This document shows, piece by piece, positions 1 through 64,000 of a stretch of DNA of 64,000 nt. A program made the position numbers and the translations under genes. The DNA is taken from positions 372,001 through 436,000 of the forward strand of contig CADCXA010000053.1 of assembly GCA_902806565.1 (NCBI GenBank), given 5' to 3'. Positions within the stretch are counted from its first letter, which is position 1. The number at the start of each line of letters is the position of its first letter. The DNA is from Hypoxylon rubiginosum. Lineage: Eukaryota; Ascomycota; Sordariomycetes; Xylariales; Hypoxylaceae. Under the pieces are notes generated by a model. It did not search any database, was not told the DNA's origin, and saw only the letters and a list, made by a program, of their open reading frames with translations.

Positions 1-319
1 GAACCAACGGACCGTGTACATCAACCAAAATAGCGCCGTCACTATGTTTTACGCCATTGGTATCAGCTTAGACTCTGGTCGATGCCAATTACGAGTCTTG
101 GAAGTTCGGATTCTCGATTCTCTAATGGCTCAGCTCTGGTATAAAGGTTAGTCTTTTCCCCAATCTGGTCTCTACGTTCTCTCTCCCCTATTCAGTCATC
201 TTGCACAAACATTCAGTCTCTCCTGCCTTTACTTACAGGCCTTACATCTTCTGTCGCTGTTCTAACCTCTTAGACTGCGACTTAGTTTAAACGATTAGCC
301 ATCTCTCAAAGTCACAGAG
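1..319. other. Spacer and probable 5' leader of the first gene
   Basis: No coding region is supported here. The stretch before the ATG at 320 is pyrimidine-rich (about 160-270, many CTCTCT/CCTT runs), as is common in fungal promoters and 5' UTRs. No other site is claimed. Confidence 0.4.
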
Positions 320-1034
320 ATGGCGTCGAATGACCTCGTGTGGGAAGAAGGCGACATTGCCTTCCTCAGGGGCGTCGCCGAATTAAACGACGGCGAAAGA
401 CGCGCCCTGGCCGGATACGTGCCTCCAAAGGCTACGGGACACCCGGTGATCGTCTTGGAGCACACACCAGGCTCCAAGTACTGCACGATCACTACGGTGT
501 CAGCATACGGGTCCGGTTCCCACAACCGTTTCTTGGCCCCATGGGATCAGCCTGCTCACAAGCGTAAATCCCGTGGGGCTTTCTTCGCGTTTGCCGGCTC
601 CGAAAAGCCGGCCGATTGGCAGGAGCACCTCGAGCTCGAGGACAATGGGTGCTGGCCAAAGCCCAAGACTTCCGTATGTTACACCAAGTGTTCCCTTCTC
701 CCCCTTTTCAACCTCTTCCCTCAAACATCCTGCCGGTACCTAGCGAAGCAATTGCTAACTTCTTTTGCTACAGTGGGTGTACAGCCGGAACGTCTTCGTA
801 GTCCCGTGCTCGACACTTCGAGAGTTCCGCCGGGGAACTAGACTACGAATGACTCGGGAGAGTCTGAAATATCTCCTGGCCGCGATGGCGAAAACCTCCA
901 GCTTCGCCAATCGCTGGAACGACACCCGGCTCCCTCAGGATGCTAGAGCCTGCGCACCTGCAGGAGCTGCGTCCACCTCGGCGCCTCCCAATCGAAAAAA
1001 CGCCTGGGAGACCCGCCGAGCTCGAGGGCACTAG
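320..1034 (+). CDS. Unknown two-exon fungal protein, possibly truncated at the 3' end
   Basis: Exons are 320-673 and 774-1034. The 100-bp intron has donor GTATGT, a GCTAAC branch site and a CTACAG acceptor, and is phase 0; it joins a residue run ending PKPKTS to WVYSRNVFVV. The product is 204 aa. The N-terminal part contains GDIAFLRGVAELNDGERRA and GHPVIVLEHTPGS, then a Ser/Arg-rich stretch and an Arg-rich tail. I do not recognise the family and assign no function. The ATG at 320 has a good context (AGAGATGGCG). Oddity: beyond the TAG at 1032 the same frame stays protein-like (EPLGQLVAALQQSEARP) and meets further TAGs at 1113 and 1131 before running open to 1364, so the end may be eroded by nonsense mutations. 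Confidence 0.6.
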
Positions 1035-1897
1035 AGCGAGCCACTTGGACAACTGGTGGCCGCTCTCCAACAATCTGAAGCTCGACCGTACGGTCAGCTT
1101 CCACCACAAGCCTAGTGCTGGACACCGCACTAGGGCTTCACATTGGCGCCCCGGCGAGCGGCCTTCGCCAAATCACGGCGACTGTCTCTGCCTTCGCCGC
1201 TCGCTGGGGCCTCCACGACTCGGACCGGTTTCCTCCCGCAGCGAAGGCTCATCAATAGCCGGAACTGCCACGGGGGAGGACAAGACAGGCCGTCGCGGGC
1301 CACGGTACAGGGAAGGCTGGTTTTGGGAGAGGCGATAGAGGAGGAGATTTGGACAGAGTTATAGATTGATTTTGGAGGATTGGCTTTTGGATATGATATT
1401 GGATATGGTATTGGATATGATATTGGAATTCAATACATCATTCTACTACACTAGTATTCGTGCCCGTTATGCAATAACTGTAGTCGTCCTTGTGAGCTTT
1501 CATTTTCTATGCGTGTGCCTACTCGTACTCGGCACCTAGGTAGGTATGTCTTCGCGCATATCACTTGCCTCTTGTAACGACTGGTGGTCTCTCTAAGATG
1601 AGTCCAAAGTCTCCTCTAGCCGTTGCAGTCTGGACTCTAATCTGTGTAGGCCGGGCACAAGTTCATTCGCCATCAAGTCGTCACCAGTTACCGGCGGGTA
1701 GTATTACCACTCTGGTATAGCGATAATCACTTAGGTTCCTCATGCTATTCCGTTTGACATGCTAACCAGGTAAGCTAGGTATATTTGCTCTCTAAGCTTT
1801 GTTAAACACACGGACGGCCCTCAAGTACCATAGACCTATTAATTTCACGAAGTCGTATAACCCGGTCGTCAAAGTTCAAATCTCCCGGTTGGCCCTT
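1035..1897. other. Intergenic spacer after the first gene
   Basis: The first 330 bp is GC-rich and coding-like in the frame of the upstream gene but broken by TAG codons. It is followed by a short GGATATGATATT repeat, then ordinary noncoding sequence with a CACCTAGGTAGGTA motif near 1534-1546. No gene is supported. Confidence 0.4.
1387..1425. repeat. Three tandem copies of a 12-bp TTGGATATGATA unit
   Basis: Read directly: TTGGATATGATA, TTGGATATGGTA, TTGGATATGATA in succession, followed by TTGG. A small microsatellite in the 3' flank of the first gene. Confidence 0.8.
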
Positions 1898-2920
1898 TTA
1901 ATCAAATAAATGTGTAAGAGCTGAGCTTCCCTCCTCTTCGTTCGCCTTCTCGGGTTCGTCCTGGGATTCCTCCTCTGCCATAGAACGATCAATCGTGCCG
2001 TCGGGGTTTACCGGCCATGACACGGAATCTAGGAGCTGAGAAGTCGCCTCATCGTAATCAAAAACTTTGAAGTATAGTTCGGCTGTTTTAAAAACCGCTT
2101 GCTTAGTTGTCTCCAGATGGCCTTTGGAAACTGCACGCTGCTTCCCCCAGGTGTTGAAAGTGCTTAGCGTTCTGAGATCGGCTTCGATTGTGTTGGCTAG
2201 CTTGTGAAAATGCCCTGATTTGGCCAACTCCCCGAGATTCTTGTGGGCGACATCGTTTCGTTTCGCGTATAGCTTTATTGCTGAACGCACAAACCGAAGA
2301 CCCGGAAGATTGGCCGCCTTGGCTAGTTGCGAGATGAGATCCTTGAGGTATATAGGGCCAGCTGGCGGCCTCTCCTCTTCGTTTAGTCTCTCGTCGATGG
2401 TGTCCCATGGTTCGTTCAGAAAGAATGCCATGGTATTGGCTTCTGTGGACTCCTTCTCCTCTAACTCCATTTCACCAGCCTCGGAAAGTGGTGAGCGTTT
2501 TTTTCGATTCTTCTTAGCAATCTTCTCGGCTTCTTTGATCACTTTCGTTACTTCGGTGCGAAGCTGATTTAGAGTGATGGCGTAATAATCACTATATCGC
2601 AAGTAAAACCCATCATGGGCTAGCTGTTCCAGTTTGATCCGACATTCCGCATACTGAGCGTCTGCCTCCATTCTTCCAGTCATTTCTACCTTTATTGCAG
2701 GTAAGGTAGCTAGGGAGGCTTTGGCCCATGGGTTATCGGACGTGTCAGCCCCGTCTCCGACTCCTTTAAATCCCGCCAGAATCTGTCGCGCCCGGCTCTC
2801 GGTCAAGGGGCTCATTATCCGTTGGCCTTTTTCATTCTTCAGCTCCAGAAGCTCTCGAATCCACGATGTCATATTGAGGGAGCTTCCTACTTCACTGGAG
2901 CTATCCGGTTCTGACGCCAT
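1898..2920 (-). CDS. Unknown acidic/basic 340-aa intronless protein
   Basis: A single uninterrupted 340-codon frame from the ATG at 2920 to the stop at 1898; such a length is unlikely by chance and codon use is ordinary. The N-terminus MASEPDSSSEVGSSLN is polar. A helical segment WIRELLELKNEKGQ follows. A basic run KKNRKKRS mid-protein could be a nuclear signal. The C-terminus is strongly acidic (EEESQDEPEKANEEEG). No transmembrane segment or catalytic motif is visible and I recognise no family. Both neighbours are transcribed on the opposite strand. Lineage-specific protein is the best label. Confidence 0.65.
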   Translation of the reverse strand: MASEPDSSSEVGSSLNMTSWIRELLELKNEKGQRIMSPLTESRARQILAGFKGVGDGADTSDNPWAKASLATLPAIKVEMTGRMEADAQYAECRIKLEQLAHDGFYLRYSDYYAITLNQLRTEVTKVIKEAEKIAKKNRKKRSPLSEAGEMELEEKESTEANTMAFFLNEPWDTIDERLNEEERPPAGPIYLKDLISQLAKAANLPGLRFVRSAIKLYAKRNDVAHKNLGELAKSGHFHKLANTIEADLRTLSTFNTWGKQRAVSKGHLETTKQAVFKTAELYFKVFDYDEATSQLLDSVSWPVNPDGTIDRSMAEEESQDEPEKANEEEGSSALTHLFD

Positions 2921-3664
2921 GCTTGGTAATATCTCTCGTGTATGACTCGGTACTCAAGCAGGAGGTTTGAAAGAAGTATAGATTTTACAGTGACGATGTC
3001 TAATATGCTCGATTGCAACTCATTATGACCTTCCTGCGCACGTGTGTAGGTATACTAGGAGCTGCACTAATGTATAGCAACCGCCTTAGATATCTTGCAT
3101 ATAGCGGTATCACAGTTCTTCCCTTGGCATGCTATATGTACCTACCGTAACAGTTGATATTGTTACTAGCCCTAGTAATTGTGATACGTTCGTAGCGTTA
3201 CAGCAATTGCATCTTGAAGGTGCCACCATGTCAACCCCCAGGCCGACGTACCCAGTACCTACTTACCTAACTATGAAACATTATAGCTGTTCAAGTCGTT
3301 GGAAAAACGACACAAATAAATCACTGCCTTGCATACACTTACCTAGGCCGCTAGGTACCTAATTACCTAGGAAGGTGTAAAGAACATGTAGTGATGTTGC
3401 GGATCAGGGGTAAAAAGGGGTACAATTCGCTGAAGGAGCTGACGTCATCATGAACCACCAGGCGCGCAGATAGGGGAAGGCGGATAAGGTGGTAGTCATT
3501 ATGGACCCTGCATCCTACCGCTAATCGTTATTAGTTCCAGGTCCAGATCTAGATCTACATACCTAGTACCTAGCTTCTCAACCTCGGGGACGCTATTTTA
3601 GCAGCTGGGTGGAAGGCATCTATCTCTTTTGCGCCCGGTCTCCCTTTCATGACTGAAACTTAGA
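2921..3664. other. Intergenic spacer rich in CCTAGGTACC-type motifs
   Basis: No supported gene. Several overlapping ACCTAGG/CTAGGTACC motifs lie at 3341-3372 and again at 3561-3573. This is the upstream region of the kinase-like gene; a 77-codon frame at 3129 lacks any protein-like character. Confidence 0.45.
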
Positions 3665-5199
3665 ATGCCCATGATATTGACGGTCATTACTAGAATTCTT
3701 ATTCTGACGCTCTTAGTTATGCGCCATGCTCCCATTCCATCCTCCAAGGCAATCGAGCCTGAACGGGTGGCTACCATCATGCTGTCATGGCACGGGCTCG
3801 AGCTAGTCTCCAGCAGAAAGTTACAGACATTATGGGCAGGCTATGGCTACATCTACGAAATTACGGCCCGGGCCCTTAGCGATGAAATCTCGGTCGAGTT
3901 GAGAAAAGATAACCGCGTTGATGCTATAAATAGCCACACGGGGCAGGTGTTTCCGCTCATACTCAAATTCATTGCTCCCCCGCGAACGAACTCAGATTCT
4001 GAAGACGAAGGTCACTTGCGTAAGCTGATGAGCTACGGCGTCGAACAGTACTTTTACAGCTCTGTAGTGCCGTACCTAGAAGATGAGACGCCGGTGGCCC
4101 ATTGCGTTGCTACTACGCGGGATTCACATGGAAAGCCTGGCGCCGAGCTCCTCGACGGTCTGACCGCGACAAGTAAGCTTTTTTTTCTTGCCAACAAGTT
4201 TCAACTTCTATTTTCATCCGTCTTAGATCGTCCAAAGTTAAATTAAAACATTCCGATTGGGTCCGTTCGTTCTTGGCCGATTCCATCTCGGCAGTGTGAC
4301 TTTAGCGCTTCATTACAATTCACTCCCGTCGCGTGGCGAAGAACGTATTAACTCGTTTCACCATAGTCATGACGGATCTGAGACCTCGTTATCCCGTCGC
4401 TGGAGAGAAGAGATCCGAACTCAACAAGCAGCAGGTCGATGCCACATTGGATTGGCTTTCTGGCTTCCACCGCGCCTCTCGAAAGCTAATAACGGGGGAC
4501 CTTGACGATTTTCTGCGGCCACCACTCGAGGAAGCCAAAAGAAGACAGGCTGGACAAGGTTCAGGTACAAAGCTATGGCTCAATGGAGGTTACACGTATC
4601 TCGCAACTCGTCTGAAGGAGTATGCGGCTCTTGCGGAGGACCAATATTCGGAATGGGCCGCGCTCTGCGTACCCACTACCCCGGGTGGGCAGTCGATCGC
4701 AGAGCTAGCTGCCGACTTCCTCACCCCACGCGGTCGAGAATACGAGACGCTCATTCACGGCGACGTGAAGTCTCAGAACTTATTCACCACAAAATGCGGT
4801 CGCGAAGTGGCGTTTTACGATTTCCAATACGTAGGACTCGGCCTTGGTGTTTGCGACCTGGCCAAATTATTCACTTGCTCCGTTCCGTTAGATTTACTTA
4901 CGGATTACGAGAACGGCATACCAAGTACACTTCGGATGGACAAGGGCGAGCAAAAGCTCCTGAAATCCTATCATTCAAAACTGCTCAACGGCTTTGTAGA
5001 CCCGCACGGACGTCGTTTAACTTATGATTGGGACGAATTTGTCCGGCATTGGGAGACTGCCCTGGTCGACTGGCTGAGGTTCCAGGCTTCGTGGGGATTT
5101 TGGGGCAACACCGAATGGCTCGAAGCGCGAGTAAGATGGATTCTAGAAGACCGCCAATGGCGAGACTGGCTTCAGACAAACCAGCACACACAGACATAA
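3665..5199 (+). CDS. Aminoglycoside-phosphotransferase / choline-kinase-like protein
   Basis: Exons are 3665(or 3719)-4172 and 4367-5199. The intron is 194 bp (donor GTAAGC, acceptor CATAG) and phase 1; splicing gives LLDGLTATIMTDLRPRYP, which reads like a continuous kinase-like fold. With the ATG at 3719 (MRHAPIPSSKAIEPE) the product is 428 aa; the ATG at 3665 adds a hydrophobic extension and seems less likely. The catalytic signature HGDVKSQNLF lies near residue 282 (family HxDxxxxN), followed by VAFYDFQYVGLG, where DFQ takes the place of the metal-binding DFG/DxD. These are hallmarks of the APH/EcKL (DUF1679-like) group, which phosphorylates small-molecule hydroxyls. The substrate is unknown. 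The gene converges on the SDR with a gap of about 90 bp. Confidence 0.8.
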
Positions 5200-5289
5200 G
5201 AGATAGGTGTGTAGATATTCAGACTGTGATTCAGAAGTGACATACAGAGCGTATTACTTAAAATATCACATCTTGGAATCTCTTAACTG

Positions 5290-6211
5290 TCATTTATTTT
5301 CCATGAAGGTCTCCACCAACCGCCGAAATCCGATCCTCCTGGGTCCCTCGACATTGTCGAAGTGATCCTTAATCGGCCCTACGGGAATCTCCTCGTCGCC
5401 CTTGGTAAGGCCGTCCCACGCCCCATCGACGAACTCGTCGAGCGGGATGCCGATGTTGCCCTGGCCGATCTTCAGGAGCTCCAACTGCTGCGAGTGAAGC
5501 TCCGTCTGTACGGCCGGCGGAAATATCTCGATCACCTTGATGTGCCGGCTCTTGTCGTCGTGGGTTAGCTGCGCGCGGATCGACCACACCAGCGAGTGCA
5601 GCGCCGCTTTGGTCGCGCAGTAGTTGCCGCAGCGCGGCAGCGGGATCAGCGCCAGCCCCGACGTCACCACTATCAGCGCCACCGGCTTCGGCGCCTGCGC
5701 TTGCAAGTGCGGAAGCAGGTACGTGATCAGGTACAGGTACGACGTGTAATTCGTACCCAGCTCATTGACTGTGCGCGGTAGGTCAATGTCTTGCGGTTTG
5801 GTGAAGTCCAGCGTGCGCTGGATGCCCGAGTTGAGGATCACGGCGTCGATGCCGGGATATGTCGCGGTCATTCTATGAGTAGCAAACCAGTCAGTCAGGG
5901 GCTAGGTCCAACTCCCCAAACGATGCAGCCTCCTACATTTGCAGACACCGTAGAGGAGATACCTACTCTTTCGTCCACGACTCGGTCTTGTCAAACTCGG
6001 TGATGTCGAACTGCGACGCCGCGGCCTTGTCGGACCCGTGCTTCGAAACGAAGGCGTCGAGCCTGTCCTTGCGGCGGCCGACGGCGATGACGAAGATGCC
6101 ATTCTCAATCATGCGCTCCGCCAGCGCGAGACCGATGCCGGAAGTGGCACCGACCAGGAGAACGGTCTTATACGGAAAGCCCATTCTCTCGCCTTTTTCA
6201 CTTGGGTTCAA
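5290..6211 (-). CDS. Short-chain dehydrogenase/reductase
   Basis: Exons are 6211-5967 and 5872-5290. The intron is 94 bp (donor GTAGGT, acceptor CATAG) and the joined frame reads WTKEMTATYPGIDAVILNSG. The product is 275 aa from MNPSEKGERMGFPYK; a second ATG at MGFPYK could be used. The Rossmann nucleotide-binding motif is VLLVGATSGIGLALAE. NSG takes the place of the SDR NNAG motif. A strand with VVTSG precedes the catalytic YCATKAALH (YxxxK). GRRKDRL after strand 2 suggests NADP(H) preference. This is a classical SDR of DltE type, probably a cytosolic carbonyl reductase or alcohol dehydrogenase; the substrate cannot be told. It converges with the kinase-like gene. Confidence 0.88.
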
Positions 6212-7715
6212 TTTCGATAGGAGGGCTATGGTATACCAAGCCGTCAGGATCAGGTAAACTGCCTAATTGTCTCGGAAGGGAGGAAAGGAAGGAGAAAAAG
6301 GAGCGACACAGGGGGAGAGCTTCATATATGACCTGCTTACGTGATGCGTCGCATTACATAAGGACCGTAACATAAGCAGACCGTGCGGAGTAATGTTTGG
6401 GCGTTCTAACGCCGAGCGCTCCCTTAGGATTCAGCTTCGCCGGATATCGATGACGATGGTGTTGACGTTAGACTTGACGTATGTCGGGATCTTGGCCCTT
6501 GCCAAGCGGATAGGAAGGACCACAGGCTGTTGGTTGGTATAGGAAGGGGATATGACAGGGACGGGTCTCTTTGTCTCTTTGTCTTCGCCTCCTGTCTATG
6601 CCCGGAGCTTAGTAGCTGTTAGGTTCATAGCTTTTCGCGTATTAATGTTGTTGTTTCCTTATTACATGGTGAGCTTTGAAATACCTAAGCCGCCCCCTCC
6701 GGCTATATCTCCCGGCCTGGCTACTCGCCTACGGGTGATACTATAACCTTAGCCTCGCATATTTAGTTGATCAGAAGCACAACAGACCCCGCGGATGCTC
6801 GTTTTGGCAGTAGGGATTGATAGCATTATTAAACGATGCTACATCGAAATATGCCAATTCGGGAGATGCATACGGCAGGTCTCTACAGTCGGCGTATGTG
6901 GTTCGTGGGTATTGCTTGATCTGACATAGCCATCCCATCCCCCACACGAAGCCAGGGTGTCAATGATCTAAGAGGGAAACCCCATCTCGGCAGCTTATAA
7001 TCGACGGTGATTGGCTGCGCAATCTGGGGTTATTGAGGAGTTGCTTTTCTGCCCCCCCCTTTTCTTTGTGGTCCTGGACCGGTCGAATTAGGTAATCGTC
7101 TATGGCTAGGATGCCAATGAACGCTATATATAATTGTAGGGACACTTGTATAGATAAAGACAAGGTTCTCGGCAAAGTATTAAAATCAGTAAAATAATAT
7201 GCACTTGCACTTCGACTGTTACCCTCTTTTAGCATGGTTATAATGAAGTAACCATCGTGTTTTCAATAATCTGTATAATGAGATGGGCGGGCCAGAAGAA
7301 ATAGCAGGAGACAAAGATTATAAGAGAAAGGCTAGAAAAGAAGTAATTACAGGTAATGATTCAACCCTAGGTATTTTGTCTTATATTAGAAAATAGCGAG
7401 TATTCTCTATAGTGAGTTATCATATCTACCTACCTAACTAAAAGAAATATGTCACAGAGAATGCAATTAGAAGTGGTAAACGAGAGGAAAGGTTTATTAA
7501 TTATCTAAAGAGTGTACAACTCCCTAAGTGATTATCTGGTAGCTTCCTCTGGATGCCGACTTGAGGAGGCTATGTACTAAGACTTACCTTGAGTGGAGGT
7601 ATAACGATAGGCTAGATAATCTGGGGAAGTCAAATTATGTGAATGGAGGATAGATATTAGTCCACTTAGTTTCCTTGCCACCGTTGTTGGCGCCGGTGTT
7701 AGGAGTCTCAGAGCA
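6212..7715. other. Long intergenic region without supported genes
   Basis: It contains only short frames without protein character. Visible features are purine-rich GGAGGAAAGGAAGGAGAAAA near 6278-6300, a C8 run at about 7052, and CTACCTACCTAAC near 7427. No RNA gene was recognised. Confidence 0.4.
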
Positions 7716-7985
7716 CTAACAATCGTTGCAGAACTTGCAGTCCTTACCGTTCTGGCAGACCACAAATTCGTTCAATTCCTTGGAGTCGTTGCAGAACTTG
7801 CAATCCTTGCCATTCTGACAGTCCATAAATTCATTCAATTCCTTGGAGTCGCTGCAGTACTTGCAGGCCTTGCATTCCTTACATTCAGGCTCGCTGCAGG
7901 CACAGTTCTGCTGGGCGGTGTTGCTAACCTTGACCTCCTCAGAGGTCTGGGTAGCAGCGTCACGGTTGGAAGCCTGAGTAGACAT
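7716..7985 (-). CDS. Small cysteine-rich, metallothionein-like repeat protein
   Basis: The frame from the ATG at 7985 (MSTQASNRDAATQTSEEVK) gives 89 aa with 13 cysteines, all in the C-terminal two thirds. The longer upstream in-frame extension to 8135 is hydrophobic/Ser-rich and more likely 5' UTR. Cysteines follow C-x-C-x4-C-x2-C-x2-C-x2-C, then twice a C-x5-C-x2-C module (CQNGKDCKFCNDS and CQNGKDCKFCNDC) separated by KELNEF linkers. The modules are repeated at DNA level with a 60-bp period. There are no aromatic residues inside the clusters apart from single Phe/Tyr. This fits fungal metallothioneins binding Cu(I) or Zn(II), but a cysteine-rich protein of other use is possible. No signal peptide is seen with this start. 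Confidence 0.7.
   Translation of the reverse strand: MSTQASNRDAATQTSEEVKVSNTAQQNCACSEPECKECKACKYCSDSKELNEFMDCQNGKDCKFCNDSKELNEFVVCQNGKDCKFCNDC
7737..7872 (-). repeat. 60-bp tandem repeat inside the metallothionein-like gene
   Basis: On the minus strand the segment encoding CKFCNDSKELNEF + CQNGKD occurs in two near-identical copies plus partial ones at either side (CKYCSDSKELNEF upstream, CKFCNDC downstream). The period is 20 codons. In-frame copy-number change would lengthen or shorten the protein by whole metal-binding modules. Confidence 0.75.
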
Positions 7986-8671
7986 TTTCAAGTTGTTACG
8001 AAGTGGGTTTGAGTAAAAAGTGTTGATGAATAAATTGTAGGAGCTGGTTTTGTAGATTTGAAGACGGAGTGATGATGATTGCAGTGCGGATGGTGAAGAA
8101 AGAAATGTCTCGACAAAGGCGGCCGGCCTAGGCATTTATAATTCTATACGATAGTCAAAATCAAAGGGCTTGATCAAGAGATGAATAGTTGTTGATAATC
8201 CCATAGTCCTCATATGGAACAATCTGTTGTGGTTGCCGCAACGTCCTCAAAGCCAGCATTGTTTTACGAGGTCAGTGAAACAAAGAGAGTCAATACAACT
8301 TCATTATAGATGAATATGAAAGCATAGCGTAATGGAAACAAGGGACTAATGTAGACTCTCGTAGAGCAAGACGAGAGACACTGTAACTGGATCATTTTCG
8401 TCTTAGTAGAGAGTCCTTGTTACCAACAAGTATGTCGCATACAATCTAACCAGACCTATGTACAACCAACAGCCAATTTACCTAGTAACATTTCGTAAGG
8501 GTCCAGGCCCCCTCTACCGATAGTTCGTTCTCTTGAAACCCTTGTTTTACATTGGCTTTACTCTTACACAGAGCTTCTTGATGTGTTCGAGCTAAATATA
8601 GCTACCGTAAGGTCCCCTTTCTCACTGCAGCTTTCCTTTTCCCCTAGCTAATCCAAGCCGGGACTTTACAG
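7986..8671. other. Intergenic spacer
   Basis: This is the upstream region of the metallothionein-like gene and the left flank of the decayed P450. No upstream P450 exons (membrane anchor, PGP hinge) could be found in any frame, so the P450 copy appears to lack its 5' part. Confidence 0.4.
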
Positions 8672-9751
8672 GCTGAAGGCCAGTTATGGAAGACGCAGCG
8701 GAGAGTGGCGACCCGATGCTTAAACGAGCAAAATAATGAGATCGTATGGTCCGAGGCAATTACTTTAGCTAGTGACATGCTCTGGTATTGGACTTCCAAG
8801 ACATCCCTCACATCTGGTGCCGAAGACTTGCGCACCCTGTCTCCCCCTGTACTCTCTCGGGCTGCTTTTGGCAAATCCTTCAAGTTTCTAGGATATGATG
8901 AGAGACAATCCTTTGTCAGTCCGTCCAGCAACTATAAAGAGTCTTTGCTATTGATATTGGAGAATTGCGTGCTTATCCTCGGCTTCGGCACTAAGTTCAT
9001 CGCGAACCCCTGGCTCTCGCGAAAGTTTCGAGTGGTTCATGAGGCATGGGTCTCCTTTAGGGCATACCTACGTGACATACCAAACCTATACGAGGAGGAA
9101 AAGCGCGCATTGTAAGTGATAAGGGCATATGAGGCACGTGTTACTGACATCAGTTGTAGTGCTGAGGGAAGAGTTACTGACTATAGCCTTATGGCATTAT
9201 TGATTCGCGCCTCACAGGAAGAAGCTGACACATCAGCGAGTGAAGTTTACGGCAATATGTTCGCTTTCAATTTCGCCGGCCATGACACTGTTGTCCATAC
9301 ATTTACTTCGCGTTGTACTTTATCTCGGCGCATCCGGAAGTTCAAGACTGGCTATTCGAGAAATTTAGGCCGTCTCAGGAGGTCGTAAGCTAGGCGAGTG
9401 GGATTATCGCGCCGACTTCCCGCGCTTTAAATGTTGTTTGGCTATCATGCTGGATCAGATCAGGTAGGCCTGGTGAGGAGGAACTGAACCTACCCGAGCG
9501 CGGTGCTTTCATCGGTTGGCCCGAAGGCACGCGTGACTGTCCGGGCAAGAAGTTCTCCTAGGTTGAGCTCGTAGCAACGATCGCGGTGCTGTTTTCAAAC
9601 TGGCGCGTGGATCCGGTCACCACGAAAGGGTGATACCATTCAAGCCGCACGCGAAAGAGTTATGGATCTCATCAAGACGGACTCGGGCCCTGTTTTGCCG
9701 CTTCAGATGCTGCATCCAGAGCGGTCGCCGTTGGTTTGGAGAAAGCGGTAG
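8672..9751 (+). pseudogene. Decayed cytochrome P450 fragment
   Basis: The readable part begins after a TTTACAG acceptor at 8671 with a segment reading AEGQLWKTQRRVAT, then NEQNNEIVWSEAITLASDML, both P450 B-C/C-helix like. A 48-bp intron (9112-9159) is still recognisable. The I-helix FAGHDT follows at about 9279. Then damage begins: a 1-bp loss near 9305, an internal gap near 9465 where the ExxR and PERF regions should be, an in-frame TAG at 9559 just after the haem-loop segment GAFIGWPEGTRDCPGKKFS (probably CAG to TAG), and an extra G near 9627. The tail reading MLHPERSPLVWRKR ends at 9749-9751. N-terminus, K-helix and open frame are all missing, so no enzyme can be made. It is unrelated in sequence to the P450 at 49.4-51.5 kb. 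Confidence 0.85.
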
Positions 9752-10375
9752 ACCAATATCCTCATGTAGTGGGGGCAACCCCTAATACGCACAGAATCTC
9801 GTCTCGTAGATTCATGCACCTAAACTGAATGTTCAATTCAAATGGAGAATCCGAGACTTGGACCTTTGGCCAGTATTTGAAGGCTCTCCACTATGACTGT
9901 GCCCCTTAGATGCCAAGTGCATCCCTGGTTCGTCACCCTTATCGAGTTAGGTCTGACGTATTCTACATTGTTCCCGTGGTAGAAAAGCGGAGGTAGCTTG
10001 CTTTACCTAGTAGACGCCTTTTTTTTAAATTTTTTTTTTAAACAAATTTCACTTGTAATCGTAGTCTTCGGACTGGTGTCTGTATCTCGTCTCTATGCGC
10101 GGTGCGGGGATCCGTGTTGGCTGTTCCAAGACAATACCTTAGGCCGCCGCGCAAGGCGCAACGTCGTATTACTTATCGAAAGAGATGAGATTCGTACCAC
10201 ATGATCTGCTACCTAGTTTGATTCCCTCCAAGCCTAATTTGTGCCCTTCACGCTCTTAGCCCAGCCCGTAGGATATCCCGTGCGCCAAACACCTGACACG
10301 CCCATAGACAACGGCAACCCAACACCACATGCTAACAATTTGGTATAGTCTTCCCTCGACGGATCCTCTTTCCCT
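9752..10375. other. Intergenic spacer with a poly-T/A run
   Basis: No gene is supported. A low-complexity TTTTTTTTAAATTTTTTTTTAAAC run lies at about 10019-10043. The rest is ordinary noncoding sequence between the dead P450 and FMP52. Confidence 0.4.
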
Positions 10376-11182
10376 TTAAGCCTTCCACTCGTCTCTACCG
10401 AGTCTGACGATGTCGGCCTGTTCCAGGATCCAGTACTTGCTAGGGGCCTTGCCCTCGGCCGCGAGGGTGGCCGCGTGAACGGCGGCGCGCCCGATGACCT
10501 CTGCTTCCTGGCCGAACTTGTCCTGCCACCCCTGACCGAACCGGCTGAGGCTGCGCACCAGGCCCGTCAGCAAGGGGCCGCCCTGGTGCGGGACCTCACG
10601 GTGGCCGAGGATCATGCCCGGACGAAGGATGATGGCCTGGTCGAAGGCGAGCGTCTTGATCGAGTCCTCGACGCCGACCTTCATCTTGGAGTATGGCAGG
10701 CTACCGGTGCCGAAGCCTCTGGTACCGCCCGACGATACGAAGACGAAGGTCTCGACGCCCGCGGCGCGCGCGGTTTCGGCGAGCTCGATGTTCACTGTAC
10801 GTGTTGGCAAGGCCTAATTAGTCTCTCTCTTTGTGTGTATGTATGTGTGTCGCGTGCACGTCGCAGAGGTGAAGCTGTTTTGGAATATGGGCAACTCACA
10901 GTCATGGTCGATCTTCCACTGGTTGGCGATTCCGCCGGCCGCCGCGCGCGTGGTCCCTAGGGCGGAAAATACTACTGATGGCGGGGGTGCGATGGACGAG
11001 AGGTTGGATGACCACTTTCCTGTGTCGGCCTCGACGGTGGCAGCCAATTTGGGCGACTCTGGTTTGGGCGCTCGGCGAGAGATGGTATAGACAGTCTTGA
11101 AGGCATCGAGACTAAGTGTTGTCAATAGTATGAAGTTTCCAACGAGACCGGTGCTCCCTATGATGGCAGCTGTTGAGGCCAT
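10376..11182 (-). CDS. fmp52: FMP52-like NAD(P)-binding Rossmann protein
   Basis: Exons are 11182-10900 and 10794-10376. The intron is 105 bp (donor GTGAGT, acceptor GTACAG) and contains a TG/TATG microsatellite. The joined frame reads KIDHDLNIELAETARAAG. The product is 233 aa, the usual size of Fmp52. The N-terminus AAIIGSTGLVGNFIL is the dinucleotide-binding glycine motif. SRRAPKPE follows, then FSALGTTRAAAGG, then VFVSSGGTRG and PYSKMK near the middle, where extended SDRs place Ser and Tyr-x3-Lys. This pattern matches fungal Fmp52 (yeast homologue found with mitochondria) and the HTATIP2/TIP30 group. The biochemical reaction is not established; localisation is inferred from the family. Confidence 0.85.
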
Positions 11183-11782
11183 GACTGACTACTTCGTTTT
11201 TTTCTTCTTCTTGTGCTGGTAGCTCGAGACGATTTAGTTGAGGATGAATTACGAGTTACGGCGGGCTCGGGAGGGTTTAAAAGCTACCCTTTTCAAAGTT
11301 CCAGGCAACCCGACAGGCGTAATGTCGGCCTCTTTCAATTCGTTAGTGGTCGGCCCATCAATCACACCGTTAGTCCTATCTTTAATCGCCATGTCAACAG
11401 GCATCATGCCATGACGCAATTAAATAGAACAAACACGCTCACATTAAGTCGTCTATGCTTTTAAGCCCTAGATTGGATTGGATTTATCATGCTTATATTT
11501 AAGCGAGGTTTTGCTACATATCTAGGTACCTAGGTATATGAAATCCTTCTATATCTACATGAATTTCCGGTTAAGAGACTACCTAAATATTAGGTGCTTG
11601 TCTCGGTTTCCGAACCGCCGAAGCTTTTGCCTTTACTTCTAGTTCTTCAAGGCCGGGTACATCACTGCATCAATGACTTGAGCTCTTGTTCATCCAAGAC
11701 AATTATTGACTCGAAACGGCATTAGCGATAAGCTTGGCACAGTGTAGCTTACGAGCTTAGATTCTCCTTCCAAGTTCCAGGT
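11183..11782. other. Intergenic spacer
   Basis: Noncoding sequence between the FMP52-like gene and the MFS gene. It contains the motif TCTAGGTACCTAGGTA at 11521-11536. No gene or RNA was recognised. Confidence 0.4.
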
Positions 11783-13684
11783 TCAGTCTTCCCCTTGAAT
11801 CGATCGGCGTGGACTTCTACTCCGGAGTCTTTGGCTCCCTCCTGGGAGCTGAAGATTGACAATGTTAGGTCCCGACTTCTCGGGCTGTATATCTTCGCTG
11901 CCGCTATCAGTGTCAGCTAGACTCTGGAGCTCCATCTCTTCGTCTGCGACGCGTCTTGCAGATTGTCCATTTGGCAAGTCGGTCGGCTTCTCGTGCTCGT
12001 GAAGTTTCATGTTTACAAACATGGCGTAGAGTCCAAAATCGTACGACAGGCGACAACTGCCTGCTACGACATATGCGATCCAAAATCGATCACTTGCAGC
12101 CAGGATACCAGTAACTGAGGGACCTGTCATAGCTGCCAGCGTCCTAACCGTGGCCGTAATACCCATAACCGCCGTTCGCTCCTCGGGTTTGACCACGGCT
12201 GCGATGAAGGCCGCCCGTGGTGCCTGATCCATATTATTCAGGCCTGCGCGGACGAGCAAGAGCCCCGCCGTCAGCCAAAGCTGAGAAGGGAGCGGGAATA
12301 TCAACACTGCTGCCGAAGATGGCGTGTGCGTAAACACCATAGTGTTAATCAAGCCGATCTTTCGCGCCAGGGGACCAGCAAACGAAGCCGAAACCGCCCC
12401 AAGCAAGTAGCTAAACGAGGTGATGTCGCCTAGGGTCGACTTGGAGGGATGGAATTTCTCGTCCATATAATAGTTCGTAAGAGAGTATGGCACCATTCCG
12501 TCGGCTATGGAGTCAACGGCAAGCAGAAACCACAACTTATACATAACCGAACGAGTTGGTGCCGAGATCTGAGCAAGTCGATCGAAGAGCCACCTCGGGA
12601 TTCGCATAAACCAGTTTCCTGATGCTTCAGGGACGCTGACTACCTCGGGAGGCTCTACGCGACTCTCCGTACTGGCGTTTATGTTGTTCACATTTTCCTC
12701 TTGCGGGAGCTCCATGTAGGTTTCCTTCGACGAAGGCAGCTCGCACGAATCTGTCAGTAGCAGCACCAGTCCCAGATTAACTAGACCCATTACAGCGTAT
12801 ATCCAGAAAAGAGCATGGTACGAATCAGTCTCGGACCAATTGTCCTTGCTTTGTAGGAAGCGGAGAACTCTTCCTGACAATTCACTCCCTAGAGATGACC
12901 CAAACAGGGCCGTTGTGACATACCAAGCTAACACATCGGCTCTTGTTGCTGGAGTAGTGAGCTGTGACAGCATCGACCTAGATATCTGTCAGTTATATGC
13001 GACGCCTTTTCGAGGACCTAACTAACTCCTGCACGTATGAAAACATGTCGCGTTAGCATTTTTCCTTTAGTACTTAAGAATCCTCGAGTACGCCCGAGGT
13101 GAACAATTTCCCGAAGCTTCTTGACGTATTTATGCTAAAATAGACATGGAAATGAGGTTCGGGAACATGGGGTTCAAAATGGAAACACGACATATTTTCG
13201 TACATACTTCGATGGAGCGAAAAGGACCAAAGTCGCTCCCGGTGATACTAATAACACCAGCAATAGCAGCAAGTAATAAAATCCAGTAATTTTCAAAGAC
13301 GGCGAAGATGATGCCGCTCAACATCATGAGTACAGAGCCGCCAGCCAAGACTTTTCGCCTTCCGATGCGGTCTGCGACGAGGGTAACGAAAGTGCCGAGG
13401 ACGACGTCCCCCATCAACGTTAGTGTCATGAAGAGCCCGATCTGGTGGTCCGATATCCCCAGGGAAGAGAAGAAGATGGCTACGGGATCTCGTCAAAATC
13501 TCGGAATTCTTCTGTGCCAATAAACGAAAAGCATACCTAAAATCAAGGCATTGGTTCCGAAAGCGAACATGCGGCAAGTCCGCGCCAATATAATGAGGTA
13601 GGCATTCCGGCCGGTCTCGTGGATGGCTGCGATTCCAAATTCGCGGTAGAACCACCTGAGGCCCTTTATGATTCTTTCGGACAT
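11783..13684 (-). CDS. Major facilitator superfamily transporter (one exon junction out of phase)
   Basis: Exon 1 starts at the ATG at 13684 (MSERIIKGLRWFYREFG) and ends at 13537. Intron 1 (13480-13536) has donor GTATGC and acceptor CGTAG and restores ALILAIFFSSLGIS. Exon 2 is 13479-13208 and includes the MFS loop signature ADRIGRRKVL and SDFGPFRSIE. Exon 3 is 12977-11783 with SMLSQLTTPATRADVLAWYV, a long polar central loop, a second six-helix bundle and an acidic/Arg-rich tail. The family is MFS; the substrate is unknown. Oddity: with donor GTATGT at 13207 and the CTAG acceptor at 12978 the reading frame shifts, and no other canonical pair fixes it. Either two bases are missing at the exon 2 end or splicing differs from my reading. 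The gene may be a recent pseudogene. Confidence 0.7.
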
Positions 13685-14605
13685 CTAGAACAAGCTGTCT
13701 CAAGATGATACCGAACCCTACTAATTCGCTCGATTGTATGAATATTGGATCGGTTTTTCAAAGGTCAAGTACGAGTTCAACAACAAAAGGAGCGGTATAG
13801 CCCCGGCTGGGCAAGGAATCACGGGGTAGGCGACCGACCTCGGCGTTGCGCCATTACTATCCCGGATACGTCACATTCCTAGCGGAGCAGACGGGACCCG
13901 CTAGGTCACATTTACTCCGTATCTGCATAAACTGCAACTCCTTTTTCCTATTATCCCCGACGACCAAACGTCTTCGACTCTACCAGGTATGCCACGATGC
14001 AAAACCAAGCGGCGCGGGTACCGACGACATTGCTGCGCGAGGAGCTCTCGGCCCAAGTATTCCGTACACTGCAGTACGCTGCTGAAGGCACCAGCTACAG
14101 GACCAGACACTCACCTTTGTGTTCTCGTTATCCGGGCCTAATCCACAGTGCTAAGTAAGGATGTATCAAATGAAAAGCCACGACCACTAATTGGTACCGG
14201 ATGATAGATATAGATTTAGTCATACGGCTTTAGCCATACTTGCGCCGGTTGAAGTCTCGACCGATCGTGTAGAACTTGGTCATGATGGCGCGCGCCTGTC
14301 TGCTCTCACAGTTCATATTTTACGATGTCTCCTTTAGTCGCTACAGTGCAGCGGCGAGGCGAGGAAATACACAGGCCTGTCCCCTCTGCATACCTAGCCA
14401 TCTCCTCAGCTGTTATCGAGCAGCTACCTGTAAGTTGATAGGCCTAAAAGATGAGGAGTACATGCATACCTAGGTACCTACCTGGTATTTATCATTAGTA
14501 GCTGAGGAGATTTCCGAGTCTGCGATCATACTTTTTGAAGGACCTGATCCGCTCTTCACACCGAGGTATTTGTGAGCCACCTTATTGTCGCGATAAAGAG
14601 CAACA
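13685..14605. other. Intergenic region between the MFS gene and the NLR-like gene
   Basis: Short frames on both strands (about 13846-14110) lack convincing protein features. A CATACCTAGGTACCTACCTGG motif sits at 14464-14484. This would hold the promoters of the two divergent genes. Confidence 0.4.
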
Positions 14606-14754
14606 ATGGCACGACGATCCATTCCAATCCGCAAAGAAGTCGCAGCTAGTTCCTCTAGTAGTGAAGCTTCACATAGCCGATATGTCATCAGACAAGATCC
14701 GGTACCTGCAACCAGTTTGACGGTTCTTGTTCAACCGAAGGAACCATCCGTAGA

Positions 14755-14808
14755 GTAAGCATTCCCATGTATACTCGTGCTGGTCTGGTTGCCTTCTTAC
14801 GAAACTAG
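14755..14808 (+). other. Intron 1 of the NLR-like gene
   Basis: 54 bp, GTAAGC at the 5' end, TTCTTAC eight bases before the CTAG 3' end. Removal fuses the Ser-rich leader to the hydrolase domain in frame (phase 2). Confidence 0.75.
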
Positions 14809-15016
14809 CATTGTGTTTATTCATGGCTTCACTGGTCATCCAGAGAGGACCTGGACACATAAAAAGGGAGATCTGACGAGACACGCCGAAAGCAATGGCG
14901 ACGACGATGACGAACACCCCTCTATATTCCGAAAATTTAATCCCTTCCTCAAGCCGGCGACCCCCAATCCGGTATTCTGGCCAAGAGACATCCTCCCCGA
15001 AAGTGCCCCAGACGCA

Positions 15017-15019
15017 TGA
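15017..15019 (+). other. In-frame TGA stop in the hydrolase domain
   Basis: The frame upstream (from 14809) and downstream (through 15071) is identical, and homologous domains are remembered to read DARILTYGYD here. The sequence reads GAC GCA TGA ATC CTT ACG, so one C-to-T change of CGA explains it. No intron signals surround it. Confidence 0.8.
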
Positions 15020-16219
15020 ATCCTTACGTACGGATACGATACACATATCGGGCATTGGCTCGGTCCTGCTATGAGCAAGAGCACAGTATATGACATAGCT
15101 TGGAATTTCCTAGTTGCTCTAGAAGCAACCCGCCGTGCAGAGCCAATTAGGCCGCTTCTTTTCGTTGTCCATAGTCTAGGTGGTATTGTCGTCAAAGAAA
15201 TGCTGCGACGGTCGAGTGGCTGTCACGTCGAGCGAAGCCACCTACGCAACATCTTTGAATCCACAGAAGGAATCATATTTTTCGGCACTCCGCATGGGGG
15301 CGCTGATCCTCGTAGATTCATCCAGCGCGTTGCTGAGTCCGTCTTTAAGGCAGCGGGTTTCTCTGCAAACAACAAGGTCGTAGACTCGCTACTCCCCTCC
15401 TCAGAGCGGCTGCGCGAATTAAGAGAAGACTTTGGACCCATGGCTTGCCGGCAAGGCTGGATTATTCATTCGTTTCAGGAGCAAATCGGCGTCCGGTCTC
15501 TAGGTTGGCGCAAAGTGGTGGAGGATGTGTCGTCTTGCCTAAATCTCCAGGCCGTCGAGACTACAGAGCATATTGGACGAAACCACATGAACATGTGTCG
15601 GTTTTCAGGTCCTGAAGATGTCGAGTATGTGAAATTCACTGCCGCTCTAGATCGAATTCTGAGAGGTCGGGGCAAAAGGCCCGGGGCAGAGAGTGTTCCA
15701 CCTTCAACGGAACTCAAGAAGCAAGAGCTCTTAATCAAGAGACAAGCGCTCTTAGAATCCCTAAGATTCGACCAGATTGACGCACGCCAGATGAATATCA
15801 AGACCGCCCATGTAGATACTTGCAGGTGGCTTCTCGAGAACGCGGAATATTTGAAGTGGCTGGATGTCGATAGACGCGACGATCATGGTGGTTTACTCTG
15901 GCTTAAAGGGAAACCGGGCACCGGTAAATCTACTCTCACTAAATTCGCGCTTTCCAACGCCCGCAAGATGATCAACGATAGGATTACTCTGTCTTTCTTC
16001 TTTAATGCGCTAGGGGATTACCTCGAAAGAACCACCCTCGGACTCTACCGGTCTATCCTTTTACAGCTTCTTGAAACGAAACCGACGCTCCAGGATATTC
16101 TTGACAGCCGCAGATTATCCACAACGAACACCGGTTATCAGTGGAGTGTAGAATTACTGAAGGAAATTTTTGAACACGCGATCCAGCTGCTAAGTCGGCA
16201 GTCTGTGTTGTGCTTCATT

Positions 16220-16224
16220 GACGC
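16220..16224. repeat. Target-site duplication, left copy (GACGC)
   Basis: GACGC ends the uninterrupted NLR frame (codon GAC followed by GC) and recurs at 44899-44903, where the NLR frame resumes as GAC GCC CTG GAC GAA TGC. Only five bases match: the next base differs (G left, C right). Deleting the element and one copy gives an intact Walker B reading FIDALDEC. Confidence 0.85.
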
Positions 16225-16410
16225 GACCGTTGGCGGTTTATAAAAAACCGCCAAAGTGATAAAAGTGCCAAGTCCGCCAAATCCGCCAAACCTGCCAAAC
16301 CTGCAAAATGAGTTAAAACTATAATATATATAACTCCCATATTATATAAATACATTAGGTTCTTAATAAATTAATATACTTTATTAATTTAAATTATAAA
16401 AAATATATAA
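16225..16410 (+). repeat. Left terminal inverted repeat of the element
   Basis: About 186 bp that match the reverse complement of 44713-44898. The outer 22 bp is poorly matched but of equal length in both arms. From ACCGCCAAAGTGA inward about 11 differences occur in about 164 positions, and all but one are C/T or G/A transitions. The outer part holds four 9-bp units at 16273-16308 (TCCGCCAAA, TCCGCCAAA, CCTGCCAAA, CCTGCAAAA), plausible binding sites for the mobility protein. The inner part (from about 16310) is already A/T-rich. Confidence 0.85.
16230..16254. repeat. Perfect hairpin at the left tip of the element
   Basis: TTGGCGGTTT, then a five-base spacer (ATAAA), then AAACCGCCAA: ten-base arms, perfectly complementary. 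The right tip lacks this hairpin. Instead it has a ten-base palindrome GTAAATTTAC at 44882-44891. Confidence 0.85.
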
Positions 16411-16493
16411 ATTAATAATAATATATAAAATATAATAAAAAAATTAAAATAAAAATTATTAATTATAATAATAATTTAATTATAATATATTTT

Positions 16494-16757
16494 TAATTTA
16501 ATAATAACTTAGTAATAATTTATTAATAATTAAATAATAACTTAATAATAATTAAATAATAATTTAATAATAACTAAATAATAACTTAATAATAATTTAA
16601 TAATTATTTAATAATAATTTAATAATAATTTAATAATAATTTAATAATAATTTAATAATAATTTAATAATAATTTAATAATAACTTAATAATAATTTAAT
16701 AATAATTTAATAATAGTTTAATAATATTTTAACTATAACTTAATAATAATTAAATAA
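16494..16757. repeat. Left subterminal array of an 11-bp A/T unit (TTTAATAATAA)
   Basis: TTT triplets recur every 11 bases through 16610-16700 (consensus TTTAATAATAA, variants ending AAC or AAT); flanking units are less regular. It lies just inside the left TIR. The same unit, in the same orientation on the plus strand, forms the array near the right TIR. Confidence 0.8.
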
Positions 16758-19700
16758 TTATTATATTATAAAAAAAGTAAATAAATATATATTTTTTTAA
16801 TATTAATTAATATATTTATAAATTATATATTAAATTTTTTTTATTTTATAAATTATTATTATAATTTTAACAATTAATTAAAACCTTAATTATATTATAC
16901 TTTTTAATTTTATTTTTTATTATTTTATTTTATTATTTTTTATTTAATTATAATATAATTAATATTAAAAATTTATATAAAATAAATTTTATTTAATAAT
17001 ATTAATTATTAAACTTTTTATTTAATTTTAATAAAAATCTTTTAATTTTATAAAAAATCTTTTATTTATATATATAAATATAATTAACGTAAAATTAAAT
17101 ATAATAAAAAAAAAAATAAAAAACTTAAAAAATATAACTTAAAATATAGTTTTATATATAATTAAATACTTAAAATTAACTTTAAAAAAAAAAATAAAAC
17201 TATAAAATATTTATATATTAAAAATGTAACTAAATAATTTTCAGTTAAATATAATTATAAAAATTTATTACTTATTATTAAAATTTTTATAAAATTAATT
17301 AATTTATAATTTCTTTTTATTTATAAAAAAAACTTATAAAAAAATATAATAATTTTAATTTAAAATAACACATTAAAAATATTATAAATAGTTATATATA
17401 AGTTATAAAATAAATATAATTTATATTTATAAATAGTTATTAAAATTTATTATTTAATTTTTAGCTTTTATTAATTTATAAAAAAAACTTATAAAAAAAC
17501 TTAGTTATTTTAAAATTAAAATATAAAAGCCACGGTTTTATATATTAGTTTATATATATTTAATATTTAATTATTTAATTAATTTATAATTATTTAACCT
17601 TTAAATATCTTTTTATATAAATAAATTAAATTAAATAAGCTTTTTTATATTAAGTTTTTATTATTATAACCTTAAAAAAAATTATTTAAATAAAAACAAA
17701 TACTTTTTATAACTATTAAAATTATAAAAAAAAAAATATAATTAAGAAAAACTAAATATTAAATAATTACTTATAATTATTATAATTTATAATTATATAA
17801 TTTTAAAATATATATTTTAATAAAAATAAATAATAAATGTTAATTTATATATATAACTATAAAATAATATATTTATATTTATATATATATATATAAAAAA
17901 AAACTACTTTTATTTTTTATTTTTATATATTTTTATTTTTATTTTTTTTTCTTTTTCTTTTTTTAATTATTATATTTTTTTATTTTTCTTTTTATTTATT
18001 TTTTTTTTATCTTTTATTATCTACCTACTTTATTTTTTTTTAAATCTTTTTTTTTTCTTACTTTTATTATAATTTAATTAAATATATTTATTATAAAATA
18101 TCTTACTTATTATATAAATAAACCTTTTAAAAATTTTAAGGTTTTAAATAATATATATTAAAACTAAAAATTTTTTTTTTTTTATTATAAATATTATTAT
18201 ATATATAATTAATATAATAATATACTTTTTTTTTAGTAACTTATTTTATAAAATAAAAATATACCTTTATATTATAATTTCTTTTTAAATAAATTTAATA
18301 AAATCTACTAATTATATTAATAAATAAAATCTATTAAAAACTTTAAAATATTTAATCCTTAAAAAAATATATATTATTTTTATTACTAAACTAAAAATAA
18401 TAATAATAAAAAGAACTTAATTAAATATTAAAAAACTAAGTTAAAACGCTTGTTAAATTTTTTTAAAATAATAAAAATACTATTTTATAAAAAAGTATTA
18501 ATATTATATTAAAAGTTATTAAATTAAATAATTTAATACTTTTAATTTATTTATTAAAACTTAAATTAAAACTTAAATAATAATACTTAATATATATTAT
18601 TTAATATAAATAATCATTTTATTTAATTATAATTTTAATTAATATTAAATGTTATTAACTTATAATAAATAACATATATTATTTTAAAAATCTTTTTAAA
18701 AGATCTTTTAATTTTTTTCTTATTAAAACCAACCTTATTTTAACTATTTTATTTATTAAAAACACATTTTTTTTAAAAAAAAACTAAACCTTTTTTTTAA
18801 TATAAAATTTAAATAAATTATAAAAACTTACCTTTTTTTAGTAAAAATTATTTCTGTAATTAATATTATTTTTTGAAACTTACGATTTAATAAATTTAAT
18901 TTTAATATTTATTAATTATAATTTAATAACTAGTAAACTTAAATTTATATTATTTTTTTTATTTACTTACATTTTATAAAAAAAAATTTTTTTTAAAACT
19001 AAAAACTATTATTAATTTAATTAAAAACTTTAAAACGTTTAGCTTAATATTAGATTTTATATAAATTTTAACTTTTTTACTAATAATATAAACTAAGGTA
19101 AAATAAAAGTAAAATAAAAAATAAAATAAAAATAAAATAAAAAATAAAATAAAAAATATTTATATTTTATTTTTATATCTTAGTTTAATTATAATTAATT
19201 ATTTCTTATAAAATCAAAAAAAAAAATACTAATAATATTTTTTTAATATTTATTTAAATATATATTTATATAATTAATTATAATATACCTTTTTTTTTTA
19301 ATTAACTTTTTATTTTATTTATTTCTTTTATAATAAAATATATTATTATAATATATTTTAAAAATATTAATTAAAAAAATATAAATTATATTTCTTTTTA
19401 TTTATTAAACTTTTTTATTTTTTATTTAATCTTTTTATTTATTATTTTATTTCTAAAAAATTTTATATATCTTTTTTAATTTTAATTATTTTTTTTATAA
19501 TTAATTAATATATATTATTATATTTTAATATTTATATAAGCCTTATTAAAATTTATTATTAGTTAAAACTAACCTTTTATTATTATATATTATTTATTTT
19601 TATAATAATCTTATTAAATAAATATACGTAACTTTATTAAAACTTATATAAAATATAAAAAAATTTATAAATAATCTAAAATAATTCTTAATTCTTATAT

Positions 19701-22700
19701 AAATAAATTTAATTATATATATTAATTATATTATTTTTTAAAACGCCACTAGCTTTTAAAAACAAATTAATTTAAATATATTTTATTAATTTAAATATAT
19801 TTAAAAATTTAAAACCAATATAAATAAAAAACCTAATTAATAGTTATTAAAATTTAATAATTTTTTTTAATTATTTTTAACTTTAAATTAATAACCTTTA
19901 TATTTTTTTTATAAAATATAACTAAATTTTATTAAACATTATAAAATTTAATTATATAATAATAAATTATTATAAATTAATATCTATAATATTAATACTA
20001 TAAATAAGTAATATAACTTTTATAATATATTTTATTAATTTAATAACACTTTTTGCTAATAATTTAACTTATTTTTATATTTTAAAAAAAAAAAACTTAT
20101 TTTATATTTAATTATTAATATTTAAAATAATAATAAATATTTAATTTATAATAATTTCTAACCTTTTTAACTTTTTTTTAAAAAAAATAACAATAAGTTT
20201 TTATTTTATTATAAGTTTAATATCTTTATTAAATATTAATAGTAAAATATTATAAATTAATATTAATATAAAAATAACTATAAACATGTTATTTATTTTT
20301 AATTATTTTATAATAGTTATTATAAAAGTTAAATACCATTATTTAAATTTAAATTCTTATTATATATTTAATTAATAAAAATATCTTTTTTTATTATTAT
20401 TATAATAATAATTAACATATATATTATTTAAATATTAAAATAAAATAACATAATATTAAAATATATTATTTTTTATTTAACATTAAATATAACTTTATTT
20501 TAAAAATAAAACATTACTATATATTTATATATAAACAGTTAAAAATAATCAAAATTTTAATTAACTTAAAAAACCTTTTTTAATTTATTTTTATAATTAA
20601 TAATTAACGTTATATTTAGTTTAATTTCTTTAAAGTAATAACCTTAACTTATATATTATATATTTAAAATAATAATTTATTTTAAAGAAATTTATTAAAT
20701 TATTAATAAAATTTATATATTAAAATATAAAACTTTAAATATATTTTTATTTATTATTATTTAAATAATAATAATATTAATTTCTATATTTTTAATTTTA
20801 ATTAAAACTTATTATATAAACTTGTTTAATTTTATATTATTTATTAATAAAAACTAATTATTATATTTATTAACATATAAAATATATTAAAATAAATAAA
20901 ATAAAGTTAAAAAATAATTTATTTATATTTAATTTAAAATTATAAAAAGATTTTAATTAAGTTTAAAAAAGTTAAAATAAGTTATATTAAATACTGGTTA
21001 ACTATATAAATTAAAGTTAATATATTTATTATTATTATTATTATTAATTTTATTTTTATTTATTAGTTTTTATAGTTATTTTTTTAATTTAATAATAGTA
21101 ATTATTATAATAAGAATTTAATAAATAGATTATATTTATAATAAAAAGCTAAAGAAAATAAAACTAAAAAAGTTTTTAAAAACTAAAAAACTTATTAAAA
21201 CTAAAAGATTTTTTTTAAAATTTAAAAAAAGTGAAAAGCTTTTTAATATTATATAGGAAAAGTTAATAAATTTAAATTAATTAAAAATTAATATTGGTTA
21301 AGTTATATATTAATACCGTTTAAAAAGAAAAAAAAAAAAACATTTAAATATTATATAAAATTAAATATATATTATACTTAAAAAATTATAAAATGTAAAA
21401 AAGTTAAGGAAAAAATGTAAGTAAATTTAAAAAAACTATATAATTTTTAAAAATAAATATAAACGTACTTTTAACACTTTTTACTATTTATAAGAAACAT
21501 TAAAAATACGCTTATATTTTTTAGTAAAAAATTACCGTAATATAATTTAAAAATAATATTTAATAAATTATTTAATTTTTATTTAATATTATAAATATTA
21601 AAACCACTTATATAAGTATTTTACACTTTTACTAGATATTAATTTTTGGTAAATATTATATTTATTATAACTTTAATTTCGGAATTATTTTTAGTTTATA
21701 ATATTAAGGCCTTTTTTTTTTTTATAATAAATTTATTTTATATTTTATATAAGTTTTTACTAAACTTTTATTTTAAAAAATTTATATAGTTAGTAAATAT
21801 TATTAATATTAAAATTACTAGATTAAAGTTTAATTAATTTAATTTTATTATAAAACTAATAATTAATATTAAATATTTTAGTTATTTTAAATATATAAAA
21901 CCATTTTTATTTTTCCTTGTTTTAAATTATAATAATATTAACTATAATTTTATAATATATATTTATTATATTATAATTAAAAATATTTAGTTTTATAATA
22001 ATATATTTAATAAAAATATTTTATATTTTTTATATTTTAAAAACCTTTAAAATATTAATTTTATTTTAATTATTATATTATTAATAACTAGTAATACTAT
22101 TATTTAAAAAACTTGTTATTTTTATATTCTTAATTATATAAGTTTATTTTTATACTTATTTTATATTTCCAGGTTTTAATTATAATAAATTTAAAGTTAT
22201 ATATTATAATATTTTTTTTTAACAACTAGTAATTTCCTTATATTTTTAATACTTTTTTATTATATCTTATTATACCTTTAAATAATATTTTTATTAACCC
22301 TTTTAATATATTAATAAAAACCATTTTAACACTTTTTTTTTTTACCGCTTAATAAACTGTTATTATATTTATATTTATTTTTTTATTAACTAATTTAACT
22401 AATTATATAACTGTTATTAACCGTAATAAAACCTACTAGGTTATATAATATAATATAAGAATAAAAATAATATATTTAATATTAAAAAAAACTAAGTTAT
22501 AGTTTAATATTAATTATATAAAATAATATATAAAAATATTAAATAATAATAAACTTATTAATAACTTAAATAATATATTTCTTTTTTATAATAATATTTA
22601 TTATATACTTAATTATAAAAAACTTATTATTATTCTAAAAAAACTAAATAATTAATATATTTTTATTTTTAAAATTATTAAGTTAAATGTAAAATATTTA

Positions 22701-23829
22701 TATAATATATATATAATATATTATAATTATATTTACTAGGATTTTTTAGGCGTTAAAATTAAGTTTTTTTTTAACCGTTTTATATAAAATATTTTTTATT
22801 TAAAACCCATATATATTATTTTTATATTATATTTTTATTATTTAATATAAGTTTATAATAATAATAAAAACATATATAAAATTTAAAATAAACTTATATT
22901 AAAGTTTAAAAAAAGCTATAATTAATCTATAAATAAAAATAATAAGTATATATATAATTTAAATTTAACTAATAATAATAACTATTTTATTTAAAATAAT
23001 AAAACATTGGTATTTAATAAGTTTAAGTTTAAGTTTAATAATTATTAAGAATATTTATATAGTTTAAATATTTATAAAAAACATTTTTTTAACTTAGAAA
23101 ATAATAAAAATTATAAAAAATATAAACAGATTTAAAAGTATAATAATAAGTTTAATAATATTAATATTAAAATGGATATAAATTTTAATATTACTTATTT
23201 TATATTTAATAATGTTATAAATAAATTTTAAAAACTAGGTAAAAATGTTACTCTTTTTAACTATAATACTTTAAAGGAAAAAAATATATAAAAAAAAATA
23301 TATTCTTAAGGTTTTATTTTAATAAATTAAACTTAAAAAAATAAATTATATATATAACCTTTTATAAAATTTAAATCCATTAGTTAAAATATTATATATT
23401 AAATATAACTAAATAAATAATTATTATATTAAAAAAGTTTTAAAATAATATATAATTAATATAAATATATATATAAAATTACTTTTATATTAATTAATAT
23501 AACTAATAAATATAATAGATATAATAATTAATAACTTTTAATTAATCGCCGCTTATAATAACTACGATATTTATTATTATAAGGAAAAAAAACTATTAAT
23601 AAATAAACTAATAATAATAAAAACTATATAAATTTATATAAAAATTAAAATAAGTTAATATAACTTTTAATATAAATAAGCTTTTAATAAATATATAAAT
23701 AAATTAATTTATTATATTAATATTTAATTTATTTATATAAAAAGTATTTACTTAAACTAAAAGTAAATATATTTATATTTTTAGTTTAATATTTAATTAT
23801 TTACTATTTATTAAATAATATAAATAAGT

Positions 23830-24010
23830 TATATTTTTTTTTTTAAACTTTTTAATAATAATTATTAAGTTTTTATTTAATTATTATTATTAAATTATTA
23901 TTAATTTATTTTTTAACCCTTATTTAATTATTATTAATTTAGTTTTTATATTTTTAATAACCTTATTATTTTTATTAATTATTAAGTTATTTTTAAAATT
24001 ATTATTATTA
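23830..24010. repeat. Internal A/T array related to the 11-bp unit, opposite orientation
   Basis: Runs of TTATTATTAA and AATTATTATT at 23865-23935 and further related sequence to about 24010 are the reverse complement of the subterminal TTTAATAATAA unit. Shorter plus-orientation clusters occur at about 24825-24885 and 25600-25660, and another reversed one at about 25995-26050. Confidence 0.55.
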
Positions 24011-27000
24011 TTTTTAATAATATTAACCCTGGCTTTATTATTTTTAACTTTAGTTTTAATTTCTAATAAAAATAATAAGTTTATAAAATAGTAATTATTA
24101 TTATTTTTAAGTTTATTGTTATTTATTATAATATTTAATTATTAAAAAGTTATTAATTAGTTATTTAATTAAATAATAATTATATTAAACTTATTTTAAC
24201 CATTTATTAATATATAATTAATATTATTTATTAAATATAATTTAACAATAAAATTTATTAATATTACTAGCATTTAAAAATATAAAGAATTATTAGATTT
24301 AAACTTTTTTAATTTAATAAGGTTAATATTATAATTAATTTTAACCAAGTTATTATTTAATATTAGTTAAAAACTAATAATATAATTATTATAATTAATT
24401 TTATTTAAATTATTATTTAACGCTAGTTAAATTTACATTTAAGGTGTTAATATTTAATTAAGCGTTAAAACTATTTTATTTTTATTACTTTTTTTCTTTT
24501 TCTTAATTTTTATTTTTTTAAATATTTTAATATAATATAATAACCGTTGTTTTTTAACTATTTAAATAACAAGCTTATTACTTTTTAAATATTCAAATAA
24601 AGTATTATTTATTTTAAATATATAAAACTTACTTAATAATAAAAAATCTTTTTTTATTATATTATAAAAACTTTATTTATATATTTAATTTATTAGTTAG
24701 TTAATATAAAATTAAAAATATAAATATTTTTATATTTTAATTTTAAATTAGTTTATAATTAAGTTTATTATAATAACTTTAAATTTTTATAAACTATAAC
24801 TAATTAATATTAATAAGTTAAACTAAATAATAATTAAATAATAATTAAATAATAATTTAATAATAGTTTAATAATAACTTATTTAAATTTATAATAAAAT
24901 TACACGTTACACCAGTTTTTTATAAAAATAAATTTATATAAAATACTATATTATTTAATTAATATTTATTTTATTAATATTTAAAAAATATTTTACAAGT
25001 TTTTAATAATAGATTCTTTAATTAATATAAAAAAAACTAACAATAAATTAATTATATTTATTAATTATTATTTAACCTTAATTAAATTATTATTTAACTA
25101 TAATTTATATATTTATTTTAACGTAAAAATCGTATTAATATTTTTAAAATTATAACTATTAATTAAAATCTTTTATATAATTATTAATATATTTATATTT
25201 CCTTTAATTTTAAAAATAATACCATATATAATATTAAATCTAAGTATAATTTTAATTATATATTTTATAATCTATTAGTTTTTAAATATTAATTAAACTT
25301 TAATTTAACTTATATATTATTATTATATTAAAAAACTAAAACTTAATTATTAGAAAATATTATAACGGTTAATATATTATTTACTATTAGGTTATTATAA
25401 TACTTACTAATATTTTAACCTATAAATATATTTAAAAGTTTATAACTTTTTTTAATATATTTTTTTTATTTTAAAAAACTAATTAAATATTACTAATTAA
25501 TAATAAAATTAATATTAATTAATTTATAGGAATTTAACTAATAAAATTTTTATTTAAAATAAATTTTATTTTTATTAACTATAATTAAAAAATAACTAAA
25601 CCAACGTTAAATAATAACTTAATAACAGTTATATAATAACTTAATAATAATTTAAAAAATTTTAAATATTATAAAAATATTTATAGTTAAAATAAAAGTT
25701 TTAAATAATTAAAATACCTTTTATATTTATTAATTTTATTAATATTTAATTTTTAAATATATAAAAATTAATATATATATTGAAAAAAAATACTATGTTA
25801 TTTTTATTATTACTAGTTTTAATAAATGGTTTAAACGTTACTATTTTAATATGTTAAAAATATTTATAATATATTTTTAAAATTATAAATTAAATATTAA
25901 TATATTAAGCTTTTATTAAATAAAAAAATATATTAAAAGTAAAAAATAATTTATATTAAAATATAATAGATTTATAACTATTTTTAAGCCATATTTAAAT
26001 TATTAATAAGCTATTATTAAACTATTATTTAGTTATTATTAAGTTATTTTTATTAAATATTATTATAAATAATAATTTTATTTTTTACGTTATTTATTTA
26101 TATTATATTACATATTTATTATTATATATATTTATTAATTATAAATATTAATTTTAAATACTACTATTTTATTTATTTTAAAACCATTTATTGTTTTTAA
26201 ATATTATTTTTTTTTTATTATTAAATTAATAATTTTACTTTTAATTTTCACATTATTATATAATATTATTATTTATATATAACTAAAAAATAATCCGCTT
26301 ATTTAGTTAAAATTATTATTTAATAATAACTAACCCCACTTATTTTAATTAATTAAATAATTATAAATTTATAATAAAAATATATATAAAATTAATTTAT
26401 TAAATTTTTTAAATATTATAAACCTTATTTAAATTTTTATATTTATTTAACTTATTATATATATATATTACTTTTAAATCTTAAATTTATCTTTTATATA
26501 TTTACTTAATAATTATATTAATAATTTATTATTATATTATTATATTACTTTTTTTAATAAATTTATATTAATGTTTATAACTATATATTAATATTATTTT
26601 AACTATTTTAATTTAAAATTAATACTAAATTTTAATACTTTTAATAATAATAATATTTATTATATTATAATATATTATATTATATATATAATAACTAAAA
26701 ATATCTAAGTTTTTAACGAAGAAAAAATATAAATAAACTTTAATAAAATACCTTTTTTTTTAAAACTATAACGCTAGTTTTTATAAATATATCTAGGAAT
26801 AATATTTTATTTATAAGTTATTATTATTTTTATATTTTAAACTATAAATAAAAAAACTATATATATTAATATTATAACTTTATATAAATAATATCTTTTA
26901 ATTATTATTTATAGTTTTATTAATTAATTTAAAAATATAAGATATTAATATTAAAAAATCAATTAATTAATAATAATATAATAATATAAAATAATAAATT

Positions 27001-30000
27001 AATATAAATTTACTTAAAATCTAAAAATATAATATTTAATTTAATATAATAATAATTACTTATAAATTATTATTATTTATAAAAAAGCTTTTAATAATAT
27101 TTAAACTTTGTTACTTTTATATATTAATTAATATTATATTTATTAAAAATAAAAATTATCCTTAGATTTTTTTAAAAATAATAATAACTATTATTATTAT
27201 TATTTAACGTTTTTAAACTTTATTAATAAATTTAACTAATAATAAACTAACTTTTTATTTATAAATATATATATTATATACTAATAATTAATTAATTATA
27301 ATAATTTTATTAGATTTTAAAATGGTTTTTAAAATATTAATAATATTAATTTTATTTAATTTTAACTTTATTTTAAAATTAAAGTTTATTTTTATTATTA
27401 ATATATTATTATTTTTTATAATAAAATACTTTTAAACTTAAAAAATAAGTTTATTTATTTAATAACTAATAAATATTTTTTAAATTAAAAGTAAATTAAA
27501 ATTATTATTATTAACTAGTTTAAAAATTCCTTTTTACACTAGCTTTTTTAACAAAATATATATTATATTAAAATAACTATAACTTTTATTAATATAATTA
27601 ACGGTTTTATTTAAATTAAATAAAACTTTTTAATAAATATTAATAAAAATATATATATTAAATTATTATATAATATATTATTTTACTTTTAAACTTAAAA
27701 ATTAATAATTAAAATTAATTTAATATAAATGGTTAATTTAATAAAAATAATTAACTTAAAAATAATTAACTTAATAATAATTAACTTAAAAATAATTAAC
27801 TTAAAAAAGTTAACGTTTTTAATATAAATATAATAAAAAATAAAAAATAATAAACTTTTTATAACTTATAGATACGTAATATAAATATTATAATATAAAT
27901 TTTATACGTGTTATTAATTAAAAAACTTTTAACTTTTAATTAAAATATATAAAAACTAATTAATATATTTTATATTTTTATAAAATTATTTAATAGTTAA
28001 AACTAAATAAAAACTTTTTTTTTCTTTTTAAAATATTTTATAAATATTATAATTTAATTATTATTAATTATTTATTATTTATTATTATATAATTTAATAA
28101 TAACATGTTTTTAAAAAAAATAATCTAAATATATATAATATTTATTTAATTTAATATTTATATAACTTATTTTTAATTATATTAAATAATTCTTTTAATA
28201 AATAATAAATAAATTTATATTACTTAAACATTTAAATAAATATTTTTTTATTTTTATTAATATAATATTAAATAATAAATATATAGATTTTAAATTAAAA
28301 TAAAAATAATAATAAGTTTTATAATATTTATTATATTTTTATTTTTTTTTTATAATTATTATTAACATTTTAATAAAAACATTTATTATAAATAAAATAT
28401 CTCGCTTTATTACTAAGGTTATTATATTAATAAATTCATTTATAATTTATACTTTATATTTTATTATAAAATCTAGTTTATATATAATTAACTATAATTA
28501 AAATACTAAATTTATTATTATTAAACCTATTATTAAAACTTATATTAAAAGAAAAAAAAAAAGGTAAAAAAATATAAAAAAGATATAAAATAATATTAAA
28601 ATATAAAAATAATAGATTATAATTAAGCGATTATAATAATAAAAAATTAAATAAACTAGTTAAATATTAAAATACCTTAAAAGTTAAATATTTAAACTAA
28701 TATTATTATATATATAATTATTAACTTATATGTTTTTATACGCCTTTAATAATTTAATTAAATAAAACTATTTATTTTTATATAAACTTTATTAATATAT
28801 AGCTTTTTTTTAAACTAAGATTTATATTTAAAATTAAATTATTAACGTTACTAAATAAATTAAACATTTTTATATTTAAATTAAAATATATATATTTTAT
28901 TTATATAAATAAACTAAATATATATATTTATTTTATATAATAAATTTAAATAAAATAAAAGAACTATTTAATTTAAATTAAAAATCTATTTATAAGTAAA
29001 TAAATATATTAATTAGTTTTTTTTTATTATTTTTATAGTTTTTTTTTTTTATTTAATAAAAATAACTAAAAAATATTATATATTTAAAAATAAAATAAGT
29101 ATATAATTTTTTAAATTAATATAAAAATTAGTTTAATATTAAAATAATATACTAGTAATATATATAATAAATTTATTTACACGTTAAATAATTATTTATA
29201 TTTTATTTTTATTACTATAAGTATTTCTTTTTTTATTAATTAAAACTAATAAAACTTAATAAAACATTAAAATAAATATTATTTTTATTTTAATTATAAT
29301 TATTAAATTTTTATTATATATTGTTTTTATTTTATTTATAAATTTTATATTAATTATAAATAATAAAGCTTTAATATTTATCACTTTTAATTTATTTATA
29401 AACTTTATGTTAATTGTAGATAAAAATAATATTTTTATTAATCTAATTAATATTTTTATTATAAATTTAAGTTTAATATTTTTATTAAGTTATTAAAGTT
29501 TTAAAAAACTAAATAACTTAATAATTTAAATAAAAACCAGCTAGATATTATAACTATTAAAATTATAAAAAATAGATATTTAAAATATATATTTAATTTT
29601 TTTCTTTTTTATTTTAAAAAAAATAATAGTTATTATTTTTTTTTTTTAATTTTAAAGAAATTATTTTTTATTATATAATATTAAGTAGTAAAAATATTTT
29701 ATAGCTTGTTTTTTAAAATTAAACATGTTATTAAAAACGTTATATATATTAAATAGAAAATTATAAGTAAATAAATATTAAAAGATTACTTTTATTTTAA
29801 ATTTTTAAAACTTAAAAAGTAAATAAATCTAGTTAAAACTTTTAAATATCTTTAATTATAAATTAAAAAAAACTAATAATATATATAACAACTATATAAT
29901 AATAAATATTATTATAATAAAATATTTTATATTAATTAAAATATAATATATTTATTTTATATAATTACTAATAAAATTAATTTTACACTTTTTAAAAAAT

Positions 30001-31319
30001 ATATTTTTTAATATATTTTTTATATTTATTATAAACATTTTTATTACTTTTTATAAAATATAAAAAAGATTTATTAAATCAATTAAATATTTAATAATAA
30101 TTAATAATTTATAAAATAAATTAACTATAATTAATTTTATATATTTAATTATTAATATTTTTTTTTTCCTTTTTATAACTAATTATTTTCTTTAATTTAA
30201 ATAGGTAATACTTATAATAAAAAATTACACTAAATATACAAAAAAAAAAAAAAGTGGCGGTAAAAAAAACAATTTTATTAAAAAAAATAATAATTATCTT
30301 AAAAAAAACATATTACGATTTAAAAAGCTTTTTAACTATAAAAAAGTAAAAAGATTTTAAACGGCGTAACTAATAATAATAATTTTAATTATAATTTTAA
30401 TTAACTTTAATTATAAAAAAATATATAAAAAATAATTTTTATATATAATTACTATAAATAATAATTTTTTTATAAAAAAGTAATATATTATAATTATAAA
30501 TAAATATTAATATCTTATATATTTATTTTAATTAATTAATATTATAATTATAATTAAACGTTTAACGCTTTAATAAAAAAAAAATAATAATTTAAATTAA
30601 TAATTATATATATTATAAATTAAAAAGATTTTATTATAATAAGTTATAAAAAAATATTACTTTTATTTAACCATTTACCATTAATAAATAATATACTAGA
30701 TATTAATAAAAAAAAAAACTAAATAAATATATAATTAATAAAAATAAATTATAAATATATTAATATTATAAAAAAAATAAAAATTAATATATTTTATTAA
30801 AATTACTATAAATATTTTATTTATATTAAAAGAAATATTATAATATTATTAATTATTAAAAATTAATAAAGTATTATAAACTTTATTTTTTTAATAAATA
30901 ACTATTTTAAGTATATTTTTATTATAAATAATACTTTTATTATTAACGTTAATATTATTTCTTATAATAATTAAAAAAAAAAAAGGGAGGAAAAATTAAA
31001 AAAAAAGAAAAAAAAAAACAATCTACTTTAATTAACTAAAAATTATTTTAATACAGTATTTTAATCCCTTAATCTTTTATTTATTTTAAAATAACTTATT
31101 AAGAAAATTTAATAAAAAATTTAAAAATAAATATTATATTAAATATAAACTGTTTTTATATAAATAACCTTATTATAAATAATTTTATTATAAATAAATT
31201 AAACTAATAAAAATAATTATAAAAACTTTTAAAAATTTTATAATATATGTTATTTTAATATTTAACTTATAAAAAGTTTTTATTTTACCTAGCTTTATTA
31301 TAAGTTTTTTAATTATATT

Positions 31320-31790
31320 TATATATTTAAAACGTTTTATTTTATAAGTGGTTAAATATTTAATATTTATTTATAATAATTAAACCTAGCTTTTTATTTA
31401 TAAGTGGTTAAAATTAAAATATTAATATATTTTTAAAAAAACATTTTTTTTATTATTTAAATAATGGTATTACTAGGTTTATAAAAATTAAACCTTATAA
31501 TAAATAATATAATTTATTTTTAGTTATTAAAAATAAAAATATTAATAAATATTTAAAAAAACGCTTTATTAGCCGTAGTTTAATAAAAGTTAAACTTTAT
31601 AATAAATAAAATAATTTATTTATAAGCAATAAAAATTAAAATATTTATATATTTTTATAAAAATATTTCACTAGTTATTTTTTTATAAAAATCGAATTTT
31701 ATAATAAAGTAAAAAGCTTATTTAAAACCAATAAAAATTAAAATTAAAATACCTAATTATTTTTATAAAAATATCTTTTATATTATAATA
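31320..31790. repeat. Degenerate tandem array, period about 105-120 bp
   Basis: About four copies share the succession TATAAGTGGTTAAA-like / AAAATTAAAATATTAATAT / TTTTTAAAAAAACATT-like / AAATTAAACCTTATAATAAA. Anchor positions fall at about 31434, 31554, 31656 and 31765. It is too mutated to read a product; it could be a noncoding satellite or a once-coding repeat. Confidence 0.55.
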
Positions 31791-33039
31791 AAAAAGGTAA
31801 TATTAATAAAATATTAATTATTATTTATAATATTATTATATAATTAATAACTATTAATAAGATATAACTTTTTTTTTTTATTTAATAAATAATATTAAAA
31901 ATTATTATACGTAAGTTTTTATATTTCTTTTTTTTTATTAAAATAAAAGCGTTAATATAATAAATATAAAAAAAAGTAATATTATTTTATATTTATTACC
32001 ACGCGATATAAAAACGTATATTCATCTTATTAAAAATAAAACTAAATACGGTAATATTTAATTTAAATTTATTAACATTTAATATATTTTATAATTAATT
32101 ATTAAATATTTTTATTAAATTAACATATACTATTAAACTAATAATAATTTAGTTTTTTTTAACTTAATTAATAAAATATTTATTAAAATTATTACTTTTT
32201 AACTTTATAAAAAATTAAATAAATAAAACTTTTTTATTATATATAACTTTAATAAATATACATATAAATATATTATTTTTATTAAGTTTTAATTATAATA
32301 TATATATTATAACTTTATATATTAATAATTTTAAAATAATATTAAATATTAATATAAAAAGTTTCTATAAATTAAATTATATTTTCCTAATAACTTTATT
32401 AAAAAAAAAAAAGATACGTTTAAATATAAATAAATTTAAAACCTTTTTAATTAAACCTTAATTTATATAAATATAATTATTAAATATTACATTTTAATAA
32501 ACCTTTTAAATAACAGCCTTTTTTATTATAATACTTATCTTTATATTTTTATTTTATTTTTTTTATTAATTACTTATTTAACTTAAGTTACCATTTAATT
32601 TAAATTCTTTAAATATAAGTTTTTTAGTTAATATTATTTTTTTAAATTTAATTACTTTTATTTTATAATATATTTTTAATAATAACCTTTTAAATTAATT
32701 ATATATTTATTTAGCTTTTATAACGGCGTTTAAAATTACTACTAATATATTATAATTATTTTTATTAAAAAGTTTATTATTAAAAATAATATTATTAAAT
32801 TTAAACCTTAATTATTAAAAAAAAACATTAAATATCTTATTTATATTAAATTTCCATGTTTTCTTTATATATTTAATCTATTTTATAATAAATTTAAAAG
32901 TTATAATATATTAAAAAAATAAAATATATTAAAAAAATAAAAATCTAATACTTTGGATTTTAATTATATTATTAAATAATATAAAAAAAAGTTTATTATT
33001 AAATAATAAAATAAAAAAATAATTATTAAATAATAAAGC

Positions 33040-33160
33040 GGAGAGTTTTTTATTAAACTTTAAATTAAACACGTTATATTTAAATAAAATAAAAAATCTT
33101 TTATTAAACTTTAAATTAAACATATTATATTTAAATAAAATAAATAACTTTTTTTTAAAT
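33040..33160. repeat. Two copies of an approximately 51-bp unit
   Basis: TTTTATTAAACTTTAAATTAAAC followed by a TTATATTTAAATAAAATAAA segment occurs at about 33048 and again at about 33100. The 51-bp spacing equals 17 codons. Related A/T repeats extend to about 32945 on the left. Confidence 0.6.
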
Positions 33161-33589
33161 AACAATAAAATAATAGTTAATTCCTAGTTTAATTTAAGTA
33201 ATAATAATAAAAATAACACTATTAAAAAAAAACTTATTAATATAAAACTAATTTTAAAAAAAATATTATCTTTAGATTATATATTAAATATTTCTATATT
33301 TAAAAAAAAAACAAAATTAAACCAACGTTTTAAAATAATGTTAAATAACATAATATAAGTATTTTAAATATTTAAAACATTATAAACTTGGAAAAATAAA
33401 ATACACGATCTAGTTAAATAAATTAAAATAAAATATTATAATATACTTTATATATATTAATATATATTAATATAATAATATTTAATTTTTAGTTTATATA
33501 TTAAGTTATTTATATTTTATAAAGTTTTTTTAATCTTTAAAATTAAAATTCTACTACTAATTTAATTAATTAAAATTTTTTTATAAAAT

Positions 33590-33810
33590 ATAAGTTAATT
33601 TTATTTAAATTATATAATTTTTTATTAAAAAATAAACTAATCTTTTTTAATTTTTTTATAATAAATAAATTAACTTTATTTAAACTATATAATCTTTTAA
33701 TAAAAAATAAGTTAAGTTTTTTTAATATATTATATAATTTTTTTAAAGGAAACGGATTGCTTTTATTTTTTAAACTATATAATTTTTTAAACAGTAAATT
33801 CTTTTTTTAT
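33590..33810. repeat. Degenerate repeats containing TTTAAACTATATAATTTTTTA
   Basis: The motif TTTAAA(C/T)TATATAATTTTTT occurs near 33603, 33679 and 33768, with a weaker copy near 33725. Spacing is uneven (about 75-90 bp). Confidence 0.45.
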
Positions 33811-35384
33811 TACAAAAAAATTATAATTTAAAAAAACTTTATAATTAGTAAAAAAAGGTATTTTTATAAATATAATTAAAGTAAAATATATATTTATAAT
33901 CTTTTATATATTAAAGTTATAAAATGCCAGGAAACATATAGATTCTTATATTTTAAACTAAAAATATAATTTTTAAAAATAAAAATTAAATATTTTTATA
34001 ATAGTAAAAAATATAATAAAAAATCTAAAAAACTAGACTAATTAATAAAATAAACGTAATAATTTATTTTATACTAGTAATATAAAATAAGATAAAAAAA
34101 ACAATGGTTAGTTAAAATATTATTAATATTAAAAAACTAAAAAAATATTTAAAAAAATCTTATAAAGGTTAAAAAAGGCTAATAAATATAATAAAATTTA
34201 GTAAAAATAAAATTATATAATAAACTAATAATATAGTTAAATAATAAAGCTTAAATATAAAATATTTAACAATTATATAATATTTTTTATTAATATAATT
34301 ATAAAAAAAAAAAAGGAATATTTTAAAGTTAAAAATAAAAGTAATTAATATTTATTAAAATTATAACTTTATTAAAAATAAAAACTAAATAATTAAACTT
34401 TTATTAATATATTTATTTTTCTTATTATAATATTAATTAATTAAGGATATTTATATTATTTTCTATATTAAAACTAAAAAAAATAAAATTAATTAATTTA
34501 AAAATATATAAAACTATAAATATATTAATATATTTATTTTTTTTATAAACCTTTTTAATAATATTATATATTAATAAAAACTTTATTTAAAAATAATAGT
34601 TTTATTTTAAATATATATTTTTATATTATAATAATATACTTATAATTACTAGATATTTTTTAGATTTTTCACTTTTTATATAATTATAAAATAATTAATT
34701 AACTTTTTTTTTTTTTTTAAAAATGATTTATTTTATAATAATACTTAATATATTATATTATATATATAAAATTTTACATATAATAACGTTTTTTAAATTA
34801 TATTTATATAATTAATTAAGTTTTAAATGTTAATATATATCTTAGAAAAGAAATAAATTTATAAATTATAAAATTTTAATAATAAAAAACAAATGATTTT
34901 TATATTTTTTAAGTTATAAAAAAATATTTATTATATTTCTAATAATAAAAGTAACTAATTAAATTAAAATAAATATATAAAAAAATATAACCTTATTAAA
35001 TTATATTTATATATTTATATTAAGTTAAATTACTAGATAAATATATAAAATATAATAAAAACTTCTTTTTTTTTTAACTAATATTATAAATTTTTTTTTT
35101 AAACATTTTATTTTAAATTAAACTTATATTTTTTTTATTTTATTTTTATAATAAATATTAACAACTAATTAAACTTTATTATTATAATAAATAATTACTA
35201 AGTTTTATTATAAAAATTTATAAAATATATTAATTTACCTACTATATAATAAAATAATAAAATTTTAAATATATTTTATATTATAAATAACTAAATATAA
35301 ATTTTAAATATATAAATATAAAATATAAACATATATAATATTTATTTAAAATTATAATTAACTAATTAATAAACTTAAAACTAT

Positions 35385-35525
35385 AAATTATTATATAATA
35401 AACAGGTTTTAAACTTTAAATAATTATATTAAAATTATAAACACTTATATTAAAATTATAAATATTTATATTAAAATTATAAACCATTATATAATAAACA
35501 AGTTTTAAGTTTTAAATAATTATAT
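35385..35525. repeat. Nested short repeats (21-bp triplicate within a larger duplicate)
   Basis: A segment TTATATAATAAACAGGTTTTAA...TTTAAATAATTATATT is present twice (about 35390 and 35485). Between them TTATATTAAAATTATAAA is tandemly repeated three times at about 21-bp spacing. Confidence 0.6.
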
Positions 35526-37299
35526 TATAAATAAAATCGTAACATTAAATAAATAAATAAATACACGTTTTAAAAAATTAAAAATATAATTAGTAATATT
35601 ATAAATAAAATAATATCTTTTATTAATAATAACCAGGTTTTAATATATAATATAAATAAAAATACAAATAATATAACACGTTTAATAAATAATAAAATAA
35701 ATATATTTATTATTAATTTATAATTTTTTTAAACATTAAAAATTAATATTTTAATTAAAAATTTTCTGTAAATAATATTAATAATTAATAATTTAATTAA
35801 TAAATATATATATATATATTATATTTATTAATATTAAAAGTATTTATTATAAAAATAAAACTTAATTATTTTTTTAAATTATTAAGCTTAGATTTTTATA
35901 ACATATTTTCTATTAAACGTAAAAAACTTATTTAAATATATAAAATGATTATTTTAAGTTTAAAATATATAACTTAATTTATAAAAAAAAAAAAAAAATA
36001 TTTTTAAAAATATTTAAAAGTTATAAAAACTATAAAAAGGTAATTTAAAACTTTATATCCTTTATAAACATCTATAAATAATAAATAAAAAATTTAAATA
36101 AATTAAAAAACATTTATTTTATAGTTACTATAAATAGTTTTATTTTAATATCACTTATATTATTTATTATATTATTTTATATAGTTTTATATATTATTTT
36201 TTATATTATTTTTTATATATTTATATATAATTTTTAACATGGTTTTTTAATTACTTTTACCATTTTAATATTAAGTAAATTATATTTTAAATACTTAAAT
36301 AAATTAAATAAACCTATATTTTTTTAATAAAAAACATAGCAAAAAAAGTCTAAAAAATAAAATAAAATAAAAATAAAATTATAATACCTTAAATAACTAA
36401 CTATATAACCTATCCATATAAATATAAATTAAAAATTAATTCTTAATAAGTTTTTATTAACAATTTTATAACTAAGCTTTAACTTTAATTAATTATTTAT
36501 TTTTAGTTTTTTTATATTTAGTTTTTTTATTTTTAATTATTTTATTTTTAACTTTATTATTTTTATTATATTTATTACCACTATTTTTATTACCGTTATT
36601 TTTATTACCACTTTTATTATATTTAATTTAAATAAATATTATATAAACTAATTTAAACTTTTAATTTTTAAAATTAATTAATACTTATTAATATAATTAT
36701 TTATTTTTATTTTAAATTAAGAAATTATATAATAATTTACCGTTATAATATAAATTTTATATAAATAAAACTAATAACTTTATAAAACTAATATATTTTA
36801 TATTATTATATAATAAATAAAATAATTTATTAAACTAAAAAAAAAGTATATTTTAATTATTAATATTTAAAAGTTTAATAAATATATATAAATATAAATT
36901 AATAATTTTTTTTTATATTGCGTTTTTATATATAAATAAAATAATTATATTAAAAAAAAACCTAACGTTTAATATTATTAAATATTATATTTATAATTTA
37001 AATTAAGTTATATTATAAATTATTATTAGTTTAATTAATTAATATAAAAAAGCTTTTATATTAAATCCGGTTTTTTAATATAATAAAAACCTTACGTTTA
37101 ACTATAAAATAATTATTTATAATTAAATTAACAAGTTTAATAAATAATTAAACGGTTTTATATTTTTAAGTAAATTTTTTATAAAACTATAAACAATTAA
37201 TTAATATAAGTGTTTTAAAAAAAGATTTTTTAATAAATAAATTTTTAATAAAAATACTTAATCTTATATTTTATTCTTTTATTAACTATAAATAAATAA

Positions 37300-37465
37300 A
37301 TGTTTTTTTTTTTTTTATTTTTTTTTTTATTTTTTTCTTTGCCTTTTTTTTTACTTTCTTCTTTATTTTTTTTTTTATTTTCTTTTTTACTTTTTTCTTT
37401 ACTTTTTTTTTTACCTTTTTTTTTACCTCCTTTTTTACCTTTTTTTTTACCTTTTTTACTCGCTT
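37300..37465. repeat. Polypyrimidine array built on a 12-bp ACCTTTTTTTTT unit
   Basis: The plus strand is almost pure T with C and few A. ACCTTTTTTTTT-like units recur at 12-bp spacing near the right end. Read on the minus strand the array is an open tetrapeptide pattern with Gly, Ser or Asn followed by Lys-Lys-Lys and occasional Glu. That would suit a former Lys-rich coding repeat, but a noncoding microsatellite is equally possible. Confidence 0.6.
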
Positions 37466-40399
37466 ATAAGTTTATTAATAACGTAAAATTAATAATAAAA
37501 TAGGTTTTTTTTTTTAACAGGAAAATAATATAAGTGGTAATTTTAATATAAAAAACCTTTAATATTTTTACTTGTTTTAAAAAGCTTACTTTATTTTTAA
37601 TAAGGATAAGTTTAAAACTAATAATTATATAATAATTTATTTTAAAGTTTCTTATTTTTTTTTATATATTATTATATAAATTTTAAAAATTTTTTTTTTA
37701 TATTTACTATTTTAAATTAAAATATTATATTTTTATTATAAAAATCATTAAATATTATTAATTTATAATTAAAAAATTCCATTATATAAAAACGTTTTTT
37801 AGTTTAAATTTAAAAATGTTAAATAAATTAAAAATATTTAATTTTTTAAAAATAAAAAAATAATTTAAAATTAAATTTATAATAAATATTATTATAAAAC
37901 TAATAATATATAAATTAATTATTATTTTTAAAAAAAACTTAAACTTAATATTTCATTAAAATTTATATATTAATTAAATAAAAAATTATATAAATCGTAT
38001 AAATTTATTATTAACTATTTTATAAATTAATATATATAATATTTTCTTATTAGTTTTTATAATAAAAAAAATATAAAAAATAATTTTTACTTATAAAATT
38101 ATTTAACTTTAAAATTAATTATATATTAAACGTTTTATTTTTTTATATATAATTATTCTTTTTTTTAAAACGTTAAATATATATATAATATTTTTATTAA
38201 TAATATTAAAATTTTTAAAATGGTTATATTATAATATATTTTCATTTAATATATTTTTAATTAATATATTTTTAATTAATATATTTTAAATTATTTTACC
38301 TTTTTATAAGTTAATAAAAAACTATATAAATATATTTAAACTTATTATATAAATTATATTATTTATATTATTTATAATATAAAAAATAATAAATATATTA
38401 AACTAAATATTAAATATAATATATTATTTATATTTTTTTTTTATTAATTAATAACTATAATATAAAATTATAAATAATAATATAAATATATTAAATAAAA
38501 ACTTTTATTAAAAAATTCGTAAATATTTTTATAAAAATAATTTAATTAACGTTTATATTTATTAAATATTACTTATTAATTATCTTTTAAATAATAATCT
38601 TAATGTAAAAATATTATAAAAAGTAAAAATATTAAAATTATTATAAATAAAAATATAATATAAAAAAATTAATAACTATATAATTAAAAAAGTTTAATAA
38701 AAACAATAATTATTTTTTTTTATTTTTTTTTATATTTTTTTATAAATAGTTTTTTATTATAATTAAAAAATAACTAAATTATTTATATTATATAATAACT
38801 TATTAAGTTATATATTTTTATTTATAAAACTATTATATTAAAAATAAGAAATTATATATATTTAAAATTAAAAAAATAAAATTAAAAAGCCGGCGATTAA
38901 TAGCTTCATTTATTTTAATTAATTATATTTTATTAATTATTTAAGTAAAAATATTTTTTTTAAATATAAAATTATTATATAATATTTTACTTTTTTAATA
39001 AACTAATAATAATATATATAATGTATTAATATTTAAATAACTTTTAAAATAAATTAAATATAAATTAAAAAATATATAAAAAATTAATATATAAAAACTA
39101 ATATATATAATTATAATTAACTAAAAATATATAACTTAATTAAGTAAATTTAAAAATAACATTAAAAAATTTACAGGAAAGGTTTTTTATTATTAAAAAA
39201 AAGTAGCGACTTAATTTAAATTATTAATAAAAATTCCGCTTTTATTATAATAAAAAATATATCTTTATTTTAAACCGTTAAAAAGAATTTTATTTACATT
39301 ATAATAAAAAATAAATTTTTAATTTATAACTTTTTAAATAAAAAGTTTTTAACGGTTTATATTAAAATAAACTATTTATTATAATTAAAAATATAAATAA
39401 ACGTTTTAATATTAAATATATATTAAAAATACCTTTTTTAATATAATTAAAAACAGTTTATTATATTAATTTATTAAAACTTAAAAAATTCCTTTTTACT
39501 ATATAATAATAATTAATAAAAATATTTAACGTATTATTTTTTAAACTTTAAAATTTTATTAAAAACTTTAAATATAATTTTTAAAAGTTATAAAATAATA
39601 AAGCGGTAATAAAAGTTTATTATTTTAATTTCTTAAAAAACTAATAGTAAATAAATTTATTTAAGTTAATAAAAAAATTTAAACCAGTTTATAATAATAT
39701 TAAAAAACTATTTTATATATTTAATTATAAAGTTAATATTAATAAAAAACTTATTAATATAAAATAAAAACTTATTTATACTTTTTAATTAATCTTTTAA
39801 GTTAATTAAATCCGTAAATTTAATATATATTAAAAATATTTTTATTTTACTTTATAAATATTAAAACTAATTATTTAAAAACATTAACTTATTAATTAAA
39901 TTTAATAAATCGCCGAGAAAATTTCTTATAATTAATTTTACATATTTAATTATCCACTCCTTTAAATTATTTAATAAAATATATTTTATTATATTATTAA
40001 TATTAATATAAAGGTTTTTTAGCATTAAAAACCTTATTAAAAAAACATTTTATAAATATTACATATTATTTAAAATCTAGGATAAAATCTAATAATTACT
40101 ACTTATATAATTATTTATTATATTTATTATAATAATTTAATTAATATAAAGAAAAAAAATAAGGCTAATTAAAACTTAAAACCCTTTTAAAATTTTATAT
40201 TTATAAAAAATAAAAAATAGCTTATAAAAAAAAATAAATAATAATATATAATATATAAAATAAATTAAAATAAATAAGGTTTTTTAATAAAATAATTAAT
40301 AAATTAACTTATATATAATTTAATATTATTAATATATAATTAATATTTTATATTTAAAATACTTAAGGTTTAAATGTTAATATATTACTTTTTATTACT

Positions 40400-41400
40400 T
40401 TTTAATTATATAAAAACTAAATCGTTTAATAATATTAATAAAACCATTTATTTTAAGATAAAATCTATTAAAAATTTCAGTAAAAATATAATATTTATAT
40501 TAATATATAAACCTTTTAATAATATTTATTTAAATGTAATTATAATTTTAACGAACTTAAAAAAATTATTATTTAATAATATTACTAGGATCGGTTAATT
40601 AAAGTTTAAATTTTTTAAAAGTTTTAATAAAAATATAATATTTATATGATTTTATAAACTTTTAAATTATATTTAAATAAAAGTAACTTGAATAAATACA
40701 AGGAAATTCTCGTTTAATAATATTAAAAAAAAAAAGCTACTTAAACTTAGTATTATTTAAAAATTTAAAAAAATATAATATTTATATTAACTTATAAACT
40801 TTTAATTAACATTTAAATAAATATAATTTTATTAAATTCCAATTTATTTTTATTTAATAATACCAGAAAAATTAATTATTTAAAAATATAATTCTTTAAA
40901 AATTATAATAAAAATATAATATTTTTATTAATTAAAAAATCTTAAAATAATATTTAATTAAATATAATTTAAATTAAATTAAAAATATTTTTATTTAATA
41001 ATACCAAAAAAATTAATTTCTTAAAAATATAATTTTTTAAAAATTATAATAAAATTATAACATTTATATTAATTAAAAAATTTTAAAGTGATATTTAATT
41101 AAATATAATCTTAGTTAATAAAAAAAGATTTTTATTTATTAATATAAAAAAAACTAATTATTTAAAATTATAATTCTTTAAAAACTTTATAAAAATTATT
41201 ATATTTATATTACTTTATAAATTTTTTATTAATATTTAATTTAATATAATTTTATTAAGTTTAAAAAAATTATTATTTAATAATATTAAAAAAATTAATT
41301 ATCCTGTTAAAAAATTATTAAAGAATTTTAATAAAAGTATAATATTTATATAAATATATAAATTTTTTAATGGTATTTAAATTAATAAAAGCTTAATAAA
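40400..41400. repeat. Tandem array, about seven copies of an approximately 141-bp unit
   Basis: The anchor TAAAAATATAATATTTATAT (with variants) is found at about 40481, 40628, 40768, 40909, 41050, 41190 and 41332: spacings of 147, 140, 141, 141, 140 and 142. A second anchor, TTTAATAATA(T/C)(T/C)A followed by AAAAAATTAATTATTT, lies at a constant offset in each unit. The unit is close to 47 codons, so a decayed protein-repeat region is possible, but no residue pattern can be recovered. Confidence 0.8.
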
Positions 41401-44400
41401 AACGAAATTAATATTAATAATATTTAAATAAATATATTTATATTTTTTAAAATAAAGTTACCTTATTTTAAAATTATTAATTACTTAATATAAAAATATT
41501 TTAATATTAATTTAACGTTATATTTTTTTTAATATAAATTAATATAATAAGGTGCGGTATAATATAATTTAATAAAATATAAAAAAAAAATAAAAAAATA
41601 AATATAAAATTATTTTTTTTATATAAATTTTTATAATAAAATTATTTTTAATTATTTATAGCTTATTAAAAAAGTTAATATAAATTATGCTTTTTTTATT
41701 AAAATTTATCTAAAAAATAATATAAAATAAAAAGTTATTAATTTAACTAAATATAAGTAATATAAAAATAATATAATTAAGTTTTATTATAATTATAAGT
41801 TTAAATTAAATATATTAATAAATATAAAGAAAAATCTAATATATAAATTAATGTATATAATTATAAAATAACTTATTCTTAAAAATATAATCTGGTTTAA
41901 ATATATTTAAATATACCTGGAAATTATAAATTATTAATATAATTAAAAAAAAGTTCGTTATAATAAAAAACGAAGATTTCTTTTAATTTTAAAATTAAAT
42001 TAATTATAAAATATAAATAAATATTAAAAATTTCGTTTTACTAAATTTAAAATTTATATAAATATTAATATTTATTTTTATAAAATTATATAATATAATA
42101 TTAATAAATTTAATAATTTACTTATAAATATAACCGATTAATATCTTAAAATAATTATTATATTAAGATTTTAACTTTAAATAACTTATATAAATTATAA
42201 AATTAAAACTTCTTTTATAACTTAAATATAATATTAATTAATTATATAAATTAAGCCTTAAATAATTATATAATTTATAAATAAAATAAAAGTAAAATAC
42301 TTATAAAATATATATATTTTAAAGTTATATAAGTTTTATATAAGTTAATATAATATAAAAATTAAATAATAATAGTTTTTTTTTTAAATTAATATAATTA
42401 ATTATTAAATTATAAATAAATTAATATCTATATTATTAAATATTAATATTAATATTATATTATTAATAATATTTTAAAAGTTTATATAATTTAAATTTAT
42501 TTAAAAAATATTAACTTTATATTTAAATTATAATATATATTATTTTTAAAAACTTATTATAATAAAAAGTAATTTAATATATTTATTTATAAAATATTTA
42601 TATTATTAAATAATAGGAAAATAAGGTTACTAACTATGTTAATAAATTTTAAATAAATTTAAATAATATAAAAATAAAAAATTATATTATAAATTTAACT
42701 TTTAATTTTTTATTATTAAAATTAACATATTAATTAAAAAAGTTAATATATAAATATAACCTTAATAATTTCCTAGCCTTAAAAATATAACGGATTTATA
42801 ATAAGTAACTAGTGTAATATTTATTAAAACTTATTAAAGATAAAAATTATTTATATTTTAATAAATATATTAGTTTAAAAAATTATTTAAAATAATATAA
42901 AAAGAATAAAAAAAAACCGGTATTAATATTTAATAAGTTTTTATATAATAAAATAATATAATATATAGCTTAATTAAACGAAATAAAAGAATAAATAAAA
43001 ATGAAATAAATATAATTATATAGTTATTTATTAAATATTTTAAAAATAAAAAAATAAATTTAAAAAATATTAAAAATTTATATATTATTTTTTATAATAA
43101 TTATAAATTACTTATCTTTTAAATATATACTTATAATATAAAACCGCTAAAGTGGTAAAAACAGTTATTTTAATTATTAACTATTTTTTATTTAAATAAA
43201 TATTTATTTAACTTACTAGATATTATTTTATTATTTAAAGTACTGGTATTTAAATATATATTTAAATAAATAAATATTAAATAAATAAATATTAAATAAT
43301 AAAAATTATTATTTTTATTTATTAAAAGTTTTAATTTTATTAGTTTTTTAAAACTTATATAATTTCTTTTAATTTATTATAATAAAAGTTTTTTTTTATA
43401 TTATATTTAATATTATAATAAATAAAAATAATTTAATTTTTATAAACCTTTTTAAAAATATATTATATATAAAACTATAATTAGATTATTTATTTTAAAT
43501 TATAAAAAAAAAATCTTATTTTAAATATATTTTAAATATCTTATAAATTAAACTATAAAAATATATATAATAATAATTTAATTATTTTTATAAGCTTTTT
43601 TTAGTAAGTTTATATTTAGTGTATAAAATTTAAAATATTATTTAAGTTATTATTAGTTTATTTTTTATAATAATGTATATTAATTTTTTTAAAATTAAGG
43701 TTTTTTAAATATTAATTACTATAATATTAATATATAAATTTAAAGGTTTTTTATATTTATTAAAATTAAAATCTTATTATAAAAATCTAACTTTTATTAT
43801 TTAAAAAATTATAGCTTTTAAAATAATAATATTAAATATTTATACCACTAAAAATATTAAAAATAAATATAATAAGTTTTTTTACTTAACAAGCTTTTTT
43901 ATTTATTATTTTTATATATATAAAAATGTTTATAATTATTAAGTTTATCGCTTTTTATATAATAATATCTTAGTTTTTTTTATTATTTAAATAATTTTAT
44001 AATAATATTATTATCTTATAATATTAATATTTTTATTAATAAAATACCTTATAATAATATTTTATATAACATTTAATATTTTTTTTTATTTAACACTTAT
44101 TTAAATAAAAGATAAATTAAATATAAATAATATTTATTTATAATAATTATTTTATTTATATTTATAAATTTATATTTTAAAATCCTAAGTTTTTATAATT
44201 AATTATTTTTAAATAAATCTTTAAAACTATAATAAAAACTTTAACTTATTTTAATTAATAAACTATATAAATTATAAAAAAAAACTAATTAACTTTTTAA
44301 TATATAGTTTTTAAATTTAATTATATATATATATAAAACTTATTATTTAAATAATAAAACTATAAATTAAAAAACTATTATATTATTTTAATATTAAAAT

Positions 44401-44504
44401 TTTATATATAAATAAACCTAGCTTATATTTTTTTTAATACTAATAAATTAAACCTTTTATTTAAATTATAAAAATTATATATTTTTTATTTAAACTTTAA
44501 ATAT

Positions 44505-44645
44505 AATTTAATAATAATTTAATTATAACTTAATAATAACTTAATTATAACTTAATAATAATTTAATTATAACTTAATAATAATTTAATTATAATTTAAT
44601 AATAATTTAATAATAATTTAATAATAATTTTATAATAATTTAAAT
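44505..44645. repeat. Right subterminal array of the 11-bp A/T unit
   Basis: TTTAATAATAA units alternate with TTTAATTATAA/CTTAATAATAA variants, giving an apparent 22-bp higher-order period. The orientation on the plus strand is the same as in the left array, so the pair is not part of the TIR symmetry. Confidence 0.75.
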
Positions 44646-44712
44646 ATTATTATAAATATTTTATAAATATAATAAACTTAATTTTAAATTTAAATATAAC
44701 TATAATTAGCTG

Positions 44713-44898
44713 TTATATATTTTTTATAATTTAAATTAAGAAAGTATATTAATTTATTAAAAACCTAATGTATTTATATAGTATAGGAATTATATATATT
44801 ATGGTTTTAGCTTATTTTGCAGGTTTGGCAGGTTTGGCGGATTTGGCGAACTTGGCACTTTTGTCACTTTGGCGGTTTAGCGTAAATTTACAGCGGAG
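44713..44898 (-). repeat. Right terminal inverted repeat of the element
   Basis: Its reverse complement matches 16225-16410. The GC-containing outer part (44815-44880) carries GCAGGTTTGGCAGGTTTGG-type units, the complement of the left 9-bp CCGCCAAA repeats. The last 22 bp before the GACGC copy is only partly similar to the left tip (CCG, TG and TTTA match in register). Confidence 0.85.
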
Positions 44899-44903
44899 GA
44901 CGC
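44899..44903. repeat. Target-site duplication, right copy (GACGC)
   Basis: GACGC precedes CCTGGACGAATGC. It is the first sequence that fits the NLR frame after the element and equals 16220-16224. Confidence 0.85.
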
Positions 44904-46677
44904 CCTGGACGAATGCGATGACACGGAAGTCCGAGATATGGTGTCCTTCTTTGAGCACATGGGAAACACGCCTGGAATTCAGTTTCATATATTCTTTTCA
45001 AGCAGACATTATCCACACATTACGGCGAAAAAGGGCTTAACGATAGTTCTGGAAAAATCGAAAGAGCATGATAAGGATATCGCTATCTACATACAGAACC
45101 AGCTCAGAATCGGACAGAGCAACCTTGCCAAAGAAATCCGAGAACAGCTGCAGCACAAGTCATCGGGCATTTTCATGTGGGTCGTGTTGGTTGTGGCAAT
45201 CCTCAACAAAGAATTCGACGACGGCAATATGCATGCTCTCCGCAGAAAGCTTCAAGATATCCCGGCTAAGCTACACGATTTGTTCCGTGAAATATTCACT
45301 CGAGACTCCCACAACAGTGATAGCTTCCGTCTCTGCATGCAATGGGTTCTTTTCTCGAGATATCCATTGAGGCCTGAAGAACTCTATTTTGCAATTATTT
45401 CCAGCATTGAACCACACTTGGCGACAGGTTGGGATCGCAGCGAGATCACTGTCGATACCATACAGAAATTTATTCTCAGCTCGTCAAAGGGCCTCGTAGA
45501 GATTACGGATGTCACTCGCATCGGAACTACCGCTAGGTTCGGCCCCTTCCCAACTGTTCAGTTTATCCACGAGTCAGTGAAGGATTTCTTCCTCAAGGAC
45601 GAAGGGTATCGGGAACTTTGGCCAGATTTTGAACACAGATTCCAGGGGCTAAGTGATGAGAAACTCAAGCAGTGCTGCCTCAACCAAATCAGTATAGCCA
45701 TTGAGAAGCAGCTTCGGGCGGATTTAAGCTTCTCAGCATTACTAAACTTGTTCCGCGATGCGTACCCCTTCCTTAATTATGCTATCAGCAATGTGCTGTA
45801 TCACGCATATCGCGCCGAAAGGGGATCCGTCTCTCAGGCAAATTTCATTGCCACTTTTAACACGAAAACATGGATCTTTTTTCTTATCCTCTTCGATCAG
45901 GATGCCTGGGTTGCTACCCGATTGCATTCCTCTACCGCCGCCAGCCCGTTCTACATATTCCCAAAACAGGACTATGGGAAGCTCGCCAAATTTAGACTAA
46001 ACAGCGACCACCTTTTGGAAACTGAGGAGGAGCCGTTTGTGACTCCATTCTTCGCTTCATTAGCCAGAGGAAGCAGGGACGCGCTTCGATTTCTATTAGA
46101 AATAGGAATAAGTGCCAATTTGTGTACGTTGCTGTCCAAAACCTATGACAAATACAGTCGACCGCCGTGCGGCCCTGTTTTCGATTCAAAGGAACACGAT
46201 CTATCTCGCCTAATAGAGAAAGAAAATCAAATCCTGTTGGAGTTCCTCCTGCACTCACGCAAAATCGACTGGGATATTCTCGTCGGGGCTCGTTATGTAA
46301 GTCGAACGCCTGCGCCGTCAACATATCCTAATTTTGCGGATGATCGAAATCGAACGACTCTCTCGCATGCTTCTGAAAGTGGTTATGTCGAAGTCGTAAA
46401 ACTCCTTCTCGACATTGGAGGAATATTACCGGACGAAAAAAGCTATACGGGCCGATCGCCTTTATCATATGCCGCTCAGAATGGCCATTACGAAGTCATC
46501 AAGTTGCTACTTAACACTAACAGAGTTGATGAGAATAGTAAAGATGGTCAAGGCAACACACCCCTCACATATGCTACCATGTACGGGCATCCCGAAGTCA
46601 TCAAGCTACTGCGCAAGGGATCGGAGGCAGACTTAACAGTTTGGGATGGGACTACTTTTATATTTGACACTATATAG
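44899..46677 (+). pseudogene. C-terminal half of the NLR-type gene (end of NACHT plus ankyrin repeats)
   Basis: The frame resumes at GAC GCC CTG GAC GAA TGC (DALDEC, Walker B) and runs to the TAG/stop after TFIFDTI at 46677. The first ATG in this piece is at 44938 (MVSFFEHMG), giving a possible 579-aa product. Visible segments are the NACHT C-terminal helices (SGIFMWVVLVVAILNKEFDDG, PLRPEELYFAI, VQFIHESVKDFFL), a long helical linker, then about three ankyrin repeats near the end (NRTTLSHASESGYVEVVKLL, GRSPLSYAAQNGHYEVIKLL, GNTPLTYATMYGHPEVIKLL). Codon use and GC are normal, so mutation of the element has not visibly spread here. Alone it lacks the P-loop and could not bind nucleotide normally. 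Confidence 0.88.
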
Positions 46678-47205
46678 GTACCTGGGTACCAGTTATGAGT
46701 AAGCTGCGAAGCACTTACTTCTATATGAAACCACCAATCCAAGCTTTCAAGACGATCATTAACAGACCCTGTTATACCTCACAGGACCGTATTAAGATAT
46801 ATATATACTTTTACCTACGTAGATAGGTAAAAGTGTAGTTGTAGAAGTCAACGCTCAGGATAGTTGCAGCAGCACGCCCCTTTCGTTGACTTCTCAGAAC
46901 AACCTGCCTTACGTCTTTAAAACACCGCCATCGAGTAGCACAATCGCAGTAGAAACACATGACTACGATAGCATTTTCTAGTCGGGGCCTGTTCAGGACG
47001 GGTGAAGTTGTTCAAAATCATCTCCACTACGCAGCCCCTTTGTTACGTACGCAACAATCCCTTTGTAGTGAAGATAGAAGTTATAGTAGAAAATATCAGC
47101 ACTCTAAGTTTTCTAATAGAGTCAAGATTATTTATACATATAAGTTTGCTAGGATGATCAGTAGGACCCCCAACTTCACATCTTTTAGCATCGGTAAACG
47201 CAAAA
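46678..47205. other. Intergenic spacer
   Basis: Contains GGTACCTGGGTACC at 46678-46690 and an imperfect palindrome CTTTTACCTACGTAGATAGGTAAAAG at about 46808-46833. It is presumably the promoter of the membrane-protein gene downstream. No RNA gene was recognised. Confidence 0.45.
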
Positions 47206-48981
47206 ATGGCAAGCCGGTTGGAGACTGCCAGTCGCGTATCATCTATCCTCTTATGGATCATTGTCCTCTGGTTCGTCTGGGAAAACCTACCTTACTTTTA
47301 CGAGTATGTACTCGCTCCTCCTATATCCTACATATTACACAAACTCGGTGTAAAACTTGCAACAAGCTACGAAACGTTGCCCGGCCCGATACACGATACC
47401 CCGTCCTATGACCCTATTGCGTCTAAACACAAGGCGCCCCAAGAGAAGCCGATCGTCTATTATATCCCATCGCTGAGGAGAAAGGAAAGCTCTATCGTTT
47501 CAGTCGATCAACCAGCTGTACGCATGCAAAATCAGACACCTAATGGCGTGGCATCACACAAAGTAAGCCTCTTAGCAGACGAAAAACACACTCCGTCCGG
47601 TCTTCAAAAGTTAATATACGGGGCGTTTTTCTGGTTGAGTATGGCCGTCATTGGAGCGATGTTGCTGCTACTACTACCTGATATCGAATACAAAAAAGGT
47701 AGTCACTATACTGTGTCTAAACTTAGAGACGTAGTTCAAGTATGTTACCATTATCGCCATTCCATCTCTGGAAAATTATCTCAATCATCACACAAGTTCG
47801 GCACAATCCTCTCAGAAGGTTTTCGGTACATTCTGTCCACTATCGGAATGGCATTTCAATCGTCTTATGAATACGGTATAATGTTAACTATGTCCATGTT
47901 CCCAACAATGGTGGGCGAGCATAGGATTTTGAGTGCCATTGGAACTACACTAATACTCTTACCGCTTGTTGCGAGAAATATTTCTCCGTACCTACCTATA
48001 TTTCGGATAATGTTCAGGTTCTTATATGACAAAATCACAATCTCGAGACTTTCCAAGCTCGCGCCCATCATAAGAAGAAACTTACTTCCCTTTACGCACA
48101 ATACCATTCTAACAGTATTCTTAAGCTACCACGAGAGCATTACATCCACCCTTTACAGATACTGTATATCGCCCCCTCTATCCCTACTTACGAGGGGTTG
48201 CACTCATGGTTTATCTGTTCTTAGAAGAAGAAAACCGCTAACATACTTCTATATACTGTACAGCCACATCCCATTATATGTCGAACAGGCCCCGGCCCTC
48301 GTCGAGGTTATACTCCAGGGTCCCGAACGTCTAGTCTTGACATTAGCAAGATACGGTTATACATTGCTCCCAGGGTATTTCCGAGGATTTAGCCAGGTAG
48401 GAAGTCTAGAAACCTACAGTCGGTCCCTCGTCGGATACGTCGTTAGCTTCGTTTCGGACCTACCCACTATCACGTTCATTATGATCGTTTTGTTCAAGTT
48501 GGGAATTCGCCACGGTCTATCGTATATGCCCAGGGGGCACGGAGAAGTCAGCAAAGTCTCCGCTGATCTTCTAGGGTCCACACTCGTGACCCCCTTAATG
48601 TTGCTCTACCTCGTCTACCACTACGTAACCTATTCCGAGTTTTCCATGCCTAGTCTTCAGGATGGATATGTCTGGTTCATCGCCTCTGGTCTCGAGGACC
48701 TTGCCATGTTCTCGGTCGCCCTATATCTTTTTGTCGTAGATGCCTATCTGGACTACGTAACCACAGTCGAAAAGTACACGGCTTTCGACGATGTCGAGAA
48801 ACGACTCCGCGACCGGAATGACCCACTCCGTCGTTCCCAACGCCTTGCCTCGGGACTTAGTAGAGCTTTACATGCCGCCGCGCGCTTTGTTTTTCGACGA
48901 GTTAGACGCTATATTCCGTTCACACCAGCCCGGAATCGGAGGCTACGACCGCGTTTAAAGCAGAGATGGGGAGGGATGTAA
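47206..48981 (+). CDS. Unknown 591-aa multi-pass membrane protein
   Basis: A single exon from the ATG at 47206 (context GCAAAAATGGCAAG) to the stop at 48981. A hydrophobic helix lies near the N-terminus (ILLWIIVLWFVW). Another strong one is at about residues 138-160 (FFWLSMAVIGAMLLLLLP). Further candidates are ILSAIGTTLILLPLVA, ITFIMIVLFKLGI, LVTPLMLLYLVYHYV and LAMFSVALYLFVVDAYL. The tail is strongly basic (RRVRRYIPFTPARNRRLRPRLKQRW). No transporter, enzyme or receptor motif is recognisable, and Tyr, Ser and Leu are abundant. The length and frame make it a real gene; the function is unknown. It lies immediately downstream of the broken NLR gene on the same strand. Confidence 0.75.
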   Translation: MASRLETASRVSSILLWIIVLWFVWENLPYFYEYVLAPPISYILHKLGVKLATSYETLPGPIHDTPSYDPIASKHKAPQEKPIVYYIPSLRRKESSIVSVDQPAVRMQNQTPNGVASHKVSLLADEKHTPSGLQKLIYGAFFWLSMAVIGAMLLLLLPDIEYKKGSHYTVSKLRDVVQVCYHYRHSISGKLSQSSHKFGTILSEGFRYILSTIGMAFQSSYEYGIMLTMSMFPTMVGEHRILSAIGTTLILLPLVARNISPYLPIFRIMFRFLYDKITISRLSKLAPIIRRNLLPFTHNTILTVFLSYHESITSTLYRYCISPPLSLLTRGCTHGLSVLRRRKPLTYFYILYSHIPLYVEQAPALVEVILQGPERLVLTLARYGYTLLPGYFRGFSQVGSLETYSRSLVGYVVSFVSDLPTITFIMIVLFKLGIRHGLSYMPRGHGEVSKVSADLLGSTLVTPLMLLYLVYHYVTYSEFSMPSLQDGYVWFIASGLEDLAMFSVALYLFVVDAYLDYVTTVEKYTAFDDVEKRLRDRNDPLRRSQRLASGLSRALHAAARFVFRRVRRYIPFTPARNRRLRPRLKQRWGGM

Positions 48982-49427
48982 GCAATGTAAGCAGGTGAGT
49001 TAGCTGAGTATAACCGTAGCACCTACACTTCTAGGCCTTAGTCTTGTTGCCTTCGCCAGTTTCTCTAGAAATTTTTCTTTAGATTTAGATAAGTATTCGT
49101 AAGCTGCTACGGCAACTACGTACCTAGTCAGATACTAGGGAGCCCGAGAGGAAATGGTTTGATCAAGTGCGTGTACCTTGATGATACCCAGGTACATGAT
49201 CAATTCACAATAGTAAGTGACCATTCAACAATATACGTCAATATACGTTAGACCTTTTTTCGTCCATGTTAGTACTTGTGATGCACGAGCTTCATAATTG
49301 GAGTTCGCCAAATAATGTCGATTTCAATAAATTATAGCCCATTGTCGTATATATACTTCGTCTATCACACAGGCATGTAGTTCCTCGATCTTCATTACGG
49401 GAAATATCACCCTCATCCGCTTCCCCA
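48982..49427. other. Intergenic spacer
   Basis: Convergent 3' flanks of the membrane-protein gene and the P450 gene. AATATACGTCAATATACGT is a short direct repeat near 49229-49247. No gene is supported. Confidence 0.45.
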
Positions 49428-51463
49428 TCAGGCATCCTCCACCTTACCCCTCGGTGTGAATCGCGCCTTGACACCCGTCATGATGGCAATGTACGTGAAG
49501 CTCTGCATGCTCTCTAGGGGCGGTGTCTCTACGATTTCGACGTCGAACTCGCGCATCACGACGGGAACGATCTTGTGCAGCATGAGTTCCGCCAAGTTAC
49601 GACCCGGACACGTATGCGCACCGCCGCTAGAATAGAGGGAATAGAAGTTAGCAATAAGTACTACTATCTTGGGACAAATCCAGATTCATAGAGGCAATAA
49701 AAACTGCCAGCTAAGCTGGGTGATGGTAACTCGAGTTCTCGTAGTAGGGGGAGACACGAATATAAATGGAGACATCACATACCCCCACGCGAGACTCAAC
49801 CGGTCGAGCCGACGCCACGCCTCGGGGCTCTCGAGCCAGCGCTCGGGACGGAACTCCTCGGCGTCGGGGCCGAAGTTGGCGGGATTGAGATGCATGGCGG
49901 GAACATTAACACCGACCGTGGACCCGGGCGGAAACTCGTACCCGTGCAGCCGCAGCGGGGGGCCGGCGGGCACCTTTCGCCAGAGGGCCAGGGACGTGAC
50001 GGGGCGGAAGCGCAGGCACTCCTTGATGCAGGCCTGCGTGTACCGGCACTCGTCCATGTTGTCGCCGAACTCGCGCAGTTCAGCCTGCACCCTGGCCTTG
50101 ACGGCAGGGTCGGCGCAGATGGACGCGAGCACCGAGGTCGCGGCCGACGTGGTCGTCTCGTGGCCCGCGACGAAGTTGAAGCCCGCCATCGCCGCCGCGT
50201 AGTGCGGCTTCCAGTCCGCCTTCTTGGCCGTGTGCTGCAGCAGCTCCGTCAGCATGTCCGGGGCGGCGGCTTCGGACGGGGCCGGCTGCTGCTGCTTCTC
50301 TTGCTTCTCCGGCGAGAAGAAGGCCGCGGTGCGCTGCTTGATGATGGATTGCGTTATCTGTTGGTCGGGTTAGCATATCTAGGTTTTTTCCTTTTTTTCT
50401 CTCTTTTTGGACACCAGAGGGAGAGGGCAAAGAGAAAAAGGGGTAGGGGGTAGGGACATAGGGATGAGGAGCTTTCATACCGGCTCAAAAGGAACATAGT
50501 CAGCTGGCATTTTGATTCCTACTCCGAGAAGTTTTGCTATTGTAGGGCGTAACGACGGCCACTTCTGTACAGCAAGAAGCCAGTTCTGTAGGGAACCGAA
50601 TACGGTGACCTGGCGCCAGAACTTGATGCTCTTGGCGAGGAAGCCGTGGTCGCTCGCGTCGTTAATAAAACCAGGGGACCAGTTAAGCGTTACCGCACCT
50701 AGACATTCGACGACGGCCAAGTGCAACCAATCGTTAAGATCTAGTATCTGCCCTTCCTGCGATTTCAACTTCGCGACGAATCGATCCATCACCTCATCAA
50801 GACGGCCACTGTATTTCTTGAGAGACGACGAAGAATACGTGGTGCCAATGTTCTTCCTATGGCCCTTGTACCGCTGCATGTCGAGTTCGCCGTTGAAGGC
50901 GAAGGCATCACCCTGATGTCTCTGGAATTTCCAGTCAATCCGTCCAGGATTGTTACTCAACGCCCCTATCAAGGATACGTAAGCAGATGGCCAATCGAAG
51001 ATATGACAAGACGGCCCCTACAGTAAAAGTCGCCCTTATGAATATAATGGCTTCCAGCTAATCGGAGCGTTAGTAACGTGATACCTGGTTCGTGAAGACC
51101 ATATGGGGCACAAACTATAGATTGCCTGAAAAGCTTCCTCGGAGTCGAACGAGACCTCGTTGGGGCTGATACGTACTGATGGGCCATACTTTTTGTGTAG
51201 GTTTCTATTTAGAACCAGCACTATAGAATTGGGAGTCAGTAGATGATTGGGTATTGATGAAGACTTCAGGAGGGGTTTCGTATGCACTTACTTCGGCCCT
51301 GTCTTGTCTGATATACATACCACAAGCTTGTGATGGCAGCAAGCTTCGGACCTGGGACCTTGGCTAACGGATGGAGGTATAATCGATAAATAACTAAAGA
51401 AATTGGGAGCAGCGAAAAGTATGCCGCTAGGAATATATAGGGAGAAAGGAGTGCCGAGGCCAT
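49428..51463 (-). CDS. Cytochrome P450 monooxygenase with an apparent 1-base frameshift
   Basis: Exons are 51463-51292, 51220-51116, 51057-50481, 50357-49783 and 49626-49428. All introns have GT/AG ends and phases that join family-typical sequence. The N-terminal anchor is MASALLSPYIFLAAYF, followed by the hinge HPLAKVPGPKLAA. Later come the I-helix FNFVAGHETTTSA, K-helix ECLRFRP (ExxR), RPERW, and the haem loop WGGGAHTCPGRNLA (Cys ligand) across the last intron. This is a class II ER-bound fungal P450; the substrate is unknown and no partner biosynthetic genes are near. Oddity: exon lengths sum to 1628 nt. Exon 3 begins in one frame (HKGDFYCRG) and continues in another (HIFDWPSAYVSLIGALSNNPG) across a G4 run (C4 at 51015-51018 on plus). 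One extra G would give 542 aa. It is a pseudogene or has a homopolymer error. Confidence 0.82.
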
Positions 51464-52588
51464 CGTGCCTATTATGCCCGATATTCGATCGAACGACAGT
51501 CTGAGCAGTTCGCGGGGCGTTAAGAGATATACTCTACGCAAAAAATAGGTAAGATTCTCGCTCTTTTCTAGCTTCCGGGAGGACTGATGGGGATATATAT
51601 GATGCAAGGGATTGTCAGACTTCAAGACGATCATGTATGTCTGACTGGCTGTGCAGCACCCATGGCTTAAGACGCAACGTGATTGGTAATACCGCTTCCT
51701 TTCAAATACCTACTGCATTCCCCGACAAGGATACGGAGTCCTACCAGCTATTTACCCAGGTACCTGCTGAGGGTGATAGAGCAGCCACTTATAACACCCG
51801 GACAGATATGCCTCGTGGTCAACGCAGCGTACCAGGTATCTGGGTGAAGGCCTGGGTGCTGACGTTACATCCATGCGACTTTCACTTAAGGAGTAAAGGT
51901 ATCCAAACTTATGTCGCATTGAGATAGCCTATCCTAGAGCACGTTGGCGGGGAAGACTAATAATGCGCTGGCTCTGGTATATATGGAAAATGTATGTAAA
52001 CATCAAGATGTAATTAGGATCGTATTATAGGCCGGCTCGTATCTTACTAAATACCTACGCGGTCTTAGTGCTTTGTCATCTTCACCTTAACACATTCATT
52101 ATAAATGAGATGATTCATCACCATAGCGTCGGAGATCTGCATGTCTCACTCTCAAGATTAACAAGACACGAAACAAGTGAACTCTGAAAGTATTGACTCA
52201 CTATCCTGAGGACTTTGGGTTGATATAAGCACAGCTAAGTACCTTAGGTAGGTAGACCTAGGGATAGAAAACTCGTCTGCTAAGAAGCAGTCTATTCTAA
52301 ACCCTTCTGTCATGCGCCTGTTATGTTCAGAACTCGGTGAATGTATAATGCCCTATCAATGTAGTGTGAAGTTTGGGAGAGCAGGCCCATGTTCTCTATA
52401 AGCCTAAGATTATCCAAAGAAATGTCACCCAATCAGTTTTGCTAGCTGGCGTCAGCTCCGGTCTTTCTATAGCTGCTTACGTGTCTGCTATCCGTCTCGG
52501 GCGGTCTCGAGAAGTGAGTAAATCCAGTGTATCGCGGCGGTAGCAAATATCCAAAATCGCCGCGCCATTTCTTGCGAGCACTTAGCAC
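51464..52588. other. Intergenic region
   Basis: It holds an upstream in-frame extension of the P450 frame to 51634 that I treat as 5' UTR, and a 96-codon frame at 51637 without family features. ACCTTAGGTAGGTAGACCTAGGG lies at 52241-52263. No gene or RNA is supported. Confidence 0.4.
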
Positions 52589-53368
52589 TTATGAACTTCC
52601 GTTTGCCCCAATCTTACCCTCGGTCTTTTCTAAATAGTCGGCTAGGTCTGCGATGGTGCATGCCTTAAGCCCCCATTTTCTTGCAAACGCGATGCAGCCT
52701 TCGCCTCTCATCATGCCAGGCCCTTCGCGCACCGCCCTGCCGCTAACCTCCTCTCCGTCGTCGACTAGCTCGCAGATAACCGCAACCTCAGGTTTACCAG
52801 CTAGCCTGCATAAGTCCACACCAGCCTCGGTATGACCTCTACGAACTCTAACGCCGCCCGATCGTGCTCGTAAGGGAAGCACGTGTCCCGGCCGTCGGAA
52901 GCTGGCAGGGGTCGAGGTAGGGTCTGCTAGTCGACGTACGGCTAGAGCGCGGTCGCGGGCGCTGATGCCCGTAGTCACGGAGGGGTCGGCGGCGTCAATA
53001 GAAATTGTATAAGCAGTGCCGCGGAGGTCTTGGCTGTTTTCCACCATCTGCGGTAACTTGAGGGACTCGGTAAGGGCCGGGGTTATGGGGGCACAGATCA
53101 GGCCGGACGAGTGCCGCACCATGAAGGCCATCTGTTCGGTGGTCATATTCTCGGCGGCTATGATAAGGTCGCCCTCGTTCTCGCGATCCAGATCGTCCAT
53201 GACGACTACGAATTCATTATTGCCTAGCACCCGCGAACATGGTCAGTTGAGAACGGGTAGAATGCCGTAGTGAGGAATTCTTATAAAGGCCTAGGAGCAC
53301 GTACGGAAGGCGGCGATCGTGTCGGGTATCGAATCAAATTGGTTGTGGTCGATGGTTACAGACGGCAT
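52589..53368 (-). CDS. RIB3: 3,4-dihydroxy-2-butanone-4-phosphate synthase (riboflavin biosynthesis)
   Basis: Exons are 53368-53305 and 53223-52589. The 81-bp intron has a GTACGT donor and a CTAG acceptor and joins TIAAFRNNEFVVVMDD. The product is 232 aa, close to the usual size of fungal Rib3. The signature DDLDRENEGDLIIAAE (acidic metal/substrate loop) lies near residue 30. SSGLICAPIT follows, then TTGISARDRA and GHTEAGVDLCRLAG, the two conserved substrate-binding segments. The enzyme converts ribulose 5-phosphate to formate and the four-carbon precursor of the riboflavin xylene ring, needing Mg2+. It is normally single-copy and cytosolic. It diverges from COQ3 across an 854-bp spacer. Confidence 0.95.
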
Positions 53369-54222
53369 TGTGGGCGACTATATTATACCGAGCGACGCTG
53401 TAGAGCTATTCTCGTTCGATTCAATTGTTAAAGAAGCAAGTACTGCCGCGACTGGGATAAGTCTGGGAATCGCTATCACCGGCTTCTAACACTACCAAAG
53501 TGAAGTGGCGTTATAGAAGATCTGGAGACTTGCGTCAGTGCATGCAGCCGCCGTAGATCATGGGACCTTGAGGCTTAGAATACAATAACACAACAAAGTG
53601 GTGTAAATGCAAAAGATGCGACTGATGTATGCACAGTATATACGAGAACGGGAAAGTCGGACAACTAGGAAGATAATACAATAGACACTTAAAAGAGGAC
53701 AGGTTACCTGATACCAGATTGATAGTCACAGGCGACAAGTCCAATATTACTCAGCCCGAAGATCTCAACGCGAGTAATGTGAGTAATGTGGAAGTTTCTT
53801 GCAAACTGCTGACTGATCGTATACGCGGAAAAGTCAAGGGTCCTTAGGCGAGCTACCCAGTAGGGACTCCGAGATAACTCTTTCGATACCGATACTCGGC
53901 CAGCGGGGTAATGCATCCGGACAGGGGTTCGTGGATTACATCAGGCGGGGCTGATGATCGCAACCTTTTACTGGTCAATTGATCTGCCCTTGCGCTAGTG
54001 GGCGGACCCAACGAGCCGGCGCATGCCGCTGACCTTGAAAGCTCTTGGAAAGCTCTTGGCCCTAGGTCCTTGCATGCATATTACCTTAGCGAAGGCTTAC
54101 CTTCGCGACGCGACCAATTCCCAGTTTCCCAGTTCTGCGCAACAATACAATAGCAGCCAACATAAGTAACCAAGCTAAATAATGATATAAGGACACGTGT
54201 TCGCGGCCGAGCATCCAACATC
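53369..54222. other. Spacer between divergent RIB3 and COQ3
   Basis: Would hold both promoters. No convincing gene: the small frames at 53535-53744 and 53704-53916 (minus) lack protein character. GAAAGCTCTTGGAAAGCTCTTGG at 54037-54059 is a short direct repeat. Confidence 0.45.
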
Positions 54223-55143
54223 ATGCCACCGCGTACGGGTGCGCTGGTTCCCCGCCAGCTGTGCCGTAATACCGCTGTCAGTCTACGGCCCATCCGGCTT
54301 GTAGCTCCCACCTCAAGCCGGAGTTTCTCAGCCTCAGCTCCAGCTCCAGCTCCCAAATCCCATCCCACCGATTCTACGTTCTCTAGCGTCTCTCCCGATG
54401 AAGTTTCTCACTTCAATGCCCTCGCGTCCTCGTGGTGGGACCCCCAAGGTCCCTCTCGCATCCTCCATCTCATGAACCCGCTACGCCACGATTTCATCCG
54501 TTCGTGTCGCTCCTCCGTCCTCGACGACCCACCTCCTCCTTTGACCGGCCTGAAATACCTCGATATAGGCTGCGGAGGCGGTATATTTGCCGAGTCCGCC
54601 ACTCGATTACCTACCACCGCGTCCGTCACGGCCATAGACCCCAGCTCCAAGGTGCTGTCCGTCGCCAAGGCGCACGCACGGCGGGATCCCGCGCTCCGGT
54701 CGAAGCTGACCTATCTCAATACGCCGATAGAGCAGCTACCCGTCCCCGATACACCCCAGGACGGCTACGATGTCGTATCGGTATTCGAGGTCATAGAACA
54801 TGTTTCCCACCCGGCCCAGTTTCTAGATCGGTGCACGCCTTTCGTCAAGCCGGGCGGGTGGTTGGTATTGAGCACCATCGCGAGGACTTGGATGAGCTGG
54901 CTCACCACCAACGTTATAGCCGAGGACTTGCTACGCATCGTGCCGAGAGGCACGCACGACTGGCGGAAGTACATCAACGAAGAGGAGCTGAGGGGCCATT
55001 TCCTCCAGAAGAGGACTGGATGGGCGGAGCCGAGGTGCATGGGCGTCGTCTACGTTCCCGGCCTCGGTTGGAAGGAGGTGAGCGGCAGCGAGAAGGTCGG
55101 CAATTACTTCTTCGGCGTGAGGAGGATTGCCGAGTCGACATGA
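54223..55143 (+). CDS. COQ3: Ubiquinone biosynthesis O-methyltransferase, mitochondrial
   Basis: An intronless 306-aa frame. The first 45 or so residues (MPPRTGALVPRQLCRNTAV...SSRSFSASAPAPAP) are Arg/Ser/Ala-rich with no acidic residue, a mitochondrial presequence. The Coq3 hallmark FNALASSWWDPQGPSRILHLMNPLRHDFI follows. The SAM-binding motif I LKYLDIGCGGGIFAESATRL comes next, then AIDPSSKVLSVAKAHA, FEVIEHVSHP and PGGWLVLSTIARTWMSW. Coq3 performs both O-methylations of coenzyme Q synthesis on the matrix side of the inner membrane in complex with other Coq proteins (family knowledge). The downstream HDWRKYINEEEL also matches the family. Confidence 0.95.
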   Translation: MPPRTGALVPRQLCRNTAVSLRPIRLVAPTSSRSFSASAPAPAPKSHPTDSTFSSVSPDEVSHFNALASSWWDPQGPSRILHLMNPLRHDFIRSCRSSVLDDPPPPLTGLKYLDIGCGGGIFAESATRLPTTASVTAIDPSSKVLSVAKAHARRDPALRSKLTYLNTPIEQLPVPDTPQDGYDVVSVFEVIEHVSHPAQFLDRCTPFVKPGGWLVLSTIARTWMSWLTTNVIAEDLLRIVPRGTHDWRKYINEEELRGHFLQKRTGWAEPRCMGVVYVPGLGWKEVSGSEKVGNYFFGVRRIAEST

Positions 55144-56185
55144 CGAGTCTCATATCGACTAAGTCATACAGACTCGAGTTGGTTAAAGGACAAGATTTAT
55201 ATGCCATACAACCAACCGAGGTCTGTTGTATTGTCGAAAGGTTTCAAACCCTAGATTTTAATACATACCTCTAACTACGAATATACCCATGAAGATATTG
55301 CGAAACAGGACCTACGACTGCAAATTCTCTCTTCCAAGGTGGATCTACGATTTGTCCCACATTGAAACAGGTTCGCCAATAATAAACATAAAGGTGAAAG
55401 TATCAATATGGACACAAGGCACCTCTAGAATTCGACATTGAACATGTCCTGGGCATCTAACTCTCATCAATATTAATGCGCCAATGGGACACAGATACAC
55501 CTAGCCAATGTTACATCCGTATTATCAAATCCTACGCTACTTCCCTTGAGATTGGAATCATATCGCTGTTCTTTATCCTTTATAATTCTAGCTCTCGATA
55601 CTTGGGTTAGCTTGACATAAAAGCAACAGCTACGTCTCATTGCACCATCTGATATCTATATTAGGTGCTCATCCAAAATGACGATAGTTAAGTAACTAGG
55701 CTACTATACATCCATGCCTCCAGGCTTACTATATGATGGCAGCCATAGGTACCTAGAGTTAGGTATCTATCTAGACTCTAGATCTCCAATGAGATAAGAC
55801 TTACTATAGTTGGATATCGCAATCCCGACTGCAACGCTATCTACCAATCATCAGCGGAGGCTGCCGAGATCACCACTTCTTAGACGATACTATAGCCCTA
55901 TTTAGATATAATAGCCAGGTTGCTTGCTTCTCGAGATAACAGTTACTCTGGCTGGGCTACAGCGTGCACTTGATGCTTCATGATTTACGAGTAGTTGCGC
56001 CGCCGCATTTTTTTATAGTACAGCATAGTAGCAACGCATTCGTGAAGGAGTCTTCTAGTTGATGGGCTTTGACTTTATTTACGGGGCGTTAGTTTATAAG
56101 ATCATTTACCTATCTCGATAAACTGTATTGGAAAGGGGAGTCCGTGAATGTTTTTTATTATTTTTTTTACACATCAACCTAGATA
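55144..56185. other. Long intergenic region without genes
   Basis: No frame of interest. It contains ATAGGTACCTAGAGTTAGGTATCTATCTAGACTCTAG near 55744-55780, another member of the dispersed motif family. The last part, with TTTTTTATTATTTTTTTTACAC at about 56150-56172, is the leader of the permease gene. Confidence 0.45.
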
Positions 56186-57967
56186 ATGGGAATACCTTCA
56201 ACGCCTGCGGTCGTCGACGAAAAGGCCTCCTCCTTGCCCGACGACGTGCTGCCAGAGACTAGTGATGTTGCTCACGCTAGTAACGGGAATGTTATCGATG
56301 ATGGCCTTCAGCGCGGCCTCAAAAATCGACATCTGGTTGGTGCCTACCTATACCTAATACCAATCCACACGTCAACTCTTCCGAAGCTTCGTGTACTGTA
56401 GCTAACCCCTGATATAGCAAATGATTGCATTTGGCGGCGTCGTGGGCGCCAGTATCTGGTACGGCACCGGCACCGCGATCTCCTACAGCGGGCCCGTCGG
56501 CGCCTTAATATGTTTTCTCATCATCGGCGTCGACGTCTTCTTCGTCATGCAGAGCCTAGGCGAGATGTCGACCCTGTTCCCCATCCAGGGCGCCTTCATC
56601 GAGCTCGCCGGCCGCTTTGTCGATCCGGCCCTGGCGTTCGCCCTCGGAGTGAATTATTGCTACCTTTGGCTGACCAACATTGCTAACGACTACAACAACA
56701 TATCTCTCATCATGGGCCTCTGGACTGATGCTGTACCACCGTATGCTTGGATCTTGATCTTCTGCGCCGGTTTCCAGTGCACTTCGCTGCTGGGCATCGT
56801 GTTTTACGGGGAGATGTATGTAACACCATGTGTCCTATTTCATGTCTTTCTGTATCACGCCCGAAGTGATTGCTAACTCGTTACAGGGAATTCTACCTTG
56901 CGTGCTGGAAGCTCATTTGCGTTGTCGGCGGCTTTCTCGTCGCCATCTTAATCAACACGGGAGCGATAGGCGGCGAGTACATTGGGTTCAGGTACTGGCG
57001 CGATCCCGGAGTGATTGCCAACGGAATCAACGGGTTCGGCAAGACATTCGTCTTAGCAGCCGTCTATTACGCCGGGACCGAAATGCTGGCCTTGACTGCC
57101 GCCGAGAGCAGGAATCCAAAAAAGGATTTACCCAAGGCGATCAGGCAGACATTTTGGCGCATCGTCATCATATTCCTGGGTCTCGTCTTCTTCGCGGGAA
57201 TCCTCGTGCCTTACAATGATAATAGGCTCCTGACGGCGACTAGCAAGTCCGCGCAGTCTCCGTGGACTGTCGCGCTCGTGCAGGCCGGGTGGGAGGGCGG
57301 CGGGAACCTGGTCAATGTCGTCATGATCACCGCACAGCTCTCGTCCGTTAACAGCGCCATCTACGTCGCATCACGTAGTCTCGTGGCCCTCGCCGTCAAC
57401 GGGCGTGCCCCCAAATTCTTCGCCCGGACCACCACGAACGGTGTTCCCGTCAATGCCATCGTCTTCTGCAACGTCGTCGGCCTCATCTCGCTGCTCAACA
57501 TCGCCGCCACTCCGGGAAAGGTGTTCACGTACCTCATCAGCATCTCCGGCGCGGCCACCTTTATCGCTTGGGCCTTTATCGGCGTGACGCACCTGCGGCT
57601 CCGCAAGGCGTGGCAGGTTCAGGGCCGAAGTCTCGACGAGTTGCCATATAAGGCTTTCCTATACCCGTACGGCGCATGGTTCGTCGTATTGTTGAATCTC
57701 TTCCTGGTCTTCATCTCCGGCTACGAGGTCTTCGTCGGCGGCTTCGCGGCGGTGGATTTTGTGTTTTCCTACGTCGTGATCGCTATCTTCACCGTTCTAT
57801 ACTTCGGCTGGAAGTTCGTCAAGGGAACCAAGTTCGTCTCGCCAGCCGAGGCCGACCTCGTATCGGGTCGGCGGGATTATCTAGTCCACGTGGAGGAAGA
57901 CAGCGCCTCCGAAGAGAAGCCTAAGACGCCGTGGTATATCTTGGTGAAGAGGTTTATTTTCAGCTGA
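56186..57967 (+). CDS. Amino-acid permease (APC superfamily, fungal AAT/YAT family)
   Basis: Exons are 56186-56335, 56418-56815 and 56887-57967. The introns are 82 and 71 bp (donors GTTGGT and GTATGT; CTAAC branch sites in both). The product is 542 aa, the usual permease size. A polar acidic N-tail ends at GLQRGLKNRHLQM, immediately before helix 1, FGGVVGASIWYGTGTAISYSGPVG, the substrate-binding glycine-rich unwound helix of the family; ASIWYG replaces the more usual TGLFVG. About twelve hydrophobic helices follow, with ETIAAES-like GTEMLALTAAESRNPKKDLPKAI after helix 5 and YNDNRLL on the outer side. Plasma-membrane proton symport of amino acids or related amines is expected; the specificity is not readable. 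Confidence 0.92.
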
Positions 57968-58587
57968 TATTTAATCCTTGCGAGTAATAGTAAAGAAAGC
58001 GGATGAGGTAGCAAAGGAAAGCAAAGCATATAGCACCAAGGAAGTTTCTAAACCAGCGGCATATAGCGGATAGAAGTTACACATGGAAAAACAGCAATTA
58101 AAAGCACTTAGACACATATTCAAACCATATTGAAAGGGGAGCAGCCTCTCCCCAATTTTAGTAGGGACATCAAAGACACCCCGTATCCCTATACGTACAT
58201 GTAAGTACTAGTAAGTTCGTTACAAACTTGCTTTCAATTATAGACACAATCTTACCTAGCAATCATCCGTAAGTCCTTATAACGCTGAGTAGTCTCAGTA
58301 GATCTAACAGTTTCTACGCATAGGGTGGGAGTCATATATGCACATGGAGCAAACCATATGAAAATGTCCCTGAGTTCTAACATAGTCTCAGCCACTGGAA
58401 GCTTTACCATCGACTTAGATCTCTACGGTATATGCTGGAAACGCCGACCCATTTCTAGATGACCAAATCAGGTAGGTTGGTTGTAGGTATGGGAATAGAA
58501 AGTGCCGAGTTGAGGACAAAAAAGGAGTAATAAATTCAATTGGGTATCATTATAAAATAACTCGACGTGAAACTAAGGATATCAACT
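57968..58587. other. Intergenic spacer
   Basis: 3' flanks of the permease and of the dynactin gene (convergent). No gene, RNA or notable repeat was seen. Confidence 0.45.
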
Positions 58588-59234
58588 CTATCCTTGGAAT
58601 TTGGCCGGATTGCTGGATATCAACTTCCTCAAGACTTCGATCTGCCGAGCTTGCGCCTTGTGCTTGAGGTCTGCTACGCCACGTTTGTCAAGTCGTCTAG
58701 TGCCGTTCGAGTAGATAACCGTGAAGTCCGGTATCGTTTCCCACGGTTGTACTACGCTCTGTGGCGTCAATGTGCAATGCTGTTCTACAATCAGTACTTG
58801 TGCCACGATAATGAAGGGGTGTAAACCAAACTCACCTTTCCTAGCTTTGCCCCTTTGCCGACCTTGCAGCCTACTCCGATCAGGCACCCTTCCCCAATCA
58901 TTGTGCCACCGGACTCGACCACAGCGCCGGCCTCGACCGTTGCGTAGTCGCTAACTACTACGCCATCGCGAGATTCGCTGGGCGTTGGATCCGCAGAAGC
59001 TGCCCCTATGTTCGAGCGCTCGTAGATGATACATCTTCGGCCAATGGTGATTCTTCCGTTGGAGGAATCCAGCTTCGCTCGGGGATGTACGACAGATTCG
59101 GAACTGATGTTGATCGTGTGATTCCCCGTCAAAATCGCCGAGTCCGCAATTGTGATGGACGAGGAGAAATTGACTGGCGCTTTTGGCCCGGACTGGATGC
59201 GCGGGAGAATCGACTGGCGTTTGGAGGATGACAT
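58588..59234 (-). CDS. DCTN6: Dynactin subunit 6 (p27), left-handed beta-helix protein
   Basis: Exons are 59234-58836 and 58779-58588. The 56-bp intron has a GTGAGT donor and an AACAG acceptor, joining AKLGKHCTLTPQS. The product is 196 aa, about the usual size. The ATG at 59234 (MSSSKRQSILPRIQSG) is chosen over an upstream in-frame ATG because the extension is not conserved-looking. Hexapeptide-like turns are visible: IGRRCIIYERSNIG, VVSDYATVEAGAVVESGGTMIGEGCLIGVGCKVGKGAKLGK. The C-terminal helix follows: KHKAQARQIEVLRKLISSNPAKF. In the dynactin pointed-end complex p27 pairs with p25 and helps cargo binding for dynein (family knowledge). It diverges from nuo51. Confidence 0.88.
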
Positions 59235-59730
59235 GTTGCTCCACGTAAATGTCAAGCAGTGGGGAGCGCCGATGATGAATTGAGAGGATTGGGACTCATA
59301 GCTACGTATCGGCACGCTCGATATATATACACTGTATGTATATAAAGAGCTGGGATTGTTGAGACACAAAGGAGGAGTGACAAAACAATCGCATTCTTTT
59401 TGGAATCCGAGAGATGTTTGTAGTCATCAAATATTATGCGTAAATCGAAGATCTACCTAAGCAAAATACCAATAAAAAGAATAGATGACCTCATTACTCA
59501 GTTATACTCAGCTAATAGACACTAGCCACTATAAAATTGTGGCTCAAGCTCGATCGCCACGGCACCGCGGAGACCCGCTCTCAGATGGCCCGTAACCAAT
59601 CATAATGTGGTCATTTCTATTCAAAGGCCTCACCTTTTCAACCACAAAACCTACTAAATCTTCCCATCGCCTTCCCGCCATCCGGAATCTCCACTCTCTC
59701 TGCTCAATTGAGCGTCGAAACACCTTCAAG
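59235..59730. other. Divergent promoter region of the dynactin p27 and nuo51 genes
   Basis: About 496 bp between the two start codons. A frame open from 59605 into nuo51 would add 42 residues upstream; I treat it as 5' UTR because [10 protein letters not shown] gives a normal mitochondrial presequence. Confidence 0.5.
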
Positions 59731-61365
59731 ATGCTGTCCAGGACCACCGCGCCGTCGGCAGCCTCTGCGAAGGCTTTGTCGCGCGTCGCTCTGCCCTCCT
59801 GCACCCGATTACCACAGACCTCGAAGCCTCAGCAGCACCGAAGTTTCGCGACGGTCCAGGACGGAACTCCCAAGCGAACCTATGGCGGTCTCAAGGACCA
59901 GGACCGCATATTTCAGAATCTATACGGCCGCTTCCCCGCCGACTTGAAATCGGCCAAGAAGATGGGAGACTGGCATAAGACGAAAGAGATCATCCTGAAG
60001 GGTCACGACTGGATTATTGGTGAGGTCAAAGCTTCGGGCCTGCGAGGTAGAGGAGGAGCTGGTTTCCCTTCTGGCTTGAAATGGGTACGTCAGACATCAG
60101 TAGTTTGGATTGGATTGTAGGGTTGCCACTAATCACCAATTGGCGCAGTCGTTCATGAACTTCAAAGATTGGGACAAGGACACGAAACCCCGATACCTCG
60201 TTGTCAATGCCGACGAAGGCGAGCCCGGCACGTGCAAGGACCGAGAGATCATGCGAAAGGACCCCCACAAGCTCATCGAAGGATGTTTAGTTGCTGGCCG
60301 AGCCATGAATGCCACCGCTGCCTATATTTATATCCGTGGCGAGTTTATCTACGAAGCCGCCGTCCTACAGCATGCCATCAACGAAGCCTATGCCGATGGA
60401 TTAATTGGAAAGAACGCCTGCGGTTCAGGCTACGATTTTGATGTCTACCTACACCGCGGTGCTGGTGCTTACGTCTGCGGAGAGGAGACATCGCTGATCG
60501 AGTCTTTGGAGGGCAAGCCCGGAAAGCCTCGTCTAAAGCCCCCGTTCCCCGCTGCCGTTGGTGTATTCGGATGCCCGTCTACAGTCGCCAACGTTGAGAC
60601 TATCGCTGTCGCACCCACAATTTGCAGAAGAGGCGGTAGTTGGTTTGCCTCTTTCGGCCGAGAGAGGAATCAAGGAACCAAGTTGTTCTGTATTTCCGGT
60701 CACGTCAACAACCCGGCAACCGTCGAAGAGGAGATGAGCATTCCCCTACGAGAGCTCATTGAGAAGCACTGCGGTGGTGTCAGAGGCGGCTGGGACAACC
60801 TGCTCGCCATCATCCCTGGCGGTTCTTCTACTCCCATTCTCCCTAAGAACGTCTGCGATGACCAATTGATGGACTTTGATGCCCTCAAGGACAGCCAGTC
60901 TGGTCTTGGTACAGCTGCCGTAATTGTAATGGACAAGAGTGCCGACGTCGTCCGGGCCATCTCTCGGTTAAGTCACTTCTACCGACATGAATCTTGCGGG
61001 CAGTGCACGCCTTGCCGAGAAGGCAGCAAGTGGACCGAGCAGATCATGAGCCGGTTCGAAAAAGGAATGGGCCGTGAGCGGGAGATTGATATGTTGCAGG
61101 AGCTAACGAAGCAAGTTGAAGGACACACCATCTGCGGTAAGATATTACCTTTTAATGACATCGCAATAATAATTATGCTAATTATCTTGCAGCTTTGGGT
61201 GAAGCGTTTGCGTGGCCTATCCAGGGTCTTATCCGTCATTTTAGACCCGAGCTGGAGGCGAGGATGCAGAAGTTCGCAGCCGAAAATGACGGTGCTCAGG
61301 CTCTGGCCGGTGGATGGAGCCCCAACGCCCGAGCAGAGGGCAAGCTGATTGCTCCTGGCCAATAG
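59731..61365 (+). CDS. nuo51: NADH:ubiquinone oxidoreductase 51-kDa subunit (complex I flavoprotein 1)
   Basis: Exons are 59731-60084, 60149-61136 and 61193-61365. The introns are 64 and 56 bp (GTACGT and GTAAGA donors; CAG acceptors). The product is 504 aa. A presequence rich in Ala, Ser, Arg and Thr ends near [17 protein letters not shown]-site motifs are [34 protein letters not shown] and [19 protein letters not shown]. The N3 4Fe-4S cluster ligands are [11 protein letters not shown] plus the distant Cys in [14 protein letters not shown], which spans intron 2. The subunit carries FMN and the NADH site of mitochondrial complex I, and is nuclear-encoded and imported to the matrix side. All key residues are present, so it should be functional. 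It is convergent with PEX11. Confidence 0.97.
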
Positions 61366-61776
61366 ACCCGAATATATTGTGTCTTATATAGCTAGACGGC
61401 GTAATTCGAGGGGTTAGAATTACTAGCAATTGTACACCACCAATCAGTTATACTCGTTACTTGTATATACACCCATCAACCACGAAGCAGTGCTGAATTC
61501 CTGTGTGCCTACCGATGATTCCTAGCTCGGCCTTACGGGGCGATTCGCGAGAGAAAATTTTGGTCGCAGATACAATGCTTCCGGTTAACAAGTGTTAATA
61601 TTGATTTAGGATACTCGTGTCTATGAGATCTATTACCCTACATTGTATAATCTATAATCCACTTGTAGTCCGCTATATTTTCGACCCCTTAAATGACCAG
61701 CCATCTATATCGCCACCGAGGACAAATCTCCAAAGGATTTTATGATAAGAAATCACCAGCTCGTTCTCTTCCCCCT
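61366..61776. other. Spacer between convergent nuo51 and PEX11
   Basis: 411 bp of ordinary 3' flanking sequence. No gene, RNA or clear repeat. Confidence 0.5.
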
Positions 61777-63295
61777 TTATTTACTAGCTAGGACCTCGCG
61801 CCCACACCTCTCCCAGACATCCATGCCCGTCAAAATCGTCGTCACGAACATGGCTAGACTAACGGTGCCAGGCTCAACATTAAGCCAGCCGACGACGCTG
61901 CCCGGGATGACGGTATCGAGGGCGTTGGCGATGGCGCCGCGGCCTAACTTGGATATCTTGCCCTGGACCTCACGCCTCCACAGCCGACGCTGCTCCTTAC
62001 GGCCCCTAACGATAGCGCGCAGCCGCTGCTGCTCCCTCTTCAACTCGTCCACCGACTTCTCCTTCTCGCCGATAAGCTCGCTCTTCTCCTCCCTCTTCTC
62101 GTCCTCCGGCTCGTCGGTACCCACGCCGAAGCCGGAGCCGGCGGCGGGCACCGGCGTGTACGCCAGCACGTTGAGGATCTCGAGCAGGTTGTACAGGAGC
62201 CCGCACGCGAGCGCGAACAGCCAGAACCGCTGGGCCTCGACCAAGACGACGCGCTCCCGCTCGGGGGTCCAGACGCGGAGCCCGGGGACGGCGAGGGCGT
62301 CGACGGTCGTGGTGGCTTCCAGTAGGAGGTACAGGCCGTTGAAGGTCCGCGCCGACATGTCCAGCCACGGCTCGATCTGGACCCAGGCCGGACGCCGCGG
62401 GCCCGGAGACGAAGAAGAAGAAGGAGAAGAGAGACGCGAGTAGATCTTCTGCGCCGCGTGGAACGACTCCAGGAACCGGAACAGCCGGAAGTAGCGCCGG
62501 GCCAGGCCTACGCGCTGGTTGAGGATGGTGAGGATGGTGCGGGTTGCCGGGGCCGAGGGGGGAGAGGCGGAGCTGAGCGTTAGGGCGTAGAGGAGCAGGT
62601 CGAAGGGCAGGGCGAAGTGCGAGAGGATTTGCACGACGGCTTGGACGAGACGGAAGGTCCGCTCGAGGCCGACTGTGAGATTGTGTTAGTAGGCTGATGG
62701 GATTGTATGTATGCAAACTTTGAAATGGAGTGTAGAGGTAAGATGAATGTTGAAGATGGTGGAAGGGTATGGTATAATCTGATAGATTCCGGTATGTCTT
62801 GCATAAAACCATCATTCAACACCCATTAAAATGTCAAGGAGATTGAAGTCTGCTCAATTAATATTCCAGTTTGATAACAATTCAGTCTGAAACTGAAAGA
62901 GTAGCCCATCACCGCTCATCATTCAGGACGAAGCGCCATGCCAATTGGTATTTATTGGTCAACTTCAACACACCTAGGTGTCCACGGTGTCCACGGTGTC
63001 CACAGGCATATCTGACCGAGGAATCGACAATGGACACTGGCCTGATCGCCGCGGAGAATACATGTGATCTACTGTACGATAATTATATGAGTTGATACGC
63101 TTCAATTGACGTCGACACTAGAGCACGAGACGAATTGGTTCTCAGCAGAGCTACTTGGCTCGTCTTAGACACGGTGAACTGCATAATGCTGACGCGGGAT
63201 GACAAATGGGAAAAAAGCGACTGTACCGTACCTGAGTCGGTAGTGAATTTTATGAGTTGTTCGAACCAGAGCGACATCCTGGCTGTATTATTCAC
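61777..63295 (-). CDS. PEX11: Peroxisomal membrane protein PEX11
   Basis: Exon 1 is 63295 (or 63277)-63232 with MSLWFEQLIKFTTDS; exon 2 is 62672-61777. The donor GTACGG and acceptor TCACAG give KFTTDSVGLERTFRLVQAVVQ, the conserved Pex11 N-terminal amphipathic region. The sum of exons is in frame: 319 aa, or 313 aa from the second ATG. RVGLARRYFRLFRFLESFHAA matches the family's membrane-bending helix. A central hydrophobic helix (FWLFALACGLLYNLLEIL) and the C-terminal GAIANALDTVIPGSVVGWLNVEPGTVSLAMF also fit. A Ser-rich insertion and a Glu/Lys-rich loop vary between species. Pex11 drives peroxisome elongation and division. The 559-bp intron is much longer than the others here. Confidence 0.88.
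62673..63231 (-). other. Unusually long PEX11 intron
   Basis: 559 bp against 50-230 bp for the other introns in the window. It contains three copies of a 9-bp unit (TGTCCACGG) at about 62979-63003. No coding content was recognised on either strand. Confidence 0.6.
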
Positions 63296-64000
63296 TGTAG
63301 TAGACTACAAATAATAATAGTTGTTATTGTTGTTTTAAGAGGATGACGAGGTTAGGTATATATAACCCCGAGAAGACCGAGAAGACCGAGAGGAATTCCA
63401 GGGGTCCGATTTCCCACCCGGATCAGCGGTGTAAATATGCCGGCACCCGGACTTATTTTAGCGGGTCAGTTTTGCCCCCCCTTTTTCGTCCCCTTTCCAT
63501 TTCGAAACTCTCTCTAGCGGCTGGCGGCCTGGGCGCAGGGCGTCGACGATATCCTTGAATATCCTTGGATATTCTGAAGCGCAGGTGTATTTTAACTCGT
63601 CAAGCGTTACTATTTTATCTGACTATGTCTTTATAACGTCCAGCGTACTTCCATCATCAGCTTTAACCATGCGTGGCGGGGAATTTCGTCGGGAACCGAA
63701 TGCCTGCCGTCCACACGTCGATGACGATGAGCTTGACACTATTAGCGCTTGTCATTTTACACCACTCTACTTTGACTTGTCTTACGGGAATCGAGGCTTA
63801 GGAGGCAGCGCATACTGACACATAAGAGCTCCATTGGTTCTTTAAAAGCTCCAAGTTCAGTCTGTAATACTCCCATAATTTCGAAATCCCCCCTGTATTC
63901 GATATGTTTGATCTTGTGACAATTGGTCTATCGCCTTGCCTGTAGGGTTGGTTGAGATATGACTAGCGACATGACGCGAGAGAAGACATCTTCCCAGCCC
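63296..64000. other. Upstream region of PEX11 to the window end
   Basis: No frame with protein character. GAGAAGACCGAGAAGACCGAGAGG at about 63370-63393 is a short repeat. A GATATCCTTGAATATCCTTGGATATTC cluster lies at 63548-63575. A gene beyond the right edge cannot be excluded. Confidence 0.4.

What the first reader, a model, noticed from the sequence alone, without database searches (positions are those of the whole stretch)
16220..44903. A 28.7-kb element with 186-bp TIRs is inserted precisely in an NLR gene
Seen: inverted ends match over about 186 bp, GACGC flanks both, and the NLR frame is continuous across the junction once the element and one GACGC are removed. Known: class II elements make such duplications, and fungal giant elements (Starships, Mavericks/Polintons, KDZ-type) reach this size. 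The five-base duplication, long TIRs and CCGCCAAA-repeat ends match none of these that I can name with confidence. Inference: a giant DNA transposon or virus-like integrated element of undetermined kind, now mutated beyond reading.
Basis: partly seen in the sequence, partly recalled or inferred. Interest (0 to 1): 0.92.

Follow-up and report, generated by a model that had tools for sequence, protein, structure and literature searches.

The report
Burst of giant RIP-mutated fungal transposons
A 28.7-kb mobile DNA element jumped into an immune-type gene of a fungus and has more than two dozen sister insertions in the same genome; the copies read in full were almost identical when they landed and were then shredded one by one by the fungus's own genome defence, and the element's kind is still unknown.

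Summary
Window 16225-44898 (28,674 bp, 7.5% G+C) lies between GACGC repeats inside an NLR gene; joined flanks give one 975-aa frame, and a public protein 99% identical over 695 aa crosses the junction uninterrupted. The ends recur: 27 left and 26 right termini in the genome, the window's included, 17 pairs; 13 of 17 have exact and 3 of 17 one-mismatch 5-bp duplications without target consensus. Seven whole copies differ pairwise by 2,229-2,939 transitions but 6-81 transversions; 89 of 92 clean purine/pyrimidine differences are private to one copy: one burst of near-identical copies, each then mutated separately by RIP. Codon phase survives in purine/pyrimidine code, so the element carried genes. 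Starship captains, Restless-type hAT and the host's MULEs were not detected by a test whose controls work; 54 Pfam read-through pieces gave no hit. Best reading: a giant inverted-repeat DNA transposon moved by an enzyme making 5-bp staggered cuts, superfamily unnamed. An integrase-type (Ginger2/Tdd, Polinton-like) element is not excluded.

The parts
16225..44898 (.). the element, 28,674 bp, 7.5% G+C, RIP-saturated inside
16220..16224 (.). left target-site duplication GACGC
44899..44903 (.). right target-site duplication GACGC
16225..16410 (+). left terminal region: 20 bp left-specific, then 166 bp of inverted repeat; outer 75 bp keep 45-50% G+C (mean of 7 copies)
44713..44898 (-). right terminal region: 166 bp of inverted repeat and 20 bp right-specific end (44879-44898)
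16230..16254 (+). left-end palindrome, 10-bp arms around 5 bp (TTGGCGGTTT / AAACCGCCAA)
   Evidence: read; same in the 17 left ends read, up to single transitions
16248..16308 (+). cluster of short repeats of the type CCGCCAAA / CCTGCCAAA, mirrored at the right end (about 44818-44876)
   Evidence: read; role as recombinase binding sites is inference
22225..24625 (.). stretch with surviving codon phase in purine/pyrimidine code (former coding sequence, inferred)
29125..30025 (.). stretch with surviving codon phase
31825..33325 (.). stretch with surviving codon phase
37525..38425 (.). stretch with surviving codon phase
15071..16224 (+). 5' part of the interrupted NLR gene (NPHP3_N NTPase domain, PF24883)
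44904..46677 (+). 3' part of the interrupted NLR gene (rest of the NTPase, ankyrin repeats)

Best explanation
A family of giant (28.7-kb), formerly gene-bearing DNA transposons with asymmetric ~186-bp inverted ends. Shown: integration leaves a 5-bp duplication at targets without consensus; the copies read in full descend from one nearly invariant source; each was afterwards mutated independently by RIP (C to T, mainly before A and T), while the outermost ~75-100 bp stayed largely intact; one copy cut an NLR gene in two. Inferred: an element-encoded DDE-type transposase or integrase binds the CCGCCAAA-type repeats in the ends, joins the element to a target cut with a 5-bp stagger, and repair makes the duplication. 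The superfamily of that enzyme is not identified.
For: Duplications: 13 of 17 exact, 3 of 17 with one mismatch, no target consensus. Ends in 27 + 26 places, 17 pairs. Uninterrupted allele or close homologue P0001. Transitions to transversions from about 28:1 to 490:1 over 21 copy pairs; G/C positions shared at 30-48% only. Loss fraction among sites where at least one copy keeps C/G: 0.81 before A, 0.68 before T, 0.24 before G, 0.13 before C. 89 of 92 clean purine/pyrimidine differences are singletons. Codon-phase signal 19.5 against 11.1 +/- 0.85 in 100 shuffles and 22.2 in host DNA.
Against: No transposase or other protein family was recognised: 0 Pfam hits in 54 read-through pieces of one copy. 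The size is far above ordinary cut-and-paste transposons. C67_61k, 1 of 17, has no duplication. DDE-type integration is inferred from the duplication alone.
Confidence: 0.75

Rival explanations
1. An integrase-based element: a Polinton/Maverick-like or other virus-like integrated element, or a giant relative of Ginger2/Tdd, joined to the genome by a Gypsy-type (rve) integrase.
For: [quoted passage not shown] size and long TIRs resemble Polintons; codon-phase signal over much of the length.
Against: No PF03175 polymerase match in the genome (the control rang only in E. coli, below the cut-off); the only rve matches are 3 places elsewhere, two in long open frames that I read as Gypsy-like; two ORFs with a polymerase-like motif gave noise, but Pfam did not confirm them as polymerases. 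The ends are GACCG...CGGAG, not TG...CA (rule for such integrases recalled). The tests have little power here: a RIP-simulated Gypsy piece is missed by Pfam and 28%-identical Gypsy frames give only 103 against 83.
Confidence: 0.2
2. A Starship (tyrosine-recombinase giant element).
For: Giant size and Pezizomycotina-like host; a captain-type gene (DUF3435) exists elsewhere in this genome.
Against: Profile of 86 captains: best 85 in the element against 88-122 for 15 column shuffles, while 5 of 5 held-out captains of the same family score 736-1398; a RIP-simulated captain is still found by Pfam at 9e-7 but none in 54 read-through pieces; long inverted repeats and 5-bp duplications without consensus. 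The profile covers one captain family only.
Confidence: 0.03
3. The element was natively extremely AT-rich and moved in that state.
For: The seven whole copies have 3-13% G+C in every inner kilobase, and the outer ends keep a GC-rich sequence.
Against: Copies share only 30-48% of their remaining G/C positions and differ almost only by transitions; 22.8% of gap-free columns have G/C in at least one of 7 copies and Chao2 gives 30%. A 49-bp solo right end on C25 is unmutated.
Confidence: 0.02

Closest known systems
Ginger2/Tdd DNA transposons (TDD-4, TDD-5)
   Same: 5-bp target duplication in TDD-4/TDD-5 and TIRs of 260-297 bp (PMC2836005, passages)
   Different: 3.8 kb instead of 28.7 kb; a Gypsy-integrase-like transposase, not seen here (test weak)
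Polinton/Maverick
   Same: large element with long TIRs and, by codon phase, much coding sequence
   Different: 15-20 kb with protein-primed PolB as defining gene (PMC4046053, passages); none detected, test of limited power; about 6-bp duplication (recalled) against 5 here
Starships
   Same: giant mobile element in a filamentous ascomycete
   Different: no captain detected with working controls; long inverted ends and 5-bp duplications without consensus
KDZ (Zisupton, Kyakuja)
   Same: DNA transposons found in fungi
   Different: 8-bp (Zisupton) and 7-bp (Kyakuja, no TIRs) duplications (PMC12730594, passages)
hAT5 group of hAT
   Same: 5-bp duplication (PMC12730594, passages)
   Different: Restless-type hAT profile at noise here; ends not CAGGG-like (recalled)
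RIP-made AT-rich blocks, e.g. Trichoderma reesei
   Same: AT-rich blocks predicted to be affected by RIP (PMC5496416, passages)
   Different: here one 28.7-kb unit of known ends, 7.5% G+C, with the outer ~75-100 bp largely spared

Membership tests
[quoted passage not shown]
   16 of 17 copies with 5-bp duplication, at most one mismatch
Class II TIR DNA transposon | encoded DDE transposase | tested here: inconclusive
   0 of 54 read-through pieces with a Pfam hit; the scan misses RIP-simulated MULE and Gypsy pieces
Starship | DUF3435 tyrosine recombinase captain as first gene | tested here: not met
   one captain family as profile
Polinton/Maverick | protein-primed DNA polymerase B | tested here: inconclusive
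   no PF03175 in the genome or in read-through frames; no proper Polinton polymerase was at hand as reference
Polinton/Maverick | rve integrase | tested here: inconclusive
   low power
Ginger2/Tdd | Gypsy-integrase-like transposase | tested here: inconclusive
   only Gypsy-like references at hand
KDZ | 7- or 8-bp duplication | tested here: not met
   5 bp; the KDZ model rang in no genome, not even controls
MULE | MULE transposase | tested here: not met
   profile of 3 own-genome MULEs: 106, just above 82-105 of 6 column shuffles and 95 reversed, but far below the 372 that two MULEs 31% identical give by the same code. 8-9-bp duplication expected (recalled)
hAT | hAT transposase | tested here: not met
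   profile of 100 Restless-type hATs: 86 against 80-112 for 15 column shuffles, control 1038; hAT groups far from Restless are not covered
Transib/RAG (5-bp duplication, recalled) | RAG1-like transposase | tested here: inconclusive
   PF12940: 0 matches in the genome, but the model rang in no control either
RIP target | repeat with C-to-T changes on both strands, mainly CpA | tested here: met
   CpT is hit almost as strongly

The most novel reading that the evidence does not exclude
An undescribed superfamily of giant, gene-bearing inverted-repeat transposons, or a virus-like integrating element, lives in Pezizomycotina beside the Starships and has gone unseen because RIP erases everything but the outer ~75-100 bp of each copy soon after a burst.
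Probability: 0.4. Interest if true: 0.82.

Novelty: new variant of a known kind. Interest (0 to 1): 0.62.

Why it matters
The giant mobile elements best known in filamentous ascomycetes are Starships. A second kind with true inverted repeats and 5-bp duplications would mean that another recombination system moves tens of kilobases in these fungi. The case also shows how RIP can hide such elements: some 0.5 Mb (17 paired copies), perhaps 1 Mb, of recent insertions reads as gene-free AT-rich DNA, but ends, duplications and codon phase in purine/pyrimidine code can still be recovered. The outer 49-70 bp give a search tag with which readable relatives can be sought in other fungi.

Tried and rejected
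Rejected or fruitless: TIR motif in viral contigs (0) and in bacterial genomes (1 hit; the sequence looks like a chance hairpin behind a bacterial gene). PolB-like pattern in viral contigs (11 stretches): 122 ORFs of at least 150 aa from these and from L069 were scored against the element, no credible match; one antisense ORF (L066) reached z about 6 and was dropped as compositional because the long sense ORF of that contig scored 110 over 3,982 aa; this is a judgement. A single hAT (L069) scored 121.6 against 110 as best of 60 unrelated NLR pieces (25 shuffles 97.9 +/- 8.5, highest 119.1), and 76 of 120 hATs had their best place near 37 kb in one frame against 17 of 80 NLRs; the hAT profile did not bear it out (86, shuffled 80-112), so I dropped it, but it is the strongest weak lead. 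Among 14 single references one NLR (P0002) scored 126 against nulls of 99-116; the NLR profile gave 103 against 98 reversed, so I take it as noise. Integrase motif pattern in viral contigs gave one short contig without a clear gene, and a follow-up returned only itself. No structure prediction was run: RIP-mutated sequence would give a meaningless model.

Full report
What was checked. The window is C53:372001-436000 of a 48.27-Mb genome in 70 contigs. GACGC stands at 16220-16224 and 44899-44903. Between them lie 28,674 bp with 7.5% G+C, against about 42-59% per kilobase in the flanks. The ends pair over 166 nt (16245-16410 with 44713-44878) at 94%; the outer 20 bp differ. The left end starts GACCG and has a 25-bp palindrome; the right end, read inward, starts CTCCGCTGTAAATTTACGCTA. 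This difference is the same, up to single transitions, in the 17 copies read at both ends.

The target. The flanks joined without the element give one frame of 975 aa with an NPHP3_N NTPase domain and ankyrin repeats; the junction falls in FIDALDECDD. A search of 5.8 billion proteins with the joined protein found 2,025 at E 0.001, of which 120 were listed. P0001 (785 aa, source lgn, contig 2,657 nt) aligns without a gap over 695 aa including the junction at 99%, and 118 of the 120 listed have an ungapped block over residues 376-395. P0001 is either the empty allele of another isolate or a very close homologue; its DNA was not seen. The NLR halves hold no stop, so the insertion is probably young. 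Of 7 insertion sites read with about 600 bp of flank on each side, 2 lie in frames of more than 200 aa across the junction (the NLR, 398 aa within the piece, and C29_667k, 243 aa); the other 5 have at most 82 aa.

The family. Searches with the outer 70 bp scored 40 of 52 candidates each: 27 are left ends and 26 right ends, counts that include the window's own ends and are lower bounds. 17 pairs form whole elements, so there are at least 27 insertions and at most 36 among these, one of them a 49-bp solo end; some unpaired ends lie near contig edges and may belong together. Seven whole copies were read, 28,544-28,717 bp; three pairs are longer, about 35, 37 and 45 kb by their end coordinates, and their content was not read. 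Duplications: 13 of 17 exact, 3 of 17 with one mismatch, 1 of 17 (C67_61k) none; expected exact by chance 0.017; no consensus in or around the target by eye.

RIP and timing. Over 21 pairs of whole copies there are 2,229-2,939 transitions and 6-81 transversions; remaining G/C positions are shared at 30-48%. In 26,256 columns more than 10 bp from a gap, 92 show a purine/pyrimidine difference, 89 of them in one copy only (55 of these in C11_270k), 3 shared. That is a star: near-identical copies spread in one burst, and each was mutated on its own afterwards. Among sites where at least one copy keeps C/G, the fraction lost is 0.81 before A, 0.68 before T, 0.24 before G and 0.13 before C, the next base being read in the mutated state. 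CpA is the published RIP context (PMC12543289, passages); the strong loss before T goes beyond that. 22.8% of gap-free columns have G/C in at least one copy; Chao2 gives 30% as a lower bound for the element before RIP, which is below the host's G+C but may be an underestimate. Mean G+C is 0.41-0.50 in the outer 75 bp at either end, 0.23-0.27 in the next 25 bp, and 0.00-0.07 from 150 to 400 bp inward, apart from 0.11 in one right-end bin near 125-150 bp, so RIP fades at the edges. A 49-bp solo right end on C25, 49 of 49 bases identical, sits unmutated in host DNA, as expected if short repeats escape RIP (length limit recalled).

What it encoded. RIP changes only C to T and G to A, so purine and pyrimidine positions survive. 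In that two-letter code the codon-phase spread averages 19.5 over 93 windows of the window's copy, against 11.1 (sd 0.85) in 100 dinucleotide-preserving shuffles and 22.2 in host DNA 1-16000; 9 of 93 windows exceed 34.4, the value that 95% of shuffles never reach, and 2 of 93 exceed 47.2, the highest value in any shuffle. Much of the element was therefore coding; genes and strands were not resolved. I then aligned proteins to this code without restoring any base. Controls: an NLR frame hidden in the element scored 386-743 with homologues against at most 135 in other frames (8 of 120 proteins tried); MULEs 31% identical scored 372; held-out captains, back-translated by host codon classes, 736-1398 (5 of 5). 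Element: captain profile 85 (shuffled 88-122), hAT profile 86 (80-112), MULE profile 106 (82-105, reversed 95), NLR profile 103 (reversed 98), two Gypsy-like frames 100 and 101 (nulls 95-116). The MULE and NLR values lie a little above their nulls and far below true relatives. The method does not see Gypsy-type frames at 28% identity (103 against 83).

Pfam was scanned with the six frames of copy C43 read through with X at stops: 54 pieces, no hit at E 0.5; of three pieces of the window's copy, two had no hit and one only four weak hits of E 0.22 or worse. RIP-simulated controls: amino-acid permease 6e-8 (at 13% G+C, milder than the element), ankyrin Ank_2 6e-5 (below its curated cut-off), captain 9e-7 (10% G+C), while MULE and Gypsy pieces were missed. 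So 3 of 5 controls are found; a captain would probably have been seen, a MULE or integrase not. In the genome at large PF03175, PF18758 and PF12940 have no match, the last two without a working control; PF00665 has 3 matches elsewhere.

Mechanism. Shown: 5-bp duplications, fixed asymmetric ends, no target consensus, one burst. Inferred: a DDE-type enzyme recognises the CCGCCAAA-type repeats and joins the ends to a target cut with a 5-bp stagger. Tyrosine recombinases normally need matching sequence at donor and target (recalled), which these duplications do not show. Whether movement was cut-and-paste or replicative is open; the star pattern and copy number only ask that one source sequence dominated. 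The 17 paired copies make about 0.5 Mb; if the unpaired ends also belong to whole copies, up to about 1 Mb.

Comparison. 5-bp duplications are reported for TDD-4/TDD-5 (TIRs 260 and 297 bp, 3.8 kb; PMC2836005, passages) and for hAT5 (PMC12730594, passages); Zisupton makes 8 bp, Kyakuja 7 bp without TIRs (same passages). Polintons are 15-20 kb and defined by their polymerase (PMC4046053, passages). Starships are defined by a captain at the 5' edge (PMC12506042, passages). None fits on all tested points.

Verdict. A real and unusual finding: a giant, young, RIP-obliterated inverted-repeat element family. It is a new variant of the known kind 'giant TIR DNA element'; a new superfamily is possible but unproven because the genes cannot be read without a step that I referred.

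Noticed in passing
G000 contigs C10 and C60 (L048, L049, L052-L054, L069): The open transposase-type frames found in the genome sit mainly on C10 and C60: a DUF3435 frame (C10), three MULE frames without stops over the cut-off (C60, C10, C60) and a hAT frame (C10). These contigs may be a compartment that escapes RIP.
   Followed up: no
L071:94-142 (G000 C25:435293-435341): A solo, unmutated 49-bp right end of the element in host DNA, inside a 313-aa open frame of the 1,301 bp read.
   Followed up: partly
G000 C31:841633-886704, C21:168664-206020, C32:418135-453162: Three copies are about 45, 37 and 35 kb long between their ends, presumably with further insertions inside.
   Followed up: no
G000 C67:61725-90633: Copy with proper ends but no target duplication (TTCTG / GCATT); possible recombination between copies.
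   Followed up: no
window 16225-16320 and 44805-44898: The outer ~75-100 bp of the seven copies read in full largely escape RIP although the inside is saturated; a natural measure of how RIP fades at the edge of homology.
   Followed up: partly
window 7723-7877: 63-bp tandem repeat, 2.5 copies, in host DNA.
   Followed up: no
L045 and L046: Two long open frames with an rve match (1315 and 2302 aa), Gypsy-like by eye, without stops in an otherwise RIP-active genome; possibly domesticated or very recent.
   Followed up: no
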